Source of the DNA: Candidatus Anstonellales archaeon | GTDB taxonomy: Archaea; Micrarchaeota; Micrarchaeia; Anstonellales; CG1-02-47-40 | Direction: 5' to 3' | Length of the DNA: 64,000 nucleotides | NCBI GenBank assembly: GCA_038869735.1 | Contig: JAWCQO010000001.1 | Coordinates: forward strand, 72,684-136,683 | Shown: positions 1-64,000 of the stretch, in pieces | Layout: every line of letters begins with the position of its first letter | Numbering within the stretch: position 1 is the stretch's first letter | The notes under the pieces: generated by a model | What the model saw: the letters and a program-made list of their open reading frames with translations, nothing else | Databases searched by the model: none | What the model was told of the DNA's origin: nothing | Position numbers and translations under genes: made by a program

Positions 1-339
1 ATGGATATTTCTAACAAAGCCGATGCCAAGAGACGACGCATGCATGACTGCATATTCTGCCATGCTTTCATAAAATTTAGTAGGTGTTGGTGGCTGAGCA
101 GTAAGTATTAGGGCAACAGGTTCGACAATCATTTCTACTCTACCATAAATGATATCACCAACTGATATTTTGGATAGCATTTTTCGTCCAATTACGCTTA
201 TTCGTCTATTGGTGACTACAACCTTCCCAAAAAGAGCTGAGTATATCTTACCATCTGAAGAATAAGTACCTGGCCCTTCTGCAAATTCTTCTTCCACACC
301 TAGTTCCATTCCCGGAACAGCTTCCTTTTCAACTTCCAC
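1..339 (-). CDS. csl4: Exosome subunit Csl4, 5' part (cut by window edge)
   Basis: This leftward gene enters the window from the left edge, so only its first 113 codons are visible. The reading frame encodes an acidic start followed by PGMELGVEEEF and GTYSSDGKIYSALFG, the N-terminal domain of archaeal Csl4. A region running through RKMLSKISVGDIIYGRVEMI begins the S1-like RNA-binding part. Csl4 caps the archaeal RNA exosome and recruits RNA and DnaG. No ATG is available; the GTG at 339 follows an AAGGAGG Shine-Dalgarno by 9 nt, so I take it as the start. A TATA-like TATTTTAAGC lies near 373-382 on the minus strand. The exosome genes usually next to it are not in view. Confidence 0.88.
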   Translation of the reverse strand, partial: MEVEKEAVPGMELGVEEEFAEGPGTYSSDGKIYSALFGKVVVTNRRISVIGRKMLSKISVGDIIYGRVEMIVEPVALILTAQPPTPTKFYESMAEYAVMHASSLGIGFVRNIH

Positions 340-436
340 GCCACAAGCCCTCCTTAATAATCTTTACCAAAGCTTAAAATACAACCTTCTCTGCTTTCTA
401 AAATGAGAGCATAAAGGATTTAGTTTCTACCTATGC

Positions 437-447
437 TTATTTAAATA
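437..447 (+). promoter_or_regulatory. TATA box for the DUF373 gene
   Basis: TTATTTAAATA is centred about 28 bp before the ATG at 471. There is no Shine-Dalgarno between them. The spacing fits an archaeal promoter giving a leaderless or nearly leaderless transcript. Confidence 0.6.
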
Positions 448-470
448 GCTTTCTTCATTTTTTTAATTAT

Positions 471-1706
471 ATGTTTAAGAAATCCATTCTTGTACTTTGT
501 ATAGATAGAGACAACGATTTGTACGAAAAAGTAAAGATATCTGGTCCTGTCATTGGAAGGAAAAAAAACATTGAAGCCGCGATAAAACTTGCATTAGCAG
601 ATCCAGAGGATCCTGATACCAATGCTATTTTCAAAGCAGTATCCACCTATGATGAGCTGTCCGAGCAATACAACGTAGAGATTGCCACGCTTACTGGCAA
701 CAAACAGCTTGGTTTTGCAGCTGACAAACAAATATCTGAACAGCTGGAAAGGGTACTCTCAGAATTTCATGCTGATTCCTGTGTTTTTATTTCTGATGGC
801 GCTTCAGATGAGGAAATAATGCCCATAGTTAGGTCAAGGATAAAAATAGATTCGGTAAAGGTTCTCGTAATTAAGCAAGCAAAGGAATTGGAACAGACGT
901 ATTTTGTTTTACTTGAGAAGTTAAAGGATCCTTATTATGCTCGCCTTATATTTGGGATACCTGCACTGGTATTGCTAGTAGTTTCTGTTTCGACTTATCT
1001 TAATTGGGGCTGGCAACCGCTGGCTGCTTTGCTGGGACTTTATTTGCTTGCAAAAGGTCTTGGAATAGAGGAATCAGTATCCCGGATGTTTACAAAATTT
1101 AATTTTTCAGTTGAGAGGATGAGTTTGATTGTTTATCTTACCGCAGTACCGTTTTTCCTTTTCTCTTTATGGATAGCATATGAGGCGTATCTCAAGGCAA
1201 CTTCAAGTGGGTTGGAAGGAGTGAAGGTAACTGCATCTACACTAAAAAGCATGCTTGAGCTTTTTCCATGGGCTCTCTTGCTTGTTGTGTTTGGAAAAAT
1301 TATGGATTTGATGAGTGAAAAGAAGAAGTTTGAAATTCCAAAATACGGGCTTTATGCTATAAGCGTTACCATCTTGTGGTTCATTTTTTCTGTTGCAGTA
1401 CAGTGGGTCTTGAACATTGAACCGCCGTACGTCTATTTTTCAGATGTAATACTTGCAACTATTATTTCAGTGGCAGCCGCCTATTTCTCTATCAAAGTAA
1501 TCAAAAAGATAAAAGTAGATGTGATATCAAGAATGCGTCTTGAAAACAAAGAGGTGCTATCCGAGACCGGGTCGTATGTTGGCAGAATAATTGGCGTAGA
1601 CTCAAAGGAATCTGTGATTATTGTGGAATCTCCATTTGGACAGAGATTTCAGCTTCCCATAGATGCGATTTCCTCTATCGGAGATAGAGTGGTCGTAAAC
1701 TACTAA
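471..1706 (+). CDS. DUF373 family membrane protein
   Basis: The 411-residue protein matches the archaeal DUF373 pattern: a soluble N-terminal domain (about 1-150, starting MFKKSILVLCIDRDNDLYEKV) followed by several hydrophobic helices (about 155-350) and a short charged cytoplasmic tail ending at VVVNY. The function of the family is unknown. The start is the ATG that sits about 28 bp downstream of a TATA box without a leader. It is transcribed away from csl4 and ends 20 bp before the oppositely oriented tRNA-Tyr gene. Family assignment is from recognised sequence pattern only. Confidence 0.8.
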   Translation: MFKKSILVLCIDRDNDLYEKVKISGPVIGRKKNIEAAIKLALADPEDPDTNAIFKAVSTYDELSEQYNVEIATLTGNKQLGFAADKQISEQLERVLSEFHADSCVFISDGASDEEIMPIVRSRIKIDSVKVLVIKQAKELEQTYFVLLEKLKDPYYARLIFGIPALVLLVVSVSTYLNWGWQPLAALLGLYLLAKGLGIEESVSRMFTKFNFSVERMSLIVYLTAVPFFLFSLWIAYEAYLKATSSGLEGVKVTASTLKSMLELFPWALLLVVFGKIMDLMSEKKKFEIPKYGLYAISVTILWFIFSVAVQWVLNIEPPYVYFSDVILATIISVAAAYFSIKVIKKIKVDVISRMRLENKEVLSETGSYVGRIIGVDSKESVIIVESPFGQRFQLPIDAISSIGDRVVVNY

Positions 1707-1726
1707 TTTGGAAATAAAAAAAGAAA

Positions 1727-1880
1727 TCCCGCCAGTGTGATTTATTCTACATAGGGCCAAAGTTTCATCCTTAGTTTGTTTTGCCTTTATGTTATTGAAC
1801 ACACAACATTCTGGTTCCTGCTTTTGAAAAAGCAGTTACAAGCTACAGCCAGACGCTCTGCCAGATTGAGCTATGGCGGG
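1727..1880 (-). tRNA. tRNA-Tyr(GTA) with anticodon-loop intron and T-loop insert
   Basis: Read on the minus strand, the acceptor CCCGCCA (1880-1874) pairs with TGGCGGG (1734-1728), followed by discriminator A. C1-G72 is the archaeal tyrosine identity pair. The D-arm is GCTC/GAGC. The anticodon stem TCTGG/CCAGA encloses C-T-GTA-G, then a 27-nt intron between positions 37 and 38 that folds as CTGCTTTT/AAAAGCAG. The T-stem GTGTG/CACAC is split by a second insert of about 53 nt after TTCAA, with internal pairs CATA/TATG and GGC/GCC. Without both inserts a normal tRNA remains. A TATA element lies at 1907-1920. Confidence 0.9.
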
Positions 1881-1906
1881 ATTCCTACCTAAATTAAATG
1901 TGATAA

Positions 1907-1920
1907 CATATTTAAAAAAT
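1907..1920 (-). promoter_or_regulatory. TATA box for tRNA-Tyr
   Basis: On the minus strand this reads ATTTTTTAAATATG, centred about 33 bp upstream of the first tRNA-Tyr nucleotide. This is the usual position for an archaeal tRNA promoter. Confidence 0.5.
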
Positions 1921-2027
1921 AAACCTATAGGTTGAAGAAGTTACGGTTTCTTTTTGCTCTTGAAAGGATTAGTTCGTAAGAGGCAATAGAATTTAAATTT
2001 AGATAGTAAAATTATAAATCAGACATT

Positions 2028-2143
2028 GCCTCGGTGGTGTAGTGGTTAGCATTCTAGGCTGTCGATCTAGCGACCCGGGTTCAAAAAATGTTCAGCCTTC
2101 CTGAGAAAGGAGTAACGGATTTTTGAAAATCCCGGCCGAGGCG
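2028..2143 (+). tRNA. tRNA-Asp(GTC) with T-loop insert
   Basis: Acceptor GCCTCGG pairs with CCGAGGC and discriminator G follows. The anticodon stem CTAGG/TCTAG holds GTC at 2061-2063 with no intron there. The T-stem CCGGG (2075-2079) and CCCGG (2131-2135) are separated by TTCAAA, a 44-nt insert (about 2086-2129) and T60. The insert contains a CCTT/AAGG hairpin. Its last bases include TTGAA, complementary to TTCAA of the T-loop, just before the distal T-stem. Removing it restores TTCAAAT. The exact splice point is ambiguous by 1-3 nt because of flanking A runs. An AT-rich TATA-like element lies near 1990-2000. Confidence 0.9.
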
Positions 2144-2467
2144 TCGATTTCTTTTATTTTGGAGCGTTGAATAAGAATCAAGTGAAAAGGTTTAAGGTGG
2201 AATTAAGAATTTAAACGGCTCGTTCAGATATCTCTGCTCAAAGATTTTATCAGCAGATGCTTAGACGCCTTGCGTTTTTCTCAAATATTAGTTCCTTTGG
2301 CTGGAAATAAGGATTAACCATTCGTTCTACCAGATGGATAAAAAAAGCCTTAACTATTGCAACAAATAAGTAAACGGCTTAGGAGTGTAAACGGTCACAA
2401 GAAGTCGGTTTGATATCTAAAATGCTTTTTTAAAGATTGTTGATAATATTTTGTGTAGGTGGTGTAA
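2144..2467. other. Non-coding 324-bp gap between tRNA-Asp and a secreted-protein gene
   Basis: No convincing ORF is present on either strand. The visible structure is a TCTGCT/AGCAGA hairpin around 2236-2262, a CCAT/ATGG hairpin near 2318-2337, and three copies of TAAACGG (near 2212, 2371 and 2388). A TATA-like TTTTTTAAA near 2427-2436 could serve the gene starting at 2468. I found no box C/D pair, H/ACA pattern or tRNA arm. It could hold an unrecognised small RNA or a decayed gene. Confidence 0.4.
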
Positions 2468-3877
2468 TTGGTTTTTAAGAAATCATTTTTTGTTTTATTA
2501 GTTAGTATGATGTTTTTTGCAACATTATTTTCTTTTTCTATAAACGAATTTCTTGAAAAAAATACGGAACCTTCTGATTTAATCGAAAAAATTCCTCTTA
2601 TGAGTAATGAGTCCTCTCTTGTACTTATAAAAATAAATGGGAAAGAGACGTACATTTATTCTCAAGACATAGGCGGTGCGCTGGAATCTGTGGATGAAAT
2701 AAAAAAAGCACTTATTAATGATGCGTATCTAAAACGGGGTTATCAAGGCGTTGTTGGAAGGGCATTAAGTTCTCTGAGAAAGTTTAGAAGCGGAAAAGAG
2801 GATTTAGAAGGAAGATGCGATAGATATTTGGGGGTAGACAAAAAGCCATGTAAAGATAAAGAGAGTTGCTTGGTTGCTTGCTTTGCTGTTCCTCTCTGCA
2901 GTGGTGTAATTAATGCAAATGGGTTTTGGGAAGCGATGCTTGATTATACGCAAAAAAAAGACAGGTTGAACAATGAACTTTATGAAGCTGAAAAGATACT
3001 TGAAAACTTTGAGGAATCAAAACTTGAAGAACTCGTTTCAAGGCTCAACAACATCATTTCAATTTCAAGTAACTTGTCTCAGAATGGAATTTTTCTAAAC
3101 CGAACTGATCCTGGTTGCGATAGATTTGATTCCAGATGCTTTGAGTATTGTCCAAAAATAAATTACTCGACAGAAGAACTGGTAGCTTCAAAAAATGAGC
3201 TTGGAGCTTTGAGGGTCCTCTTCCTAAGCTCCGCAGAACAAGAGGAGAGGGCAGTAAAGATTGCACAAAAAACTGCCGAACAAAAGAAATATTTTGAAGA
3301 GAGGATAGAGAAGTTTTCTAAATTAAAAGATTCTGTATCGAAGAGGATTCAAAAAATAGTTAATGCATCAGATGAAATATTGAGAAATTTAACTTCACAA
3401 GAACTCGTAGATGGAAAGGCAAATCTCTCTGCAATAGGGGATGAGATTTTGGCTCTTGGTAGGGAGGGGGATTATAGGCAGGCATTTGGAAAGGAAGATG
3501 AGTTCGAAGCTCTTGCTTCCAACGTGGAAAGGAAAATAGAAGAGTTAAAGTTAAGGTATTCTAATCTAATTAAAAGATATGAGGAGATTTCAAAAAAGTA
3601 TGCTTCAGAGGCTAGGTTCATCGAACCTGGCTCAGAAATTGAGGAGTTGTACCTCTCAATATCCAAAAGCCTCTCTTCAAGAATAAACAACTCAGAGATA
3701 GATATGAAATTGGCGGATATTGATAACCTTGACGCAAAATTAAACAAGATTATTTCAGAGGCGGCATTATCGGGAAAAAGCGTTGAGGCAGGTCAAGTTA
3801 CTGGTAATTATTGTCCTCTTCCCATTGCTATTCTACTTTTAGGATTTGTTGGAGCATTGTATAGTCTCAGACGCTAA
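2468..3877 (+). CDS. Secreted, membrane-anchored coiled-coil protein of unknown function
   Basis: The 469-residue product starts with a signal-like helix (FFVLLVSMMFFATLFSFS). A Cys-rich stretch follows near residues 115-150 (CDRYLG, CKDKESC, ACFAVPLC), then long charged, probably coiled-coil segments. It ends in one transmembrane helix and a basic tail (IAILLLGFVGALYSLRR). This topology suggests a surface protein anchored at its C-terminus. No ATG is available at the right place; the TTG at 2468 is preceded by a GGTGGTG Shine-Dalgarno-like element. The family was not recognised. It stands alone before the serine cluster, 15 bp upstream of the aminotransferase. Confidence 0.65.
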   Translation: MVFKKSFFVLLVSMMFFATLFSFSINEFLEKNTEPSDLIEKIPLMSNESSLVLIKINGKETYIYSQDIGGALESVDEIKKALINDAYLKRGYQGVVGRALSSLRKFRSGKEDLEGRCDRYLGVDKKPCKDKESCLVACFAVPLCSGVINANGFWEAMLDYTQKKDRLNNELYEAEKILENFEESKLEELVSRLNNIISISSNLSQNGIFLNRTDPGCDRFDSRCFEYCPKINYSTEELVASKNELGALRVLFLSSAEQEERAVKIAQKTAEQKKYFEERIEKFSKLKDSVSKRIQKIVNASDEILRNLTSQELVDGKANLSAIGDEILALGREGDYRQAFGKEDEFEALASNVERKIEELKLRYSNLIKRYEEISKKYASEARFIEPGSEIEELYLSISKSLSSRINNSEIDMKLADIDNLDAKLNKIISEAALSGKSVEAGQVTGNYCPLPIAILLLGFVGALYSLRR

Positions 3878-3892
3878 CGGTGATGCGAAGGT

Positions 3893-4960
3893 ATGAGCGA
3901 ACCACTTCTCCTTACTCCTGGTCCAGTGTGGTTGCACCCAAAAATAAGAGAAGCAATGTCAAAACAGATAATATACCATAGAGGAAGAGAGATAGAAGAA
4001 CTGATAAGTGGTCTTGTTAGTTACATTAAGAAAAACATGAACTGCCAAGATGCCTTTGTGCTTACTGGCTCTGGAACTACCGGTTGGGAATTTGCGTTTG
4101 CGAATTTGTGCAAAAAAGACGAGAAGATACTCTGCCTCTCAAACGGACATTTTGGGGAGAAGCTTGCAAAAGCTGCAAGTTATTTCGGAAATGTGATTGG
4201 ATATAACCTAGAAGCAAACAAAGGATGGAGTTTGGAAAGAGCAAAGGAGAAGATTGATGAAGCTTCTGACGCAACTCTTTTTGCGATGGTTTATAATGAG
4301 ACAAGCACAGGTGTTGCAAATCACGCAAAGGATGTCTTCTCTTATGCAAAAAATAAAGGGATGATTACTATATGCGATGCTATATCTGCTTGGGGAGCAA
4401 TGGAACTTGACATGCAGTCCTTTGGCATAGATTTCTGCATAAGTGCTTCCCAAAAGGCACTTGGAGCTTCGCCTGGACTTGCAATTGTAGGAGTCTCTCA
4501 GGAAGCCATGGAAAGGGCGCTTTCAAACAAAAGTACCTCATATTACCTTGATATGAAGATACATGCAGAGAATATGAAAAAATTTCAGACCCCTAATACG
4601 CCAGCAATAAGCTTAATGTATGGGTTGCAGGCTGCTTTTGAACTTTGTGAAGAAAGAGGAGGAATGAGCGCAAATATTGAGAGACACAGAAGAGGGGGGG
4701 AGATGGCAAGACGATTTGTAAAGGATATTGGATATGAGGTCTTTGCCGAAGAAGGATTTTATTCAAATACCATAACTGCATTTTTGCTTGAAAATGCGGA
4801 TGAGGTGAGACGAAAGTTATACGAAGAGAGGAATATCGTCACTGCGCGAGATTTTGGGGCTTATAGGGGAAGGTTATTTAGAATATGCCACATAGGAAAT
4901 TTCACAGAAGTGGATTTAGGGAAGGCGTTTGAAGCTATAAGAGAAATTTTAGGAAGATGA
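3893..4960 (+). CDS. Class V (AGXT-like) PLP aminotransferase
   Basis: The 355-residue protein has the alanine-glyoxylate/serine-pyruvate aminotransferase pattern: N-terminal LLTPGPVWLHP, the PLP-phosphate motif TGSGTTGWE (58-66), Asp162 in CDAISAWG, and the Schiff-base Lys188 in ISASQKALGASPG. It overlaps the start of a serA-like gene by 4 bp, which itself abuts serS, so serine metabolism is the likely context. In methanogens a broad-specificity class V enzyme acts as phosphoserine aminotransferase; by analogy this enzyme may convert 3-phosphohydroxypyruvate to phosphoserine. A serine-glyoxylate or alanine-glyoxylate role cannot be excluded from sequence. Confidence 0.85.
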   Translation: MSEPLLLTPGPVWLHPKIREAMSKQIIYHRGREIEELISGLVSYIKKNMNCQDAFVLTGSGTTGWEFAFANLCKKDEKILCLSNGHFGEKLAKAASYFGNVIGYNLEANKGWSLERAKEKIDEASDATLFAMVYNETSTGVANHAKDVFSYAKNKGMITICDAISAWGAMELDMQSFGIDFCISASQKALGASPGLAIVGVSQEAMERALSNKSTSYYLDMKIHAENMKKFQTPNTPAISLMYGLQAAFELCEERGGMSANIERHRRGGEMARRFVKDIGYEVFAEEGFYSNTITAFLLENADEVRRKLYEERNIVTARDFGAYRGRLFRICHIGNFTEVDLGKAFEAIREILGR

Positions 4961-5880
4961 TTACCACTTTAAAGTCTTTCTATTCTAATTTTAGTTATAT
5001 GCCGACTATAGTCGTTGCAGATGAAATGGAAGAAGATGTATTAGAAATGCTAAGTGGAGTTGGAAAAATAGTTTATAAACCATCCAACATTGGGGTTGCT
5101 TTAACTGATGCAGATGCGCTTGTTGTTAGGAGTGCTACACGAGTAACCAGAGAACTTGTAGAGAATTGCAAAAAACTAAAAGTAGTTGCACGGGCAGGGG
5201 TGGGACTTGATAATATTGACATAGAAAGTTGCGAGAAGAAAGGCATAAAGGTATTTAACACTCCCGGTTCCTCAACTGAAGCTGTCGCTGAACTTACAAT
5301 AGGATTGATGATTTGTGCTTGTAGAAACGTTGGCAAAGCACATTTTGGAATGAAAAATGGAAAGTGGGAAAAGAAAAAGCTAACCGGCTTTGAAATTGAA
5401 GGAAAAACTCTTGGAATAATAGGATATGGAAGAATTGGGAAAGCCGTAGCAGAAAAGGCTGTTGCTCTTGGGATGAGAGTGATTGCGTCTGACCCTACTG
5501 CAAAAAACGATGCTTATGCAAGAATAGTCTCTTTTCAGGAACTTTTGAAAGAGTCGGACATAATATCATTGCACTGTAACTTAACTGATGCAACAAAAGG
5601 AATGATAAATAAAGAGGCAATTGAAATGATGCGAAATGGAGTGGTGATATTAAACCTGGCCCGCGGCGAACTTATAAATGAAGATGCATTGTATGATGGA
5701 TGCAAATCTGGAAAAATTTATGCTGTCGCTCTTGACGTCTATTCAGCCGAACCTTATAAGGGGAAGTTACTAGAATTAGACAACATTATATTCACTCCCC
5801 ATATCGGAGCCTCTACTCAAGAAGCTCAAAAAAAAATTGGAGTAGAACTTGTGCATAAATTAAAGCAGGAGTTAGGGTAA
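4957..5880 (+). CDS. serA: D-3-phosphoglycerate dehydrogenase (short form)
   Basis: This is a 307-residue D-isomer-specific 2-hydroxyacid dehydrogenase. It shows the NAD-binding motif GIIGYGRIGKAVAEKA, the catalytic-domain signature NLARGELINEDAL, and the catalytic His in FTPHIGAST near the C-terminus. SerA catalyses the first step of serine synthesis from 3-phosphoglycerate. The C-terminal ACT regulatory domain of longer SerA enzymes is missing, so serine feedback control is not expected. ATG 4957 overlaps the aminotransferase stop (ATGA). An internal ATG at 4999 gives MPTIVVADEM, which is closer to the usual start of the family; neither has a good Shine-Dalgarno. Confidence 0.85.
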   Translation: MITTLKSFYSNFSYMPTIVVADEMEEDVLEMLSGVGKIVYKPSNIGVALTDADALVVRSATRVTRELVENCKKLKVVARAGVGLDNIDIESCEKKGIKVFNTPGSSTEAVAELTIGLMICACRNVGKAHFGMKNGKWEKKKLTGFEIEGKTLGIIGYGRIGKAVAEKAVALGMRVIASDPTAKNDAYARIVSFQELLKESDIISLHCNLTDATKGMINKEAIEMMRNGVVILNLARGELINEDALYDGCKSGKIYAVALDVYSAEPYKGKLLELDNIIFTPHIGASTQEAQKKIGVELVHKLKQELG

Positions 5881-5882
5881 AC

Positions 5883-7151
5883 ATGCCAACACTGAAGCAG
5901 ATTAGAGAAAACGCAGAAGAATTCTTTCAAGGACTGACAAAGAGGGGGATGGATACAGACATCATAAAAAAATTGCTTGAAATAGACAAACGATGGAGAA
6001 AAGAGAAGGCTGAGCTTGATTTGCTGAGAGCAAAGAAAAACGAATTTTCAAAAATGATTGCTCAAGCAAAGAGCAAGGGTGAAATAATAGAAAAAGAGCT
6101 TGAACTGATGAAGAAGAATTCTGAAGAGATAACTCAACTTGAAAGAGAGATTAGGACAATAGAATCAAAAATAGAGGAAATTTTACTTCTTATTCCGAAT
6201 ATGCCTCATAACAGCGTCCCTCTGGGAAATAGCTCTGAAGAAAATGTGGTTGTAAGGGAGGGACCTCAAAAACCAAAAAAGGATTCAAAAAGCGTTGTCC
6301 CACACTATGACTTACTCACAAAACATAGGCTTATCGACTTTGAAAGAGGAGCAAAGTTAGCTGGACACCGGTTTGCTTTTCTTAGAGGGAAGATAGCGCG
6401 TCTGGAAAGGGCTCTTTCTAATTTTATGGTGGAATGTGCAGTTGGCAGAGGATACACTGAGTATTGGGTTCCATATCTTGTTGGAAAAAAAGCAATGATT
6501 GGAAGTGGACACCTTCCAAAGTTTTCTAAGGAAGTTTATAAGTGTAGCGAAGATGAGCTTTATCTCATTCCCACGGCAGAAGTACCACTTGTCAATCTCT
6601 TTGCCGATGAAATTTTAGATGAAGAGGATTTGCCAGTTAAGATATGCGCATTTAGTCCATGTTTCAGAAGAGAAGCGGGAGAGTACCAAAAGGACATAAA
6701 AGGTTTCATTCGCCAACACCAGTTTGACAAGGTTGAGTTAGTAAAATTCTGCTTGCCGGATGAATCTTACAAGGAATTAGAAAGCATGGTGAAAGATGCT
6801 GAGTCTGTTTTGCAAAGGCTCGGATTACCTTATAGAGTTGTTGAGCTTTGTACCGGCGATTTAGGCTTTGCATCTGCAAAAACTTATGATTTGGAAGTTT
6901 GGATTCCGTCTCAGGACAAATATAGAGAGGTATCATCTTGTTCAAACTGCACTGACTTTCAGTCAATAAGAGCTAATATCAAGTTTTGGAGAAAGGGAAA
7001 GCCGGAATATGTTCACACTTTAAATGGAAGTGGAATTGCAGTTGGAAGGACGCTTGTTGCACTAGTCGAAAATTTTCAGGATGAGGATGGAATTGATATT
7101 CCAAAACCGTTGCAGGATTTTATGCAGTGCGAAAGAATAGAATGGGAATAA
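5883..7151 (+). CDS. serS: Seryl-tRNA synthetase
   Basis: The 422-residue protein begins with the long antiparallel coiled-coil arm of SerRS (about residues 30-110), which contacts the tRNA-Ser variable arm. A class II catalytic core follows, with motif 2 FRREAGEYQKDIKGFIRQH and motif 3 NGSGIAVGRTLVALVEN. It is the common (bacterial/archaeal) SerRS type, not the rare methanogen type. It lies 2 bp after serA, so serine synthesis and serine charging seem to be co-transcribed. The ATG at 5883 is the only sensible start. Confidence 0.95.
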   Translation: MPTLKQIRENAEEFFQGLTKRGMDTDIIKKLLEIDKRWRKEKAELDLLRAKKNEFSKMIAQAKSKGEIIEKELELMKKNSEEITQLEREIRTIESKIEEILLLIPNMPHNSVPLGNSSEENVVVREGPQKPKKDSKSVVPHYDLLTKHRLIDFERGAKLAGHRFAFLRGKIARLERALSNFMVECAVGRGYTEYWVPYLVGKKAMIGSGHLPKFSKEVYKCSEDELYLIPTAEVPLVNLFADEILDEEDLPVKICAFSPCFRREAGEYQKDIKGFIRQHQFDKVELVKFCLPDESYKELESMVKDAESVLQRLGLPYRVVELCTGDLGFASAKTYDLEVWIPSQDKYREVSSCSNCTDFQSIRANIKFWRKGKPEYVHTLNGSGIAVGRTLVALVENFQDEDGIDIPKPLQDFMQCERIEWE

Positions 7152-7167
7152 TTGGGTGCTTGGCCTT

Positions 7168-8463
7168 ATGAGCACAAAAGATAGGTGGTCGGGCAGTTTA
7201 GAGTTTATAATTGCTGCGATAGGTTCTGCTGTTGGTATCGGCAACATTTGGAGATTTCCATATATAATGGGACAGAATGGAATGTTGGCATTTTTAGTTC
7301 CATACACAGTCTGCTTGATTGTGATTGGAGTGCCACTGCTTATGCTTGAGATAGGAGCTGGGCTGTATTTTAGGGTCTCTTATTTAGAAGTTTTAAAGAA
7401 GATTGGGTTCCCCCAGAGCCTTGGAATTTTTACACTTTTGGTAGTGTTCTTTATTTTGAGCTATTACGTCGTTATTACAAGCTGGATGTTGTTTTATGCA
7501 TTCGGTTTTTTTACTGGTCTAGACGTGAATTTTGGGATTATATCAGGAAGTTATATATCTGTCCCATTTTTCCTTGCGACTATCTTTCTCCTTTACGTAG
7601 TGATGTCACTTGGAATAAAAAAAGGAATTGAGCCAGCTGTCATGGTGTTTGTTCCTATTCTCGCTTTGCTATTAGTGGTGATAACCGCATATATGTTGAT
7701 AATGATGCCTCAGACCATAGAGAAAACGCTTGAAAAAATTGAATTGGATATGGAATATTTTATGAGTCCTCGAACGTGGCTTTTTGCTTCTGCTCAAGTA
7801 GTATTTTCACTTTCGATAGGCATGGGATTGATGCTTACTTATGGTGCCTATGTAAAGGATAGATTAGACCTAAAAAAGTCTGCGCTGACGATATGTTTAG
7901 GAGACTTGACAGTATCACTTCTTTCAGTGTTTATAATATTTCCACTTGCATTCCTATCTGGTACTTCGATAGAAGAAGGAGCACTTTTATCAATGGAAGC
8001 GCTTCCAGTCATTTTTGGAATGATGCCGTTTGGTAAATTTGTGGGAGGTATTTTTTTTCTTCTTGTATTTATAGCAGCATTTACTTCGGCAATTTCCATG
8101 GCCGAGATGGGTATTCACTCGTTTGATAGTAAACTGAAACTTTCAAGACAGAAAGCGGTCGAGTATTTTCTTCTTGCACTTTTGTTAGTGAGTAGTGTAG
8201 TGCTATTGAGTTATTCGCCTCTCAACTTATCACTGTTTGGAAAACCTATCCTGGACTTATTTGATGTTATATTTGGCACAATGCTTTCGCCTTTGTCCGC
8301 ATTTTTAGTTTTGGTTGCGCTAGCTCATTATTGGGATATAAAAAGGTTCTTACTGCTGGCAGGAATAATGAATAGAACTCTGTCGAGAATACTTGAGTAT
8401 ATTCTAAAATGGGTCTCTCCGGCTATTCTTATACTGCTTTTTAGTTACGGGATTACTCATTAA
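7168..8463 (+). CDS. Sodium:neurotransmitter symporter (NSS/SNF) family transporter
   Basis: The product has the NSS hallmark near its start: RWSGSLEFIIAAIGSAVGIGNIWRFPY, with the unwound TM1 substrate and sodium site. About eleven hydrophobic helices follow. At about 431 residues it is close to the size of prokaryotic LeuT-like members. It probably imports amino acids with sodium. A GTG at 7156 in frame would add four residues; I prefer the ATG at 7168, which begins MSTKDRW and follows a GGGTG element. It follows serS by 16 bp, so it may belong to the serine operon, but the substrate is unknown. Confidence 0.9.
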   Translation: MSTKDRWSGSLEFIIAAIGSAVGIGNIWRFPYIMGQNGMLAFLVPYTVCLIVIGVPLLMLEIGAGLYFRVSYLEVLKKIGFPQSLGIFTLLVVFFILSYYVVITSWMLFYAFGFFTGLDVNFGIISGSYISVPFFLATIFLLYVVMSLGIKKGIEPAVMVFVPILALLLVVITAYMLIMMPQTIEKTLEKIELDMEYFMSPRTWLFASAQVVFSLSIGMGLMLTYGAYVKDRLDLKKSALTICLGDLTVSLLSVFIIFPLAFLSGTSIEEGALLSMEALPVIFGMMPFGKFVGGIFFLLVFIAAFTSAISMAEMGIHSFDSKLKLSRQKAVEYFLLALLLVSSVVLLSYSPLNLSLFGKPILDLFDVIFGTMLSPLSAFLVLVALAHYWDIKRFLLLAGIMNRTLSRILEYILKWVSPAILILLFSYGITH

Positions 8464-9394
8464 AAGCCGAAAATCTTTTTACATAGTCATAAACCGCTTC
8501 TGATACTATAGCCCCATGCCCTACTGCTACAGGAGCTTGCTTTACTCCTCCAGTTAAATCCCCTATTGCAAAAACTCCACCAATGTTGGTTTGCATTCGA
8601 GAATCAACCTCTACGTAACCTGCTTCAGAAAGCTTTGCTCCAAGGGATTTTGCCAATGAGTTGGCGGGGTCAAAGCCTATGTTTATGAAAACACCATCTA
8701 CAGGTAAGGTCTTTTCGGTATTTGATTTTGTGTCAAAAAAAACGATACGCTCAACCCTTTTGCTTCCTTCTATACGCTTTACTTCTGCATTGAGAATAAA
8801 ATTTGCTCCTAGATTTTTGACTTCTTCTATCAAGAGTTTATCTCCAGCTCGAAACTCATCTCTTCTGTGGATTATGTAGACTTTACTTGCGTAGTCTAAG
8901 AGAAGACGTGCGGAAGTAAACGCAGAATCTCCACCTCCAACGACTGCCACGACCTTTTCACTAAAGAATGCGGCATCGCATATGGCGCAATATGAAACGC
9001 CACGACTTGCAAATTCCTTTTCTCCGGGGACCCCAAGGTGTCTGTATGAAGCGCCTGTTGCTAGAACTACTGACTTTGAGAGGTAGGTGTTTTTGTCATT
9101 TCCAATCAGAATAAAACTCTTATTCTCCTTTTTTATGTCAAGTATCTGCGCTTGAACGTAGATTGCACCAAGGTCAGTTGCTTGAAATAGCATCTTTTCA
9201 CCAAGCTCCGGGCCAGAAATCCTCCTAAAGCCGGGAAAGTTCTCAATGCGGTCTGTCAGAGCCAACGCGCCTCCGGGCAATTTTGATTCAAACAAGATTG
9301 TTGAAAGCTTTTTTCTTACGCAATAAATCGCTGCAGTTAATCCTGCGGGTCCAGCACCGACTATTGCTACATCATAAAGTTTTAATTTGTTCAT
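8453..9394 (-). CDS. trxB: Thioredoxin reductase
   Basis: This 313-residue flavoprotein has the FAD motif GAGPAG (13-18), the redox pair C136-A-I-C139, the NADP motif GGGDSA (153-158) and the C-terminal FAD motif NIGGVFAIGDLTGG. It transfers electrons from NAD(P)H to thioredoxin. The length is normal. Its 3' end overlaps the end of the convergent transporter gene by 11 bp. It is followed 14 bp upstream by the site-2 protease gene, which reads in the same direction, so both may share a transcript. No thioredoxin gene is in the window. Confidence 0.95.
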   Translation of the reverse strand: MNKLKLYDVAIVGAGPAGLTAAIYCVRKKLSTILFESKLPGGALALTDRIENFPGFRRISGPELGEKMLFQATDLGAIYVQAQILDIKKENKSFILIGNDKNTYLSKSVVLATGASYRHLGVPGEKEFASRGVSYCAICDAAFFSEKVVAVVGGGDSAFTSARLLLDYASKVYIIHRRDEFRAGDKLLIEEVKNLGANFILNAEVKRIEGSKRVERIVFFDTKSNTEKTLPVDGVFINIGFDPANSLAKSLGAKLSEAGYVEVDSRMQTNIGGVFAIGDLTGGVKQAPVAVGHGAIVSEAVYDYVKRFSAFNE

Positions 9395-9408
9395 GCACCC
9401 ATCACCCT

Positions 9409-10830
9409 TTATTTAAACAACCATGGAAGAAAATTTAGGAGAAAAGCAGCAGTCACGCCGGCTGTTATGGCGTTTACTATCCTCTTGTCGTTTACTGAGA
9501 GTTCAAATATTCTTTGTCCATCAAAAAAAGGAAGAGGGAGAAGATTTACAACTCCAACTATGAAATTTAGGAGAAAGAGGAGAGCAATGGTTGAATAGAT
9601 AAAGTTCAAACTTTCAAAGCCATCCTTCCAAACAAATCTCCAACCTATGCCGTGATTAGAGAGCGGAACATAGAGAACGCCCAGTCTTCCATTTTCGTCT
9701 GCAATTAAGGTTTTTTCTCCTTTGTCTGTCAAGAGCCTAACTTTTTGACCTGCTGAGAACTTTGGTAGTTCAAAATTTTCAGAGATTGGCTGCGAATCAA
9801 TAGCCCTTATTATGGCGCCACTTTCAAGTTCAGAATTTCCTGAAAGTATGTACAAAGCGGGCTGTCGTAAGTCTGAACTCAAGATTACAAAAATGGATAA
9901 AATGAAAAAGGAGAATATGCTGAAAACAAAATTTGCAGCTGAACCGGCTATAAGAACTCTCTTTTGCGTTAGGTTATCAGCTGACAAGAGTTCACTTTCG
10001 TTTGGTTCTATAAATGCCCCTACCGGGATTATTCCAAACAGAACAAGACCGGCTGAATCGACCCGTATTTTAGAAACCCTTGAAAGAATCCCGTGAGCAG
10101 TCTCGTGAACAAAAAGAAGAACAAGAAGAGCTATGATTCCTTCCCACAGGGGGAGATTTATGCCGGGAAGAAGGAGGGATGCTCCCGGTTCCATCACTTT
10201 GATGCGGAGGTCTGAATTAAAAATAAATCTTAAGACAGCAATGGAGATTGTAAGAGAATAGTAAAAAAGCCCAATAAGCGAAAAAATTGCAAATCCACCA
10301 ACAAAAATAATAAGCGCTGAAAGGTAGATGAAAGTTTCATCTCCAATCAGTCCCTTACTTTTTTCTTTGCTTACTGCTATGAGGTCGATCCCTGAGATGA
10401 GTGACGAAGCCAGTGGTAGGATGTGGGGAATAGCAAACAAAAAGAACAGTAGAATAATGAATAATGAAAGGGGGATAACTATAGCGTAATATTTGATGTT
10501 CTTTTTCAAATCTGGGAAGAGGAAGATGGAAAAAAGCCCGAACCCAAAGACTAAACCAGAATCTGCAAAAAACTTCCATAAAGTTGGAGAAAGTCTCGCA
10601 ATTTTATCGAGGTAATCCACCCCCCTTTGGGTTCTGAGAAGCATTAGACCTCCAAATCCTGAAATATTCCAAATTGATTGGAGGATGGTTCCTGCACACG
10701 TAAGTGAAATGACCGCTAGGATAAATTTGATGATTGAGTTAAGTTCAACGTTCAGCAATAGGATTAGAAGAAACAATGTAGCGATGAAGATTAATGCGGT
10801 TAAAGTGATACGCTTGTTTAGTTTTATCAT
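9409..10830 (-). CDS. Site-2 protease-like membrane metalloprotease (M50)
   Basis: The 473-residue membrane protein carries the zinc motif HETAH at 242-246 inside a hydrophobic helix. The second M50 motif, NLLPLPFFDGQ with the third metal ligand Asp, lies near the C-terminus. A PDZ-like segment sits between them (about 330-400, including GAIIRAIDSQPI). Several transmembrane helices precede the active site. Such proteases cut transmembrane substrates, often anti-sigma or membrane regulators in other organisms; the archaeal substrate is unknown. The ATG at 10830 is used. It is divergent from mbf1. Confidence 0.9.
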   Translation of the reverse strand: MIKLNKRITLTALIFIATLFLLILLLNVELNSIIKFILAVISLTCAGTILQSIWNISGFGGLMLLRTQRGVDYLDKIARLSPTLWKFFADSGLVFGFGLFSIFLFPDLKKNIKYYAIVIPLSLFIILLFFLFAIPHILPLASSLISGIDLIAVSKEKSKGLIGDETFIYLSALIIFVGGFAIFSLIGLFYYSLTISIAVLRFIFNSDLRIKVMEPGASLLLPGINLPLWEGIIALLVLLFVHETAHGILSRVSKIRVDSAGLVLFGIIPVGAFIEPNESELLSADNLTQKRVLIAGSAANFVFSIFSFFILSIFVILSSDLRQPALYILSGNSELESGAIIRAIDSQPISENFELPKFSAGQKVRLLTDKGEKTLIADENGRLGVLYVPLSNHGIGWRFVWKDGFESLNFIYSTIALLFLLNFIVGVVNLLPLPFFDGQRIFELSVNDKRIVNAITAGVTAAFLLNFLPWLFK

Positions 10831-10902
10831 GAAAAAATATTGGAAAGAGAAAATATAAAGCTGATTGAGTTAAGGATATAGTTGTTGCCTTGAAACGGGG
10901 TG

Positions 10903-11382
10903 ATGTCCGTGACTGAATGCGAGATGTGTGGAGGTGAAGGGGCAGGATATCTTATTTTAGTGGAAGGTGCAAAACTTTTTGTTTGTCAACAATGTTCAAC
11001 TCTGGGGAAAATATTAAGCAGGCCGTCAGTTGAAAGGAGAGAGAAAAACACATTCCAACCAGCGCCTAAAACTGAAGTTGAGATTGTCGACGATTACGCA
11101 AAAAGAATAAGAGAGGCTCGGGAAAAAATGGGGCTTTCCGTTTCGGTTGTAGCGGAGAGGATAAATGAGAAAGAGTCTTTTTTAAAAAAAATAGAAAGTG
11201 GGAGTGCTCTTCCGCCACAAAAGCTTGCTCGCAAATTAGAGCGCGAACTCAGTATAAAGTTATTGGAAGAAGTGACCGAATCAGTTACTTTATCAAAGAA
11301 TTCAAAATCGGTGGATGAAGGGGTAACGCTGTGGGACATTTTTGAAAAAGATAAAAAAAGAAAAGAGGGGGGCCAATTTTAA
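10903..11382 (+). CDS. mbf1: Multiprotein bridging factor 1 (MBF1-like) regulator
   Basis: The protein starts with a zinc ribbon (CEMCGGEG and FVCQQCS). A linker follows, then a helix-turn-helix domain of the Cro/C1 type (about 65-125: YAKRIREAREKMGLSVSVVAERI, ESFLKKIESG). That is the archaeal MBF1 layout. MBF1 bridges regulators and TBP in eukaryotes and associates with ribosomes in archaea. Three starts are possible: GTG 10900, ATG 10903 and GTG 10909; the last sits 5 nt after GGGGTGA. The stop overlaps the FEN1 start by one base, so it heads a DNA-maintenance operon. Confidence 0.88.
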   Translation: MSVTECEMCGGEGAGYLILVEGAKLFVCQQCSTLGKILSRPSVERREKNTFQPAPKTEVEIVDDYAKRIREAREKMGLSVSVVAERINEKESFLKKIESGSALPPQKLARKLERELSIKLLEEVTESVTLSKNSKSVDEGVTLWDIFEKDKKRKEGGQF

Positions 11383-12422
11383 TGGGTGCTGAGATAGGAC
11401 AACTAATTGAAGGAAGAAAAGTCTCTCTCAATGAGATTTCTGGAAGGATATTTGCTGTCGATGCCTACAACGCCATTTATCAATTTCTTTCATCTACCAG
11501 ACAAGCTGATGGAACCCCCCTTATGAACTCTGAAGGGAAAGTAACAGGACATCTTGCAGGAATATTTTACAGGAACTCAAAACTCATCGAAAATGGTATT
11601 CGAGTAGTTTATGTTTTCGATGGCAGGCCCCCAGATTTTAAGGAGAGGACGATGGAAGAAAGGAGAAAGGTGAGAGAAGAGGCTGAAGAAAATTGGAAAG
11701 ACGCTATTGAAAGGGGGGAGGTAGATGAAGCAAGAAAATATGCCCAGGCAGCAAACGAATTAACTAAAGAAATGGTAGAGGACTCAAAAAAACTGTTGGA
11801 GTATATGGGAATCCCTTTTATACAAGCACCCTCAGAAGGCGAGGCACAGGCAGCAGAGATGGCAAGAAACGGGTTGGTTTATGCGGTGGCGTCTCAGGAC
11901 GCAGATTCCCTTCTCTTTGGAGCTCCCCGGCTACTGCGAAACTTATCAATAACCGGTAGGAGAAAGGTTCCACGAAAAGATGAGTATGTCTTGGTAGAGC
12001 CTGAAGTCGTTGAACTTGAAGAGATACTAAGAAAGAATGGCTTAAGTAGGAAAAAGCTTATCTGGCTTGGAATCCTTGTTGGCACTGACTTTAATAAAGG
12101 TATAAAGGGAATCGGTGTAAAGAAGGGACTTAAGATAGTTAGACAATCCGAAAGCCTTGAAAAAGTAAAGACGTATGTGGAGAGAGAACTTAAAGCTTCA
12201 TTTGATGAGGACGTATTTGCAATTGAAAACTTCTTTCTAAATCCACCCGTAATTAAGGAGATTGAGCTCAAGTTTGGGGTAGCAGATAGAGACAACCTTG
12301 AGAAGTTTCTCTGTGAAAAGCATGACTTCTCTCCTGAAAGAGTTAGGAAAACGGCAGAATCACTTATAAAGAGTCAGCAGATTAAAGGTAAACAAACCGA
12401 ATTGAGCGGCTGGTTTGAATGA
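11382..12422 (+). CDS. fen: Flap endonuclease 1
   Basis: The 346-residue protein contains the FEN1 N and I domains: IFAVDAYNAIYQFLSS near the start, VVYVFDGRPPDFK, APSEGEAQAAEMA and ASQDADSLLFGAPRLLRN. Acidic residues in these blocks bind the two metal ions. A helix-hairpin-helix (TDFNKGIKGIGVKKGLKIV) binds DNA. The C-terminus QTELSGWFE is a PIP box for binding the PCNA clamp. It processes Okazaki-fragment flaps and repair intermediates. The start ATG overlaps the mbf1 stop, and its stop overlaps the next gene's start (ATGA). Confidence 0.97.
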   Translation: MGAEIGQLIEGRKVSLNEISGRIFAVDAYNAIYQFLSSTRQADGTPLMNSEGKVTGHLAGIFYRNSKLIENGIRVVYVFDGRPPDFKERTMEERRKVREEAEENWKDAIERGEVDEARKYAQAANELTKEMVEDSKKLLEYMGIPFIQAPSEGEAQAAEMARNGLVYAVASQDADSLLFGAPRLLRNLSITGRRKVPRKDEYVLVEPEVVELEEILRKNGLSRKKLIWLGILVGTDFNKGIKGIGVKKGLKIVRQSESLEKVKTYVERELKASFDEDVFAIENFFLNPPVIKEIELKFGVADRDNLEKFLCEKHDFSPERVRKTAESLIKSQQIKGKQTELSGWFE

Positions 12423-13303
12423 GACTTATCACGCATACTGATTTTGACGGTGTGATCTGTGCCGTCTTGATTACTTGCGTAGAAGTTGTGGATGAGATAT
12501 TGTTTTTAGATCCTGCAACCATACAGGAGAAAAAAATACGTGTAACCGAAAACGACATAATTGCTGACCTTCCATTTCATCCAAAATGCGGGCTTTGGTT
12601 TGACCATCATGCAACAAGTAAGCCACCTGAAGGAACTGAAATTAGAGGAAGCTTTTCACTAAAAAAAAGTGCGGCAAGAGTTGTTTACGAATATTATGAA
12701 AATCCTTATCTTGAACGTTACCAAGAAGTTGTGGATTGGGCAGATAGGATAGATTCAGGAGAGATAACCCCTCAAGAGGCAATTAATCCTAGTGGGTGGA
12801 GGCTCTTATCAGAAACGCTTGAGAGTGATGCAGAAAAAAAAGTTGATGATGAATATAGGTGGCATGTCATCGAATGGATAAGAAAAGGTGAGAGTATAGA
12901 AAAAATCCTTGAAAGGAGGGAGGTAAAAAAAAGAACCGAAGCTGCATTAAAAGATTTGAAAGATTTTTTGGAGATGGTAAAAAAAATCGGGAGAATGGAG
13001 GGTTCAGTATCCATTGTTGATATGCGAGGGTTAGAAAAAGTGCCTAAAGGAAACAATTTTTTGATTTACGTAGCATTCCCAAGTTCACTAGTTTCAGTAA
13101 GAATATATGACAACAGAACTAATAAGGATGTAATAGACATTAATGTTGGGAGGAATACATTTAATCGTGCCTCTAAGATAGATATAGGTGCATTGATGAA
13201 GGAGTATGGGGGAGGAGGACATCCGATGTGTGGAGGGACCCACCTAAAAAAAGAAGATGCTGACAAAAAGATAAAGGAGATTTTGGAGAGGTTGCAGGAA
13301 TAG
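12419..13303 (+). CDS. DHH/DHHA1 family phosphoesterase
   Basis: This 294-residue protein has the DHH signature FDHHATS, an N-terminal THTDFDGV motif with metal-binding aspartates, and the DHHA1 motif GGGGHPMCGG near the C-terminus. The family includes RecJ-like exonucleases, nanoRNases and cyclic-dinucleotide or polyphosphate phosphatases. The 4-bp overlap with FEN1 suggests co-translation and a role in DNA or oligonucleotide turnover, but substrate choice cannot be read from the sequence. The ATG start overlaps the fen stop. Confidence 0.88.
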   Translation: MRLITHTDFDGVICAVLITCVEVVDEILFLDPATIQEKKIRVTENDIIADLPFHPKCGLWFDHHATSKPPEGTEIRGSFSLKKSAARVVYEYYENPYLERYQEVVDWADRIDSGEITPQEAINPSGWRLLSETLESDAEKKVDDEYRWHVIEWIRKGESIEKILERREVKKRTEAALKDLKDFLEMVKKIGRMEGSVSIVDMRGLEKVPKGNNFLIYVAFPSSLVSVRIYDNRTNKDVIDINVGRNTFNRASKIDIGALMKEYGGGGHPMCGGTHLKKEDADKKIKEILERLQE

Positions 13304-13780
13304 TCAATATCCAAGGTCGCTTATTATTCTCGAACTTTTGTAAAGAGATTCGTCCATATGTTCCTTTATTTTTATTATTCTATAGTCTCGTTTAGGCGGT
13401 ACAAAGGGTTCTTGGTCATAACCAAAAATGATAACATCAGGAGAGACAAAATTTAACGTAGAAAGTCTATCTTCAACTCCCGCAATTGCAAAATCTACAT
13501 ATTTAATAGATTCGACCATTTTTTTTCTATATTCTTGTGGGTGAAGGAGCTTGCCTTTTGTTTTCATCACAAAATCGTCTGTTGAGACAACAACCACTAG
13601 AAAATCACAATATTCTTTTGCTTTCTCAAGAGTAAACACATGGCCTAAATGCAAAACGTCAAAGGCACCACCGGTCATTCCTACTATTATCTGCTTGCGC
13701 ACTTCAGGCGGAAGAGGAGGGGATTTTCCTTCAAGGAATATGCGAAATTGCTTTTTTATTAACTCTTTTTCCACAATCAT
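13304..13780 (-). CDS. Cytidylyltransferase-like nucleotidyltransferase
   Basis: The 158-residue product has a roughly 28-residue lead, then the nucleotidyltransferase signature TGGAFDVLHLGHVFTLEKAK with HLGH, and a C-terminal block FGYDQEPFVPPKRDYR. These features resemble archaeal FAD synthase (RibL) and glycerol-3-phosphate cytidylyltransferases; either would transfer a nucleotide to a phosphorylated small molecule. The start overlaps the asnS stop by 4 bp, so it is the second gene of that operon. Its 3' end abuts the convergent DHH gene. Confidence 0.75.
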   Translation of the reverse strand: MIVEKELIKKQFRIFLEGKSPPLPPEVRKQIIVGMTGGAFDVLHLGHVFTLEKAKEYCDFLVVVVSTDDFVMKTKGKLLHPQEYRKKMVESIKYVDFAIAGVEDRLSTLNFVSPDVIIFGYDQEPFVPPKRDYRIIKIKEHMDESLYKSSRIISDLGY

Positions 13781-15087
13781 GGGTCAACCCTGTTTATCAG
13801 ACGTGGAAAGGGAATAGCGTCTCGTATGTGATCTAGATTAAGCATCCATTTTATAAGTCGCTCTATGCCTAATCCAAATCCTGAATGAGGTATGCTTCCG
13901 TATCTTCGAAGGTCGATGTACCACTGATAATCTGCGGCATTGAGTTTTTCTTCATTTATTCTTTTGAGAAGTTCTTCTAAATCCCATATTCTTTCGCTTC
14001 CACCAATTAGCTCTCCGTGGCCATCAGGAGCATACATGTCATCACAGAGAACATAGCCGGGATTTTGTGGGTCTTCCCGCATATAAAATGACTTTATCTT
14101 CTTTGGGAAGTGGGTTACAAAAATGGGTTTCTCTTCGCCTTTTGTAAGGAGACTTTCTTCATCCGAACCGAAGTCTTGATCTTGATTCATGTGCCCCCCT
14201 CGTTTGTTTACTAAGCTTACTGCTTCCTTGTGAGTCATTCTTTTGAATGGAGCCTTCACTTTTAGGAGACGTTCAGGGTCTTGATCTAATGATTTGATGA
14301 TATCAACATCTTGGTATCCGAATTTTTGGCATACATATTCTATCATTTTTTCTTGGAGCTCCATATTCATTTTATGGTCATAAAATGCTATTTCAGGTTC
14401 AAGATGCCAATATTCAGTGAGGTGTTTTGTGGTCCTTGAAGGCTCAGCTCTAAATGAAGGAGCAAGAACATATACCTTCTCAAGAGAAGCGATATATGCT
14501 TCAGCATACAGCTGAGAAGATTGAGTTAGATATGCTTTTTTTCCAAAATAATCCAAAGGAAATAGTGTGCTTCCGCCTTCACATCCTACGCGTGTTATTA
14601 TTGGGGGTGCAACTTCCCAGAAACCTTCTTGGAATAAAAATTCTCTAAGGTATGAGACAATTTTCGCTCGCGCCTTCATGATGGCTGTAAGTTTTCGTGA
14701 TCTGAGCCAGAGGTGTCGCGTATCTAGGAGAAATTCTACTGATTGATCTTTTGCTATTGGGAAGGGTTCGCCTTTGTGGACTAACCTTACATCTGTAGCA
14801 GATATTTCGTATCCTCCAGGAGCTCTTTTATCTTCTTTTACTACCCCTTCAATAAGAATTGACGATTCAATAAAGAGGTCGTTTGAAGCACGCCAAGCTC
14901 CTTCTCCTACTGAATCCTTTTTTATTGCACACTGGATTATTCCACTGCTGTCTCTTACAACAACAAAGGAGACGCCACCTGAGGCTCTTTGCCTATAGAC
15001 CCATCCACGAATTTTTACTCTTTGGCCCGTATGATGTCCTTCTTGAATTTGGCTTATCTGCACAAATCTATCCTTGATGGGGTCCAT
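13777..15087 (-). CDS. asnS: Asparaginyl-tRNA synthetase
   Basis: The 436-residue class IIb synthetase has an N-terminal OB fold (KIRGWVYRQRASGGVSFVVV) that binds the anticodon. The catalytic domain has the AsnRS-type blocks EGGSTLF and FRAEPSRTTKHLTEYWHLEPE, then motif 3 GFGLGIERLIKWM. The block TTKHLTEYWHLEPE is closer to AsnRS than to AspRS, so I call AsnRS. Its presence implies direct asparagine charging rather than only amidation by GatCAB. The start ATG follows GGTGAAAAGGA. It overlaps the downstream nucleotidyltransferase by 4 bp. Confidence 0.9.
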   Translation of the reverse strand: MDPIKDRFVQISQIQEGHHTGQRVKIRGWVYRQRASGGVSFVVVRDSSGIIQCAIKKDSVGEGAWRASNDLFIESSILIEGVVKEDKRAPGGYEISATDVRLVHKGEPFPIAKDQSVEFLLDTRHLWLRSRKLTAIMKARAKIVSYLREFLFQEGFWEVAPPIITRVGCEGGSTLFPLDYFGKKAYLTQSSQLYAEAYIASLEKVYVLAPSFRAEPSRTTKHLTEYWHLEPEIAFYDHKMNMELQEKMIEYVCQKFGYQDVDIIKSLDQDPERLLKVKAPFKRMTHKEAVSLVNKRGGHMNQDQDFGSDEESLLTKGEEKPIFVTHFPKKIKSFYMREDPQNPGYVLCDDMYAPDGHGELIGGSERIWDLEELLKRINEEKLNAADYQWYIDLRRYGSIPHSGFGLGIERLIKWMLNLDHIRDAIPFPRLINRVDP

Positions 15088-15150
15088 TCCTTTTCACCAG
15101 AGCACCGTTATGATTTGAAAAAAATAAAATTAAATATGATTGCAAAGACC

Positions 15151-17187
15151 CTATTCGCGCAAGTTTTTTTGTAACCTTTTGATAAGAATAGACTTTCTTT
15201 TTCCTTCTTGCAGAACAAGGGACAGGACTTCATCTATTCTTGATACTGGATGTATTTTAAGTGATTTTTTTGCGGTTTCTGAGAGGAATATCCCTTCTGA
15301 ATTTGCCGTGGGTACGATTACATGTTCTATTCCTGACTCGAATGCGGCTTCGCACTTGGCATTAACGCCACCTACGGGCAGCACTTCTCCTCTCACAGAT
15401 AGCGAACCTGTCATTGCAAAGTTTTGCTTTACCCCTATACTCTCGAGAGCCGAAATAACTGCAACCGCAACAGAGATTGAGGCTGAATCTCCTTCGACTC
15501 CTTCGTATGTCTGCAAAAACTGAACGTGGATATCGTAATTATAGACATTTTTTCCTATGTGTTTTTTTATTATCGCAGAAACGTTCGAGATGGCTTCCTT
15601 TGCAATTTCCCCTAGCTTTCCCGTTGCTATTATTTTTCCTTCGTTTTTGGAGGATGCAGGAGTGACTTCTGCAACTATGGGAAGGACAATCCCGCTTGCT
15701 CCTTCTCCCATGACCGCCAACCCATTGACCTTTCCAATTTTTTCACCATGCGATACAAATATTCGATAATCTTTTTTGTACTCTATGCTTCGTGTAGATA
15801 TCTGTTGCTCAAGCGTTTGGGCAACGGCACGGGCCTTTCTTATGTGAGTGGCGTCAACGAGGGAAGCTCCTTCTTCTCTTGCTATATCTCCTGCCGCGCG
15901 TATGAGACCTCCAAGCTCCCTGAGATTGAGTGAGAGGTGTTTTTTTCTAAAGGAGCGTTTTCTTGCTTCGGCTATTATTTCTTCGACAGCATCACGCGTA
16001 AAGTGAGGAATTTTGCCGTCTTTTTTTACTTCTTGGGCAACAAAGCGTGCAAACTTATTTTCTGTCTCCTCGCAATCCGGGATAGACTCTTCCACATATA
16101 TTTCGTATCCATTACCGCGTATACGGGAGCGGAGAGCTGGATGCATTCCTGCAAGGTCGTGGATATTTCCTGCTGCTACAAGCACAAAGTCGCACGGAAC
16201 GGGCTCTGTTTTTACTATTGCTCCGCTTGATTGCTCTGACTGTCCAGTTATAGGAAACTGCTTTTCTTGCATAGCGGTTAGGATATCCTGTTGAGATTTC
16301 ATGCTCATTGAGGCAATCTCATCTATGAATAGGACGCCCTTATTGGCCTTATGTATTGCGCCCGCTTCAACTCGAAGATGCGCAGGAGTTCCAAGTCCTC
16401 CTGATTGAAGTGGGTCATGTTTTACATCGCCAAAAAGCGCCCCTGCTTTTGAACCAGTAGCATCAACGAAAGGGGCTGTTTTCATTCCTGAATTGTCTAC
16501 TATTAACTTTGGTTCTGAGAGTCCATCGGAAAATCCCATCCTCCTACCTATCTGACTCGTAAATCGCCATATGAAAAAGAGGATTGCAACTCCAATAAGA
16601 AGAGCGAGTGAGAACCAACGATTTTTTTCTGAAAAGCCATCTGTGGCATATATAAAAACTATGGAAAGAAGAAGGAGGCCGACAAGGAGTATTGTTGGAG
16701 AAACGCCACTACTTTCAAGTTGATGCTTTCTTTTTGAGTACTCCACTATTCTCCGTCCGTAGCCTTTTTCTTTTGGTTGGGTGTAAAAGCCCAATCGGTT
16801 GCGTTTTGGCTTTGCTGGCAAGAAATTATTATCAGGACCCATTTGTTCGTAGATGGATTGTGTTTTATGGTTATAGATTTCTTGGAGGAAAGGGTCTTGT
16901 CTTATCTCCTCTTGCGAAGGGTTTGTCTTAACCACACGGACTAAGGGCCTATTTTCGTCATTTGGATTGGGATAGACAAGAACGTCTTCAAGCGTTTCTG
17001 CAGGCATTATCTCTGCCATTGCCTGCGCAAGCATGCTTTTTCCTGTGCCCGGAGGCCCTATAAGAAGAACGTTTCGTCTTTGAGCTGCTGCTTTTTTAAT
17101 AATTTTTACGGCGGCATCCTGTCCTATGACCTGGTCTATTAATTTCTCCGGAACCGGAAGTTCTTCTGTGGATTTAAACTGCATCAT
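15151..17187 (-). CDS. lonB: Archaeal membrane-bound Lon protease (LonB)
   Basis: The 678-residue protein has the LonB plan. The AAA+ domain contains Walker A GPPGTGKS near residue 43-50. A membrane insertion with two helices (about 165-215) sits inside the AAA+ domain. Walker B is GVLFIDEIA. The C-terminal Lon protease domain has the catalytic pair S568 (EGDSAS) and K611 (GGVNAKCEA), 43 residues apart as usual. LonB is the main membrane-associated ATP-dependent protease of euryarchaea. ATG 17187 or 17184 can start it. It lies between asnS and a small membrane protein, all read leftward. Confidence 0.97.
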
Positions 17188-17206
17188 AGTGGACCATACC
17201 TAATTA

Positions 17207-17683
17207 CTAATCTTTTAATGTTATATATACTGCAATGAAGGCTATTATAAGAAAGACAACAAAGAGTGGAACGACTATAGTAGCGCTTGAGACAAGCACC
17301 TGTCCCATCTCATAGGTAGCTTGTATTGTGTTCTGTATCAGGTTGCTGCGTTCATAATTTTCTTCTTGGTTTTTGATTATGTGTGTCTTTTGTTCAAATT
17401 CGATTAATAAGTTTTTATCTTCTTGCGACTGTATTCTATATGTGTAAGAGCCAGCACCCTTTGCCTTAAAATTAATATACCCCGCATTGTCGGTTACAAG
17501 CGTGAGATTTTCAGTTGGACCTTCTATAAAAACCACAATCCCGCGAGCTGGCTTGCCGTCATCCGTAAAAAACCTAACGTAGACGGAGGACTCTTGGCTT
17601 ACAAGTAAAGGGGCGTTGATGTTGTAAGCAAACAGTATGGCACCAAGAATCAAGAACAGAAGAGGTGGAATAATCTTGAGCAT
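17207..17683 (-). CDS. Small membrane protein with an Ig-like extracellular domain
   Basis: The 158-residue product has a hydrophobic N-terminal helix (LLFLILGAILFAYNI), a beta-rich middle containing GKPARGIVVFIEG and TDNAGYINFKAKGAGSYTY, and a C-terminal helix (IVVPLFVVFLIIAFIAVYITL). The middle resembles a carboxypeptidase-regulatory or Ig-like surface domain. Its function is unknown. It lies 19 bp upstream of lonB on the same strand, so it may be co-expressed with it. A membrane-side partner of LonB is possible but is only a guess from position. Confidence 0.6.
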   Translation of the reverse strand: MLKIIPPLLFLILGAILFAYNINAPLLVSQESSVYVRFFTDDGKPARGIVVFIEGPTENLTLVTDNAGYINFKAKGAGSYTYRIQSQEDKNLLIEFEQKTHIIKNQEENYERSNLIQNTIQATYEMGQVLVSSATIVVPLFVVFLIIAFIAVYITLKD

Positions 17684-17784
17684 AGATCTATCCCTTATTT
17701 ATATTCTTATTTATTAAATTTATATCAAATTTGTATGTCTGAAGATGTTCTATTTATTTCTGGTGATACGACTTTTTAAGTATT

Positions 17785-18228
17785 TCAGAAGTTTTGAATA
17801 TCAGAATTTTTGAATAATCGTCTGTGTTCGAGCATTATGCACCTATCCTGTATGAAAGGGATGCCAGCATCTTTGGCTATTTCTTCTGCCTCAGCATTTT
17901 TTATTCCCAGCTGAAGCCACAGTAACCGTGGGGTGAGCTTTAAAGCTTCTCTTGCTATTTGCGGGCACTCTTGTGAAGGCCTAAAAACATTCACTATATC
18001 GGGAGAGAAAGAGAGAGCAGAGAGGCTGGGATAAGCAGTCTCCCCAAGAATTTCTTTTTGGTTTGGGTTGATTGGGATTATCCTGTAGCCGTTGTCTTGG
18101 AGATATTTTGGAATCCTGTGTGCCTCTTTTTGAGGATTTGAAGAGCAGCCGACTACGGCTATCGTCTTGGAAATAGATAGGAGCAATCTTAGTTCTTCAT
18201 CTGAAACCGTATGTATCACTAAAACCAT
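17785..18228 (-). CDS. CoA-binding domain protein (YccU-like)
   Basis: This 147-residue protein matches the CoA_binding_2 family: IAVVGCSSNPQKEAHRIPKYL at the nucleotide-binding turn, GYRIIPINPNQ, and the C-terminal block RLLWLQLGIKNAEAEEIAKDAG with IQDRCIMLEHRR. Members adopt a Rossmann-like fold and bind CoA, but the cellular role is unclear. The ATG at 18228 lies about 26 bp from a TATA-like box that may be shared with the divergent tRNA-Leu gene. Confidence 0.85.
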   Translation of the reverse strand: MVLVIHTVSDEELRLLLSISKTIAVVGCSSNPQKEAHRIPKYLQDNGYRIIPINPNQKEILGETAYPSLSALSFSPDIVNVFRPSQECPQIAREALKLTPRLLWLQLGIKNAEAEEIAKDAGIPFIQDRCIMLEHRRLFKNSDIQNF

Positions 18229-18245
18229 TTAGTTTTGAGTTAAGA

Positions 18246-18256
18246 TTTTTTAATAG
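18246..18256. promoter_or_regulatory. AT box between divergent tRNA-Leu and CoA-binding gene
   Basis: TTTTTTAATAG is the only strong TATA-like element in the 49 bp between the two starts. Its centre is about 26 bp from the protein start (18228) and about 27 bp from the tRNA (18278). One box may therefore serve both directions. Confidence 0.45.
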
Positions 18257-18277
18257 GAAGGATAAAAACTTGTGTAA

Positions 18278-18414
18278 GCAGGGGTGGCGGAGCCTGGTCA
18301 AACGCGTCAGACTCAAGACCAAACAGAGTTCGTGCGACATCTGATGGCTTAGGCCTTCGCAGGTTCGAATCAGTTTTCCAAAAAGACTTTCCAAAGAGAA
18401 TCCTGCCCCCTGCA
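18278..18414 (+). tRNA. tRNA-Leu(CAA) with anticodon-loop intron and T-loop insert
   Basis: Acceptor GCAGGGG pairs with CCCCTGC, discriminator A at 18414. The anticodon stem TCAGA/TCTGA carries C-T-CAA-G (CAA at 18314-18316). A 21-nt intron (18318-18338) sits at the canonical 37/38 site. A long variable arm follows, as in class II tRNAs. The T-stem GCAGG (18359-18363) and CCTGC (18402-18406) are separated by TTCGAA, a 31-nt insert (about 18370-18400) and T60. After removing both inserts a standard tRNA-Leu remains. It lies divergent to the CoA-binding gene. Confidence 0.9.
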
Positions 18415-18516
18415 TTTTAATCAATGAATTGATCAAGAAGTCTTCTTGGTTTGATATCGAGTGTTGGTGAGAAGTGAAGGATGAATAAATAGAAAGTCAG
18501 CAAGCGTTGTGCTACT

Positions 18517-19719
18517 ATGAGACGTTTTATTTTAAGAGAGATAGGAAGTCTTGATAAGAATGTTATTATTCTTGGCATAGTTAGCTTTTTCAATGATATT
18601 GCAAGCGAGATGGTTTTTTCTCTGCTTCCGGTTTTTATGAGCAATGTATTGCTTTTAGACAAGCATGTGATTGGGCTTATTGAAGGGATGGCAGAATCTT
18701 CAAGCAGTCTATTCAAGATAATCTCTGGGAGATTAGCTATGAAGGCAAAAAGGCAATTTATTGGTCTGGGGTATGTGATTTCTACTTTGTGTAAACCACT
18801 ATTTGCACTTGCAAATTCATGGTGGCTCCTCTTTCTTGTTAGATTTGCGGATAGAGCAGGAAAAGGAATTCGCACGCCTCCACGAGACGCTTTAATAGCT
18901 GACCTTACGAAGAGAGAGATGCGAGGAAAGGCTTTTGGACTTCACCGTGCAATGGATACGCTGGGAGCGCTGTTTGGACCGCTTTTTGCGTTTTTTCTTG
19001 TTGGAGCTTTCTCACTTTCTTATTACGAGGTATTCTTGCTTGCGGTTCTTCCTGCGGGTATTGCTGTAGCAGTGTTTTATTTCTTTGTTGAGGACAAAGA
19101 AACTCAAAAGAAGATAGAAGTAGAGAGCGGAGGGGGATATGATCCACTAATTGAGAAACATAATTCCAGATTATTTTTGCTTGCTACAAGTCTATTTGCT
19201 ATTGGCAATTTCAGTTTTGCATTTGTGCTTATAAGAGCTAATGAAATAGGAGTAGATGCACAATATGTTCCCCTTGTTTATCTTTTGTTCAATGCTTGTT
19301 ATGTTCTCTTTTCAATTCCATTTGGCGCTTTTGCCGATAAGGTAGGAAGCCGAAAAGCGTTACAGTTATCTTACGCAATATTCGGAATAACTTTTTTTGG
19401 CTTTGGGTTTACGCATAGTGTGAGTGAATTTATTGTCATTTTATGTCTTTATGGAGCTGCCTTTGCTGGAGTGGAAACGCTGCAAAGAGTTGTTGGGAGT
19501 AAGGTTGTGGAAAGCAAAATGAGAGTAACTCTTTTTGGTAACTATCAGGGGATGGGTGGTTTTTTGGCATTTTTTGCAAGCTTTTTTGCAGGGTTATTGT
19601 GGGAAACATATGGACCACAGTCTGCATTTTTCTTTGGCGGTGCTAGTAGTATTGTTGCTGCAATAATCCTCTTCCGGATGAAAAGCATAATGGTTCGGTA
19701 TAAAAAAGATTCAGTATAA
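18517..19719 (+). CDS. Major facilitator superfamily transporter
   Basis: The 400-residue protein has about twelve hydrophobic helices and the MFS loop motif RFADRAGKGIRTPPRDALIAD between helices 2-3 and 4-5, with a related motif FGAFADKVGSRKA in the second half. This is the pattern of the drug or sugar-phosphate-like MFS subgroup that carries the RTPPRDAL block. The substrate is unknown. The ATG at 18517 begins MRRFILREIGSLDKN. It lies 102 bp after tRNA-Leu and converges with guaAa. Confidence 0.87.
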   Translation: MRRFILREIGSLDKNVIILGIVSFFNDIASEMVFSLLPVFMSNVLLLDKHVIGLIEGMAESSSSLFKIISGRLAMKAKRQFIGLGYVISTLCKPLFALANSWWLLFLVRFADRAGKGIRTPPRDALIADLTKREMRGKAFGLHRAMDTLGALFGPLFAFFLVGAFSLSYYEVFLLAVLPAGIAVAVFYFFVEDKETQKKIEVESGGGYDPLIEKHNSRLFLLATSLFAIGNFSFAFVLIRANEIGVDAQYVPLVYLLFNACYVLFSIPFGAFADKVGSRKALQLSYAIFGITFFGFGFTHSVSEFIVILCLYGAAFAGVETLQRVVGSKVVESKMRVTLFGNYQGMGGFLAFFASFFAGLLWETYGPQSAFFFGGASSIVAAIILFRMKSIMVRYKKDSV

Positions 19720-19736
19720 AAAAGACGCTAGAATAA

Positions 19737-20300
19737 TCATTTTCTAACCAATTTAAGAAAGTTTGAATAGATTTCTGAACCATATTGGGTATGTTCCACT
19801 TCAGGATGGAAAAGACAGCCGTATATGGGTCGGGATGCTGATTTGAAAGCATGATTTGAGCAATCCTTTGAGTGAGCAAGGATTTTGAATCCTGGAGTAT
19901 TGACGACTTCATCGTTATGTGATGCCCAGACTATAAATGAATCTGGTAGGCCTTCAAAAAGCTCGTCATGTTCATCTATTATTAGTTCCACTCTTCCATA
20001 TTCTGGTCCTCTTGCCGGCCTAGCTTCTCCTCCAAAATGCATCCCTATAAATTGTTGTCCCGCGCATATCCCCAAGATAGGGCCCTCAAACTTCTGCAAA
20101 TACTCTCCGGCGTTTCCGGTTTCTTTAGCGCCCAGACCTATTCTTAGTGCACCGCCTGAAAAGATTAGAGCATCGGCTCCCCTCACTTCATTGTAGGGAG
20201 TTGTAAGAGGGATTATCTTTGAAGAAACACCAAGATAACGGAGAGTCCTCTGAATTCGGTGCGTCCACTGAGAACCAAAATCTGCTATTAAGATCTCCAT
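19737..20300 (-). CDS. guaAa: GMP synthase glutaminase subunit
   Basis: This class I glutamine amidotransferase has the nucleophile in GICAGQQFIG and the His-Glu pair in FHPEVEHTQYG. It supplies ammonia to the separate synthetase subunit, as in archaea with a two-subunit GMP synthase. A longer frame starts at 20315, but the ATG at 20300 (MEILIADFGSQ) has GGAGTGAG seven bases upstream and fits the family start. It follows guaAb directly, so the two subunits are made together. Confidence 0.95.
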   Translation of the reverse strand: MEILIADFGSQWTHRIQRTLRYLGVSSKIIPLTTPYNEVRGADALIFSGGALRIGLGAKETGNAGEYLQKFEGPILGICAGQQFIGMHFGGEARPARGPEYGRVELIIDEHDELFEGLPDSFIVWASHNDEVVNTPGFKILAHSKDCSNHAFKSASRPIYGCLFHPEVEHTQYGSEIYSNFLKLVRK

Positions 20301-20305
20301 TGTTC

Positions 20306-21265
20306 TCACTCCCATTCTATTGTTGCCGGTGGTTTTGAAGTGACGTCATAAAGAACCCTGTTTACGTGGTCCTTTAAGGAACGCGTTATTCTATCAGTTA
20401 TGGATTCCAAGACTTCGTGGGGGATTTTTGATGCTTTTGCAGTCATACCATCTACGCTGTCTACCGCTCTGATTGCTATAGTATATTTGTATGCCCGCGC
20501 GTCCCCGAGAACTCCGACGGTCTTGACAGGCAGGAGTATTGAAAAATATTGCCATGGCAGAGACATTTTTCCACTCAATGATGCTGCTCTGATTTCCTCT
20601 TCTACAATAGCTGACGCTTCGCGTACTATACTCACCTTTTCTGGAGTGACCTCTCCTATTATTCTAACTGCAAGTCCGGGTCCAGGGAAGGGTTGGCGAT
20701 AGATAAATTCTTTGGGGATGCCAAGCTCACGCGCAACTTCTCTTACCTCGTCCTTATAAAGCTCTCTGAGAGGCTCACACAACTCCAATTTCATATTTTG
20801 AGGAAGTCCCCCGACGTTATGATGGGACTTTATTTTATCTCGCATTCCCCCGCCGGACTCTATCCAATCGGGAGCAATTGTACCTTGGATAAGAAATTTA
20901 GCGTTGGATAAAGATGCTTCCTGCTCGAAGATTTCTATAAAGTTTTTTCCGATAACTTTGCGTTTTTCTTCAGGATCAACAACATTAAAAAGGGAAGAAA
21001 GAAATTTATCTGAGGCATCTATAATTTTGAGCGGCAGGCCTACTGCTCTTGCAGCGTTTCTTACTTCATCTGCTTCATTCTTTCTCATAAGACCCGTATC
21101 AACAAAAACGCAGGATAGCTGAGAGGAGATAGCGTAGTAAGCAAGAGTTGCAGCTACTATGCTGTCCACGCCACCTGAAACGGCAACTATTGCGCGATCA
21201 GAGGCAATAGTTTTCTTGATTTCTTCTTTAGCTGTTTTTATAAAATCTTTTGGCTCAAACGGCAT
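20306..21265 (-). CDS. guaAb: GMP synthase ATP-pyrophosphatase subunit
   Basis: The 319-residue protein has the PP-loop AVSGGVDSIVAAT (about 28-40), the block RQPFPGPGLAVRIIGEVT, and the dimerisation domain ending DVTSKPPATIEWE. It adenylates XMP and transfers ammonia to make GMP. The length is normal for the split archaeal type. The ATG at 21265 is about 26 bp from a TATA box with no leader. It is divergent from the purP pair, which links the two ends of purine nucleotide synthesis in one place. Confidence 0.97.
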   Translation of the reverse strand: MPFEPKDFIKTAKEEIKKTIASDRAIVAVSGGVDSIVAATLAYYAISSQLSCVFVDTGLMRKNEADEVRNAARAVGLPLKIIDASDKFLSSLFNVVDPEEKRKVIGKNFIEIFEQEASLSNAKFLIQGTIAPDWIESGGGMRDKIKSHHNVGGLPQNMKLELCEPLRELYKDEVREVARELGIPKEFIYRQPFPGPGLAVRIIGEVTPEKVSIVREASAIVEEEIRAASLSGKMSLPWQYFSILLPVKTVGVLGDARAYKYTIAIRAVDSVDGMTAKASKIPHEVLESITDRITRSLKDHVNRVLYDVTSKPPATIEWE

Positions 21266-21286
21266 AGTATATTTTTTTGAAAAATG

Positions 21287-21295
21287 TATTTAAAA
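21287..21295 (-). promoter_or_regulatory. TATA box for guaAb-guaAa
   Basis: On the minus strand it reads TTTTAAATA, centred 26 bp before the ATG at 21265. The transcript is probably leaderless. Confidence 0.55.
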
Positions 21296-21350
21296 GAGAT
21301 GTCATAAGTAGTATGCATAAGTTCTGCTTAGAATTGACGAAAGGGATTAG

Positions 21351-21360
21351 GTATTTTAAA
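21351..21360 (+). promoter_or_regulatory. TATA box for the purP pair
   Basis: GTATTTTAAA is centred 27 bp before ATG 21383. No Shine-Dalgarno is seen, which suggests a leaderless transcript. Confidence 0.55.
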
Positions 21361-21382
21361 ACTATTCAGCAATAAATCAGAT

Positions 21383-22516
21383 ATGTTGGATATCAGGGAA
21401 ATACAAGGCCTTGCGTCTTCATATAGAAAACCAACTATTGGAGTTATCGGCTCTCATTCTGCGCTGGAGGTTTGCGATGGCGCAAAGGAGGAAAAAATAA
21501 GGAACATAGTACTCTGCAAAAGAGGGAGAGAGAAGACTTACGCCAAATATTATCTAGCAAGAAAAGAGGGAGGAAGGGAAGTCGGTTGCGTTGACGAGGT
21601 CATGATATTTGAAGAATGGAGCGACATAGCAAAAAAGGAAACGGTGGCTGAGCTGGTGAAGCGGCAGTGCATTTTTGTTCCAAATCGCTCTTTTTCCGTA
21701 TATGTTGGTTATGAGAATATTGAGGAAAAGTTTAGGGTACCCATCTTTGGAAATAGGAGGTTATTGAGAGCAGAGGAGAGAACCGAAAAAAAGAACCAGA
21801 GATGGCTTTTGGAAAAAGCTGGAATTCCTGTGCCGGAGGTTGTCAAGAAACCAGAGAACATTGAAAGGCTTTCTATAGTTAAAGCTCAGCAGGCAGAAAG
21901 AAGTTATGAGCGTGCTTTCTTTTTTGTTTCTAGTTATGAAGAATATAAAAAGAAGGTTGGAGAGTTAGAAGAACAGGGGATATGCACAAAAAAAGGCATT
22001 GAAGAAGCATTGATTGAGGAGGTTGTTCTTGGAGCTCACTTTAATTTCAATTTTTTTTACTCCCCCATTAGAAAGAGGCTTGAGCTATTAGGGATTGATA
22101 TGAGAAGGCAGACAAGTCTTGACGGAATTTTGAGGCTCCCTGCTTGGGAACAGATGGAAATTGCAAGAACCGTGAGAACCGAAAATATTGAAGTGGGGCA
22201 TGTAGCTTGTACACTAAGAGAAAGCCTCCTTGAAAAGGTCTTTGATATTGGAGAGAGATTGCTTGAGGTTTGTAAAGAGCAGTATCCGCCGGGGATCATT
22301 GGTGCGTTTGCGATGCAGGGAGCAGTTGTACCTAGAAAGAAATCTGAAGAAATAGTTATATTCGACATTTCATTTAGAATGCCTGGTTCTCCCGGAATAA
22401 GGTTTACACCTTATCCACAGTATCTTTATAGAGAAGGGATAAGTTGTGGAAGAAGAGTAGCAAGGGAGATAAGTTGGGCTCACAGAGAGGGAAGACTAGA
22501 TGAGTTAGTCACGTGA
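21383..22516 (+). CDS. Divergent PurP paralogue (FAICAR synthetase-like)
   Basis: The 377-residue protein aligns by eye along its length with PurP: IGVIGSHSALEVCDGAK, VPIFGNRRLLRAEER, LELLGIDMRRQTSLDG, TLRESLLEKVFDIGERL and GRRVAREIS. However, the glycine-rich ATP-grasp loop present in the neighbouring gene (FSGAKGGRGY) is replaced by KAQQAERSYERAFF. The C-terminal motif seen next door as FEISSRIVAGTN is FDISFRMPGSPG here. It is therefore likely to have altered or no ligase activity, or a different substrate. It stands 4 bp before the canonical purP, so the two may form a complex. Confidence 0.8.
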   Translation: MLDIREIQGLASSYRKPTIGVIGSHSALEVCDGAKEEKIRNIVLCKRGREKTYAKYYLARKEGGREVGCVDEVMIFEEWSDIAKKETVAELVKRQCIFVPNRSFSVYVGYENIEEKFRVPIFGNRRLLRAEERTEKKNQRWLLEKAGIPVPEVVKKPENIERLSIVKAQQAERSYERAFFFVSSYEEYKKKVGELEEQGICTKKGIEEALIEEVVLGAHFNFNFFYSPIRKRLELLGIDMRRQTSLDGILRLPAWEQMEIARTVRTENIEVGHVACTLRESLLEKVFDIGERLLEVCKEQYPPGIIGAFAMQGAVVPRKKSEEIVIFDISFRMPGSPGIRFTPYPQYLYREGISCGRRVAREISWAHREGRLDELVT

Positions 22517-22520
22517 TTTT

Positions 22521-23582
22521 ATGATTAAGAAAGAGGCTATTGATAGCATTATAGAGGATTACAAGCCGAAGGATATCAAAATTGCTACCCTATGCTCACA
22601 TTGCGCGCTTCAAGTATTTCACGGTGCAAGAAGCGAAGGAATAAAGACTATTGGGATTTGTACACCAGAAAGAAAAAAAATATATGATGCTTTTGCATTG
22701 GCAAAGCCGGATGAGTACATACTCATCGATGACCCGAAAAATCTGCTTTCAAGCGGAATAGATGATGAATTGATAGGAAAAAACGCAATCTTAGTTCCGC
22801 ATGGTTCTCTTGTTGAGTATGGAGGAGAGGAGATAGAAAACTTCAAAGCGCCTATTCTTGGGAATAGGAAGTCGCTTGTCTGGGAGAGAGACAGAATAAA
22901 GATGTTTGAGTGGATGCGGGAAGCGCGCATCCAAACTCCGCGGCTTCTTAGACCCGAAGAAATAGATAGGCCATGTATTGTAAAGTTTTCTGGGGCAAAG
23001 GGAGGGAGGGGGTACATTGCAGTTAACTCTCCCGAAGAATTTGAAAGAAAGGTTAACAAAAAAGAAGGTGTTATAATACAGGAATATCTGGCAGGAGTAA
23101 GGTTTTATCCTCACTTCTTTTATACTCCTCTTTCAAGGGAAGGCTACCGGGCTGGAGAAGGAAGTGTTGAGCTTATAGGCATAGATAGAAGGTATGAGAG
23201 CAATGTAGATGAGATTTATAGACCACTTTCTACTGGAATGGACATAAAGCCAAGCTTTACGGTTGTTGGAAACGAACCGGTGGTTGTGAGGGAAAGCCTC
23301 TTGAATGAGATATTTGAGATTGGAAAGAACGTTATAGAGGCAGCAGAACGTTTATTTGGAGGGATCCCCGGACCATTTTGTGTAGAGACAGTTTGCGATG
23401 AGAATCTGCAGTTTTATGCGTTTGAGATATCTTCAAGAATTGTGGCAGGAACAAATCTTTATCCTGAAGGCTCGCATTATACCGTATATAATTACCCAGA
23501 ATGGATGAGTATGGGAAGGAGAATTGCAAGAGAAATAAGGATAGCTATTGCAAAAGAAAAACTCCATAAAATAGTTTACTGA
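22521..23582 (+). CDS. purP: Formate-dependent FAICAR synthetase PurP
   Basis: The 353-residue ATP-grasp enzyme shows the PurP blocks: IATLCSHCALQVFHGAR, VPHGSLVEYGG, CIVKFSGAKGGRGYIAVNS (nucleotide loop), VELIGIDRRYESNVDEIYR, VVVRESLLNEIFEIG, GPFCVETVCDENL and FEISSRIVAGTN. PurP uses ATP and formate to convert AICAR to FAICAR in archaea lacking PurH. It follows its divergent paralogue by 4 bp and is followed by a small hairpin. No other de novo purine gene except guaA is in the window. Confidence 0.93.
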   Translation: MIKKEAIDSIIEDYKPKDIKIATLCSHCALQVFHGARSEGIKTIGICTPERKKIYDAFALAKPDEYILIDDPKNLLSSGIDDELIGKNAILVPHGSLVEYGGEEIENFKAPILGNRKSLVWERDRIKMFEWMREARIQTPRLLRPEEIDRPCIVKFSGAKGGRGYIAVNSPEEFERKVNKKEGVIIQEYLAGVRFYPHFFYTPLSREGYRAGEGSVELIGIDRRYESNVDEIYRPLSTGMDIKPSFTVVGNEPVVVRESLLNEIFEIGKNVIEAAERLFGGIPGPFCVETVCDENLQFYAFEISSRIVAGTNLYPEGSHYTVYNYPEWMSMGRRIAREIRIAIAKEKLHKIVY

Positions 23583-23584
23583 AA

Positions 23585-23603
23585 TTGCCAAGTTAAATGG
23601 CAA
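23585..23603 (+). terminator. Hairpin after purP, possible terminator
   Basis: TTGCCA and TGGCAA form a 6-bp stem with a 7-nt loop just after the purP stop. A short T run (TAGTTTTT) follows about 8 bases later. Support is weak, because archaeal termination mainly needs T-rich tracts. Confidence 0.3.
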
Positions 23604-23675
23604 GGGACGTTAGTTTTTCAGCTTTATCATATGAATTAAAAAAGTAAAAATGTGAAGTTCATGTGGTTGATTTGA

Positions 23676-24188
23676 ATGGACGCTGAAGAGGAAAAGGGCG
23701 AAAGGATAGCTGAGAAGGCTGTGAAAGAAGGAGGGGTTCAAGCTATCTTATATTATGACATCCACGGCACTTCACCGGAGGCATTGCGGAATATAATGGT
23801 TGGTTTTGTTGGTAAGCTTTTGGCCGAAGAAGGCGTTTTGTACTCTTATGGCAAGATTGAGGCCCCCCAAAAGGATAGTGAAACCGAAAACTATTACACT
23901 TCCGCTGAAGTAAAGATGGTTTTTAGAGATTTCAATTCTCTTGCGATGCTATGCGCAAAATATCTCCCCATTGGAATAGAGATATTAAAGCCAAACGAAA
24001 TTAAAATGAAGGTAGGGGAAGCACAGAACATGCTTCTTAACATAGCTTCTATTGCAAACGAATATGCTGAGGAGCTTTTAAAACGGACAATGGATAAAGA
24101 TGAGCTAAGAAAATATCAAGAGAAGATAATTAAAAGGGAGGAACTTGGAAGAAAGCTTCTTGAAAAAAAGGCAAAAGAGTTGAGATAG
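23676..24188 (+). CDS. Unknown protein in KaiC-trpS operon
   Basis: I do not recognise this 170-residue protein. The N-terminal half has alternating hydrophobic strands (VQAILYYDIHGTSPEAL, SAEVKMVFRDFNSLAML), suggesting a small alpha/beta domain. The C-terminal third is a charged helix, probably coiled coil, ending KLLEKKAKELR. No transmembrane segment is seen. Its stop is immediately followed by the ATG of the KaiC-like ATPase, which suggests a partner or regulator of that ATPase. Confidence 0.65.
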   Translation: MDAEEEKGERIAEKAVKEGGVQAILYYDIHGTSPEALRNIMVGFVGKLLAEEGVLYSYGKIEAPQKDSETENYYTSAEVKMVFRDFNSLAMLCAKYLPIGIEILKPNEIKMKVGEAQNMLLNIASIANEYAEELLKRTMDKDELRKYQEKIIKREELGRKLLEKKAKELR

Positions 24189-25019
24189 ATGCAAGACGAT
24201 GACTCTTTTCTAGATTATGAGGATTATCTGGGAATCATGCAAAAAGCATTTGAAGAAGCTGAGAAAAAAAAGACGCTAGACGATAAAATAAAGAAAGAAA
24301 AAAGCCGAAAGGTAGGGGGTAACAGCGATGTAAGAGTTAAAAGTGGTATTCAGGGATTGGATGAACTCATAGGAGGGGGGTTTAAGAAAAATAGTGTGAT
24401 TGTGGTTGGTGGCGGAGTTGGAAATGGAAAAACGACATTTTCAATGCAGTACATCATAAATGGTATGCTTAAATTCAGAGAGCTTGGGCTTTTTATTTCG
24501 ATTGACGAGGAACGCGAACCCATGTATGAGAACATGAAATCCCTGGGGTGGGATTTGGAAAAGCTTGAAAGGGAAAAGAAAATTGTGTTTATAGATTATC
24601 CTGCACATGAAGTTGATCAGTTTTTTTCTCAGGAGAATACGGTCTTAGGGCTTATAGAAAGCATGAATATTAAAAGAGTGGCAATTGATTCGGCTGCGCC
24701 TCTTGCTTTGGTATATGAAAAGGAAGATGAGAGGCGTACAAATCTTCTTGAGCTTATGGGCAAAATAAGGAAATGGAACTGTACAACTCTAATTACCTGT
24801 GAAGATAACGCAGATGCAAGTCCGAAGGCACCAGCTACTCGATATGGGATTGAATCTGTAGCAGACGGCTTTATATATCTTCATAATATACTTTCAGGAA
24901 ATGAGAGAAAAAGAGGGATTGAAATCATAAAGATGAGAGGGACGCCGCATTCTCAAAGAATTGTTCCAATGTTAATATCAAAGGGCGGAATAACTGTCTT
25001 TCCAAAAAAGAGGTTTTAA
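24189..25019 (+). CDS. KaiC/RadA-like (RAD55-type) ATPase, single domain
   Basis: The 276-residue protein has a helical charged N-terminus of about 45 residues, then a RecA-fold domain. The Walker A motif is GGGVGNGKTTFS (about 73-84), followed by LFISIDEEREPMYENMKSLGWDLEKL, a typical KaiC-like stretch, and a Walker B strand at KRVAIDSAAPL. It has one ATPase domain, unlike double-domain KaiC. Such proteins are common in archaea and act in signalling or chemotaxis-type switching; the target here is unknown. It follows an unknown protein with no gap and precedes trpS by 2 bp. Confidence 0.85.
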   Translation: MQDDDSFLDYEDYLGIMQKAFEEAEKKKTLDDKIKKEKSRKVGGNSDVRVKSGIQGLDELIGGGFKKNSVIVVGGGVGNGKTTFSMQYIINGMLKFRELGLFISIDEEREPMYENMKSLGWDLEKLEREKKIVFIDYPAHEVDQFFSQENTVLGLIESMNIKRVAIDSAAPLALVYEKEDERRTNLLELMGKIRKWNCTTLITCEDNADASPKAPATRYGIESVADGFIYLHNILSGNERKRGIEIIKMRGTPHSQRIVPMLISKGGITVFPKKRF

Positions 25020-25021
25020 TT

Positions 25022-26101
25022 ATGATGATAGATCCTTGGTCCAATCAACTTGTTGAATATGACAAACTATTTTCTGAATTTGGGTTGGAGAGGATAAGCA
25101 ATGATATCTTAAAAAGGATAAAAAACAAAGGGAGATTTTTTGGACGTGGAATCATTTTTGCCCACAGAGACTTTGAAAAATGGCTCGATGCATGGGAGAG
25201 AGGAGAGGAAGTTGCGGTAGTAAGCGGTATAAAGCCGTCAAATGATTTTCACCTTGGTTCAAAGATGACAGCTGATGAGATGATTTACTTTCAAAAGGAA
25301 TTTGGGGCTAAAGTATTTTATGCGATAGCTGACTTGGAAGCGTATGCGGATAACGGAACTTCTTTAGAGAAAGGGCTTGAGTTTGCAATCTCAAACCTTG
25401 CGGATATGCTTGCGTTGGGTCTAGATGAAAGAAAGACTTATGTATGGAGACAAAGCCAAGAAAAAAGAGTAATGAATATGGCTTATGTCTTTGCAAGAAA
25501 AGTCACAAATTCTGCGCTTAGGGCAATATATGGGGAAAGGAACATTGCGCTCTATTTTTCTGCTTTAACTCAAGCAGGAGATATACTTCTTCCTCAGCAT
25601 AAGGACTTTGGAGGAAGAAAGCACGTTCTGGTGCCCATAGGGGTAGACCAGGACCCACATATTAGGATGACGCGGGATATAGCTGGCCGAGAAGGGTTGA
25701 TTCTACCTTCATCCACCTACCACTTCTTTATGAGAGACCTGAAAGGAGAACAGAAAATGAGCAAAAGAGATCCTGAGGGTATTTTGTTTTTGAACGACTC
25801 TCCTGCAATAGCTAGAAAGAAGATAATGAACACTCTTACAGGAGGAAGAGAGACTGCAGAAGAGCAGAGAAAAAAAGGAGGGATTATTGAAAATTGTGTA
25901 ATTTATGAGTTGGCAAAGTTCCACTTCTTGGACGACAAAGAGCTGGATGAGATGAGGAGAAAGTGCCTGAATGGGGAAATCTTGTGTGGTGAAGACAAAG
26001 AGTTTATAGCAAATGTTGTATGTGAATGGTTGGAAAAGCATCAGGAGAGAAAAAAGAGATTTGTTCCAAAAGCTAAAAAAATGTTGGGAGTAGAGGGATA
26101 G
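25022..26101 (+). CDS. trpS: Tryptophanyl-tRNA synthetase
   Basis: The 359-residue class I synthetase has a HIGH-like motif in SNDFHLGS, the KMSKR loop, and the archaeal/eukaryotic TrpRS blocks VLVPIGVDQDPHIRMTRDIA and PSSTYHFFMRDLKGEQKMSKRD. It charges tRNA-Trp. The length fits the archaeal form. It begins 2 bp after the KaiC-like gene, so it is probably translated from the same mRNA. A second ATG follows directly at 25025. Confidence 0.95.
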   Translation: MMIDPWSNQLVEYDKLFSEFGLERISNDILKRIKNKGRFFGRGIIFAHRDFEKWLDAWERGEEVAVVSGIKPSNDFHLGSKMTADEMIYFQKEFGAKVFYAIADLEAYADNGTSLEKGLEFAISNLADMLALGLDERKTYVWRQSQEKRVMNMAYVFARKVTNSALRAIYGERNIALYFSALTQAGDILLPQHKDFGGRKHVLVPIGVDQDPHIRMTRDIAGREGLILPSSTYHFFMRDLKGEQKMSKRDPEGILFLNDSPAIARKKIMNTLTGGRETAEEQRKKGGIIENCVIYELAKFHFLDDKELDEMRRKCLNGEILCGEDKEFIANVVCEWLEKHQERKKRFVPKAKKMLGVEG

Positions 26102-26117
26102 GAGTGGATGGTCGTTT

Positions 26118-27029
26118 ATGAGTTATATAAAAATTGACTTTATGAAAATTATAAGGGAAGTTTACGGGTGGTACAAAAATGTTGATGCATGGATTTGGCC
26201 TACTGTTTTGTTTTTAGGGACCATAATAAGTGGGTATAGCATTGAGCTTATCCTTAGACATTTTATTTATAGAGGGGTTGGCGTATTTGGCTCTATTTTA
26301 GGATTTTTTGGCATCTTGGCCGGATTGTTGTTCCAGCTCCTTTTATTGTCTTTTGCTTTAGCAAAAATAACTGAAAGTGCTCTTGCAAAACGCAATTTTG
26401 AAAGTAAAAAGGTTGGGCGGCAATCTGTCTTTGAGTACACTCTTCTAATCCTACTGGTAGCTCTTATCCAAGTGGCGGCATTAGCAGGGGGAATGATTAT
26501 TCTCTCGCTCTTTTCTTATGCTGGGAAGATGGTTTTCTCGTTCTTGTTTTATCTAGATAATGGGGGTATGGGGAGCTTCTCAGAAAAAAACGTTATACCT
26601 GTTCTCCTCTGGCTAGTAGTCCAATTATTGATTTTTATAGTGGTTGTGTTGTTAGAATTTTACATAGTCTGTCGCCTTGCTTTTGCATCTATTATCTTCT
26701 GGGTAGAGAAAGGGTGCGGAGTTATTGATGCAGTCAAGCTTTCAATTAAGCGAACAGAGAAAAATACTATACAGATTGCACTTGGGATAGTGACAATCTC
26801 AGGTTCGACTATATTGGGCGCTTTGATTCTTATTGGTCTTGGCATCGTAGCTGCTTTTTTTGTTCCTTACATTGGGGCAATTTTAACTAATATTTTATTG
26901 TTATTGGGAGTTATATTAGCTCAGAGTGGGAGTATTTTTGGGTCTGTTGAGTTATACGACCAAACGGTAGGGATAAAACACGTAGAAACGTCTTATAGAG
27001 AAAAACAAAAAAAGAGAAAACATCAGTGA
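26118..27029 (+). CDS. Multi-pass membrane protein of unknown function
   Basis: This 303-residue protein has about six hydrophobic helices (starting with TVLFLGTIISGYSIELIL) and basic ends (REKQKKRKHQ). The region AFASIIFWVEKGCGVIDAVKLSIKRTEKN resembles the membrane-domain repeats of DUF-type glycerophosphodiesterase-like membrane proteins, but that link is weak. It follows trpS by 16 bp. Its 3' end overlaps the convergent nucleotidyltransferase fusion by 7 bp. The start may be ATG 26118 or the in-frame ATG nine codons in. Confidence 0.65.
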   Translation: MSYIKIDFMKIIREVYGWYKNVDAWIWPTVLFLGTIISGYSIELILRHFIYRGVGVFGSILGFFGILAGLLFQLLLLSFALAKITESALAKRNFESKKVGRQSVFEYTLLILLVALIQVAALAGGMIILSLFSYAGKMVFSFLFYLDNGGMGSFSEKNVIPVLLWLVVQLLIFIVVVLLEFYIVCRLAFASIIFWVEKGCGVIDAVKLSIKRTEKNTIQIALGIVTISGSTILGALILIGLGIVAAFFVPYIGAILTNILLLLGVILAQSGSIFGSVELYDQTVGIKHVETSYREKQKKRKHQ

Positions 27030-27994
27030 ATGGCCTTATGGATTCTTGGAACAAAAGCGCAGAGAACAGCTTGTTCTATCATCTGCTCCCGTGTAAGAAG
27101 CCCTCCAGAAAGATATGAAATAGCACCTCCTTTCTTACCTATATTCTGTATTTTTGACATAGTGGAAACTACTGCTCCCAGCTCTGACTTTGTTGATTTT
27201 ATTTCTTGGACGATTTCTTGGGGAAGAGCAAACCCCATACTGTTACCGATTGTTAGGTACATCCCATCCCACACAGCACAAAAAAGGATATCATGATAAG
27301 ATGAACCAAACCTAAAAAGACCGGACTCAAGTCCTATTCCAAAATCAGCTTTTCCATTCATCTTATTATATGCAGAAACTGCACGGTTTATCGCCCCGCG
27401 AATGGTGTGGAGAGAAAACGGTTGGGCAGGGACCCGCGAATGAACCGAAAACGCCTTTAAGAGAAAGTTATTTAGAAGGAGCTTTAGGGCTTTTGTAGTG
27501 CTTTTTATCTTAGTGGGATTGGTGGAACCCAAGGCAACAGTAACTTTCGAAAGTCGATTTCCGTTATTGTCAGTTTTTCCCATATGGATAAACTCTGCTG
27601 AAAGCTTTTTGTAATCAAAGGCAAACTTGAGAGGAACGCAGATTATGCTGAGAGCCGGCAAGCCTCTTTTCTTGCGTATTGAGTTTATCTCTTGTGCTAC
27701 AGGTTCGGTTTCCTCACTTACGATTATTGCATCTATATCTTTTGAGGTCGTACTTATGCCAAATCTGTCAGAAAGTGGAATTATTGAAAAATTTGGGTGA
27801 ATTGAGGATAAGTATTTGACGAGTGCCATTTTTCGTTGTGAATATGGCTTCACAGTATAATTTCTGGTGGAATTTGCAAACGTGTCTGTTGTAAGACCAA
27901 CAACTAATTTTTGGAAGCCCTTGGCGGCAACAAACAGTTTATGGTGGCCATTATGAATAGTATCAAATGTACCACCCAAGACGGCAGTTTTCAT
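27023..27994 (-). CDS. Fusion: phosphopantetheine adenylyltransferase-like + DUF84 (ITPase/XTPase) domain
   Basis: The 323-residue protein joins two enzymes. Residues 1-150 form an archaeal CoaD-like nucleotidyltransferase: VLGGTFDTIHNGHHKL with the HNGH site, TVKPYSQRK, and IIVSEETEPVAQEIN. Residues 151-323 form a DUF84/YjjX-type NTP phosphatase domain: VTVALGSTNPTKIKS, FGIGLESGLF and SYLSGGLLTREQMIEQAV. The first part would make dephospho-CoA; the second would remove inosine or xanthosine triphosphate. The ATG at 27994 is about 28 bp from a TATA box. Confidence 0.85.
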   Translation of the reverse strand: MKTAVLGGTFDTIHNGHHKLFVAAKGFQKLVVGLTTDTFANSTRNYTVKPYSQRKMALVKYLSSIHPNFSIIPLSDRFGISTTSKDIDAIIVSEETEPVAQEINSIRKKRGLPALSIICVPLKFAFDYKKLSAEFIHMGKTDNNGNRLSKVTVALGSTNPTKIKSTTKALKLLLNNFLLKAFSVHSRVPAQPFSLHTIRGAINRAVSAYNKMNGKADFGIGLESGLFRFGSSYHDILFCAVWDGMYLTIGNSMGFALPQEIVQEIKSTKSELGAVVSTMSKIQNIGKKGGAISYLSGGLLTREQMIEQAVLCAFVPRIHKAIH

Positions 27995-28017
27995 AAGGCG
28001 AGTTGGTTTTGGAGAAG

Positions 28018-28030
28018 GATATATAAATAA
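28018..28030. promoter_or_regulatory. TATA box in divergent 27994/28074 region
   Basis: GATATATAAATAA lies about 28 bp from the leftward ATG at 27994 and upstream of the DUF357 gene. It may act in both directions. Confidence 0.45.
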
Positions 28031-28038
28031 TTTTGGAT

Positions 28039-28062
28039 GTTAATCACAAAGTTAATCACAAA
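28039..28062 (+). repeat. Tandem 12-bp repeat before DUF357 gene
   Basis: GTTAATCACAAA occurs twice head to tail (28039-28050 and 28051-28062), between the TATA box and the start codon. It could be an operator or a mRNA leader element. Confidence 0.5.
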
Positions 28063-28073
28063 AAGTGGTTGAT

Positions 28074-28301
28074 ATGAGAAATAACAAAAGACGCGTAGAG
28101 ATGGATATAAAGAAATTTTATGAGAGTATAAATGCGGTTGAAAGAAGAGGGATTGAACACGAAGCTGTTATAGCTGCAAAGAAGTATTGTGAGGATGCCA
28201 AATACTTTTTGGAAAAAGGAGATTTATTTACGGCATTTGGGTGCATTTCATACGCCCACGGACTGCTCGATGCTGTAATTAAGTATGGAAAGGAAGAATA
28301 A
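28074..28301 (+). CDS. DUF357 family protein
   Basis: The 75-residue protein has the archaeal DUF357 pattern: [49 protein letters not shown]. It is a small all-helical protein of unknown function. A GTG at 28065 could extend it by three residues; the ATG at 28074 is used. A 12-bp tandem repeat lies directly upstream. Confidence 0.8.
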
Positions 28302-28461
28302 GCATTAAATTTAAAAATGATATTACCAAGAAATGTGATTTTTTGTAATTTATCAGGTAGATAGTATGTTTTACTCTAAAGATTAATAGATAATTTTATA
28401 AAGAATTTGACAAAAAATGTAGAAAATCTCTTTTTAAGTTCTATTTTCAATAGAGAGTGAT

Positions 28462-29265
28462 ATGAATACTTATAAGCTTTCAGCAGGAGCTCTCCTTGCC
28501 TCAATAGCGTTTTTGTTTCAGATTGGAAATGACGTGTTGGGGGTACAAACCGGATTTGGGATGACGGTTGATCTTGTTGGTGTTCCGATATTAGTGGCTT
28601 TTTTTATTCTTGGATATGAAACCGCATTATATGTGGCTGTTCTTGTTGCTATGTTTATAACTTTCTTTGCTGCCTCTTCTTATATAGGCGCATTTATGAA
28701 ATTTGCAGCAACGATTCCATCTATACTTGTGCCAGCAGCATATCTGATCTCAGCGAAAAAGACGCTTGATTTTGGAAAAATGTGTGGATTGGTATGTTTA
28801 TGTCTTTTGGCACTTGTTGGATTGGTTGGCCTTGGCACCCACCTAACGGATTTGTCAGGCAAGATTATAGGACATAAGAGTTTGTGGATTGGTCTTATAC
28901 CGATATTTATTGTAGCAGTATTTTCATACATCATGCTTCTGATCTGGAGGAGATACGAAAAGGCTGTTGACGTAAATGCTCTTTCAAAAATTCAATATAT
29001 GCTTTTTGTTCTTATAACTGTAGTAATAGTGCGCGGACTTTTGATGATAGTTGCAAACTTCTATTTTGCAGGCCCCATCTTTTTCAAGATGAGCTCAGAA
29101 GAATTTATTGCACTGGTGGAAGGAGTCAACTTTCTTTGGTTGGGAAAGGGTGTGGCGTGGTATTTAGTGATATTTTTCTGGAACGCTATTCAGGCTGCTG
29201 TGGAGTTTGTTATAAGCTGGATGATTGCGTATAAGTTTGGTCTTGTAAAGATGTATTCTGAGTAA
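28462..29265 (+). CDS. ECF transporter substrate-binding (S) component
   Basis: This 267-residue membrane protein has about six to seven hydrophobic helices, the size and pattern of an ECF S-component. It is followed within 9 bp by an ECF ATPase and then by a T-component, so the three probably form one vitamin or micronutrient importer. The substrate cannot be assigned: no riboswitch or linked biosynthesis gene was seen. The ATG at 28462 lies about 27 bp after CTTTTTAAG (TATA-like) and also after GAGAGTGAT, which could be a Shine-Dalgarno. Confidence 0.72.
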   Translation: MNTYKLSAGALLASIAFLFQIGNDVLGVQTGFGMTVDLVGVPILVAFFILGYETALYVAVLVAMFITFFAASSYIGAFMKFAATIPSILVPAAYLISAKKTLDFGKMCGLVCLCLLALVGLVGLGTHLTDLSGKIIGHKSLWIGLIPIFIVAVFSYIMLLIWRRYEKAVDVNALSKIQYMLFVLITVVIVRGLLMIVANFYFAGPIFFKMSSEEFIALVEGVNFLWLGKGVAWYLVIFFWNAIQAAVEFVISWMIAYKFGLVKMYSE

Positions 29266-29274
29266 GGGTTGAAA

Positions 29275-29952
29275 ATGGAAATAATTAGAGTAAGTAGACT
29301 ATCCTTTGCTTATCCGTCCACCGACAAGATCCTAAAGGGAGTAAATTTGAGAGTGAAGGAGGGAGAGCTAGTTGGATTAATCGGAGAGGTTGGAAGCGGA
29401 AAAACAACGCTCTTAAGTTGTATAAATGGTGTTATACCGAAGCTTGTAAAGGGAAAAATTGAAGGCGAAGTGGAAGTTCTGGGGAAGGATCCAATAAAAG
29501 AGGGTGCAAGAAAGATGAGTTCTCTAATCTCGACTGTTTTACAATCCCCCGATGACCAGTTATTTTTGACAAGTGTCTATGACGAAGTTGCGTTTTCGTT
29601 GAGAAATCGCGGTATTGATGAAGAGGAAACGAGAAGAAGAGTAGATGAAGCACTTTCTAGGGTTGGAATAATAGAACTGAAAGAAAAAAATCCTATAGAG
29701 CTTTCGCTTGGACAGAAGCAAAAGGTTATTCTTGCTTGTGCTCTTGCTATGAAAAATAAGATTATGGTTTTGGATGAGCCATGCTCATGCCTTGGAAGAA
29801 AAGGAAAGGAAAGAACGTTCAAAATCCTTAGGGAAGAATGCGAAGAAGGGAGGACCGCAATTGTTGCGGAGCATGACATAAAAATTCTTGAAAAGAATGC
29901 GGATAGGATATTTCTCCTACATAATGGAAGGATAAAAGTTCTGAGAGGATGA
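29275..29952 (+). CDS. ecfA: ECF transporter ATPase (EcfA)
   Basis: The ABC ATPase has Walker A GEVGSGKTTLL, the Q-loop LQSPDDQLF typical of ECF and cobalt ATPases, signature LSLGQKQKV and Walker B IMVLDEPCS. It is about 225 residues, a single domain. Only one ATPase gene is present, so a homodimer is expected rather than the EcfA1/EcfA2 pair. The ATG at 29275 follows AAGGG; an upstream TTG at 29269 is possible. Confidence 0.92.
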   Translation: MEIIRVSRLSFAYPSTDKILKGVNLRVKEGELVGLIGEVGSGKTTLLSCINGVIPKLVKGKIEGEVEVLGKDPIKEGARKMSSLISTVLQSPDDQLFLTSVYDEVAFSLRNRGIDEEETRRRVDEALSRVGIIELKEKNPIELSLGQKQKVILACALAMKNKIMVLDEPCSCLGRKGKERTFKILREECEEGRTAIVAEHDIKILEKNADRIFLLHNGRIKVLRG

Positions 29953-29956
29953 CTTT

Positions 29957-30574
29957 ATGTTAATACATTACGTTGAGGGGGCCTCTATTGTGCATTCTTT
30001 GGCTCCAGAGTTGAAAATGTCTTTTTTGTTGTTGTTTCTTTTTCTTGCGCTTATAATCCCTCTTGAGTATTCCTGGATTCTTCTCTTAGTACTGTTTGGA
30101 AGCTATTATTTGGCGAATATATCCTTAATTGATGTTTGCAAAAAAAATTGGTTGATATTGGCAGTTGGATTAATTCCGCTATTGGGTAGGGCGCTTTTTC
30201 AAAGAGGAGAGTTAGAGTTATTTATGGGGGTTAACATTCCTCTTGGGCTTTATCTTGGAATTATGAATTTTATGTATGTTGTATTCATTAGTTTTTTTTC
30301 ACTTTTGTTTGTGTATACCACCAAACCCCATCAATTGCAGAAAGCATTATTGTTTCTTCGAGTGCCAAAGAAGATTGTGTTGATGTTCATAATAGCACTT
30401 CATTATATCCCGTATTTTCAAAGGAGAATTGAGCGAATAAGGATTGCCCATGAGATTAGGGGGGGCAAGGATGTGTTTTCTCTTCTTATTCCACTCATTT
30501 CGAATGTATTTTTGGAAGCGAGAAAGCTGAGCATAGCACTGGAAATAAGAGGATTTGAAAGCGAGAGTGACTAG
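29957..30574 (+). CDS. ecfT: ECF transporter transmembrane (T) component
   Basis: The 205-residue membrane protein has several N-terminal helices and the cytoplasmic coupling helices with the two characteristic R-G motifs, RIAHEIRGGK and LSIALEIRGFES, that contact the ATPase dimer. It follows ecfA by 4 bp. Its 3' end overlaps the convergent hjc gene by 4 bp. The start is the ATG at 29957. Confidence 0.9.
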   Translation: MLIHYVEGASIVHSLAPELKMSFLLLFLFLALIIPLEYSWILLLVLFGSYYLANISLIDVCKKNWLILAVGLIPLLGRALFQRGELELFMGVNIPLGLYLGIMNFMYVVFISFFSLLFVYTTKPHQLQKALLFLRVPKKIVLMFIIALHYIPYFQRRIERIRIAHEIRGGKDVFSLLIPLISNVFLEARKLSIALEIRGFESESD

Positions 30575-30954
30575 ACCAGTTCTTCTTTTCTTTTTCCAAG
30601 TCTCTCTGCCTCTGCAAAAGAGATGGAATACGAATCCTTGTTTTCGCGAAAATAGCTGGGAAAGAGAAAAAACCATCCTGCCCGTGACACTCGCCAAGCA
30701 ATATAGGTAGTTATACCCGTGTTCTCTTCCCAACTTTTTAGGAGGAGAAACTGCTTGCGCTGGATGTGGAGGTATTTTCCTTCATGAGCTTTGCATTCTA
30801 TAGCGTATTGTTTGCCTGCTTTGAATGCGAGGAGGTCGGGTGAGAGTGAATTAGCACCGCTTCCTGCGGCTCGAATTACCGAAAAGCCTTTTTGAGAAAA
30901 ATAGTTAATTAGTTCTCGTTCAGAGCGTGAACCTTTGCGCGAAGACGGTGTCAT
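30571..30954 (-). CDS. hjc: Holliday junction resolvase Hjc
   Basis: The 127-residue nuclease has the archaeal Hjc layout: RKGSRSERELINYFSQKGF with the first catalytic Glu, AAGSGANSLSPDLLAF with the Asp, and QYAIECKAHEG with the E-x-K site. It resolves four-way DNA junctions in recombination. The size is normal. It converges on ecfT and is divergent from the CBS-domain gene. Confidence 0.95.
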   Translation of the reverse strand: MTPSSRKGSRSERELINYFSQKGFSVIRAAGSGANSLSPDLLAFKAGKQYAIECKAHEGKYLHIQRKQFLLLKSWEENTGITTYIAWRVSRAGWFFLFPSYFRENKDSYSISFAEAERLGKRKEELV

Positions 30955-31040
30955 AATGACTCAAAACGCCTTGAGTATATAAGCTTTTGTTATACCAATT
31001 GGGGAAGAACTAAGCATTTAAAAGCTTTGATTTGGATATA

Positions 31041-31553
31041 ATGAATATGAGGGATGTACTAAAAGTAGGAGAATGTATGACCGTCGGAGTGATTACACTA
31101 CCCGGGAATAAAACCGCCTTTGACGCAGCAAAGCTACTTAAAAAAACACAGGTAGGGTCGATAATTGTAACGAAGGATAAGAAAGCGGACGGTATTGTAA
31201 CTGAAAGAGATATAATATATAAGGTGGTTTCTGCGGGGTTAGATCCAAAAAAAACACTATTAAAAAAAATTATGACCTGCCCTCTAAAAGTTATAGACAC
31301 TGAAAAATCTATTGAGGATGCCGCACTTGCAATGAAAAGATATAAGATAAAACGATTGCCGGTTATTGACAAAAAAAAGCGGCTGGTAGGCATAATAACT
31401 GAGGGGGATCTTCTGCGTGTTTATCCAGGAATGACTACGATCTTAGTGGAAAAGGCACGTATGGGGGAAATTGAGCCTCAGGAAAGAATAAGAAAATGGG
31501 TTAGTAAGGATATATACTCCGATTATGAATATAAAGAAGAAAGAGACGTATAA
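31041..31553 (+). CDS. Two-CBS-domain protein
   Basis: About 170 residues form two CBS domains (VGECMTVGVITLPGNKTAFDAAKLL; IMTCPLKVIDTEKSIEDAALAMKR) with typical endings such as GIVTERDIIYKVV and GIITEGDLLRVYP. CBS pairs bind adenosyl ligands and regulate partner enzymes. The partner is unknown. Several starts are possible (TTG 31032, ATG 31041, ATG 31047); none has a strong Shine-Dalgarno. A structured RNA candidate follows at 31587. Confidence 0.88.
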   Translation: MNMRDVLKVGECMTVGVITLPGNKTAFDAAKLLKKTQVGSIIVTKDKKADGIVTERDIIYKVVSAGLDPKKTLLKKIMTCPLKVIDTEKSIEDAALAMKRYKIKRLPVIDKKKRLVGIITEGDLLRVYPGMTTILVEKARMGEIEPQERIRKWVSKDIYSDYEYKEERDV

Positions 31554-31586
31554 TATTATTAATCTGTGAAAAGAGTAAAGAGATAT

Positions 31587-31649
31587 GCTGTGCAAGGATG
31601 GCAGGCAGAACCTTTGTGTGTGATGAAGCCTTCGTCAACATTGCACAGC
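31587..31649 (+). ncRNA. Candidate structured RNA or dnaG leader element
   Basis: A perfect 9-bp stem (GCTGTGCAA with TTGCACAGC) encloses 45 nt. The interior can form GATGAA/TTCGTC and AAGG/CCTT hairpins, or a longer GATGGCAGG/CCTTCGTC stem capped by AGA...GTGATGA, which resembles a kink-turn. GTGATGA also matches box C. I see no box D and no ACA after the stem, so class assignment fails. It lies between the CBS gene stop and the dnaG start and could be a regulatory leader, an sRNA or a terminator. Confidence 0.45.
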
Positions 31650-31729
31650 TTTCTTCCTAAAAATAAATGTGCATTCTCCTCCTTTTTGTTTTAGTGCATC
31701 TCTCTTTTCAGAATGAAGAGGTGAACAAA

Positions 31730-33058
31730 GTGGGGAAAACTTATATTGAAACCGTAAAATACTTAATTCATGCAAATATAGAAATCGACGGCCTTGTAGA
31801 AAAGCCAGACGTTGTAGGAGCTATTTTTGGCCAAACAGAGGGCCTTTTGGGAGACGAGTTGGATTTAAGAGACCTCCAAAAAAATGGACGTATAGGCCGC
31901 ATTGAAGTTGATTTGCAAGAGAAAGGAGGGAAGAGTGTCGGGAAAATTAAAATTCCTTCCTCCCTCGATATGGTTGAGACAAGTATACTTGCAGCTTCTC
32001 TTGAGACAGTAGACCGAGTCGGTCCTTGCGAAGCACGGATAGTTGTTGAAAAAGTTGAGGATACAAGAAACATAAAAAGAAAAGAGCTTATTGAAAGAGC
32101 AAAAAAACTGTTAAGAGAGATGTTAATAGAAGAGATACCAGAGAGCAGAGAAATATCAGAACAAGTACGCGTGGAAGTAAAGGCATCTGAAATCTGCGAG
32201 TACGGGCCTGAGAAGCTTCCATGCGGACCAGGAATTGACAGATACGATTCAATAATCCTTGTTGAAGGACGTGCAGATGTTATAAACCTTCTAAAAAACG
32301 ATATAACAAATGTTATTGCTATTGGAGGAGCGAATATCACTGAAACCATCGCAAACCTCTGCAGGAAGAAGGAGGTAACGGTATTTCTAGACGGTGATAG
32401 AGGAGGAGACATAATACTACGCGAACTTGCAAGTGCGGCAGAGATAGATTTTGTAGCACGGGCTCCAAAAGGAAAGGAAGTAGAGGAACTCTCAAGAAAG
32501 GAGGTTATAAAATGTCTCCGCGCGAAAGTACCTTACGAACAAGAGAATTCAATAAAGGAGGGATTAGAAAACGGAAAAAGGGAAGACGTTTACAAGCCTT
32601 CATATCAACAAGCCGGTTCTTCAGTTTATGAAAGATACAGAGAAGGGCATTATGAAAAAAAACTTCCATATAGACGGAGACGAGAAGCGGATGTTCCAGC
32701 CGTGACCCAAACCTCTTCGGATAACTCTTCTCAGGAAATGCAGGAAACAGAAGAGAGGGGTGGATTCCAACCTTCAGAGGTCCCTGAAGTGTATATTAGA
32801 AGTCTGGATGAGTTGGAAAATACCCTTCGAGCACGATTTTATAATGATGCAAAGGAATGTATAAGAGAAATTCCAGTACGAGATATAATAAAAAGTTTGG
32901 AGGAAGAAACGGAGGTATCTTCTGTTGTTTTCGACGGAATAGTGACGCAAAGGCTTGCTGAGATGGCTGAAAATAAGGGAGTTAAATTCCTCGTAGGGGT
33001 AAAGATGGGTAATGTTTTTAGAAGACCAACAAAGACACTTATTTACACGAAAACTTAG
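31730..33058 (+). CDS. dnaG: Archaeal DnaG (Toprim primase / exosome subunit)
   Basis: The 442-residue protein has the archaeal DnaG opening GKTYIETVKYLIHANIEIDG. Its Toprim domain shows the Glu motif SIILVEGRADVINLL and the Asp motif TVFLDGDRGGDI. Archaeal DnaG binds the exosome through Csl4 and has weak primase activity. An upstream ATG at 31667 would add 21 unrelated hydrophobic residues; the GTG at 31730 follows GAGGTGA and matches the family start, so I prefer it. The csl4 gene is at the left edge of the same window. Confidence 0.95.
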   Translation: MGKTYIETVKYLIHANIEIDGLVEKPDVVGAIFGQTEGLLGDELDLRDLQKNGRIGRIEVDLQEKGGKSVGKIKIPSSLDMVETSILAASLETVDRVGPCEARIVVEKVEDTRNIKRKELIERAKKLLREMLIEEIPESREISEQVRVEVKASEICEYGPEKLPCGPGIDRYDSIILVEGRADVINLLKNDITNVIAIGGANITETIANLCRKKEVTVFLDGDRGGDIILRELASAAEIDFVARAPKGKEVEELSRKEVIKCLRAKVPYEQENSIKEGLENGKREDVYKPSYQQAGSSVYERYREGHYEKKLPYRRRREADVPAVTQTSSDNSSQEMQETEERGGFQPSEVPEVYIRSLDELENTLRARFYNDAKECIREIPVRDIIKSLEEETEVSSVVFDGIVTQRLAEMAENKGVKFLVGVKMGNVFRRPTKTLIYTKT

Positions 33059-33122
33059 AGATTCAGCAGAGAAATGAAAAACCACAAAGAGAAAAAGATA
33101 AAGATATGCAGAAGAAATAGGG

Positions 33123-33284
33123 CTAGTATGTACGTATAGCGTGTCCGGTTATTTCTAAGTTACATGTAGCGTGTTCTTTGCACCACTTATAGCACTTTAA
33201 AGCCCACTGTTTTTGCTTATAAGCCAACCCACATATGGGACAAGTGTGTTTTTTGAGGTGTTTGATATTTTTTTTTGTTTTCAT
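33123..33284 (-). CDS. Small Cys-rich putative metal-binding protein
   Basis: The 53-residue protein has five cysteines and several histidines: HTCPICGLAYKQKQ, LKCYKWCKEHATCN. This resembles small Cys-rich proteins I recall near copper ATPases in many uncultivated microbes, but no function is known. It lies at the end of the leftward copper gene set, 44 bp from copA. A GTG at 33311 would add nine residues; the ATG at 33284 is preferred, because a TATA-like element near 33313-33328 leaves a short leader. Confidence 0.65.
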   Translation of the reverse strand: MKTKKNIKHLKKHTCPICGLAYKQKQWALKCYKWCKEHATCNLEITGHAIRTY

Positions 33285-33328
33285 GGGAATATACCGGCGG
33301 CACTTAAACACGACTATATTTTATATTT

Positions 33329-35614
33329 TTATTTTTCTTTCCCTGCAATGCTTTTTGGCCTAAAACTTTTCATAATCAGAGTGTTTAGAACCACGCTAAG
33401 TGAGGAGAGCGCCATTGCACCTCCTGCTATAACCGGGGAAAGAGTAAATCCTGTAAATGGATAGAGAACCCCCATAGCAATAGGTATTCCGACTGAATTA
33501 TAGAAGAACGCCCAAAAGAGATTTTGTTTTATTTTTTTCATAGTATAATCTGAAAGTTCTATTGCAGTTAAAACGGCACGCAAGTCATTTTTTACTAAAA
33601 CTACACTCCCACTTTCTATCGCAATATCAGTGCCTTCTCCAACAGCAATTCCAACATCAGCTTTAGCAAGCGCGGGGGCATCGTTGATTCCGTCACCAAC
33701 AAATGCTACCTTTGAACCAGTGGCCTGCAACCTTGATACTTCTCTTGCTTTATGTTGGGGTGGTACGCCCGCTAAGACTTTTTTGATTCCAACTGTCTTT
33801 GCTATGGCCTTCGCAGTACGTTCGTTATCGCCAGTTATCATCAAAACATCAATGCCCATTTTTTGCAAACTTGATATGGCTTGAGGGGAATGCTCTTTTA
33901 TTGTGTCTGCTATTGCTATTAAACCTAATAATTTGCTATCCGAAGCTACGGCCACAACGGTTTTGCCGCTGTTTTCAAGTTTGTGCATTTCTCTTTCTGC
34001 TGCATGGCTTAGTGAGACATTTCTTTTTTTCATAAATGCAGCATTGCCAACGATTATTTCGTGATTCCCAATTTTTGTTGATATGCCATATCCGGGTATT
34101 ACTTTAAATGATGATGTCTTGAGTAAGTTGATTTTAAGTTTCTTTGCTTTGTTTATTATAGCTTCTCCAAGATGGTGCTCTGATTTCTTTTCGGCGGAAG
34201 CTGCGATAAGTAAAAGTTTTTTGCTTGTTATGCCGAAGGGAATTATATCAGTAACTTCTGCCTTACCTTTAGTTATTGTTCCTGTCTTATCGAGAACTAT
34301 TTTTTTGATCTTATGCATTAACTCAAGACTCTCTGCGTTTTTGAAAAGTATTCCGTATTCGGCCCCTTTGCCGGTCCCCATCATCACCGCAGTTGGAGTT
34401 GCAAGGCCCATAGCACATGGACAGGCAATTATCAGCGTAGAAACAAAGATTGTAAGTGAGAAGACAAGTTTTTCTTTTGCAACAAAAAACCAGTATGAAA
34501 AGGACACGAGTGAGAGGATAAGGACGGCCCAAACAAAATTTCCTGCAACAATATCAACAAGTTTTTGAATGGGGGCTTTTGAGCCTTGTGCCTCCTCAAC
34601 TAGTTTTATTATTTGCGCCAACAGCGTATCTGAGCCTACCTTAGTGGCTCTAAATTTAATAAACCCTGTTTTATTTATTGTGCCGCCTATAACAATACTT
34701 CCTTTCTTTTTGTGGATGGGCATGCTCTCTCCAGTCACCATGCTTTCATCAATGCTCGAAGAACCATCAATTACGACTCCATCAACAGGAATCTTGCCTC
34801 CTGGCTTCACTAGGATTATGTCGCCGGGTATGACACTACTAATGGGGACTTCTATTTCTTTTCCATTTCTAATTATGGTAGCCGTCTTTGGTTGTAAACC
34901 TATTAGCCGTTTTATTGCCTCAGAAGTCCTGCCTTTTGCTATGGATTCTAGATATTTACCGACAACTATAAATGAAAGTAGAAGAGCGGCAGTTTCAAAA
35001 TATACTTCACCTTCAATAAGCCCAATCGTTACTACGGCACTATAAAGATAAGCAGTACCTACTCCGATTGCCACAAGACTTTCCATTCCTGGCATTCGAT
35101 TTATAAGAGAACGAATTCCTCTTACAAAAAAATCTCTGTTTAGATATAGTACCGGAGTAGAAAATAGAAATTGGAGTATTGCAGAGTTTTCAGATATTAG
35201 CGGCGGATATTCTAAAAGGATGATTCCTTTGACCATCTCTGGGAGGCCGAGTATTAGGGTTGGAAGTGAAAGGGTAAAGGAGTATATTACCCTTAACCTA
35301 AGCTCTGCTATTTCTCGTTCACGCTGAATTTTTTCTTTGTCGCGGGCTTCCGAACCATAAAGAAGGGAGGAGGTACCGCTATCCTCACTTTTGTGTTGGC
35401 TTTCGTCTATTTCAGCCTTGTACCCAAGAAGGTCAATAGTTTTTTTGAAATCGTCAGGACTAGTTTTCTTCTCATCGAATTCAACTATTGCATTATTAGT
35501 AGCAAAATTTACAACAGCCGCTTTCACGCCATCAATTTTTTTGAGTCTTTTTTCAATGTTTGTGGCGCACGAAGCACAGTGCATCCCTAAAATGTAGAAT
35601 TTTATTTTTTTCAT
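33329..35614 (-). CDS. copA: Copper-transporting P1B-type ATPase
   Basis: The 761-residue pump has an N-terminal HMA domain with GMHCASC (C13, C16). Other motifs are the transmembrane CPC site (IIACPCAMGLATP), the phosphorylation motif DKTGTITKG, the HP motif (EHHLGEAI) and the hinge VGDGINDAPALA. CPC and HMA point to Cu(I) export across the membrane. It lies downstream of other copper-type genes on the same strand, 15 bp from the HMA-Met-rich membrane protein. Confidence 0.96.
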   Translation of the reverse strand: MKKIKFYILGMHCASCATNIEKRLKKIDGVKAAVVNFATNNAIVEFDEKKTSPDDFKKTIDLLGYKAEIDESQHKSEDSGTSSLLYGSEARDKEKIQREREIAELRLRVIYSFTLSLPTLILGLPEMVKGIILLEYPPLISENSAILQFLFSTPVLYLNRDFFVRGIRSLINRMPGMESLVAIGVGTAYLYSAVVTIGLIEGEVYFETAALLLSFIVVGKYLESIAKGRTSEAIKRLIGLQPKTATIIRNGKEIEVPISSVIPGDIILVKPGGKIPVDGVVIDGSSSIDESMVTGESMPIHKKKGSIVIGGTINKTGFIKFRATKVGSDTLLAQIIKLVEEAQGSKAPIQKLVDIVAGNFVWAVLILSLVSFSYWFFVAKEKLVFSLTIFVSTLIIACPCAMGLATPTAVMMGTGKGAEYGILFKNAESLELMHKIKKIVLDKTGTITKGKAEVTDIIPFGITSKKLLLIAASAEKKSEHHLGEAIINKAKKLKINLLKTSSFKVIPGYGISTKIGNHEIIVGNAAFMKKRNVSLSHAAEREMHKLENSGKTVVAVASDSKLLGLIAIADTIKEHSPQAISSLQKMGIDVLMITGDNERTAKAIAKTVGIKKVLAGVPPQHKAREVSRLQATGSKVAFVGDGINDAPALAKADVGIAVGEGTDIAIESGSVVLVKNDLRAVLTAIELSDYTMKKIKQNLFWAFFYNSVGIPIAMGVLYPFTGFTLSPVIAGGAMALSSLSVVLNTLIMKSFRPKSIAGKEK

Positions 35615-35629
35615 CTAATCCCTCCGTCT

Positions 35630-36550
35630 CTATATGTATGTAAGCGGTCCTTTTGGTCCGGCTATCATTATGATGGAAGCAGCCAGAAAAAGAGATGCAG
35701 AAAAGTAGAAGAAGTCAGAAAGCCCTGAGTTATGATGCTCCTTCTTTGCAGCACCCACTTCTCGATACATCATATAACTTAAACCAAATATTACAATAAC
35801 ACATAGTGAGAAGAAGATATAAAGAAATGGCAGAAGGTTATCAGAGAAGAGCATAATTGAGGTCATTGCACCCATTGGTCCTGACATCATTCCCGCCATT
35901 ATTCCCTCCATCGCCCCCATAACTCCACAAAAACGCCCTAAATTGACGCCTAACCCTATCCCTATAGTCATCCCAACTAGTGAACCTATAAACATACCGT
36001 TTGTTGCACCTACGAGAAGGCCGAACATTGAACCGCAAACCATACCCATTGTCATTCCTATCATCATACCATTTGTGCAGGACAAACCTTTGCGATAGCA
36101 TGACATATGGTAATAAGCGAATGCAGTAGAGATTGATGCGAAGATAGCAAGCAGAAGAAAAGGGAGATAGGCTGAATCGAACATCCCTCCAAAGTATCCC
36201 AAAGCACCTAAAAAGATAAGTGTTAGTAATGAAACGAGAGCATTAATAAGGAGTCTGCGTTCGACTTCTAAAGAAGCATCCCTACCATCAACAAGACGCA
36301 TGCAATAATCTTTTACAAACGCCCAGTTGCCGCGAGTCACAAAAGATTCTTTATTAGTCTCAATAAAGCCTTTTAGCGCAAGAGCTTCTTTCAATGATGA
36401 AAAGTCATTTTCGCTTGAGTAGAAAACAACTATGCCGGAGTCGTAATCTATGCTCTTTAGTTCTGCATTATGGTCCCGTGCAATTTTCTCTAAAAGTTTC
36501 TCGCAACTGCTGCACGAAAGGCCGGTTAAATGCAAAGTTAAATCAGGCAT
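35630..36550 (-). CDS. HMA domain fused to a Met/Gly-rich multi-pass membrane domain
   Basis: Residues 1-75 form a heavy-metal-associated domain with GLSCSSCEKLL (C13, C16). After a linker come about six to seven membrane helices. Those in the middle are packed with Met and Gly (GMMIGMTMGMVCGSMFG; GVMGAMEGIMAGMMSG). Methionine-rich helices can bind or pass Cu(I). I do not recognise the membrane family. It is placed between a CopZ-like gene and copA, so it is probably part of copper transport or membrane copper sensing. Confidence 0.75.
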   Translation of the reverse strand: MPDLTLHLTGLSCSSCEKLLEKIARDHNAELKSIDYDSGIVVFYSSENDFSSLKEALALKGFIETNKESFVTRGNWAFVKDYCMRLVDGRDASLEVERRLLINALVSLLTLIFLGALGYFGGMFDSAYLPFLLLAIFASISTAFAYYHMSCYRKGLSCTNGMMIGMTMGMVCGSMFGLLVGATNGMFIGSLVGMTIGIGLGVNLGRFCGVMGAMEGIMAGMMSGPMGAMTSIMLFSDNLLPFLYIFFSLCVIVIFGLSYMMYREVGAAKKEHHNSGLSDFFYFSASLFLAASIIMIAGPKGPLTYI

Positions 36551-36554
36551 AGGA

Positions 36555-36776
36555 TCACTTTTTGAGTAATGGAATTTTAGCTACAGTATAGCCTTCTTTT
36601 TCTATTGCGACTATTGCTGACTCAATAGCATCTTTACTTTTGGCATCAAATCTTATCTCACCTTTTTTGGAATCTACGCTGATGTTTGATATCCCTCCTA
36701 TTTCTGAGAGAGCGTCTTGAAGAAGAAGTTCGCAAGAGCGGCAGTGAAGCCCAACTACTTTCAAAACTTCAGTCAT
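36555..36776 (-). CDS. CopZ-like HMA copper chaperone
   Basis: The 73-residue product (from the ATG at 36776) is a single HMA domain: VLKVVGLHCRSCELLLQDAL with C-x2-C, and a typical beta-alpha-beta-beta-alpha-beta pattern. It likely carries Cu(I) to copA or its membrane neighbour. The longer frame starts at 36803, but the ATG at 36776 overlaps the stop of the upstream gene by 4 bp (ATGA). Confidence 0.85.
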   Translation of the reverse strand: MTEVLKVVGLHCRSCELLLQDALSEIGGISNISVDSKKGEIRFDAKSKDAIESAIVAIEKEGYTVAKIPLLKK

Positions 36777-37252
36777 TTTTTCATCACCTCGCAGTTGCTG
36801 CATTGCCTTTTTAGGAGAAAGTGGATGGAGAGCGCAAGAAAGACTATGCTAATTAATCCTAAGGATAGGTTAAAACCAGAGATAAACGCTGCGGCAGAAC
36901 CCAGGCCTGCCCACATTAGAAGGGGGGGATAACAGAAAGGGCATGATGTTGTAAAGAATGCTAAAGTGCTACCAATAACAGACAGTTTTAGTGGAAGAGT
37001 ATGTTTCTCTTTGTTAGAGTGGTTGTAGAAGAGGAGAGTAGCATTAAGAGAAATGAGAAGAGAAATGCAAAATATTATGAGCAATAGCAATGGGTCTGTA
37101 AAGGGATTTATCTGCAGTGGTAAAGGAACTATAAAGTTGGAAGTTATTGAGAGTATAATAAAAAATATGAGAAAGAGGAGACTAAACAAGAGAGTATATT
37201 CTCTTTTTGATAGTATGTTCCGTAGGTATAGGATAGAATGTGATGCGCTCAT
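36773..37252 (-). CDS. Small membrane protein with Cys motifs in copper cluster
   Basis: This 159-residue protein has about four membrane helices. A C-x2-C site lies at a helix edge (TTSCPFCYPPLLMW) and another at the C-terminus (KRQCSNCEVMKK). It could be a membrane copper carrier or a thiol redox protein. The family was not recognised. It overlaps both neighbours by 4 bp, so it is translated with the cupredoxin and CopZ-like genes. Confidence 0.7.
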   Translation of the reverse strand: MSASHSILYLRNILSKREYTLLFSLLFLIFFIILSITSNFIVPLPLQINPFTDPLLLLIIFCISLLISLNATLLFYNHSNKEKHTLPLKLSVIGSTLAFFTTSCPFCYPPLLMWAGLGSAAAFISGFNLSLGLISIVFLALSIHFLLKRQCSNCEVMKK

Positions 37253-37968
37253 ACGACCACTAGTTTGCCTCCCCTAAACATTCTCATGCCGCAATTGTAC
37301 TCGAAGGTACCTTCTCTGTTTGGAATAAAATCGACTATCTGTTCCTCACCGCTTTTTGAAATTGCACGGACGTTTAAACCATATATGACGAGCTGTCTTC
37401 CACAACCTGCATTCTTATCGGCTGAGAAATGCAGCCTGACCGGTACTCCCTTTTTTACTTCTATTCTGTCTTTGTCATATCTCCCTGTCGAAAGCGCCCT
37501 AATATAGATATCCTGTACTTCTTTATTACCGGATGTTCCAGTAACATAAGAGGAGGGAGAGGTGTTTGATGAGGGAGAGCGGATAGTGTTTAGAGTTGTA
37601 AGGGATGCATCAAGAGGACATGCTCCAACATTCCCACTTTCGCATGATGGTTGCGACGAAGATGACAGGATACCGGCAACAAGATAAATCAGAAGAAGGA
37701 TTGCAAGGGACGAAGCTAGTATAAAGGGGAAGGTATTCATTTGTGCATTTATTTGAGCGGTTTTTGCCATTTGATTATTTAGTTGAGTAGTTGCTTTGTT
37801 TTCTGAGGCTTTTTCATTTCTTGTCTCTTGATCGCAGCCACAACCAAAAGAGCTCCTGGGAATCTCGTTTGGTTCTTCTTGTGGTGTATTGCTTTGGTTT
37901 ACAATGGGTTCAATATGGACCACCTCTATGTTAAATTTATTAAATTTAATTGCTGTTAGATGTATCAT
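37249..37968 (-). CDS. Membrane-anchored cupredoxin-like protein
   Basis: The 239-residue protein has a polar N-terminal part with CGCDQE, one membrane helix (about 80-103), then an external domain. The last 90 residues look like a cupredoxin: VEVKKGVPVRLHFSADKNAGCGRQLVIYGLNVR, GTFEYNCGMRMFRGGKLVV, with Cys and Met in copper-ligand-like positions. It may bind copper outside the membrane. It is the first gene of the leftward copper operon, with a TATA about 22-26 bp upstream. The divergent regulator starts 65 bp away. Confidence 0.82.
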   Translation of the reverse strand: MIHLTAIKFNKFNIEVVHIEPIVNQSNTPQEEPNEIPRSSFGCGCDQETRNEKASENKATTQLNNQMAKTAQINAQMNTFPFILASSLAILLLIYLVAGILSSSSQPSCESGNVGACPLDASLTTLNTIRSPSSNTSPSSYVTGTSGNKEVQDIYIRALSTGRYDKDRIEVKKGVPVRLHFSADKNAGCGRQLVIYGLNVRAISKSGEEQIVDFIPNREGTFEYNCGMRMFRGGKLVVV

Positions 37969-37974
37969 TTGACT

Positions 37975-38004
37975 GAAACAATATAAATTAGATAATGAAA
38001 CAAT
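37975..38004 (-). promoter_or_regulatory. Operator-like direct repeat and TATA box of copper operon
   Basis: TGAAACAAT occurs at 37974-37982 and 37996-38004, starts 22 bp apart (two helical turns), on either side of the minus-strand TATA TAATTTATAT. This is a plausible binding site for the divergently encoded winged-helix regulator. Confidence 0.55.
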
Positions 38005-38014
38005 GTTTTTAATG
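38005..38014 (+). promoter_or_regulatory. TATA box for winged-helix regulator
   Basis: GTTTTTAATG is centred about 25 bp before the ATG at 38034. This again suggests a leaderless transcript. Confidence 0.5.
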
Positions 38015-38033
38015 TAGGTTGTAGTGTGAAAAT

Positions 38034-38504
38034 ATGGAAAACATAAATAAAGTAATAGCTGGGATTTTAGTTACGGCATTCTTTATTTTTCTTATTACGG
38101 CGCTTTCCTTTGTTTATGTAGCATCAATCGAAGGTGCGGAGATACCAAGTCTTTTTCAGCCGTTTCTCCAGTATCATGTTGAGTTCATGATAATTATGGG
38201 GCTTGTGGGTTTCGTTGCTGGGATTGTTATTTATAATAATCTTATATCGACCATTCAGAGGCAAAAAAAGACAAATGTTGGGATAGTGATGAAGTTCCTT
38301 GAAGACAAAGAAAGGGAGATTTTGGAGCTGCTCTTAAAGAGAGACGGGATGACAACACAGAGTGAAATTTCAAGACTCCCTGGAATGAACAGATTAAAGG
38401 CTCACCGCATCGTAAAGAAACTTGAAAAAAGAGGAATAATATACATAGAAAAAAACGGAAAAGTGAATATGGTTCGCCTTATAGACGAACTGAAAGAAAA
38501 ATGA
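38034..38504 (+). CDS. Membrane-anchored winged-helix transcription regulator
   Basis: The 156-residue protein has two N-terminal membrane helices (about 8-30 and 50-72) with a short external loop. A cytoplasmic winged helix-turn-helix follows (about 90-150: LEDKEREILELLLKRDGMTTQSEISRLPGMNRLKAHRIVKKLEKRGII, a MarR/DUF-type wHTH). It is divergent from the copper operon, 65 bp away, so it probably senses copper or envelope state and controls that operon. No obvious metal-ligand cluster is present in the loop, so sensing of copper itself is unproven. Confidence 0.78.
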   Translation: MENINKVIAGILVTAFFIFLITALSFVYVASIEGAEIPSLFQPFLQYHVEFMIIMGLVGFVAGIVIYNNLISTIQRQKKTNVGIVMKFLEDKEREILELLLKRDGMTTQSEISRLPGMNRLKAHRIVKKLEKRGIIYIEKNGKVNMVRLIDELKEK

Positions 38505-38514
38505 AAAGAAAAAG

Positions 38515-38760
38515 TTATCCTATGACTTCTCCAATTGCAAAGCTGGAACGAAGCTCCTTTATCTTTATCTTCACATTGTCGCCTTCCTTCGTATTCGGCA
38601 CAAAGATTACAAAGCCGTCTTTCTTTGCTATTCCGTCTCCTTTTGCTGCTTTGGCCTCTATAGTGACATCAAGCTCATCGTTTACCTTGACGGGTTTGGG
38701 GCCAAAATCTCGTATGCCTCGCCTACCAAATCTACTATCTTCTCCCTCTGAACCTTTCAT
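38515..38760 (-). CDS. TRAM-domain RNA-binding protein
   Basis: The 81-residue protein is basic at the start and carries a TRAM domain: VKVNDELDVTIEAKAAKGDGIAKKDGFVIFVPNTKEGDNVKIKIKEL. Single TRAM proteins are common RNA chaperone-like proteins in archaea. The ATG at 38760 has GGAGGT seven bases upstream; a GTG at 38766 is the alternative. The rightward reading frame across this region is an artefact of the opposite strand. Confidence 0.9.
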   Translation of the reverse strand: MKGSEGEDSRFGRRGIRDFGPKPVKVNDELDVTIEAKAAKGDGIAKKDGFVIFVPNTKEGDNVKIKIKELRSSFAIGEVIG

Positions 38761-38839
38761 CCTCACTACCTCCTTTGTCAGATTTTGCGTTGGTTGGTTA
38801 TGGAAGAGGTTATTTAAAAATGATGGTATGAATAAAACT

Positions 38840-41137
38840 ATGAAAGGGAGAAGCTTCGGGTGGATTAGTTCATTTTTAGTTTTTATTTTTTTAGTCTGTT
38901 TTTCTTTTGGCTATGAGCCAACTTCCTTTTCTTTTGTCGTGGGAGGAGTAGTAAATGTAAATTCAACATTTTTTTTAGATATTGTCGCAAATAACAGCAA
39001 CTATGTAGGAGGTTGTTCTGATAGAGTGAACGCCAACAGTAGCCGTGTCCTTGTCAATTCAAGTGGAAATTTTATTGCGCTTTCGGATTATAACATTTCA
39101 GAACGCTATAATGCTAGCGGAATTAGCGGGACTGCCCGCCTACAGATTAAGATTTCTGCATTGGGTATTTACAATATAAGCTTGAATACGACAGGATGTG
39201 AAAACGTCTCACCATATACCAGCACAACCATCTCTCTCTATGGAGGCAGATTTTTTGGCTATGTTTGGAATGGGAGTATAGGAAATCCATTTTTGGGAGC
39301 GGAAGTAAAATTATCTGGAAACTATGGAAATGAAACTGCATTTACGGATTCAGATGGATATTACCAGTTTTTTGATGTAGTACCCTCTAATGGATATATG
39401 ATATCAGCAAATGCAAGCGGGTATGAATCAAACCAGAGCTGGAATCTTACTCTAGTTGAAAACGAAAGCAAGAGCATAAATTTTACACTAAAAAGAATTA
39501 GTGGAGAAGATGTGACAAATGGTTCTCTTTTTGGTTTTGTACTAAATTCAAGCAGCGGTTATGGAATAGGCGGTGCAAATCTCAAAATGGATAACTCGAC
39601 TCTAAACATAACACTAAAAACCAATACTTCACAGAATGGAAGCTACTCCTTTTTCAATATGATGCCTGGATTATATCTGCTTTCGGTCACTGCTACAGAA
39701 TTTGAGGGCCACTCTAGAATTGTGTTAATTGTAGGGGGTTATAATTATCTCAATATAACACTCAACGAAAGCAAAGGTGGAAGAATTTTTGGTTATGTAA
39801 GAAATGTAAGCAACAATGCAAGTGTTCCAGATGCACTAATAAGGATATCAAAAAACAGATATTTAGTAACTAAAAATACAGGTAGCAACGGGTATTATTA
39901 TTTTGATAATCTTACTGCCGGCAACTACACCTTGCTTGTAAATGCTACAAAGTTTATATCACGCACGTTATACTTTGAATTAAAAAATTCTTCAAGCGCT
40001 GTAGAGCTTAACATTTCATTATTTACAATTAGTCTTTCAAACTTATCAAACGGAGTTTCATGTGAAAATGATGATCAGTGTGCAAGCGGAAATTGTTGCA
40101 ATAGAGTATGTACTGCTCTGGATTGCAATGTAAGCGCAGGGGGAACTTGTAGAGAAAGTGTTGAGTGCGAAGCTGGGCTTTCCTGCTGTTACGGAACCTG
40201 CCAATTGCCTCCGTGTATTCAGCTCAATGTTCCTGAAGGAGGTGCATGTAACAAAACTTATCAGTGCATAAGAGGACTTGTGTGTTGTGGGGGCTTTTGC
40301 AAAAGCGGCGAGTGCGTAGAGGACGTTGAAGTTGAGGTTGAAAAAACAGAAGTAATAGTGCTTGGGTTCGAAAGAATAGGTGTCAAGAGAAAAGTAATCT
40401 CAAATAAGAGCATGCAAAGAAGTGAAGTCTCTCTTAATATTATAAATATAGAAGAAGAAGCGATTTATAATGTAGAGCTTTGGGAGACCGTCCCGTCAAA
40501 TGTTGCTGGAGTGGGTATTAGTGAAATAGAGCCAAAGGAGCATTACATACTTAATGGAAGCGGCGGAAGCAAGATCATTATATGGAGATTTTCTGTCCTT
40601 GAGCCTCAAAAAGAGATAAGTATACGATACAAAATAAACAAATTTGTTGATGATGCAAGCGGCTTTTCTTCTTTTGGGAAGAGATATGAAACAGTGACTC
40701 CTGAAAAGATTAAGATTGCAAGGCTAATTGCGCCAGCAAGGATAAATGTGGGAAAACAAGTTACACTCGCACTGAAGGACATTGATGGTACGCCTATCCC
40801 TAATGTTGGGATTATAATTTCTGCACCAAACGGACAGAATATGATACTCATCTCAAATGACGATGGAATGGTGAAATATGTAGCGAGCATAGAAGGCGAG
40901 TATACGTATTCGGTTGAAGGATGGCAACTTATAGAATCTGTAAGAAAAACGATGTCTGTAAAGGAATACGTTGAACATATAAATATAAGTTCAGGGATAA
41001 AGGTTGGTCAGATACAGCTAAACGCAAGCGAGATTTTTTCGTTTGGACTCGCTGGATTAGTGTTAGTTTTTATAGCTGCAGGTATTGTTCTTGTTTTGAT
41101 TATTCTGTTTTATTATATTTATTTGAAAAAAAAGTGA
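38840..41137 (+). CDS. Large surface protein with repeated carboxypeptidase-regulatory-like domains
   Basis: About 765 residues. A signal helix is followed by an N-terminal domain, then three repeats of a beta-sandwich type (FFGYVWNG, LFGFVLNSS, IFGYVRNVS starts, each ending near a GxY/F turn). A Cys-rich block with about 18 cysteines (CENDDQCASGNCC, GGTCRESVECEAGLSCC, GGACNKTYQCIRGLVCC) follows, then a long beta domain and one C-terminal membrane helix. Many N-x-S/T sequons suggest N-glycosylation. The frame is open far upstream, but TATA spacing to ATG 38840 (or ATG 38828) sets the start. Its end overlaps a convergent ATPase by 38 bp. Confidence 0.78.
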   Translation: MKGRSFGWISSFLVFIFLVCFSFGYEPTSFSFVVGGVVNVNSTFFLDIVANNSNYVGGCSDRVNANSSRVLVNSSGNFIALSDYNISERYNASGISGTARLQIKISALGIYNISLNTTGCENVSPYTSTTISLYGGRFFGYVWNGSIGNPFLGAEVKLSGNYGNETAFTDSDGYYQFFDVVPSNGYMISANASGYESNQSWNLTLVENESKSINFTLKRISGEDVTNGSLFGFVLNSSSGYGIGGANLKMDNSTLNITLKTNTSQNGSYSFFNMMPGLYLLSVTATEFEGHSRIVLIVGGYNYLNITLNESKGGRIFGYVRNVSNNASVPDALIRISKNRYLVTKNTGSNGYYYFDNLTAGNYTLLVNATKFISRTLYFELKNSSSAVELNISLFTISLSNLSNGVSCENDDQCASGNCCNRVCTALDCNVSAGGTCRESVECEAGLSCCYGTCQLPPCIQLNVPEGGACNKTYQCIRGLVCCGGFCKSGECVEDVEVEVEKTEVIVLGFERIGVKRKVISNKSMQRSEVSLNIINIEEEAIYNVELWETVPSNVAGVGISEIEPKEHYILNGSGGSKIIIWRFSVLEPQKEISIRYKINKFVDDASGFSSFGKRYETVTPEKIKIARLIAPARINVGKQVTLALKDIDGTPIPNVGIIISAPNGQNMILISNDDGMVKYVASIEGEYTYSVEGWQLIESVRKTMSVKEYVEHINISSGIKVGQIQLNASEIFSFGLAGLVLVFIAAGIVLVLIILFYYIYLKKK

Positions 41138-43673
41138 AGAATACTTTTTTTCCTATTTCATTTGTAACAAAATAAACAAGAACCAAAAAAAGTATAATTA
41201 AAAGAAGCGTAGGGTTTGGAGGGGAAAACCTGAAAATTTCGGCTGTTATTGGCGTATAGATGAAAGCAAACGTAAGAATTATTGCAAAAAGCGAAGTGAT
41301 GATCAATGAAAGGGAAGGTTGGCTTTTCCAGGCAGGGAGTGTTGTGCGGAGGGAGAAGATTATCGTTATCTCTGTGAGAATGGAGAGTAAGAACCAAGAC
41401 GTTCTGAACTGTGATACTGGGGTATTAAGGAAAAGCAACATGAGAAGAATTAAGAGAACATCAAAAAATGAGCTAATGAGCCCAAAAAAGAGCATAAAGC
41501 GAAAAATCAATGAGTTATCCCATCTTTGAGGTTTTTTAGTGTATGATGAATCAACATTGTCTGTAGATATTGCAAACATTGGAACGTCGGATATGAGATT
41601 TGTAAGAAGTATTTGTGAAGGGAGTAAAGGGATGAAAGGAAGAATGACTGACGAAAGGCTAACGGTCAGCATATTTCCAAGATTTGCGCTAACCGTATAA
41701 CGGACATATTTGAAAATGTTTCCAAAGATTTTTCTTCCCTCTTCAACGCCTTCTGAGATTATATCCAAACTTTTTTGTAGGAGGATTATATGAGATGCCC
41801 CCTTTGCTACGTCTGCTGCGGTATCAACGGATATACCAACATCAGCTGCCCGGAGAGCAGGAGCGTCATTTATTCCGTCGCCCAAAAAACCAACAACATG
41901 TCCGTTGGAGCGCAAAGCCTCAACAATTTTTAGTTTCTGATCAGGGGTAACGCGTGCAAAAACGTCATATTTTTCCACAGCCTCCAAGAGTTCTTTTTCG
42001 CTCATCTCTGAAATTTCGCTTCCAAGGATTATTCTGTTGTCTTTTAGTGGAAGACCAATGTCATTGCATAGTTTTCTCGTGACATTTGGGTCGTCACCTG
42101 TGAGAATCTTCACTTGGATGTTGAGTTGATTTAAGCGTTTTATCGCATGTGAAGCAGTCGCTTTTGGGGGATTTGAAAAAAGAACAAAGCCTATGAATAT
42201 GAGGTTCTTTTCGTCGTGAAGGGAATAATCGGATTTGGACTCTATCTCGCTATATGCAACTCCTATTGTACTTAACCCATCTTTTGTATATTGAGAGATT
42301 GCGTTCAATACCTCCTCTTTTTTCTTCTCAACTGGGAGGACAGTTGACTTCATCTTGATTCTTGAACAGACGTCTAAGACGGATTCCGGCGCTCCTTTTG
42401 TTATTATATATTTCTTTGCTCCCTCTTTGACTATCACCGACATTCTTTTTCTTTTGAAATCAAAAGGAATCTCATAGAGCTTTTCAAATCTGGATATATC
42501 TGCACCGGCCTTTTTTCCTTCCTTTTTTATTGCAATATCTATTGGGTTTCCACGAATTCTTGTTGAACCAACCGCTGAGTTACAGAGAAGAGCGTATTCA
42601 AAGACATCATGATTGTCTTGCATATCAAGGTCAACATACTTGAAGAAGCGAAGTCCCTCTTCAGTAAGAGTCCCTGTTTTATCAGTACAAAGAACATCCA
42701 TGTTTCCTAAATCTTCTATTGCTGCCAGCTTTTTTGTAACAACCTTATTTTTTGCAAGTTTTAGGCTACCTACTGAAAGCGCTATAGTAATTATTGCTGG
42801 AAGCGCTTCTGGAGTTATGCCAACAGCTAAGGCAAGCGCAAAGAGGGCTGAGTCAAGAAGAGGATTTTTCTCTCCATGACCTGCCAAATAGTTTGTAATA
42901 AATACAAAAAGAGTGATTGCAGCCATTAACTTCATAAGCATAAATCCAAACTTTCTTACACTAATCTGAAAATCGGATTCGGGCACACGCGAAGAAAAGA
43001 CTGCAGTAGTCTTCCCAAAAAACGTATTATTACCAGTGAATACAACTACGCCTATGGCATAGCCTTCAAGGATCGTTGTTCCCATAAAGAGTCCATTTGA
43101 TATTTCTTGAGGAGTGTTTGATGATGGGGGGGAGGGACGGACGTTTTTTTCAACCGGTCTTGATTCTCCAGTTAAGATACTTTGGTCTACAATAATGCCT
43201 GACCTTGACTCCAAAATACGCAAGTCAGCTGGGACTATGTCTCCAAGACCGACAGAGACGACATCGCCAGGGACAAGCTCGGAGGAGGATATTTGGAACT
43301 TCTTACCTCCTCTTATTACGGTAGCTTTATAGCTGTAATATTTTTTGAGTTCGGACAAAACCTTTTCTGCTTTGTATTCTTGAAAGAAGCCAAAAACGAC
43401 GCTTGCAAGGATAAGTAAAAAAATCACAAGAGAATCAAGTAGGTCTCCAAGGAAGATAGATATGAGGCACCCAAAAAGAAGTATTAGAATGGGGGGAGTC
43501 TTTAGTTGAGATAGCAGGATTTCTTGGCTGTTGCGTCTATCTTTGTCAGGAATTATGTTTGGTCCGTATTTTTCCAGTCTATTTTTTGCTTCTTTTTCGG
43601 AAAGACCGTATGGGGAGCTTGCAAGCTCAGCTAATAGAGCATTCGCCTCTAAAGACCATATGGTTGAGTTCAC
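41100..43673 (-). CDS. P-type cation ATPase (Mg/Ca type)
   Basis: The 857-residue pump has an N-terminal cation ATPase domain (AELASSPYGLSEKEAKNRLEKYGPN), TGES motif in DQSILTGESRPVE, phosphorylation site MDVLCTDKTGTLTEEG, and hinge GDGINDAPALRAADVGISV. It lacks HMA or CPC motifs, so it is not a copper pump. The sequence around DKTGT resembles Mg2+-importing MgtA/P3 ATPases, though Ca2+ transport is possible. About ten membrane helices are expected. The ATG at 43673 is used. Confidence 0.88.
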   Translation of the reverse strand: MNSTIWSLEANALLAELASSPYGLSEKEAKNRLEKYGPNIIPDKDRRNSQEILLSQLKTPPILILLFGCLISIFLGDLLDSLVIFLLILASVVFGFFQEYKAEKVLSELKKYYSYKATVIRGGKKFQISSSELVPGDVVSVGLGDIVPADLRILESRSGIIVDQSILTGESRPVEKNVRPSPPSSNTPQEISNGLFMGTTILEGYAIGVVVFTGNNTFFGKTTAVFSSRVPESDFQISVRKFGFMLMKLMAAITLFVFITNYLAGHGEKNPLLDSALFALALAVGITPEALPAIITIALSVGSLKLAKNKVVTKKLAAIEDLGNMDVLCTDKTGTLTEEGLRFFKYVDLDMQDNHDVFEYALLCNSAVGSTRIRGNPIDIAIKKEGKKAGADISRFEKLYEIPFDFKRKRMSVIVKEGAKKYIITKGAPESVLDVCSRIKMKSTVLPVEKKKEEVLNAISQYTKDGLSTIGVAYSEIESKSDYSLHDEKNLIFIGFVLFSNPPKATASHAIKRLNQLNIQVKILTGDDPNVTRKLCNDIGLPLKDNRIILGSEISEMSEKELLEAVEKYDVFARVTPDQKLKIVEALRSNGHVVGFLGDGINDAPALRAADVGISVDTAADVAKGASHIILLQKSLDIISEGVEEGRKIFGNIFKYVRYTVSANLGNMLTVSLSSVILPFIPLLPSQILLTNLISDVPMFAISTDNVDSSYTKKPQRWDNSLIFRFMLFFGLISSFFDVLLILLMLLFLNTPVSQFRTSWFLLSILTEITIIFSLRTTLPAWKSQPSLSLIITSLFAIILTFAFIYTPITAEIFRFSPPNPTLLLIILFLVLVYFVTNEIGKKVFFTFFSNKYNKTE

Positions 43674-43730
43674 AGAGATGGATGTTATAAAAAAGGTTAA
43701 AAATATATTTGAGTAAGAGTGCTTGAAAAT

Positions 43731-43740
43731 AATTTAAATA
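43731..43740 (+). promoter_or_regulatory. TATA box for tRNA-Ser
   Basis: AATTTAAATA is centred about 28 bp before the first base of tRNA-Ser. Confidence 0.55.
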
Positions 43741-43763
43741 TAGGATGGCATTATTTTTATCAA

Positions 43764-43878
43764 GCTGAGGTCGCATAGCCTGGTTAGTGCGCTGGATTGC
43801 TAATCCAGTGTCGAAAGACGCGCAGGTTCAAAGCAAAAAAATGTATCAAGCTTCGTGGGGAAAATCCTGCCCTCAGCG
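43764..43878 (+). tRNA. tRNA-Ser(GCT) with T-loop insert
   Basis: Acceptor GCTGAGG pairs with CCTCAGC, discriminator G. The anticodon stem CTGGA/TCCAG holds TT-GCT-AA (GCT at 43799-43801) with no intron. A long variable arm follows (GTGTCGAAAGACGC). The T-stem GCAGG (43822-43826) and CCTGC (43866-43870) are separated by TTCAAA, a 32-nt insert (about 43833-43864) and T60. The last bases before the T-stem are GAAAAT, in which GAA can pair with TTC of the T-loop. Removing the insert restores a standard class II tRNA. Confidence 0.92.
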
Positions 43879-43946
43879 TTTTTTATTGTTTTTATAGTTT
43901 CTACTTTCTTCGGAAATTAGGAGAGTATTGAGAAGGATTAGAGAAT

Positions 43947-44212
43947 GGGAGGGTCCGGTATTGCCGAACGCACAAGTAGGGGTTGTTTGGGCCCGTGCTC
44001 CGCCTTGGCTCCTCCAAGCACAAATACAAAAATCTTAGGGCTGCTCCTTCCGGCCTGACCCGGTTCGATTTTTGCTTCGCCCTGCAGGTCAAGACATCTA
44101 CGCACTAGAGCCCAAGCCGCCTGACTTGGGCGAAAGCGACGCAACCGGATTTTCGGTCCTGCCTTGAGGGGACATGCAGTTACAAGGGACCCCTAGCCCC
44201 CCGACCTATCCC
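43947..44212 (-). ncRNA. Signal recognition particle RNA (archaeal 7S type)
   Basis: On the minus strand the conserved SRP helix 8 is clear: GGTCAGGCCGGAAGGAGCAG followed by CCCTAAG. The 5' GGGATAGGTCGG and the 3' CCGGACCCTCCC can pair with small bulges as helix 1, which sets the approximate ends. The stretch GCCCAAGTCAGGCGGCTTGGGC fits helix 5/6-type pairing. Length of about 266 nt fits archaeal SRP RNA. The ends are estimates. The gene is antiparallel to ftsZ and tRNA-Ser. Confidence 0.88.
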
Positions 44213-44342
44213 ATAAATTTAGGGATTATTTCATTTATAAGATTTCGTTATTATGGCTTTTTCAAATAAACAAAAACAGGATTACCCAAAAAGTTATATA
44301 TAAGAGGTGATTAAGGATGTTTAGGCGTTGATAGGAAGGGTG

Positions 44343-45398
44343 ATGGGAATGCAGGCTGATGAGGGAGAGGGGTTTAAAGGGCAGGACAAAGTGTATGTAG
44401 AAAATGAAAACATCGGCCCAAAGATAATGGTAGTTGGTGTGGGTGGAGCAGGTTGCAATACAATAAATAGAATAATTAGAGGAGGGGGAGGAGCATACGC
44501 TGAGCTTCTTGCTATAAATACCGATAAGGTCCATTTGTCTACAGTCTCAAACGAAGCAAAGAGAATACTTATAGGAAAGGGAGTAACTAAGGGACTTGGT
44601 GCAGGAGGGTTTCCTGAAATAGGAAAGAAATGCGCAATGGTAGCAAAAAAAGAGCTTGAGAACATACTTCAAGGTGTTGATCTCCTTTTCATTACTGCAG
44701 GAATGGGAGGCGGCACAGGAACTGGTGCAGCACCAGTAATTGCTCAAATAGCAAAGGAAGCTGGCGCTATCGTTGTCTCAATGGTTACTTATCCATTTAA
44801 TCTGGAGCGATCAAGATTGAAAATAGCGCAAGAAGGAGTAGATGAACTTTGCAAGAGTTCAGATACGTTAGTCTTGATAGATAACAATAGATTATTGAAT
44901 TATGCCCCGAATATCCCGATTGAGAAGGCTTTTGAACTTGTAGACGAGATTACTTCAAAAGCAGTTAAAGGGATTGTAGAGACGATATCTGTGCCTTCAC
45001 TTATAAATCTGGATTTTGCTGACGTCAGGTCAGTGATGAATGAAGGCGGAGTTTCTATGATTGCTGTTGGTGAGGCTTCGGGAGTGGATAGAGTAAATAC
45101 AATTGCAGAAAACACTCTAAAGCATAGATTACTAGATGTTGATTATGAAGGCGCTAAGGGGGTGCTGCTTCACATAACTGGTGGACAGGACCTTACTCTT
45201 GGTGATGCAACAGCTGTTGGAGAGAGGTTTACTGAGATGGTTGACAAAAGTGCCAATGTAACTTTGGGAGCAAGAATTGACCCCGCAATGCGAGATAGAA
45301 TTGAAGTAATCGCAATCTTTACCGGAGTAAAATCAGAAAGCCTGATGGGTAAAAAGAACGACGAAGGAGAAGGAAGAATCGAAGATCTGTTATTTTAG
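44343..45398 (+). CDS. ftsZ: Cell division protein FtsZ
   Basis: The tubulin-like GTPase of about 351 residues has GVGGAGCNTINRI, the tubulin signature GMGGGTGTGAAPVIAQ, and the T7-loop region with SLINLDFADV. It polymerises at the division site. The C-terminus is short and ends GRIEDLLF. Several in-frame starts exist (TTG 44328, GTG 44340, ATG 44343, ATG 44349); ATG 44343 follows GGAAGGG. A TATA-like TTATATATAAG lies near 44294-44304. No other division gene is nearby. Confidence 0.95.
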   Translation: MGMQADEGEGFKGQDKVYVENENIGPKIMVVGVGGAGCNTINRIIRGGGGAYAELLAINTDKVHLSTVSNEAKRILIGKGVTKGLGAGGFPEIGKKCAMVAKKELENILQGVDLLFITAGMGGGTGTGAAPVIAQIAKEAGAIVVSMVTYPFNLERSRLKIAQEGVDELCKSSDTLVLIDNNRLLNYAPNIPIEKAFELVDEITSKAVKGIVETISVPSLINLDFADVRSVMNEGGVSMIAVGEASGVDRVNTIAENTLKHRLLDVDYEGAKGVLLHITGGQDLTLGDATAVGERFTEMVDKSANVTLGARIDPAMRDRIEVIAIFTGVKSESLMGKKNDEGEGRIEDLLF

Positions 45399-45402
45399 AA
45401 GT

Positions 45403-45442
45403 CCAGATAAGAGTGTAAGGAGCTAGCTTTCCGTTTATCTGG
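45403..45442. terminator. Hairpin between convergent ftsZ and truD
   Basis: CCAGATAA (45403-45410) pairs with TTATCTGG (45435-45442), enclosing a 24-nt loop that contains AGCTAGCT. A T-rich stretch (GCATTTTTATTT) follows on the ftsZ side. It may terminate ftsZ transcription, or both genes. Confidence 0.5.
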
Positions 45443-45469
45443 GCATTTTTATTTGGGAAGGAAGAGCTT

Positions 45470-46687
45470 TTAGTGATTTCCCGAGCCGATGAATTCTTGG
45501 AGTGCTACTGTTCCGTAGGCTCCCTTTTGTAGTGAGAACCTGAAGAGTCCACTCTCTCTTACAAATGAGAAGTCCACCATAGGCGCAAGAGCAGACCTAT
45601 AAGCGCCTTTTACTGAAAGAGCTGGGAACTTTTTAATTTTGAAAAGTGAGAGAGTTATTCCTTCCTCTTCTAAAAGCTTCTTTTCTATCTCAGTTAGTTC
45701 GCTTTCTTTTGTTTCGTATCCTAGCAGTTTGCAGACCAAAAAAGAGTTATTCTGCGACCCATCTTTTTTGATTGAGAGGTCTGGAAAGCCTAACTTTCCT
45801 CTTCCGCAGTAGAATTCCCCTTCTCTTGCAACAAAATCTCTCGTATGGACACGTACTTCAAGAGCCTTGTTGAATAAGTAAGATTGATAGGCATGAAGGA
45901 ACATAATTGATAGTGCCCGAGGGAGTCGCTGGACGGCTCCTACAAAGTCATTCGGGTATTTTGTTAGATGGTGTAGCATAAGTCTCTCATACTTGAGGTG
46001 AGAGGGAAAATTTTTTAGTGCTAAGTTAAAATCGTGGGTTTCTGCCAATTCTTTTCTTGCTTGTACTGCCTGCGGGTCTTTCTCGTTGCTTGAATCGGAG
46101 AGGTAGCTCATGATTGCTTCTTTAAATTTCTCTTGAAGAAGTAATTTTCCAATTTTATGCGTATTTGATCTAAGTGAGCCAAACCTCTGAGAACCAAAGT
46201 AATTAGGGAACAAAAGTCTGGTTTCACTTGCGATTTCTTTTATTGCCTCCTCCTTGCCTGAGGTTTGAGGAATGAGAGCTGTAAACCTGTTTCCCAACAG
46301 TTCGCCCATTCTTACCGGTTCTTCGCAAGCCCATGAACCATTTATCTGAATATCCTGGATTTTGAGTGACAGGAGTTTTTCTGGCTCTATAGCAAATACG
46401 CTACAAAGTTGCGTTGTGGTGGCGTTTTTATCTTTTATTCCTGCGTGAGAGAAGCGCTTGTGAGTTATATGAAGTGCTTTTGCAATCGCAAGCTCGGCTT
46501 GTATTGTACTCCAACCTGATTTTTGGAGGACAAAGTGTGCAAACTTCCCATCGGAGGAAGATTTTTCAATCTTTTTTCCTACTTCAAGCACTTCACAAGT
46601 AGGGGTTATCTCCTCGACAACGAAAGTTTGAGGAGTGGGGAAGAATGGAATATTTAGAGAGGGGAGACTTGCAAGGCGACGCATCAT
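45470..46687 (-). CDS. truD: tRNA pseudouridine synthase TruD
   Basis: The 405-residue protein has the TruD catalytic block HAGIKDKNATTTQ with the catalytic Asp, the NYFGSQRFG motif, and the C-terminal block PALSVKGAYRSAL. TruD makes pseudouridine at position 13 of tRNAs. It may start at ATG 46687 or 46684, each about 26-27 bp from an AT box shared with topA, so it is probably leaderless. Confidence 0.93.
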   Translation of the reverse strand: MMRRLASLPSLNIPFFPTPQTFVVEEITPTCEVLEVGKKIEKSSSDGKFAHFVLQKSGWSTIQAELAIAKALHITHKRFSHAGIKDKNATTTQLCSVFAIEPEKLLSLKIQDIQINGSWACEEPVRMGELLGNRFTALIPQTSGKEEAIKEIASETRLLFPNYFGSQRFGSLRSNTHKIGKLLLQEKFKEAIMSYLSDSSNEKDPQAVQARKELAETHDFNLALKNFPSHLKYERLMLHHLTKYPNDFVGAVQRLPRALSIMFLHAYQSYLFNKALEVRVHTRDFVAREGEFYCGRGKLGFPDLSIKKDGSQNNSFLVCKLLGYETKESELTEIEKKLLEEEGITLSLFKIKKFPALSVKGAYRSALAPMVDFSFVRESGLFRFSLQKGAYGTVALQEFIGSGNH

Positions 46688-46703
46688 GGGTTATTTTAAA
46701 CAT

Positions 46704-46719
46704 TATTAATAAATAAAGA
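46704..46719. promoter_or_regulatory. AT box between divergent truD and topA
   Basis: TTATTAATAAATAAAG is centred about 25 bp from the truD start and about 30 bp from the topA start. It may be used by both genes. Confidence 0.4.
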
Positions 46720-46741
46720 GAGGGTTTGAGGGAAATGAAGT

Positions 46742-48784
46742 ATGCAGCTTATTGTTTGCGAAAAGCCAAGAGTAGCACAGAAGATAGCCTCTGCGCTTGC
46801 TGAAGGAGAGATTAGAATAGGAAAGTTTAGGAAGGTCAAATATTATATCTTAAAGCGAGAGGGGCAAGAGATTTGTGTTGCACCTGCAGTTGGGCACGTC
46901 TATTCTCTTGACCAAAAATCAGGAGAAAAGAATAGCTATCCTGTTTTTGATGTAGATTGGAGAAAAGCTTATGAGGTTGAAAAAGAAGCTCATTACACAA
47001 AAGATTATATTGAACTTCTTGAGGAGCTGGGAAAAAAGGCAGATGAGATAATAATAGCTTGTGACTATGACATAGAAGGAAGTCTTATAGGGTATAATGT
47101 ACTTCGCTTTGCCTGTGGACGAAGCGAAGGAGCGCGAATGAAGTTTTCGACTCTCACCTCTGAAGAGCTAATTGAAGCTTATGAAAAACGCACAGGGGTA
47201 GATGTTCTTAATGCCAAATCTGGTGAGGCACGGCATATCTTGGATTGGATATGGGGGATAAATTTAAGCCGCGCCTTGATGGAGGCTATAAGAAAAAGAG
47301 GAAGCTTCAAGATCATGAGCATAGGACGTGTACAGGGTCCCGCTCTCTCAATCCTTGCAAAAAGGGAGAAAGAGATATTACAATTTAAGCCTACACCTTA
47401 CTGGGAGGTATTATTTGAAGCAAAAGGAGTTACATTTACTCACGAAAAGGAAAGATTTGAAAAAAGAGAGGAAGCAAAAAAGGCGTATGAAACAACAAGT
47501 AAAGAAGGAAGAGTTATAAAAATAGAAAAGAAAGAGTATTTACAACCTGCGCCGTCTCCTTTTGATTTAACAAGCTTGCAGATTGAGGCTCATGCCTGTC
47601 TCGGTATTGACCCAAAACGAACACTTGATATAGCTCAGAGGCTGTATGAGGCGTCTCTTATCTCCTATCCGCGCACAAGTTCCCAAAAACTTCCCTTACA
47701 GCTCAGGTTGCCGCTTATAATACAACGGCTATCTCAAAATCCCAAATATTCCGAACACGCTAGGGCGTTAATTGCAAATAAAAGATTTACGCCAAAGGAG
47801 GGAAAAAAGGAGGATGCGGCCCACCCAGCTATCCACCCTACCGGCATTATTAGCAAATTGGAGGGTACAGAAGAAAAACTCTATGACCTTATAGTAAGGC
47901 GTTTTCTTTCTACTTTTGCCGAACCTGCACGAAGGGAAAGCCAAAAAATAATAATTGAAGCCGGCAGTCAGAGGTATAGGACTTCTGGAAACAGAACTTT
48001 GTTTGAAGGATGGTTTGAGATTTACAAGCCTTACTTGAGAATGGAAGAAGTAAGCTTACCCTCTTTTGCAGAAGGCGAAATAGTTAAGGTAGAAGGACTT
48101 AGAATCGTGGAAAAAAGGACTAAGCCTCCAAAGAGATACACGCCTGCATCCATAATAGCAGAGCTTGAGAGGATGGGGCTTGGCACAAAGGGCACGAGAG
48201 CTGTGATTATAGACACTCTATTTAAAAGAGGGTATATCCACGGAAAACAGATAAGGGTAACCCCATTTGGAATGTCAGTTTATGAAACCCTCTCTGAGAA
48301 TGTTCCTGAAATAATGGATGAGGGGATGACAAGAAAACTTGAATATGAAATGGAGAGGATACAGAATGGGGAAATTCAAGAAGAGATAGTAATCGAAAAT
48401 GGAAAAAGGCTGTTGGAAGAAGCAATAGTTCATCTAAACTCCCTTCAAAATGAAGTAGGCAAGGCTTTGTCAGAGGGGTTAGTTGAAAAGAAGGCTGCAG
48501 ATTCTATTTTAGGAAAATGTAGATGCGGGCATGATATTAAAGAAATAACATCAAAATCAAACAAAAGATTCGCAGGTTGCTCCAATTATCCAAACTGCAG
48601 TATAACTTACCCGCTTCCCCAAGAAGGTAAAATTGAACCACTTGGAAGTGTATGCGAAACTTGTGGGACTCCTCAAATAAAGGTTAGTAGAAAACGAAGG
48701 AAGGCATTTATTATGTGCCTAGACCCAAACTGTGCCACAAAGGAGGGATGGGGGGAGTGGAAGAGCAAGAAAAAAGAGGGATAA
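46742..48784 (+). CDS. topA: DNA topoisomerase I (type IA)
   Basis: The 680-residue enzyme starts with the Toprim motif MQLIVCEKPRVAQKIA and has ACDYDIEGSLIGYN (metal site). The catalytic Tyr lies in LISYPRTSSQKLP, and the block HPAIHPTG follows. Two C-terminal zinc fingers end the protein (CRCGHDI...CSNYPNC and CETCGTP...CLDPNC). It relaxes negatively supercoiled DNA. ATG 46742 is used. Confidence 0.96.
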   Translation: MQLIVCEKPRVAQKIASALAEGEIRIGKFRKVKYYILKREGQEICVAPAVGHVYSLDQKSGEKNSYPVFDVDWRKAYEVEKEAHYTKDYIELLEELGKKADEIIIACDYDIEGSLIGYNVLRFACGRSEGARMKFSTLTSEELIEAYEKRTGVDVLNAKSGEARHILDWIWGINLSRALMEAIRKRGSFKIMSIGRVQGPALSILAKREKEILQFKPTPYWEVLFEAKGVTFTHEKERFEKREEAKKAYETTSKEGRVIKIEKKEYLQPAPSPFDLTSLQIEAHACLGIDPKRTLDIAQRLYEASLISYPRTSSQKLPLQLRLPLIIQRLSQNPKYSEHARALIANKRFTPKEGKKEDAAHPAIHPTGIISKLEGTEEKLYDLIVRRFLSTFAEPARRESQKIIIEAGSQRYRTSGNRTLFEGWFEIYKPYLRMEEVSLPSFAEGEIVKVEGLRIVEKRTKPPKRYTPASIIAELERMGLGTKGTRAVIIDTLFKRGYIHGKQIRVTPFGMSVYETLSENVPEIMDEGMTRKLEYEMERIQNGEIQEEIVIENGKRLLEEAIVHLNSLQNEVGKALSEGLVEKKAADSILGKCRCGHDIKEITSKSNKRFAGCSNYPNCSITYPLPQEGKIEPLGSVCETCGTPQIKVSRKRRKAFIMCLDPNCATKEGWGEWKSKKKEG

Positions 48785-48830
48785 AAGTTAAAAAAGAGAA
48801 GCTCCAAACTACTCCGTAAGGCGATGTAAC

Positions 48831-49487
48831 ATGAGGATAGGCACTCTTGTGATTTTCTTATTTTTGTTTGGAGTGTTTTATCCCCAGATAACTCCTGGTT
48901 CGTGTAGTGATGGAACGCCGTATGGGAAATGTTCTAATGTTACTGCAGGTAAGTTTTGTACTGGGTTAATAACTAATCCAACACTTCAGGATAACGCAAT
49001 ACGGTGCAAGTGTAGCTCTGTGCCAGGATACACTACGGACCCGTCTAACCCTGATAGATGCATAGCTCTTCAGGCCGGATGTGCAAACAACAATCCCCCA
49101 TGTAAGGAATATGAGGAATGTATAAACAACAAGTGTGAGAAAAAGAAAGGATGCCAATATGGCAATCCGCCGTGTCCTCCGACACAGGAATGTGTAGATA
49201 ACCAGTGTGTAATTAAAAGCGGTTGTCTTTTCAACAACCCCCCATGTCCGTTAGGACAAGTTTGCAATGCAGTTACCAATACATGCATCTCGGCATTGGA
49301 AATAGAAACGGCCCAACCTTCGCAATCACCTTCTGCTTCTCCGCCAACCAAAACTGAAGCACCTGAGACAGAGGAGGAGGGACCACCTGAGCTTATTACT
49401 TATGAACCAAGAAAAGTAGGATTGTGTTGTGCAAGTGCCCTTGCCATTTTGGCAGTTGGGTTTATGGTTATTGTAAAGAAGAGTTAG
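48831..49487 (+). CDS. Cys-rich surface protein with three repeat modules
   Basis: The 218-residue product has a signal helix, then a Cys-rich region with three tandem modules starting GCANNNPPC, GCQYGNPPC and GCLFNNPPC. Each module is about 23 residues with four cysteines spaced alike. A Pro/Ser/Glu-rich linker follows, then a C-terminal membrane helix and a basic tail (KKS). This suggests a disulfide-rich stalk or adhesin at the cell surface. It is 46 bp after topA. The family was not recognised. Confidence 0.7.
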   Translation: MRIGTLVIFLFLFGVFYPQITPGSCSDGTPYGKCSNVTAGKFCTGLITNPTLQDNAIRCKCSSVPGYTTDPSNPDRCIALQAGCANNNPPCKEYEECINNKCEKKKGCQYGNPPCPPTQECVDNQCVIKSGCLFNNPPCPLGQVCNAVTNTCISALEIETAQPSQSPSASPPTKTEAPETEEEGPPELITYEPRKVGLCCASALAILAVGFMVIVKKS

Positions 49488-49536
49488 ATTTTTTGCTTTA
49501 AAGTTGTTTACTTTAAAATTGATTTGTTTATCTTAA

Positions 49537-49549
49537 TTATTTATAATAG
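49537..49549 (+). promoter_or_regulatory. TATA box for tRNA-His
   Basis: TTATTTATAATAG is centred about 28 bp upstream of the tRNA 5' end. Confidence 0.55.
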
Positions 49550-49570
49550 CTAAGCTACAATTATTTTTGT

Positions 49571-49677
49571 GGCCACGGTGGTGTAGCTAGGCAGCACAGG
49601 GGACTGTGGATCCCCGGGCCCGAGTTCAAACTAACGCCAATTAACGGCGCTATAAAGAACAAATCTCGGCTGTGGCC
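49571..49677 (+). tRNA. tRNA-His(GTG) with T-loop insert
   Basis: Acceptor GCCACGG pairs with CTGTGGC. An encoded G at position -1 (49571) faces C73 (49677), the histidine identity pair. The anticodon stem GGGGA/TCCCC encloses CT-GTG-GA (GTG at 49606-49608), no intron. The T-stem CCGAG (49620-49624) and CTCGG (49665-49669) are split by TTCAAA, a 33-nt insert (about 49631-49663) and T60. The insert has a CGCC/GGCG hairpin and ends GAACAAA, in which GAA can pair with TTC of the T-loop. Confidence 0.92.
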
Positions 49678-49718
49678 CATTTGTTTTATATAAGAAGATG
49701 AAATAGGAGCGTATCCGG

Positions 49719-50714
49719 TTGAAAAAAATAGTTCTTCAGATGCTACTCTCGCTGGTCATCCTTGCTTTAATTATGTATTTGGCGGATTTTGAAAAAGTTG
49801 CTCAGATTATTTATGAGGCCAATCTTTTCTATCTTGCAGTTGCTGTTGTATTCTACTTTTCCATAAATATTGTAATGGTATTTAGAATTGGGATGATTCT
49901 AGATTATCTGGGAGAAAAAACAGATTATCGGAGGATACTAACCTCTCATTTTGGAGGTATGCTTGCATCTGATTTTACTCCTGCTCGTGCGGGTTATCTG
50001 TTAACGGCTTTTTTGATTTCAAGAAATCAGGGGGTTGACTTAAATAAATCGCTCGTTTCTATTCTTGGCCCGCAGATGTTTGACTTCATATTCAAATTTG
50101 TGGCTGGAGGAATTGGAATCTGGTACCTATCTACGTTCATTCTTACTTTTTGGCAAGGAACTAAATTAAATCTCATTATGGGGCTGGTCGTTCTTGGGGG
50201 CATGATTTTGTGTATATGGCTCTTGCTCTTTTCAAAGAAGTTTTTAGAGTTAATTTCATTTATAAGAAACCTTCCCGCAGGGAAGCATGCATACGAGACT
50301 CTTTTAAATATGCAGCAGAATTCGCATGCTATTTCTAGCCTAACACCGCAGATATTGGTCCTCTTGTTTGTTACGTGGGTTCTCAAAGCAATAGAATGGT
50401 GGTTTATCTCAATGGGACTTGGGATAGAGCCAAATATAAATTTCCCGCCTATAATATTTTGGGGTTTTATTCAACCAATAGTTACTCTCTTGCAATTTAT
50501 GCCATTTCCGACTATTGCCGGGGTAGGATTGGCTGAAGGTGGGGCATCTATTCTGCTTATGCAGTTTGGTGTGAGCTTTCCTCACTCTGTTGCATTTACC
50601 TTGATGACTCGTTTTGTGATGGTAATGGTGGATATTATAGGTATTGGTGAGGTCTTGAGGTTAATTTTCAGAAATGAGAAGAAAATGAGTCAAATTAAAG
50701 CGCCTAAAATCTGA
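49719..50714 (+). CDS. LPG synthase-like (UPF0104) integral membrane protein
   Basis: The 331-residue protein has about eight membrane helices and the UPF0104/lysylphosphatidylglycerol-synthase TM features: LASDFTPARAGYLLTAFLI, LGPQMFDFIFKF, and PIVTLLQFMPFPTIAGVGLAEGG. Archaeal members include AglD-type proteins involved in surface glycan processing or lipid export. Only the membrane domain is present, not the aminoacyltransferase part. The start is the TTG at 49719. Its 3' end overlaps the convergent nmd3 by 11 bp. Confidence 0.85.
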   Translation: MKKIVLQMLLSLVILALIMYLADFEKVAQIIYEANLFYLAVAVVFYFSINIVMVFRIGMILDYLGEKTDYRRILTSHFGGMLASDFTPARAGYLLTAFLISRNQGVDLNKSLVSILGPQMFDFIFKFVAGGIGIWYLSTFILTFWQGTKLNLIMGLVVLGGMILCIWLLLFSKKFLELISFIRNLPAGKHAYETLLNMQQNSHAISSLTPQILVLLFVTWVLKAIEWWFISMGLGIEPNINFPPIIFWGFIQPIVTLLQFMPFPTIAGVGLAEGGASILLMQFGVSFPHSVAFTLMTRFVMVMVDIIGIGEVLRLIFRNEKKMSQIKAPKI

Positions 50715-51327
50715 TTCTAAAAGTTGAGCGGTATAGCCTTTTTCCGTCTTTTCTCTGCCCTGCTATTTTCTCTGTCCGTAAATAAGAAAGACCAGATGCC
50801 TGGATTACACTCTGCGTCACTCTCTTGCTTCCGACGCAAAGGTTTATACCTTCTTTTAGCTTTATTTCGCGAGAAACAAACGTGATTGGAGCAAGTTGCT
50901 TCTTAAAAATAGAGGCATATTTCTGAACTTTAGCTGGATCGCCTCTAAGCTGGATTATAGCTTCGTGATAATGTCCAAGAGATTTTGAACATGTGGGGCA
51001 GGTAGTTCTCGTATACTCAACAGCAACATTGTAAGAGCGCATAATCTTCGCGTCGCTCATATGTATGGATACAATTAAACTTGATGTGTTCTTATCAAAA
51101 TGAAATGATGAGGCTTGACCCTTGCTATTTTTTATGATTATTTCAGCTATATTGTGTGTCGTAGGGGGAACCCAGCCTCGGCCTTTTATTTTATTGCAGA
51201 CTTTACAAAGAGGGATTTTGACAGAATCTGGTGGCAAAAAAGAGATAGGATAGCAGCTTGTGCAAAAATTTCCTGCAAACTCTGCCTGGGAGGATGACCT
51301 ACCACACTTTGGGCATATTTTGTGCAT
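50704..51327 (-). CDS. nmd3: NMD3-like ribosome assembly protein
   Basis: The 207-residue protein has the N-terminal zinc fingers of archaeal NMD3: CPKCGR with CTSCYP, CKVCNK, and CPTCSK in the middle. The block HYHEAIIQLRGDP and the C-terminal IKLKEGINLCVGSK are also typical. It binds the 60S-like large subunit in eukaryotes. It is shorter than eukaryotic NMD3 (no export signals), as usual in archaea. It is divergent from the DUF2070 gene. Confidence 0.88.
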   Translation of the reverse strand: MHKICPKCGRSSSQAEFAGNFCTSCYPISFLPPDSVKIPLCKVCNKIKGRGWVPPTTHNIAEIIIKNSKGQASSFHFDKNTSSLIVSIHMSDAKIMRSYNVAVEYTRTTCPTCSKSLGHYHEAIIQLRGDPAKVQKYASIFKKQLAPITFVSREIKLKEGINLCVGSKRVTQSVIQASGLSYLRTEKIAGQRKDGKRLYRSTFRIRF

Positions 51328-51384
51328 TTTAAAATTGATGATTAGTTAAATTATAAATATTTACATTGCTAAAAAGAAGGGGAG

Positions 51385-53169
51385 ATGATGGGTTCAGCTG
51401 AACGAGCGATTGGACTTACAAAGTATTTTGTTAGCTTGCCGCGAGCAAGAACGATTGGAGCGTACCTTATTTTGGTTGGTGCTCTCTTCGGGCTTATAGT
51501 TAGCATTTCAACTCAAAAAATTGCAGAAATAGAAATTATAGGAAGTGTCGGGATGGGTGTGTTTCTCATCTCTCTCCCGGCTTTCCTCTCAGCTTTTACA
51601 GTTTATCTAGTGTGTAGGTGGATACCTCTAAAGCGAGTGCTAGTTCTTTCACTTTTTGGAGCAATGAGCTATGGGGTATTTTATGTAATAGGGATTTTGC
51701 TTTTAGAGAGTGGAGTTTCCTTTGGAGGGGAAGTGATTCTCGTAGGATTTGGGCTTATCTTTGTAATATGGTTTTTGATTGCAAAGCTTGTGTTTGGTCT
51801 TGGAAAGATTTCTTTTGTTTTTGCAACACTCCAGCTCTTTTATAACGCAATATTTCTTATGACTACCCACCTCATCTCCTTTGACGAAGGCTGGATGCCG
51901 ATCATCTTAAAGATGTATTTTTCATCATTACTGTTTTTGATTGCGCTATATTCTCTTTTTTTCGTATTGAATGCGCCTATGAAGAGAAACATTGGTGTAG
52001 ATAGTACGCAAGCAATCTCTATGTTTGCAGCTCAATGGCTTGAAGGCGGAAAAGAGCTTGAAGAAACTTTTGAATCTATGGGGGAAGAAGTTGAGACATT
52101 ATTGGGGACTATTGTGTTTAAGGGCTCAAAAAAAGAAACGGTTTTCCTGGTGCCGGGAGTGCATTTTGGACCTTTTGGAAATCTCGGCGGCAGTGAATTT
52201 TCAAAGTTGCTTGCAAATAGACTGGAAGGTGAGAACAGAGACGTGTTTGTATTTCATTCTCTCGTTACAAATGACATGAATCCTGTCTCATCGCGTGAAA
52301 TTGAGAAGATAATCGCCTGTTTTGAGGGACAATATAAAAAAATGGAATTTTCGCCTGCGGTTGGGAACATTTGTAGAGGACGTGGCGGAAATTCACATGC
52401 CCTCTGCCTCAAAATAAACGACTTTGCATTTGTCGGATTTTCCAGAGCACCTCTTACGACTGAGGATGTAAATTTCGGGATTGGTAGAAGCTTGCAGATG
52501 CTTGCAAATAGATTTGTTAGGGAAGCTGTTTTAGTGGACCAACATAATTCTGAAACAGGAGACATAACTTCGGTTGAGCCGGGTTCTCACATCCAATTTG
52601 AAATGGAAGAGGCGCTTTTGGACGCTCTGGAAAAAAATAAAAGGATGGAGAGATTGGAACTTGGATGCGGTGCACAAAAACTTGAGTGCAAATCGGTAGG
52701 GGGAGGTGGGATAAAAACTGCTCTCTTTGGATTTGGAAAAAAGTTTTTTGCGTTAATTTTGTTAGACTCTAATGGAGTCGTTCCCTCTTTTAGAGATGAG
52801 GTAATAAGAGAGGTAAAAGAATGGGGAAAGAAGAAAAAAATGGAAGTAGAAGCCGAGATTTTTACTACAGATACTCATGAGGTGAATATTGTTCAGGGAG
52901 TCTTGAATCCTGTAGGAAAGAGGCGTGAAGAGGGTGAGGAAGTTATTTCTGCTATTGTTAATTGCCTAGAAGAAGCTAAAAGGAACATGGAAGGAGTAAG
53001 CGCGGGCGTTTCTGTGGACAGATTCACCACAACTGTATTGGGAGCGAAAGTCTCCACTGAAGTAGTTGCAACTATAAGTGCAGTAATTGCAATCGCAAGG
53101 ATAGCTATACCTGTGATACTTATAGGCACCGTTATCTTGATTTTATGGAGCCTTACAAAAATTAAGTAA
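51385..53169 (+). CDS. DUF2070 family membrane protein
   Basis: The 594-residue protein has about six to seven N-terminal membrane helices (to residue 200), then a long soluble domain with the DUF2070 pattern (VFLVPGVHFGPFGNLGGSEF, FHSLVTNDMNPVSSREI). One or more helices lie at the C-terminus. This archaeal family is of unknown function. The soluble domain has several His and Asp residues around VPGVHFGPFG that could bind metal. ATG 51385 or 51388 follows an AAGAAGGGGAG Shine-Dalgarno. Confidence 0.87.
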   Translation: MMGSAERAIGLTKYFVSLPRARTIGAYLILVGALFGLIVSISTQKIAEIEIIGSVGMGVFLISLPAFLSAFTVYLVCRWIPLKRVLVLSLFGAMSYGVFYVIGILLLESGVSFGGEVILVGFGLIFVIWFLIAKLVFGLGKISFVFATLQLFYNAIFLMTTHLISFDEGWMPIILKMYFSSLLFLIALYSLFFVLNAPMKRNIGVDSTQAISMFAAQWLEGGKELEETFESMGEEVETLLGTIVFKGSKKETVFLVPGVHFGPFGNLGGSEFSKLLANRLEGENRDVFVFHSLVTNDMNPVSSREIEKIIACFEGQYKKMEFSPAVGNICRGRGGNSHALCLKINDFAFVGFSRAPLTTEDVNFGIGRSLQMLANRFVREAVLVDQHNSETGDITSVEPGSHIQFEMEEALLDALEKNKRMERLELGCGAQKLECKSVGGGGIKTALFGFGKKFFALILLDSNGVVPSFRDEVIREVKEWGKKKKMEVEAEIFTTDTHEVNIVQGVLNPVGKRREEGEEVISAIVNCLEEAKRNMEGVSAGVSVDRFTTTVLGAKVSTEVVATISAVIAIARIAIPVILIGTVILILWSLTKIK

Positions 53170-53174
53170 AAGAA

Positions 53175-54317
53175 GTGAGAGGGGATTTTCTGAAGCTTGG
53201 ATTTTTTACAGATACTTATCTTCCAAATAGAGACGGCGTAGTTAGGGTTATATTAAACACGAAGGAAGTTATTGAAAGAAAAGGACATAGAGTATACACG
53301 TTTGCACCTTATGGAAATGAAAAAACGAACGTCGATGAAGATAACGACGTATTTTACTATCATTCTGCAAGTTTTTTTCCCTATCCAGATTACAGAGTTG
53401 CACTATTTCCGTTTTTTGCTTATAAGAGGGCACAGAAGGTTGGAGTGGAGATAGTGCATTCTCACGGCGTTGCAACGATGGGAATTGCGGCTTTAAAGAC
53501 TGCGCGCATGCTTAGGGTTGGGTCGGTTGCAACGTTCCACACTCTTTTGCCAAATGCTGCGCGTTACATAGGTGGAAGCTGGTTTCTTGAAGGCATAACC
53601 AAAAGAGCAATATGGAGATATTTGGAGTGGTATTATAGTCAGTTTGAGCGCGTTATATCTCCAACCAATTATACAAAAAAGATCCTTCAAAAGCATGGAA
53701 TAGAGGCTGTTGTCTTGCCAAGTGGTGTGGATACAGCAAGATTTACACCTAATAAAAAGTTAGGGGAAAGGATAAAAAAGAAATGGGGAATTTGTGGCAA
53801 GAAAGTTGCTCTTTATCTTGGAAGAATTGCTCGAGAAAAAAGGTTGGAGATTTTTTTTGAGGCTGCAAGCAAAATAAACAAGGAATCTGAAATCTTTTTT
53901 GTTGTTGCAGGGAAGGGACCAGCTTTGGATTACTACAGGGCAATGGCAGAGAGGATGAACATCTCTGGAAAGGTTATTTTCACAGGATTTGTTCCTGAGG
54001 ACCAACTTTCGGCGTATTATAATGCAGCTGACGTGTTCATTATGCCATCATCCTTTGAGACACAGGGTTTAAGTGCTCTGGAAGCACTTGCTTGTGGGGT
54101 TCCGATATGTGTTGAGAGGGATTCTGCCACTGCAGAATTCGTCAAGAATGGAAAAAATGGGGGTTTGTTTTCAGATGCGGAAGAGTGTGCAGAGAGCATA
54201 TTAAAGATTTCTACTCAAAAAATCAAGATGAAAGAATTTGCAAGAAAAACTGCGTTGGAATACTCAAACGAAAAAATGGTTGGAAAGCTCCTCGAGCTTT
54301 ATAAGCAGCTCATCTGA
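53175..54317 (+). CDS. GT4-family glycosyltransferase
   Basis: The 380-residue protein has the two-Rossmann (GT-B) layout: LGFFTDTYLPNRDGVVRV near the start, HSHGVATMG, ALYLGRIAREKRLEIFF, and the E-x7-E motif in SSFETQGLSALEALACGVP. It probably adds a sugar to a lipid or surface glycan. The GTG at 53175 is taken as the start. It follows DUF2070 by 5 bp and converges with the large membrane protein at 54332. Confidence 0.92.
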   Translation: MRGDFLKLGFFTDTYLPNRDGVVRVILNTKEVIERKGHRVYTFAPYGNEKTNVDEDNDVFYYHSASFFPYPDYRVALFPFFAYKRAQKVGVEIVHSHGVATMGIAALKTARMLRVGSVATFHTLLPNAARYIGGSWFLEGITKRAIWRYLEWYYSQFERVISPTNYTKKILQKHGIEAVVLPSGVDTARFTPNKKLGERIKKKWGICGKKVALYLGRIAREKRLEIFFEAASKINKESEIFFVVAGKGPALDYYRAMAERMNISGKVIFTGFVPEDQLSAYYNAADVFIMPSSFETQGLSALEALACGVPICVERDSATAEFVKNGKNGGLFSDAEECAESILKISTQKIKMKEFARKTALEYSNEKMVGKLLELYKQLI

Positions 54318-54331
54318 TTAAATACCTCAGA

Positions 54332-56884
54332 TTAGATAATTATTGAATCTATAAATGATGGCAACTGCTCAAGAGATATTAGAAAGAGTCTCTTTGAAGC
54401 AACTTCAAGTTTGATTCTTACTGCAAGTGGAGTTGTAGAGGTGAGTCGCTTAGAAAACTCTTCAAGCACTATTGAATTTTCAAAAAGGAGGATTGTTGGG
54501 TATTCGGAAATGGAGCATAGTGCGCGATAAGCAGATGAATCATCCTCAAAGAAGCAGATAGCGTATTCTCTTCCAGATATAGAAAATTTTACGTCTGCCT
54601 CTTCATTGCTTGTTGGTCTTGAAAATTTGATTGCTTTGGTTATAAGTACATCTCTAACGTGTCTGAATAGAGATAGATTCTTGAGGCTTCTTTTTGCTTC
54701 GGTTTCCCATCTTTTCAGACACCAGAAGCCTAGTACTTCTTTTACCTCGCCAGTACGGTTTTGGATTTGGAGCAAAATGCGCTCAAGATTGTAATCACCA
54801 ATGATTATTGGACTGCCGTTATGCTTCAACTTCCTAAACCCGCTTTTGAGGTCTTCAAGTGAAAGTGGCATGTATCGCCATTGGTACGTTTTATTTACGG
54901 TATCAAAGAGCTCCAGTACTTGATCTTTCTTTATTGGAATCTTTATTTGTGATATTGGTGGAAATTCAGGTATATCTATAACAAGAAGCTGTTTTTCTGG
55001 CTTGCGGAGATAGGTGCCTATTGCAAAAAACAGAATAGTCAGCATTCCCATGAAGATGATTAGTGGATTTTCATAAAACTGCTTTTGAAGTATATACTCG
55101 ATTTGAATAGATTTTTTAAAGCCGCCGTCGAACTCGAAGGTGAAGTTATGGGTACCGGGTGGAAGATTCGGAACATAATAGAGAAGAACGGTTGATGGTT
55201 GGATTTCTTTCTCAAATTTGCCATCCACCGAGACTTTTAGGCGCTGGAATGGTATTTTCTCCTCTTTGGATGATGTAAAGGAAAATGAGAAATTCCCGTT
55301 TTTAAAGTCTTGATTGGCTACATAGACAGAAAAGTCTTCTACCTCTACCTGCGCCTGAGCGTAAACTCGGTTCGTAGAATCAACTACCCGGAGTATGTAA
55401 ATTCCAGAAGGAAGAGAGGAGTCATAATCAAATGGAAGCGGTGATTGGAGATTGGTTAATCCTTCTTGTACTTGCTCAGATTTTATTACTTGTCCATCTT
55501 TTATTGTCTGAAGGAATAGCTTTCTTTGACCTCCCCCGGATTCTTTAAAATCGAGTATTAAACGAATCTTTTGCCCAGTCAGATAGGTTGGCAAGAATGA
55601 GCTTCCTCCTTTTACATAGATGTTTGAATTTTGCTTCTTGCTTAATGCTAAATCAACTCGTCGGCTTATCTTTTGTCCGTCTGGCGATTCGCCTTCAAAG
55701 CGTATTATTGAGAAGATTTCTGATGGCAGAAGAGGGGGGGAGTAGATATAAACGGTATCAGAGGTTGAATTCTCGACCATAAGTTGCACTTCTGTTTTTG
55801 CCAAAACATTCTGCCATGCATAATTGGAGATTAGTCGAGAAATGTCCTCAGCTGCGGTTTCGCCGTTTCTTCGCCATCCTCCATCGAGTGTTTGGGGTAG
55901 GAAGACGAAATAACTCGAGTTTAAGGCGAGTGCTGATATTGACCCATAAATTTTGGTTTTTGCGATCTGAGACGCGATTCGGGGTGCGACGCTGTATTGT
56001 GGGTCGAACAATCGAAAGTCCTCGTCAGATGGTGTCGGACGTTCAAATATAAATGGCAGGGAGGAAAGCAGTTCCTTTGACGATACGATTGGAATGCCCT
56101 CATCATTAAGAATGCGGTCAAATGGAAGGCCTATATAAATAATTATTATCCCTTTTGAAAGGAGATCCTGATAAAAAAAACTGCTTTCAAATAATTTAGT
56201 GGGAAAATAACCAGTTGGTATTATTAGAACTGAGCGAGGCGGAAGTGACTTAAGTTGCGCATATGTAACATCATTGACGGATATTTCGTTGAGAGTTAAT
56301 AGCTCTTCTAGCTTTGACCTAAAGGTCTGGTAAGTTTCTGCTTGATGGCTCTTTGTTTGAAGAATAAAAACTTGTCTTGGAAGGGGATTTGGGAAAAATG
56401 TTGCAAGAATTTTTGCTGATGAAAGGTCCTTTTGATTATAGGAAATCTCGAAATAGGCTGTGTGAAATTGAGGGGTCTCGCCCCAATCAAGAATCTGAAA
56501 GTCTTTGACTTCGACATCAACCCAGGGAGTATACGGCGCTTTTTGTGGTGGCGGTGGCTGGTTTTGTGAAAATGAAAAGTAGAAAGCCGCCAAAAGAAGA
56601 AAAAAAGCAAATGCAGCTATGGGCAAAAGAATGGTTTTGATGGTGGGTGAAGTTTTAGGAGCTTCTTCTGCTTTTTTTTCATCTGCCTTTTGCGCAACCG
56701 GAACTTTTTTTTGGGGAGTGGAAAGAAAAGACGAAACGCGTTCAATCAGATTTTTTGATAATGGTGGCTTCTTCTGAACAAATCTCTTTACATTCTCATA
56801 TTTCTTTCTTATTGTAAAGATATATGCCTTTTTTGAAATGCGAAATTTGAGCGTTTCTTCATCCACCATAGGACCAGATCCCAT
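54332..56884 (-). CDS. Large membrane protein of the VirB4-like cluster
   Basis: I do not recognise this 850-residue protein. It has a basic N-terminus with a proline/lysine-rich linker, a membrane helix at about 83-107, a long external region with beta-rich domains (about 108-605), a second helix at about 606-626 (NPLIIFMGMLTILFFAIG) and a cytoplasmic domain of about 220 residues. It is the last gene of the cluster that contains the VirB4-type ATPase. Its topology suits an envelope-spanning subunit. A second in-frame ATG lies five codons in. Confidence 0.6.
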   Translation of the reverse strand: MGSGPMVDEETLKFRISKKAYIFTIRKKYENVKRFVQKKPPLSKNLIERVSSFLSTPQKKVPVAQKADEKKAEEAPKTSPTIKTILLPIAAFAFFLLLAAFYFSFSQNQPPPPQKAPYTPWVDVEVKDFQILDWGETPQFHTAYFEISYNQKDLSSAKILATFFPNPLPRQVFILQTKSHQAETYQTFRSKLEELLTLNEISVNDVTYAQLKSLPPRSVLIIPTGYFPTKLFESSFFYQDLLSKGIIIIYIGLPFDRILNDEGIPIVSSKELLSSLPFIFERPTPSDEDFRLFDPQYSVAPRIASQIAKTKIYGSISALALNSSYFVFLPQTLDGGWRRNGETAAEDISRLISNYAWQNVLAKTEVQLMVENSTSDTVYIYSPPLLPSEIFSIIRFEGESPDGQKISRRVDLALSKKQNSNIYVKGGSSFLPTYLTGQKIRLILDFKESGGGQRKLFLQTIKDGQVIKSEQVQEGLTNLQSPLPFDYDSSLPSGIYILRVVDSTNRVYAQAQVEVEDFSVYVANQDFKNGNFSFSFTSSKEEKIPFQRLKVSVDGKFEKEIQPSTVLLYYVPNLPPGTHNFTFEFDGGFKKSIQIEYILQKQFYENPLIIFMGMLTILFFAIGTYLRKPEKQLLVIDIPEFPPISQIKIPIKKDQVLELFDTVNKTYQWRYMPLSLEDLKSGFRKLKHNGSPIIIGDYNLERILLQIQNRTGEVKEVLGFWCLKRWETEAKRSLKNLSLFRHVRDVLITKAIKFSRPTSNEEADVKFSISGREYAICFFEDDSSAYRALCSISEYPTILLFENSIVLEEFSKRLTSTTPLAVRIKLEVASKRLFLISLEQLPSFIDSIII

Positions 56885-56910
56885 CAGCCCAAGTTTAAAA
56901 TTAAATCAAC

Positions 56911-57648
56911 TCATTCCTTGATTGCGAGGTAGCCTTCCAATACAAGCCTGTTTAACACTGCCTCTACCCGACTTTCTGGAACGCCGTAAGTTTTTGAAAA
57001 TTCAGTTATGTTTATCTCTGAGTTGTGTTCGTGAATCCAATTTTGTATTTTTGATGCAAGAACTTCGTCAGAAATGGACTGGAACTCTGCAAGCTTATTT
57101 GCAAGCTCATCTTTTGACACTTTTAGTTCATAGTTTTCCCGCGAAAGGAGAGTATTTGCCTCCTGTAGGTCTCGAACTCTCTTTTGAAGAGAAATAACCT
57201 CTGATTTTAGGCTGTCGTAGAGAGAGTAGAGTTTATCGTAATCGCTAGTAACGTATTCCTCCATTTCAGATAGAGCATTTTCCAGCATTTGGTATATCTT
57301 TCGATTGTCAATGCTATAGTTGGATCCCAACAGCGTAAGAAGATTGAGGAGATACTTTAACATATCAAGTTTTCTTTTTTTTGGACTCATTCCGGCTGTA
57401 TAGGTGTAGAGAAGCTCTATTTTGTCTGGATGGAAGTAGGTTAGTGAAAACAAGAATGGGTTTTTGTGGATATCTCTACTCTCGACGTTTATTCCAATGA
57501 TGGTTTCGTTTTCTTCTACCAACTTTAAAAACGAAAGTTGAGAAAGTGATTCAAAAACGTCTTTTTTGCTGCCTACCCTTGAAGCCTCTAAGAATATTCC
57601 GCTAACCTTTGGCGGAGTCGTTGCTTTTTGCTGTTTTTGTGGAGGCAG
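56911..57648 (-). CDS. Coiled-coil protein with C-terminal helix-turn-helix; start unusual
   Basis: The frame has a coiled coil (about residues 125-175 of the longer form) and a C-terminal winged-helix-like end (NITEFSKTYGVPESRVEAVLNRLVLEGYLA). The first standard start is TTG at 57522, giving 203 residues. The same frame is open and protein-like upstream (IFLEASRVGSKKDVFESL) back to the upstream stop, with GGTGA six bases before a CTG at 57648, giving 245 residues. No ATG or GTG occurs in between. I list the longer form; the start is uncertain. Confidence 0.5.
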   Translation of the reverse strand: MPPQKQQKATTPPKVSGIFLEASRVGSKKDVFESLSQLSFLKLVEENETIIGINVESRDIHKNPFLFSLTYFHPDKIELLYTYTAGMSPKKRKLDMLKYLLNLLTLLGSNYSIDNRKIYQMLENALSEMEEYVTSDYDKLYSLYDSLKSEVISLQKRVRDLQEANTLLSRENYELKVSKDELANKLAEFQSISDEVLASKIQNWIHEHNSEINITEFSKTYGVPESRVEAVLNRLVLEGYLAIKE

Positions 57649-57654
57649 ATGATA

Positions 57655-58119
57655 TCACCTTTTTTTCTTTTTGATTTTTTTTGATTTAGATTTAGTGGCA
57701 AGAATGGCTTGTTTAGACGTCTTTTTCTCTAAAGAAGGCTGCTCAGACAGAGACGGCGGTGGTTGAGGAGTCTCTTCAATTGCAGGAACGTATGAGGTAA
57801 GAGAAAACAGCACAAGAAAAGCTCCGATGAAGATAGATATAATAAAAGTTCCGAGGGACAGTGTCCCGCTAAGAAGAGAGAGACCAACAAAGGCAATGAA
57901 GATGATGACTGCAAGGGCAATGTACTGAACCAGTGTCTTTTCAAATTTAGTCCTTCTTTTCTTATATTCTTCATACATCTCTTCGCTCACAATAAGTCTG
58001 TTATTTTTTGCGATTCCAAAAAAACGCTTTATTTTTCTTATTGAGCGTATCACTATGTCTTCCTTGACTGGATAGCCAACGCCTTCATTTCCTGACATTA
58101 TGCAAATCCCTCTTTCCAT
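57655..58119 (-). CDS. Small membrane protein of the VirB4-like cluster
   Basis: The 154-residue protein has a basic cytoplasmic N-terminus, one or two membrane helices (YIALAVIIFIAFVGLSLL and LGTFIISIFIGAFLVLFSL), then a proline-rich and lysine-rich tail ending KSKKIKKKKR. ATG 58119 follows GAGGTG; an internal ATG at 58098 is possible. It could be a scaffold or coupling protein. The family was not recognised. Confidence 0.6.
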   Translation of the reverse strand: MERGICIMSGNEGVGYPVKEDIVIRSIRKIKRFFGIAKNNRLIVSEEMYEEYKKRRTKFEKTLVQYIALAVIIFIAFVGLSLLSGTLSLGTFIISIFIGAFLVLFSLTSYVPAIEETPQPPPSLSEQPSLEKKTSKQAILATKSKSKKIKKKKR

Positions 58120-58146
58120 ATCTCAAAACACCTCTTTTATGTGTGT

Positions 58147-59721
58147 CTACTCCTCCAATATAACTTGGGTTATATCTCGTCCAGTCATCCCAAGTTTTTT
58201 GAAATCTGTTTTGGAGAATATATTTATTATAGTTAAGTCGTCGATTCCCATATCTTTGAGAAGGGAAGTTATATTATTTCTTCCAAGGCCGTAGCGTTCA
58301 AGAAGGATAACAAATGAGATCACATCAAGATGGTTGTTTTTCTTTGAAAATAAAGAGACTATTTCTTCTATATGAACTGTGTCGAGGCCAAAAGACAGCA
58401 ACTTCTTTTTTAATTCTCCTCTCTCAAATGAGACTACTTTAGCCATAAGCTCATCCCTCCGTTCCTCCTCTGAAAGAGCAGAAGAGAGATCCAAGAAAAG
58501 CTCTTGCAGAGGTTCTTCACCGTCAACGCGCTCCATTATAAATGTCTCTGAAAACTGCATTGTTGTCTGAAAAGCCATATTTACTGCGCAGGACCCAAGC
58601 CCCAGCTTTGCAATCTCATCTCTCATAAAATCCGAAAAATTGAGAGTGTTTTGCAGATAGTTCAAAAAGCGCTCAAATTTCACTCTAAAAATAAATGTGG
58701 TCCCAACGTTTGAGAAGATTGCTTCTGAGATATCTGTAGGATTTTGTGAAGCAACAATAAGCCCAAACTGGTATTTTCTTCCTTCCCGGACAATCATAAC
58801 TGCATCTGAATTATCGTCCTTTGCAATTTTCCATGCTTCATCAAGCACAACCAAAAGACGCAGGCCAGCCGTTGAGCTCCAACCTGACTCACGCATCTTT
58901 TCCTTTATGAACTGGAGCATAGATAGAGCAGCTAAGCCTCTGAAGACTTCATCAGGGAGTCCAGATAGGTCCAAATCTACAAGACCAGCATTTAAAAGTT
59001 GCTCTAAGTTAACGGTTGATTGTTGTGCAAAATAATCTTCGCCTTCGCGAGTAAACTGCTTTATTCGATAGATTGCATTTTCAAGTTCTGCCGGAAATTC
59101 GTATGTTCCTGCTGCAAGCTGATCTTCAAGGATGTGTTGTACATCCCGCAATGTTGGCGGTTGAAGTGGGCGACCTGCACGGTCACGCTGGACTTTTCTA
59201 TCAAGCTTAAATCCAGCCTCAACATAAGCTTTTTCTATGGCATTTTCGGTAAGTCTTTTTTGTTCAGGGTAATGACTTATGTCTGTGAGTATCTCCAACG
59301 TTCGGATAATCTGTTTTATCCTATCATTTGGTTTCATTCCGCCCAAATCAAGGAGATTTATATAAGAGCCCTTGCCAAGTGAAATTACAATGCCGCCTGT
59401 TTGTTTTACCCACTCCTTGTATTCTCCTGCCCAGTCAATTATAAACGCATTGGTTCCCCAGACAAAGCTGGCTCGAGTTAGAAAAGTTTTTACAAAATAG
59501 CTTTTTCCAGAGCCGGTTATTCCAACCACACAGATATGTGGATTAGTGATTCGCTGGAATGTCCAATAAAAAGGAACGTGAAAAATCTTTGTTCTTCCTA
59601 TATAAATGGAATTTGTGGGGTCTGCCATGAGGTAATCCTCTGGCGGCTCTGGCGGCCTGACAAAAAAATTGCGCCTAGCTACATCGCGATTAAAGACGTG
59701 AGATAGTTTTAGCCTTCCCAT
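58147..59721 (-). CDS. VirB4/HerA-like ATPase
   Basis: This 524-residue ATPase has a short N-terminal strand region, Walker A GITGSGKSYF, a long ATPase domain, the Walker B strand LRLLVVLDEAWKIA, and the sensor-like VASQNPTDISEAIFSNVGTTFIFRV. These are the VirB4/TraC/HerA features; the preceding N-terminal domain of VirB4 is not part of it. The C-terminal 100 residues look helical and species-specific. The ATG at 59721 follows a GGTGGT element; a GTG at 59730 is the alternative. It begins 11 bp after the membrane partner gene. Confidence 0.85.
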   Translation of the reverse strand: MGRLKLSHVFNRDVARRNFFVRPPEPPEDYLMADPTNSIYIGRTKIFHVPFYWTFQRITNPHICVVGITGSGKSYFVKTFLTRASFVWGTNAFIIDWAGEYKEWVKQTGGIVISLGKGSYINLLDLGGMKPNDRIKQIIRTLEILTDISHYPEQKRLTENAIEKAYVEAGFKLDRKVQRDRAGRPLQPPTLRDVQHILEDQLAAGTYEFPAELENAIYRIKQFTREGEDYFAQQSTVNLEQLLNAGLVDLDLSGLPDEVFRGLAALSMLQFIKEKMRESGWSSTAGLRLLVVLDEAWKIAKDDNSDAVMIVREGRKYQFGLIVASQNPTDISEAIFSNVGTTFIFRVKFERFLNYLQNTLNFSDFMRDEIAKLGLGSCAVNMAFQTTMQFSETFIMERVDGEEPLQELFLDLSSALSEEERRDELMAKVVSFERGELKKKLLSFGLDTVHIEEIVSLFSKKNNHLDVISFVILLERYGLGRNNITSLLKDMGIDDLTIINIFSKTDFKKLGMTGRDITQVILEE

Positions 59722-59731
59722 TTTTACCACC

Positions 59732-60541
59732 TTATGAGAGGCGAGCCTCGAGCTCCTTTTCGTTGGGAGGTATCATGTACTCCCAATCAAAACATGTTTT
59801 CATTTCCTCTCCGGTTAGAACGATTACATCAACGTTTAGTGCGTTTGACACCGTAGCTCTTATTTCGTTTGCCTGAGATTTTACTGCAGCAAGTGCCGCT
59901 TCCTTTGAGACACCGGTTGCTGTTGTCATTACATAAGCTACGCACCCCATTGGCTTAATACCGCGTGTGAGTTTTGCTATTTGGTTTTCCCACATCGCAA
60001 CTTCGCGCTCGTAGCGGTCTATTTTGAGGATGTCAGGCTCAGGTTTGTCGCGTTCTCTGGAGAGTCTAAGCTGAGCCTCTGCATATTTCGTCTCCATTTT
60101 TTCGCGGAATTCGTTTAAATCTTTTAGATAGATAAGAAGGCAGAATTTGGTAACAAACCGCACTGAGGATATTGCCCGCTCAAAATATTCTGAGTAAATT
60201 ATGTTTTCTTCAGGTGTTTTGTCTGTTGTTGACTCGTAGATCCTGACTCCCAAGAACATGGATGCATAGTAAGTTGAGCCGACTTTTTTTAAGATAGCAT
60301 CCTGCTCTGGTGGGATTTCATAGCCTGTATCAGTTATCTGTACTATCCTTGCACCACTAGTCAAGAAAGGGAATAGAACGTAGCCATACTTGTAGAAAGC
60401 TATTGCACCTACCGCACCTAGACCGGCAAATATGCCTCCTATGAGGGAAAGAGGCCCTCCGCCTCCTGTGAATGCGCCTATAACTCCAAGCAATCCTATT
60501 AAAGCAGAACCGTATCCCATCTGCTTTGTATCAACTATCAT
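59732..60541 (-). CDS. Membrane partner with VirB3/PrgI-like hairpin and VirB4-N-like domain
   Basis: The 269-residue protein has two close membrane helices near its start (LIGLLGVIGAFTGGGG; FAGLGAVGAIAFYKYGYVLF). A cytoplasmic domain follows, with a charged helical hairpin (about 150-195) and the stretch VKSQANEIRATVSNALNVDVIVLTGEEM. That order, a small membrane hairpin followed by a VirB4 N-terminal-like domain, suggests a VirB3-VirB4N fusion whose ATPase half is the next gene. This is a visual judgement. ATG 60541 follows AAGGGGAT. Confidence 0.6.
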   Translation of the reverse strand: MIVDTKQMGYGSALIGLLGVIGAFTGGGGPLSLIGGIFAGLGAVGAIAFYKYGYVLFPFLTSGARIVQITDTGYEIPPEQDAILKKVGSTYYASMFLGVRIYESTTDKTPEENIIYSEYFERAISSVRFVTKFCLLIYLKDLNEFREKMETKYAEAQLRLSRERDKPEPDILKIDRYEREVAMWENQIAKLTRGIKPMGCVAYVMTTATGVSKEAALAAVKSQANEIRATVSNALNVDVIVLTGEEMKTCFDWEYMIPPNEKELEARLS

Positions 60542-60576
60542 ACTGATCCCCTTCAAAACTTACAAAGAGGCTATTT

Positions 60577-62295
60577 TTAAAGTTTATTAAGAGGGGAAAG
60601 ATTTTTTGGGTTTGCCTCTCTTAAAAAAAGCCAGATAAAAAGACCAGAAAGAGACACCGCAGATAAGAGCGATAGGTACAGCACAAGCCTTCCAAGTTGA
60701 TGGAGAGGGTTGTCTGTATTGTAGTTATCCCAGGCTAAGCGCTTATCTTTCCACCCCACAGGATAGAAATAGAAGACATGTAGATAGTCAATTGCAAGAA
60801 GCGAATAAGGTTCTAATCTTGCTGTTCCAACGTAAATGCGGTAATAGGGCGTCTCTTCCTTTTTTATCTCTCTAACAAGAGCAAGGTTGCTTTTTAAGCT
60901 GTTTATTTCTTTTTCATAGAGAGTTTTATCGGCCTTGCTTTCTCCCCATCCACAATCTCCCGGTACGCACTCTATAAGAACCATTTTTGCAAGTACATAA
61001 TTATTTGGGTCGCGAAGCTGGGGAAAATAATTAAGCTCTGCTGTCTCAAGATAGTGACGATCCATCAGAGCCCATGCTATTTTTCCTCTGTATATACGAG
61101 TATCTGCAATATAAAGAGTATTTTGAGGGGAATGCTTTTCAATTTCTTCTCTAAGTTCTAGTGTCGGATGCGACCTTTCATAATTAAGCACTATTACGTA
61201 AACGGAAAAGATCACAATCAAAAGAGAGATGGAGGGGAGAACTAGCGGCGATTTGATAAACCGAGAAATGGCACGCTCAGAAGCTAACACTGCTTCGGAG
61301 GCAAAAAAGGAAAGAAGCGGAGCAAAAACCGTAAAATTTTTTGGAAGGCCGGTCGACGCCAGAAGAAATATGAAGGGAAAAACAAAGCAAGAAGCCAAAA
61401 GCATGTGAAAATGAGTTGGCCTACGGATGAGCAATACTCCGAGACCTATAGTTCCTGCTAATAGGATTGCAGGGTCGTATTTGAAGAGGTGTTCAATGAC
61501 TACTCTTGAAAAGTGCTCTGGTAAAACCCCAATGTCAAACTCCGGCATGCCAAGGCCCTCATAGATACCCGGGTCAAGTCGAAAGAATCTTGTAAAGATT
61601 ATATCCATTTGTCCCTTCTCGTTGAACAGAAGAAAGTTGTATATTAGGAGAGGGGATATTAGGAGAATTAACAAAATCGCAGATAGAATCATATTTTTTG
61701 GTTCAAGAGCGAAGGTCTGGTTTTGGACTTTGCTTTTGTATATCCGCCAAACTAGAAAAGCTGCAGATACAAAACCAAATGCTAGCGCATATGACTTTAT
61801 CAGAGTAGCAATTCCCAGAGTTAGAGATGAAAGAAAAAGATATTTGGGTTCTGTGGTTTTTATCAGCTTCACGGAGAAATAGAGGAAAAGCAGGATGAAA
61901 AAACTGCATGTAAGTCCCATATCGCCTATTGTATACGAAATATGAAACCCTGAAAATGAGAGAAAGAGCGATGAAAGAATGGCCTGAGTGGGGGATGAAA
62001 ACTCCTTTATTAAAAGATAGAGAAGTGGGATTGATAGAAGGCCGTATACCAATGAAAGAAATCTGGAAGAAAGAATGGAAAGCCCAAAAATTTTATAGAC
62101 CAAGTCGGCCATATAAAAATAAAGCGGTGATTGGTCAATTGTAGAGATGTGATCGGAATTAAAGAAATTGTAAGGACGCACAGTATAGAGATTTTCGTCC
62201 CACCAAGGCTCAGTAGTATAAAGTGTATAAAGGCGAAGGCCAAGGGAGAGAACGAAGGCAAGAAAAAAGATGAAATAGTGAACGTTTCCTTTCAT
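60577..62295 (-). CDS. GT39-like membrane glycosyltransferase
   Basis: About 572 residues. It has the PMT/ArnT-like acidic motif PWWDEN in the first external loop, near the start, and about ten membrane helices, then a C-terminal external domain. GT39-like enzymes move sugars from polyprenyl phosphates to proteins or lipids. The frame extends upstream to 62382, but that would cross tRNA-Phe. The ATG at 62295 lies about 28 bp from a TATA-like box shared with that tRNA and has no leader, so I take it as the start. Confidence 0.85.
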   Translation of the reverse strand: MKGNVHYFIFFLAFVLSLGLRLYTLYTTEPWWDENLYTVRPYNFFNSDHISTIDQSPLYFYMADLVYKIFGLSILSSRFLSLVYGLLSIPLLYLLIKEFSSPTQAILSSLFLSFSGFHISYTIGDMGLTCSFFILLFLYFSVKLIKTTEPKYLFLSSLTLGIATLIKSYALAFGFVSAAFLVWRIYKSKVQNQTFALEPKNMILSAILLILLISPLLIYNFLLFNEKGQMDIIFTRFFRLDPGIYEGLGMPEFDIGVLPEHFSRVVIEHLFKYDPAILLAGTIGLGVLLIRRPTHFHMLLASCFVFPFIFLLASTGLPKNFTVFAPLLSFFASEAVLASERAISRFIKSPLVLPSISLLIVIFSVYVIVLNYERSHPTLELREEIEKHSPQNTLYIADTRIYRGKIAWALMDRHYLETAELNYFPQLRDPNNYVLAKMVLIECVPGDCGWGESKADKTLYEKEINSLKSNLALVREIKKEETPYYRIYVGTARLEPYSLLAIDYLHVFYFYPVGWKDKRLAWDNYNTDNPLHQLGRLVLYLSLLSAVSLSGLFIWLFLREANPKNLSPLNKL

Positions 62296-62316
62296 TGGAA
62301 AATGATTGGTAAGCAA

Positions 62317-62328
62317 GATTATTAAAAG
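62317..62328. promoter_or_regulatory. AT box between divergent tRNA-Phe and GT39-like gene
   Basis: GATTATTAAAAG is centred about 28 bp from the leftward ATG (62295) and about 32 bp from tRNA-Phe (62355). No other strong TATA element lies between them. Confidence 0.45.
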
Positions 62329-62354
62329 TAGTTTGAGAAAAGCAAAGATGTTCT

Positions 62355-62428
62355 GCCGCGTTAGCTCAGCCTGGGAGAGCATTCGGCTGAAGACCGAAGT
62401 GTCGCTGGTTCAAATCCGGCACGCGGCA
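62355..62428 (+). tRNA. tRNA-Phe(GAA), uninterrupted
   Basis: Acceptor GCCGCGT pairs with ACGCGGC, discriminator A. The anticodon stem TTCGG/CCGAA holds CT-GAA-GA (GAA at 62389-62391). The T-arm GCTGG-TTCAAAT-CCGGC is complete without insert and contains one G-T pair. No intron is present. Confidence 0.95.
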
Positions 62429-62477
62429 TATCAAACAATTAGGCATATTAAATTAGGAGTTTGTCTGCTCTTGCAAA

Positions 62478-62488
62478 GGTATAAATAG
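62478..62488 (+). promoter_or_regulatory. TATA box for tRNA-Gly(GCC)
   Basis: GGTATAAATAG lies about 33 bp upstream of the tRNA 5' end. Confidence 0.6.
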
Positions 62489-62515
62489 AATTTTGATGTT
62501 AGAAAATCAAAAAAA

Positions 62516-62589
62516 GCGACTATAGTCTAGCCTGGTTAGGACACGAGATTGCCAATCTCGAGAGCCGGGTTCAAATCCCGGTGGTCGCA
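62516..62589 (+). tRNA. tRNA-Gly(GCC), uninterrupted
   Basis: Acceptor GCGACTA pairs with TGGTCGC, discriminator A. The anticodon stem CGAGA/TCTCG encloses TT-GCC-AA (GCC at 62551-62553). The T-arm CCGGG-TTCAAAT-CCCGG is intact. Confidence 0.95.
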
Positions 62590-62624
62590 TAGATGCACAT
62601 AAATGCGTTATAGTTTATGAAGGT

Positions 62625-62698
62625 GCGACTGTCGTTCAACCTGGTTAGGATGCGAGCCTTCCAAGCTCATGATCCGGGTTCAAATCCCGGCAGTCGCA
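62625..62698 (+). tRNA. tRNA-Gly(TCC), uninterrupted
   Basis: Acceptor GCGACTG pairs with CAGTCGC, discriminator A. TCC lies at 62660-62662 in the loop CT-TCC-AA. The stem has GAGC/GCTC with a C-A mismatch at its base. The T-arm CCGGG-TTCAAAT-CCCGG is intact. Confidence 0.94.
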
Positions 62699-62755
62699 TT
62701 TAATCTTTGCGGCTATTTTATTAGATTGATAATGTTGGTTTGCTAGGTTGGTTTG

Positions 62756-63814
62756 TTAGGCGGAAGCAAGAAAATAGGCGCAAGAAAAGGTGTCTCCAAG
62801 ACCAACAGTTATGGCTGGATGTGAGATTTTAAGCGACGTCGCTTTTTGTGCGTATTTAAAGAGAGCTGTCCAAGTTGGGTTTTTGCCATATTTTGCTTTG
62901 TATGAGCAAACGATTCTTGCAAAAAGAAGAGCCAAATCGTCTCCCTGTTCTTTTGGAAATGTAAAGGAGGTAAACGGGGTGTGATAAAGAATTTTTACAA
63001 CGCTTTTTGGAAGTTTATTTATTGCTCCGATACCGTGTGTGTATGTAAGCTGAAAAAGCTCTTCATCGTTTAAACCCACGCAATAAGCAAAAGGAAAAGC
63101 ATACTTTTTTATTACTTCCATAACGGTTTTTTTCTGAAAGTCTCCAAGTTCAATGAAGATTTTGAGTTTCTTGTTTTTGGCTTTTAGAGATTTAAGAAAA
63201 TTGCATGCCTCCATCGCTTCATGTGCAGAGCTCATAAGGTGAAACCCTCCAACAAAAAGGTGTGAAAAATGTTGAGCTCCTGTGTGTAGGCTTTTTGAAG
63301 AAATAATAGGACAAGGGTCATAAGAGAAAATTATGCGATTTCTGACATCTGGACGCACGCAATATTCGAGAATGTAATGAATTGGAAACCTTTGAAGCTG
63401 GTTTTTTAGCTTATCTGCACGCACTGCCGATTTGCCACAAAGAGCATATATGAGTTTGGGATTAGAAAAAAAAGAAAAAAGGTGTTTGCTTGAACATGCG
63501 CAGATTATGTTGCATCTTGTTCCCAGAGAAGATGCAAGCTCAGCGGCCTGACCTGCTTGTCCCCCTATTTTAAGTGTTGGGTTGGGAAAGGCGTTTTGAA
63601 GACATAAAAGCTCTCGTTTTCCTATTTTTACCTCTCTCTGGATGCCTGACCTAATATCAAGAGAGAGGCGAGTATTTTTCTTGACAAAGGGCAGGTTTAG
63701 TATTTTGCTTGTGCTGGTATGCAATATTGCATCTAAGCAGACATTAAAGGCAAAGAAAGAGTTTTTGGGAAATGCTGCCTTTGCGCATGCTACGGCTTCA
63801 ACAAATTGTTGCAT
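62756..63814 (-). CDS. ADP-dependent sugar kinase (glucokinase/phosphofructokinase family)
   Basis: The protein has IGGQAGQAAELASSLG, FVGGFHLM, FIELGDFQ, and the catalytic GLGDTFS near the C-terminus, the pattern of archaeal ADP-dependent gluco- and phosphofructokinases. At about 352 residues it is roughly 100 shorter than classical members, mainly in the N-terminal lid region. The frame is open to 63928, across the divergent tRNA-Gly. The ATG at 63814 lies 26 bp from a TATA-like box, so I take it as the start. Substrate choice between glucose and fructose 6-phosphate is not clear. Confidence 0.8.
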   Translation of the reverse strand: MQQFVEAVACAKAAFPKNSFFAFNVCLDAILHTSTSKILNLPFVKKNTRLSLDIRSGIQREVKIGKRELLCLQNAFPNPTLKIGGQAGQAAELASSLGTRCNIICACSSKHLFSFFSNPKLIYALCGKSAVRADKLKNQLQRFPIHYILEYCVRPDVRNRIIFSYDPCPIISSKSLHTGAQHFSHLFVGGFHLMSSAHEAMEACNFLKSLKAKNKKLKIFIELGDFQKKTVMEVIKKYAFPFAYCVGLNDEELFQLTYTHGIGAINKLPKSVVKILYHTPFTSFTFPKEQGDDLALLFARIVCSYKAKYGKNPTWTALFKYAQKATSLKISHPAITVGLGDTFSCAYFLASA

Positions 63815-63832
63815 AGAAAAACGAACGCAGGG

Positions 63833-63848
63833 GTATTTTAAATAAATT
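63833..63848. promoter_or_regulatory. AT box between divergent sugar kinase and tRNA-Gly(CCC)
   Basis: GTATTTTAAATAAATT is centred 26 bp from the leftward ATG (63814) and about 30 bp from the tRNA (63871). It may serve both genes. Confidence 0.5.
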
Positions 63849-63870
63849 CGCATATAATCACTTTGATAGT

Positions 63871-64000
63871 GCATCCGTAGTCTAGCCTGGTAGGATCCGA
63901 GCTTCCCAAGAAACTCCGACAAAAACAAATAGTATGGATAGTTTGGGTTTTCGGAAGAAGCTTGAGACCCGGGTTCAAATGGAGTAAATTCTCCGGAAAT
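63871..64000 (+). tRNA. tRNA-Gly(CCC) with anticodon-loop intron and T-loop insert; cut by window edge
   Basis: The 5' part reads GCATCCG, D-arm, then anticodon stem CGAGC with CCC at 63905-63907. A 50-nt intron (63909-63958) sits at the 37/38 position; its ends CTCCGA/TCGGAA pair partly. The distal stem GCTTG pairs with CGAGC with a G-T pair. The T-stem starts CCGGG, then TTCAAA (63974-63979). Instead of T-CCCGG comes TGGAGTAAATTCTCCGGAAAT with a GGAG/CTCC hairpin, so a T-loop insert begins here. The rest lies beyond 64000. Confidence 0.82.

Follow-up and report, generated by a model that had tools for sequence, protein, structure and literature searches.

Inserts lie in the T-loop, at position 58/59 or 59/60, in 15 of the 43 tRNA genes of a micrarchaeotal genome. 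We consider it highly probable that these inserts are BHB-type introns, that they are cut by the single epsilon2 endonuclease of this organism with the tRNA halves being joined by RtcB, and that their fixed site reflects the near-invariant sequence GGTTCRA, which would make them portable across isotypes. Splicing itself, and the part of RtcB in it, we infer from the anatomy of the genes, from pairing statistics and from the type of the enzyme. The window, by which we mean the whole stretch of 64,000 nucleotides analysed (G000:C1:72684-136683), belongs to a metagenome-type assembly (G000) of a tiny, symbiont-type member of the Micrarchaeota comprising 884 kb in 15 contigs and estimated to be 97% complete.

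ARAGORN recognizes three and Rfam four of the nine tRNA genes in the window; used alone, the two miss most of these genes because the T-loop insert is not tolerated. Detection relied on a script permitting such an insert and then on R1, a covariance model derived from 21 tRNAs of G000 with five T-loop inserts set as insertion columns; both retrieved all nine genes, the model with E values from 3e-17 to 2.4e-3 (table 1). An earlier note made from the DNA letters had reported T-loop inserts in six of the nine, and all six proved real: the approximate lengths it gave (the last, for tRNA-Gly(CCC), as a minimum) are exact, the point of insertion at 58/59 or 59/60 is as it described, and the acceptor and T stems, which it considered intact wherever a gap was visible in full, are complete in all nine genes. 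It omitted the canonical 37/38 introns that the genes for Tyr, Leu(CAA) and Gly(CCC) carry as well. The tRNA-Gly(CCC) gene extends 13 nt beyond the end of the window and is complete in locus L140. An archaeal SRP RNA gene (window positions 43943-44216, minus strand) is convergent with tRNA-Ser(GCT), the two being about 65 bp apart, and a plasmid search with the Tyr/Asp locus as a query gave no match.

Table 1. tRNA genes and introns in the window (positions are those of the window).
Feature	Positions	Strand	Details	Standard tools reporting it
tRNA-Tyr(GTA) gene	1727..1880	-	two introns	
tRNA-Tyr T-loop intron	1741..1793	-	53 nt; 59/60 register; the 58/59 register gives a GTTC:GAAT central helix	
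tRNA-Tyr canonical intron	1816..1842	-	27 nt; 37/38	
tRNA-Asp(GTC) gene	2028..2143	+		
tRNA-Asp T-loop intron	2086..2129	+	44 nt; TTCA:TGAA central helix; strict BHB register	
tRNA-Leu(CAA) gene	18278..18414	+	two introns	
tRNA-Leu(CAA) canonical intron	18318..18338	+	21 nt; 37/38	
tRNA-Leu(CAA) T-loop intron	18370..18400	+	31 nt; relaxed, 3/4 pairs	
tRNA-Ser(GCT) gene	43764..43878	+		Rfam
tRNA-Ser(GCT) T-loop intron	43833..43864	+	32 nt; relaxed, 3/4 pairs	
tRNA-His(GTG) gene	49572..49677	+		
tRNA-His T-loop intron	49631..49663	+	33 nt; 59/60 register; the 58/59 register gives GTTC:GAAC, 4/4 pairs	
tRNA-Phe(GAA) gene	62355..62428	+	intronless comparison	ARAGORN, Rfam
tRNA-Gly(GCC) gene	62516..62589	+	intronless comparison	ARAGORN, Rfam
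tRNA-Gly(TCC) gene	62625..62698	+	intronless comparison	ARAGORN, Rfam
tRNA-Gly(CCC) gene	63871..64000	+	truncated by window end; full gene G000:C1:136554-136696	
tRNA-Gly(CCC) canonical intron	63909..63958	+	50 nt; 37/38	
tRNA-Gly(CCC) T-loop intron	63980..63999	+	20 nt; relaxed, 3/4 pairs	

The covariance-model search of the whole assembly recovered 43 tRNA genes, one per anticodon. Outside the window, T-loop inserts occur in the genes for Ser(CGA) (34 nt), iMet (32 nt), Thr(TGT) (36 nt), Leu(TAG) (83 nt), Ala(TGC) (38 nt), Ala(GGC) (34 nt), Val(TAC) (31 nt), Leu(GAG) (126 nt) and Arg(TCG) (47 nt), and excising any of the T-arm inserts of G000 yields a TTCRANY T-loop with intact stems and a canonical cloverleaf. 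The gene for tRNA-Pro(GGG) (L029:2843-3002, plus strand) is interrupted at 53/54 and at the rarely used site 32/33, and D-loop introns are found in Val(CAC) (L011:1341-1449, plus strand) and Gln(CTG) (L022:1501-1613, plus strand). Canonical and T-arm introns co-occur within one gene, seven of the 18 genes with a 37/38 intron having a T-loop intron as well. Altogether there are 37 introns in 28 genes, or about 0.86 per tRNA gene, and the T-arm, with 16 of the 19 introns located elsewhere than at 37/38, is the main non-canonical site. This density matches the Thermoproteales mean of 0.84 (PMC8450103) and is no record; the standout feature is the share of the T-arm. Of the earlier remark that the density and the single fixed site are unusual, the part concerning density and the bias towards one arm stands, whereas sites 53/54, 56/57 and 59/60 had already been catalogued in archaea (PMC4090602). 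Genes for tRNA-Cys and tRNA-Ser(GGA) were not recovered in G000, which may be due to assembly gaps or to heavier disruption of the two genes.

The T-arm, with a 5-bp stem and a 7-nt loop that would be cut after its sixth nucleotide, mirrors the geometry of the anticodon arm, in which the cut lies at 37/38. Outer helix h would be provided by the T-stem. In the 59/60 register, T54-T55-C56-R57 would pair with intron positions -6 to -3 (YGAA) to form the 4-bp helix H, and in the 58/59 register G53-C56 would pair with an intron 3' end reading GAAC. A58-A59 together with the first intron nucleotide would make up the 5' bulge, and two intron nucleotides with T60 the 3' bulge; these two 3-nt bulges would contain the sites at which the epsilon2 endonuclease excises the intron from the pre-tRNA, before RtcB joins the halves. 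The recurrence of the site probably comes from the GGTTCRA box, which hardly varies from one tRNA to another: an intron 3' end fitting one T-loop would fit all of them, so that introns could move between isotypes.

Pairing in this arrangement was evaluated by trying, for each insert, all registers that restore TTCRANY and scoring the best central helix, with a null obtained by sliding this computation along the intron in question. All four pairs are formed in 8 of 15 T-loop introns of G000 (2.0 expected), in 22 of 26 from G001 (3.2 expected), a genome of the same family but a different genus that is almost certainly CG1_02_47_40, and in 18 of 21 from other relatives (1.6 expected). The pooled figure is 48 of 62 against 6.8 expected, and a strictly Watson-Crick central helix is found 27 times against 0.85 expected. 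The 37/38 introns of G000, scored at a single register as a positive control, gave 10 of 14 against 0.3 expected. With the T-stem fixed, the minimum-energy (MFE) folds of iMet, Val(TAC) and Thr(TGT) are textbook hBHBh' structures (z = -5.0, -2.9 and -2.5, respectively), composed of the 5-bp stem, a 4-bp helix with a 3-nt bulge on either side, and a helix within the intron; in the folds of Asp and Ala(TGC) the four-pair helix is kept and the pairing extended. About half of the T-loop introns of G000 have an imperfect helix H (three of four pairs in six, two of four in Leu(GAG)) and would thus rely on relaxed recognition, and splice registers are ambiguous by 1-3 nt owing to runs of A. The inserts share with the archaeal BHB tRNA introns the restored cloverleaf and a 4-bp central helix with predicted cut sites in flanking bulges, those with an imperfect helix being of the relaxed kind.

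T-arm introns are even more prevalent in G001, where they interrupt 31 of the 37 recovered tRNA genes: about 10 at 56/57, 10 at 58/59, nine at 59/60 and two at 53/54, the registers having been assigned by the best central helix and in a few cases by eye. Those at 56/57 have GCCC or a similar sequence, followed by two bases, at their 3' end; it pairs with G51-T54, so that no outer helix h is formed. In tRNA-Ile(GAT), which has A52, the intron has GCTC rather than GCCC. The earlier note described the insert sequences as unrelated. This holds within G000, where none of 120 intron pairs scores above shuffled sequences and no intron families are apparent, but not in G001, in which 52 of 406 pairs exceed every shuffle and families are common to several isotypes. 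A module of the form CC(A)TA(T/A)GGGGGG-loop-CCCCCC...GGG-TTCA-CCCCCC can be aligned over eight genes (Thr(CGT), Arg(GCG), Leu(GAG), His, Arg(CCG), Gln(CTG), Asn and Thr(TGT)) and is also present in Tyr, Ser(CGA), Ser(TGA), Arg(TCT) and Cys, some copies residing in 37/38 introns. A second family, recognized by eye, comprises T-loop introns of Asp, Leu(TAG), Gly(TCC) and iMet and the D-loop intron of Val(GAC) (L170:1463-1617, plus strand). Introns have evidently spread between isotypes in G001, to judge from these similarities, with the act, the direction and the mechanism of this spread being inferred. G001 thus has similar introns across isotypes, as transposed introns do; those of G000 are not classed with this kind, as no pair rises above the null. 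They are too different to show a recent spread and may be older or independently gained. Between the two genera, only the 53/54 introns of tRNA-Pro(GGG) (in G001 at L157:1501-1611, minus strand) are more similar than the null, so orthologous T-loop introns appear to have been replaced or to have diverged beyond recognition.

The G001 module also occurs at three non-tRNA sites (L220, about 1433-1563; L231, about 1459-1585; and L225, about 1500), and every copy there follows directly on the 3' end of a protein gene, in antisense orientation to that gene. Direct duplications of the gene end, 38-39 nt long and 92-95% identical, flank two of these copies; such duplications were looked for at L225 and none were found. 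These copies lend some credit to the notion, compatible with the splicing model, that T-loop introns arise by site-specific DNA insertion of a spliceable mobile hairpin and not by RNA-level reverse splicing and recombination. However, the copies in at least 13 tRNA genes always lie in the tRNA sense within T-loop or anticodon-loop introns, as a splicing constraint predicts, and no flank duplication was noticed by eye at the tRNA copies; we regard DNA insertion as unlikely, though worth keeping in mind. With somewhat less than even confidence, we propose that Micrarchaeota host mobile intron families adapted to the T-arm, with portable 3' ends (YGAA at 59/60, GAAC at 58/59 and GCCC at 56/57), and that at least one of them is a small hairpin element also inserting outside tRNA genes. 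If true, the hairpin-element family would offer a visible route for tRNA intron gain; the mechanism of tRNA intron transposition has been described as unknown (PMC4090602).

Other named Micrarchaeota, as well as Aenigmatarchaeota (L112, L118 and L126), have T-loop introns too; these are common in G010 (eight of 16 sampled genes) and rare in the sampled genes of Ca. Fermentimicrarchaeum limneticum (G020). A survey of 59 genomes of the order with the pattern GGTTCRA...YGAANNTCY gave counts about equal to those of a reversed-pattern control and is given no weight as evidence. Some of its hits in G031 and G045, both of the same order, look like T-loop introns with (A)CCTAGGGGGAACA...CCGAAA or CCCATAAGGGGA...CCGAAA in common, which suggests further dispersed T-loop families in other genera.

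Is it conceivable that the inserts are retained, giving this lineage mature tRNAs with enlarged T-loops? We consider this very improbable. Pairing at the splice register is far above chance, and residue 57 covaries with intron position -6: among introns with GAA at -5 to -3, the combination is A-T in 12, G-C in four and G-T in two, with a single A-G mismatch. Intronless isotypes of the same genome have T-loops of strictly 7 nt, and the inserts of G000, 20-126 nt long, have no conserved sequence.

The enzymatic side of the splicing model is represented in G000 by a single PF01974 protein of 392 aa (L043:1459-2637) and by a gene for the RtcB ligase (G000:C1:47972-49276). The former aligns along its whole length with the structurally solved epsilon2 endonuclease of ARMAN-2 (4FZ2, 9W2K; E 1e-130) and, by this protein, the nearest named relative is Candidatus Micrarchaeota archaeon CG1_02_47_40 (76% identity). 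It has the epsilon2 hallmarks of three units in a single chain of about 390 aa and of a catalytic Tyr-His-Lys set with a Tyr-Lys pair in the loop: Y237/H252/K283 and Y161/K162, the equivalents of Y236/H251/K282 and Y160/K161, are invariant in an alignment with ten relatives and ARMAN-2. The epsilon2 specificity loop is reported to confer broad specificity, and species possessing it tend toward varied introns (PMC12397907); by analogy with the biochemistry of the relative, the G000 enzyme is probably a homodimer with broad cleavage specificity (PMC12397907). The link to ARMAN that the earlier note drew is borne out by the micrarchaeotal nature of the genome and by the sole endonuclease gene, which is of the epsilon2 (ARMAN-2) type. 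The same note envisaged a dedicated or a relaxed splicing activity. The strong focus on a single arm might speak for the former, that is, for a separate endonuclease or for self-splicing, yet only one PF01974 protein is encoded, the motif is an ordinary BHB, Rfam matches no insert to a self-splicing intron, and all are far too short for group I or II; this reading seems to us marginally less credible even than retention. The relaxed alternative is the one that fits: one broad-specificity epsilon2 enzyme would serve both arms, and no dedicated T-loop enzyme would be needed, since the T-arm combines anticodon-arm geometry with an invariant sequence.

Least probable of all is that intact copies serve the cell and that the interrupted ones are pseudogenes or remnants of insertions. 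In an assembly rated 97% complete, the genes for iMet, Asp, Tyr, His and the others are each single-copy; no stem is broken in any of them, the pattern recurs in relatives, and an intact copy would have to be hidden in an assembly gap for all 15 isotypes. The earlier note had named a second intact copy as what would mark these genes as pseudogenes; the covariance-model search of G000 found none for any interrupted anticodon. Together with the BHB statistics and the folds, this supports its reading of the inserts as probable functional introns at 58/59-59/60.

The original ARMAN-2 paper reportedly describes introns at various positions with no T-loop set. ARMAN-2 (Ca. Micrarchaeum acidiphilum; PMC6379350, PMC12397907) belongs to the same phylum and likewise combines non-canonical introns with an endonuclease bearing the specificity loop. 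Non-canonical introns at 53/54, 56/57 and 59/60 are known from Crenarchaeota and Nanoarchaeota (reviewed in PMC4090602) and resemble those described here in their sites, in their BHB or relaxed BHB motifs and in co-occurring with 37/38 introns; however, the catalogued ones are scattered over many positions, whereas here the T-arm accounts for 16 of 19 (G000) or is affected in 31 of 37 genes (G001). The transposed introns of Thermoproteales are similar in that very similar introns are found in unrelated isotypes, at high density and alongside a broad-specificity endonuclease, but the present case concerns a DPANN branch, another enzyme type, T-arm-centred families and a module that also occurs outside tRNA genes. 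In the Asgard lineages Atabeyarchaeia and Freyarchaeia, 92-95% of tRNA genes are interrupted, often non-canonically, and the available part of that report mentions neither a T-arm focus nor shared intron families (PMC11291895).

Each of several elements has been described before on its own: intron transposition, epsilon2 enzymes, relaxed motifs and the sites 53/54, 56/57 and 59/60. Within the available literature, the novelty lies in the T-arm specialization and how far it extends in this DPANN lineage, in the explanation by a shared box together with the statistics behind it, and in families reaching non-tRNA sites, although part of the T-loop observation may have been anticipated in the ARMAN-2 paper; our search for literature on Micrarchaeota and tRNA introns returned nothing on a T-arm focus. 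An invariant sequence combined with anticodon-arm geometry would provide a simple rule for the build-up of introns at one T-loop site, by making them portable, and the reach of intron transposition would come to include epsilon2-bearing DPANN archaea. With shared families in one sister genome and none in the other, intron gain can be studied here. On the practical side, standard finders overlook many tRNAs in such genomes, distorting tRNA-based estimates of completeness and codon analyses.

A separate peculiarity concerns tRNA-Thr(GGT), whose T-loop in both genera starts with TGC instead of TTC (TGCAATC and TGCAACT; L049:1434-1566, minus strand, and L163:1499-1625, plus strand), so that position 55, the site where pseudouridine is normally made, is a G.

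Follow-up and report, generated by a model that had tools for sequence, protein, structure and literature searches.

The ABCDE locus in Micrarchaeota

The DNA analysed here (the window, 64,000 nucleotides) derives from a Candidatus Anstonellales archaeon, a tiny organism of the symbiosis type, and contains five open reading frames, termed A to E, which are all encoded on the minus strand (Table 1). They correspond to the five-gene module proposed in a preceding sequence-only reading and were found where that reading had placed them or a few codons off.

Table 1. Genes of the ABCDE locus and alternative start codons, in window coordinates.
Feature	Position	Strand	Product
Gene A	59732..60541	-	269 aa; two membrane helices at the N-terminus, followed by a separate domain with a VirB4-N-like predicted fold
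Gene A, alternative start	TTG at 60556	-	
Gene B	58147..59721	-	524 aa; VirB4/HerA-type motor without VirB4 N-terminal domain
Gene B, alternative start	GTG at 59730	-	
Gene C	57655..58119	-	154 aa; N-terminal CxxC...CxxC zinc-finger-like domain and two TM helices
Gene D	56911..57648	-	~245 aa from CTG at 57648; beta domain, coiled coil, winged HTH
Gene E	54332..56884	-	850 aa; two TM helices around an ectodomain, conserved cytoplasmic alpha/beta domain

The small membrane protein C has two transmembrane segments and has lost most of its zinc-finger-like cysteines in the window's lineage. Protein D had been described as a coiled-coil, HTH-like protein; the coiled coil and a C-terminal winged HTH were found, but the frame had been called too short. 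Judged by homologues and by the reading frame, translation starts at the CTG, and the frame beginning with TTG at 57522 is a truncated call. The large envelope protein E was recovered with a cytoplasmic tail, a first TM helix near residues 81-106, a Rossmann-like and Ig-like ectodomain, a second TM helix near 607-626 and the cytoplasmic domain at 650-850. A fold search with E returned generic Ig/macroglobulin domains, which do not indicate a function.

Gene A was detected in 88 of 96 high-quality Micrarchaeota genomes, its family in 255 of 301 Micrarchaeota, and gene B in all 59 genomes of the window's order. The order A-B-C-D-E is kept in 33/33 inspected relatives and in 66 of 80 named loci, phylum-wide and thus far beyond the source genome. 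Conservation of B and of the gene order far exceeds chance. Among the sampled genomes the ABCDE locus is nearly universal in Micrarchaeota and almost confined to this phylum, and it is a fixed chromosomal locus, unlike sporadic element-like loci. A description of such a system in Micrarchaeota was not found in the literature consulted, and the papers on Mia14 and Ca. Micrarchaeum harzensis do not mention VirB genes.

A bare motor and a separate membrane protein

The ATPase B had been described as carrying VirB4/HerA motifs and starting almost at the motor. Both the Walker A motif (GITGSGKS, residues 67-74) and the Walker B motif (DEAWK, residues 294-298) are intact, their key residues are invariant among 13 diverse homologues, and only about 35 residues precede the motor region. 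B matches Pfam AAA_10 (2e-13), DUF87 (6e-12) and the TraG P-loop, all above the Pfam cut-offs, and aligns with full-length VirB4 in hhalign (prob 99.85); an extra helical domain follows at the C-terminus (~420-524). These comparisons identify B as a motor of the VirB4/HerA type that has no VirB4 N-terminal domain, and B provides the VirB4-type ATPase motor characteristic of the type IV secretion superfamily. Its best NCBIfam matches are CedD and CedB (2e-20). Since it reaches 73 bits against cut-offs of 700 and 600, B is not an orthologue of CedB or CedD.

The motor also matches HerA in PADLOC and PDB profiles, and together with the winged HTH in D this could point to a HerA-type helicase for DNA repair or anti-phage defence whose membrane neighbours are coincidental. 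We consider this very unlikely and rejected it: the HerA matches are limited to the motor, with the short leader of B leaving no HerA N-terminal barrel, a NurA or SIR2 partner is absent from the locus, and the co-operonic neighbours encode membrane proteins conserved throughout the phylum.

Protein A had been tentatively interpreted as a VirB3/PrgI-VirB4N protein separated from its motor. Two N-terminal hydrophobic helices were confirmed, and the AF2 model (pLDDT 88.8) was compared to the PDB with Foldseek, where ranks 1-9 were all VirB4 chains of plasmid R388 (probability 0.97-1.00, with E-values of only 6e-3 to 5e-2). Sequence profiles gave a different result. The match of A to the PrgI-VirB4N profile (prob 21%, score 31.8) is not significant against the controls, as a reversed control reached 27.1 and the C family, which is unrelated, 34.4; sequence-profile proof of A as PrgI/VirB3-VirB4N was therefore rejected, and a VirB3 identity of A is at most conjectural. 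The profile of A found no match in full-length VirB4, and in the PDB mostly coiled-coil chains were matched. In the model, A is a membrane protein of its own with two helices and a predicted fold like that of VirB4-N. The split-VirB4 idea for A and B is supported only through this predicted structure; the profile link of A to VirB3/PrgI-VirB4N is not significant. Both points on which the sequence-only reading hinged came out in its favour, namely a resemblance of A to VirB4-N, seen in the predicted structure, and a gene order conserved beyond a single genome.

Pilins and VirB6-like arrays

In the rest of the window, neither VirB2-like or VirB6-like genes nor a second VirB4 were found; a weak match to a VirB6 profile turned out to be a winged-HTH protein. 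The statement that no pilin is present is true of the window, but pilins are encoded elsewhere in the genome, as are two six-gene VirB6-like arrays, unlinked to ABCDE. The arrays are likewise unlinked in the window's order. In other Micrarchaeota, the A-E genes belong to a single operon, in which they are preceded by VirB2-like pilins and a tandem series of VirB6/CedA-like membrane proteins, exactly six in number, so that in these relatives both a VirB6-like channel protein and a VirB2-like pilin are linked to the motor. Ca. Fermentimicrarchaeum (L237) has the contiguous order pilin-pilin-6x VirB6-like-A-A-B-b-C-D-E, L239 and L240 are similar, and the array ends less than 400 bp from A in 29 named loci. 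A second locus with the order V2-V6-A'-B'-D' was found as well, and this paralogous locus contains a counterpart of D. VirD4, VirB8, VirB11 or a relaxase were not noticed in the window or in the operons seen. The stronger support for a type IV secretion reading comes from outside the window, from these homologous loci that are contiguous with pilins and VirB6-like proteins.

The VirB6 and VirB2 assignments are made by profile similarity to other archaeal type IV secretion systems (T4SS). The arrays match VirB6 of PrgI-VirB4 elements in hhalign (prob 88.8, E 2.5e-6, score 51; controls 12-17, at most 20.7 in 100 shuffles), and the secondary pilins (V2b) match the pilins of the elements (prob 92, score 41; shuffles at most 19). 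V2 and V2b pilin profiles match each other with prob 98, V6 matches an array-only alignment with prob 99.9, and one array member matches NCBIfam CedE at 2.5e-4. Pfam searches with V6-like and array proteins matched no family. When the pilin profile was compared to the PDB, almost only amyloid-beta was matched, which we took as a composition artefact.

Array-family matches were found in 12/12 A-carrying and 0/10 A-lacking Micrarchaeota tested. Throughout the phylum, each of the six array proteins is the orthologue of those at the same position (9 label changes on a tree of 114 leaves, compared to 74 by shuffling), and the proteins of array 2 carry large Cys-rich ectodomains. Linked pilins and large ectodomain proteins, together with the participation of the R388 IMC with VirB4 in pilus biogenesis (PMC9259494), would also fit a machine that assembles a pilus or surface structure without transporting macromolecules. 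This is rather improbable, as six distinct pore-type subunits seem too many for pilus extrusion alone.

A candidate transfer machine related to type IV secretion systems

With a probability of about 80%, ABCDE encodes the ATPase part of a machine that resides on the chromosome and descends from type IV secretion systems. We read it as a domesticated T4SS relative, akin to bacterial conjugation systems, that would carry DNA or protein across the envelope, probably during cell contact.

The Ced and Ted systems of Sulfolobales and Thermoproteales are likewise chromosomal, relaxase-free and T4SS-derived (PMC9905601, PMC11868833). They combine a VirB4/HerA-like motor with VirB6-like (CedA) and VirB2-like (CedA1/TedC) parts, and the VirB4 N-terminal domain is already divided between CedB and CedD (PMC11868833). 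Together with CedD and CedB being the best named relatives of B, this makes Ced-like import, by which DNA from neighbouring cells or the host would be drawn in to serve repair, recombination or nucleotide supply, a tentative option. In Micrarchaeota, however, the putative N-terminal domain stands alone as a membrane protein that has no motor, the locus adds the conserved C, D and E, and B lies far under the CedB/CedD cut-offs. Each array has six VirB6-like genes instead of one or two, a set for which Ced has no counterpart, and a linked nuclease or recombinase is lacking.

PrgI-VirB4 T4SS of archaeal mobile elements, which also occur in Micrarchaeota (L176-L184), share the VirB2-like pilin, the VirB6-like protein and possibly a 2-TM VirB3-like region ahead of VirB4; in L176, L179 and L180 the PrgI-VirB4N gene is even separate from the VirB4 gene. 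In contrast to the ABCDE locus, the VirB4 of these elements keeps at least 760 residues, there is usually a single VirB6, and the loci are sporadic and element-like.

Tandem, divergent, extended VirB6 paralogs beside VirB3-VirB4 are known from the Rickettsiales rvh T4SS (PMC2653234), but this system belongs to double-membrane bacteria, includes VirB8-VirB11 and VirD4, has five paralogs instead of six, and its VirB4 is intact. Patescibacteria, epibionts with reduced genomes, are described in the excerpts of the literature consulted as keeping a reduced T4SS with VirB4, VirB3/PrgI, VirB6 and VirB2-like parts; it belongs to a bacterial MPF-FATA-related clade with unsplit VirB4, and these excerpts do not report a six-gene VirB6 array. 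Their T4SS is reportedly essential for epibiotic growth (PMC12102498). Contact-dependent secretion of proteins, with the host or a partner cell as recipient, has been proposed for these epibionts. In Micrarchaeota it would fit the ectodomains of array 2 and the retention of the machine in ~500 kb genomes such as G032, and the tandem VirB6 paralogs of Rickettsiales offer a parallel. It appears unlikely, though not strongly so, since a coupling protein or effector was not identified and the arrays are missing in ten Micrarchaeota genomes tested. We slightly favour DNA uptake or exchange of the Ced type over the export of proteins to a partner.

For the domesticated T4SS relative, we propose that A would hold a hexamer of B at the membrane, in the role that VirB3 and VirB4-N have in R388, below a putative mixed-subunit pore of six VirB6-like proteins. 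VirB2-like pilins may form a short filament or a conduit. C, D and E may be system-specific scaffold or regulatory parts, with E spanning the envelope and D joining the motor from the cytosol. On contact with a second cell, B would hydrolyse ATP to power the transfer of macromolecules or the assembly of a pilus. A more speculative extension is that the six VirB6-like subunits form an obligate mixed ring, with positions fixed before the sampled lineages diverged, which is matched to the hexameric split VirB4 motor throughout the phylum, and that cells of the window's order have two such pores.

The apparent split of VirB4, with its N-terminal part in a membrane-anchored protein and its motor left bare, is relevant to the coupling of VirB4 rings to the channel, and so is the ordered series of six VirB6 paralogs. 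For the exchange of molecules between DPANN archaea and their hosts, the locus offers a well-delimited candidate machine, kept throughout the phylum, whose parts can be listed. The operon is contiguous in lineages for which complete genomes exist, among them Ca. Micrarchaeum harzensis, which is grown in co-culture, and the candidate machine is therefore testable.

Conservation of the five-gene locus

The five co-directional minus-strand genes that the sequence-only reading described in the window (A to E, encoding 269, 524, 154, about 245 and 850 amino acids) were found as stated, except that D had been drawn too short: homologues carry about 40 additional N-terminal residues, which are encoded in frame in the window. 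Its start is a CTG close behind the stop codon of C, in the same frame as C and with a Shine-Dalgarno-like GGTGAT upstream. Homologues of C contain a CxxC...CxxC zinc-finger-like motif, of which three of the four cysteines are gone in the window lineage. Among named relatives of motor B, CedD and CedB ranked first (2e-20), VirB4/TraC second and HerA third, and profile comparison matched B to the motor part of full-length VirB4 at 99.85%. Only about 35 residues lie ahead of the motor, and an additional helical domain is present at the C-terminus.

Coordinates of the features discussed (G000 denotes the genome of the window)
Feature	Location	Strand	Description
A	window 59732-60541	-	two membrane helices and cytosolic domain
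B	window 58147-59721	-	P-loop motor; AAA_10, DUF87 and TraG-type above Pfam cut-offs
C	window 57655-58119	-	zinc-finger-like motif in homologues
D, N-terminal stretch	window 57523-57648	-	CTG start at 57648
Array 1	G000:C4:28175-34558 (L209 8143-14772)		VirB6/CedA-like six-gene tandem array
Array 2	G000:C5 (L196 4527-12657, L219 661-2700)		second VirB6/CedA-like six-gene tandem array
V2 and V6	G000:C2:102384-103630		adjacent genes
tRNA	window 43764-43878		115 bases
SRP RNA	window 43943-44216		adjoins tRNA
P-type ATPases	window 33332-43673		heavy-metal-type and cation-type
Repeat surface protein	L034 1-9816		3271 aa
E-like protein	L034 14752-16788		678 aa

B was present in all 59 Anstonellales genomes, and the 33 primary loci inspected in this order all hold the five genes, with E inverted in one (L060). 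The gene order is conserved well beyond it in the phylum, which named genome records (the nearest with 86% identity in B) identify as Micrarchaeota: among 80 named loci the order is complete in 66, interrupted at a contig end but otherwise consistent in 12, and deviating in two. Of the 301 genomes in the phylum, 255 carry the A family; among the 96 of high quality the count is 88. Two elaborations are found regularly: a tandem duplication of A, and a small separate gene, b, that corresponds to the C-terminal domain of B. Of about 94 genomes outside the phylum, one, G343, gave a clear match to A (5e-12); its B homologue (1e-70) is flanked by genes for a secreted protein of 1022 aa and a ParA-like protein. 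The neighbourhood of this B homologue (L173) resembles Ted-type loci.

Elsewhere in the window, the P-type ATPases flank a cupredoxin-like protein, and the tRNA next to the SRP RNA, found by Rfam and missed by ARAGORN, probably contains an intron. The repeat surface protein of locus L034 shares its contig with a second E-like protein, which is distant from any motor gene.

Gene A and the VirB4 N-terminal domain

The proposal that A and B represent a split VirB4 was assessed by structure prediction. AlphaFold2 with 69 homologues (pLDDT 88.8) predicted for A two membrane helices followed by a beta hairpin, helix, strand, long helical hairpin, strand, helix and strand. The best nine matches of this model among 350,542 PDB chains were all R388 VirB4 entries (probability 0.97-1.00, E 6e-3 to 5e-2), and the first match after them was unrelated (probability 0.13). 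Sequence profiles did not confirm the assignment: A scored 31.8 against PrgI-VirB4N of archaeal elements and shuffles reached at most 20.8, but the reversed control came near (27.1) and the unrelated C family scored above the real match (34.4). The split-VirB4 reading is thus favored by the predicted fold of A, the gene order and the domain missing from B, and not by the sequence profiles of A.

Archaea have been reported to be without VirB3 and VirB8 homologues, and the VirB4 N-terminal domain to be divided between CedB and CedD (PMC11868833), whereas in Micrarchaeota the VirB4-N-like domain would be a separate non-ATPase membrane protein, A. Several relatives encode mobile-element-type type IV secretion systems (T4SS) with pilin, VirB6 and PrgI-VirB4 (L176-L184); in L176, L179 and L180 separate genes encode PrgI-VirB4N and VirB4, which in L177, L178 and L184 are fused.

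VirB6-like arrays and pilins

Most Anstonellales genomes carry a paralogous A'-B'-D' locus. In relatives (L203, L207, L199; V2-V6-A'-B'(-D')) two genes precede A', the first for a VirB2-like pilin (V2, about 81 aa) and the second for a protein with six to seven transmembrane segments (V6, about 330 aa); L198 reads C'-V2-V6-A'-B'-b'-D'-E', with C' on the opposite strand. In the window genome V2 and V6 are adjacent on another contig. Divergent pilins (V2b) occur at least twice per genome in the genomes inspected, including those with the ABCDE locus only.

Searches with V6 detected related membrane proteins in tandem arrays, two per genome in the order; every array that was fully covered has exactly six members (array 1, n=9 genomes; array 2, n=7). 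In the window genome, the second array encodes large ectodomains rich in Cys, and an anchored protein of 1431 aa is encoded after it. V6 and the arrays form a single family (probability 99.9), as do V2 and V2b (98). Array proteins matched VirB6-type proteins of PrgI-VirB4 elements (probability 88.8, E 2.5e-6, score 51; reversed, shuffled and unrelated membrane families 12-21), V2b matched the element pilins (probability 92, score 41; controls <=20), and one array member matched the CedE model. Since a Pfam search of V6-like and array proteins matched no family, we regard the VirB6- and VirB2-like assignments as remote but controlled sequence similarities.

The six-gene array immediately precedes A in other Micrarchaeota. 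Ca. Fermentimicrarchaeum limneticum (L237) encodes pilin, pilin, six VirB6-like proteins, A, A, B, b, C, D and E on one strand within 16 kb; L239 and L240 show the same run save pilin differences, with C not called in L239. The array ends at most 400 bp from the first A in 29 named loci, including that of Ca. Micrarchaeum harzensis (L119), where a whole-genome search found six members beside the locus and a separate V6. All 12 A-carrying Micrarchaeota tested matched the array family, compared to none of ten A-lacking ones; G276 and G277 gave a single match each, which in G276 is the V6 adjoining A.

In a phylogeny of 114 array members drawn from 12 genomes, position labels (1-6) changed 9 times (minimum 5) versus 74 times when shuffled; genome labels were unclustered (98 vs 85). 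Within a genome, array 2 members matched the same array 1 position in 26 of 42 cases. These few position changes and same-position matches indicate that the six paralogs appear to be older than both the duplication of the array and the divergence of the sampled lineages. That six distinct subunits are kept in order speaks for six roles that are not interchangeable, and the simplest reading would be a mixed-subunit pore. In Rickettsia, five divergent VirB6 genes adjoin virB3-virB4 (PMC2653234), compared to six VirB6-like genes in the Micrarchaeota arrays.

A putative T4SS variant of Micrarchaeota

Most likely, A and B would jointly replace VirB3-VirB4, with B forming the ATPase ring, the VirB6-like set the membrane channel and the pilins the conduit, while E would connect cytoplasm and surface and C and D would be accessory. 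The literature covers Ced, Ted and Patescibacteria T4SS, and our search turned up no account of the Micrarchaeota machine, a putative variant of the T4SS. Parallels are the DNA-importing Ced/Ted systems (PMC9905601, PMC11868833) and the T4SS of Patescibacteria, reported to be essential for epibiotic growth (PMC12102498). Both DNA and protein as cargo, and both import and export as direction, would be compatible with the results. That genomes as reduced as about 500 kb (G032) have kept the machine suggests that it is important for life as a small cell.
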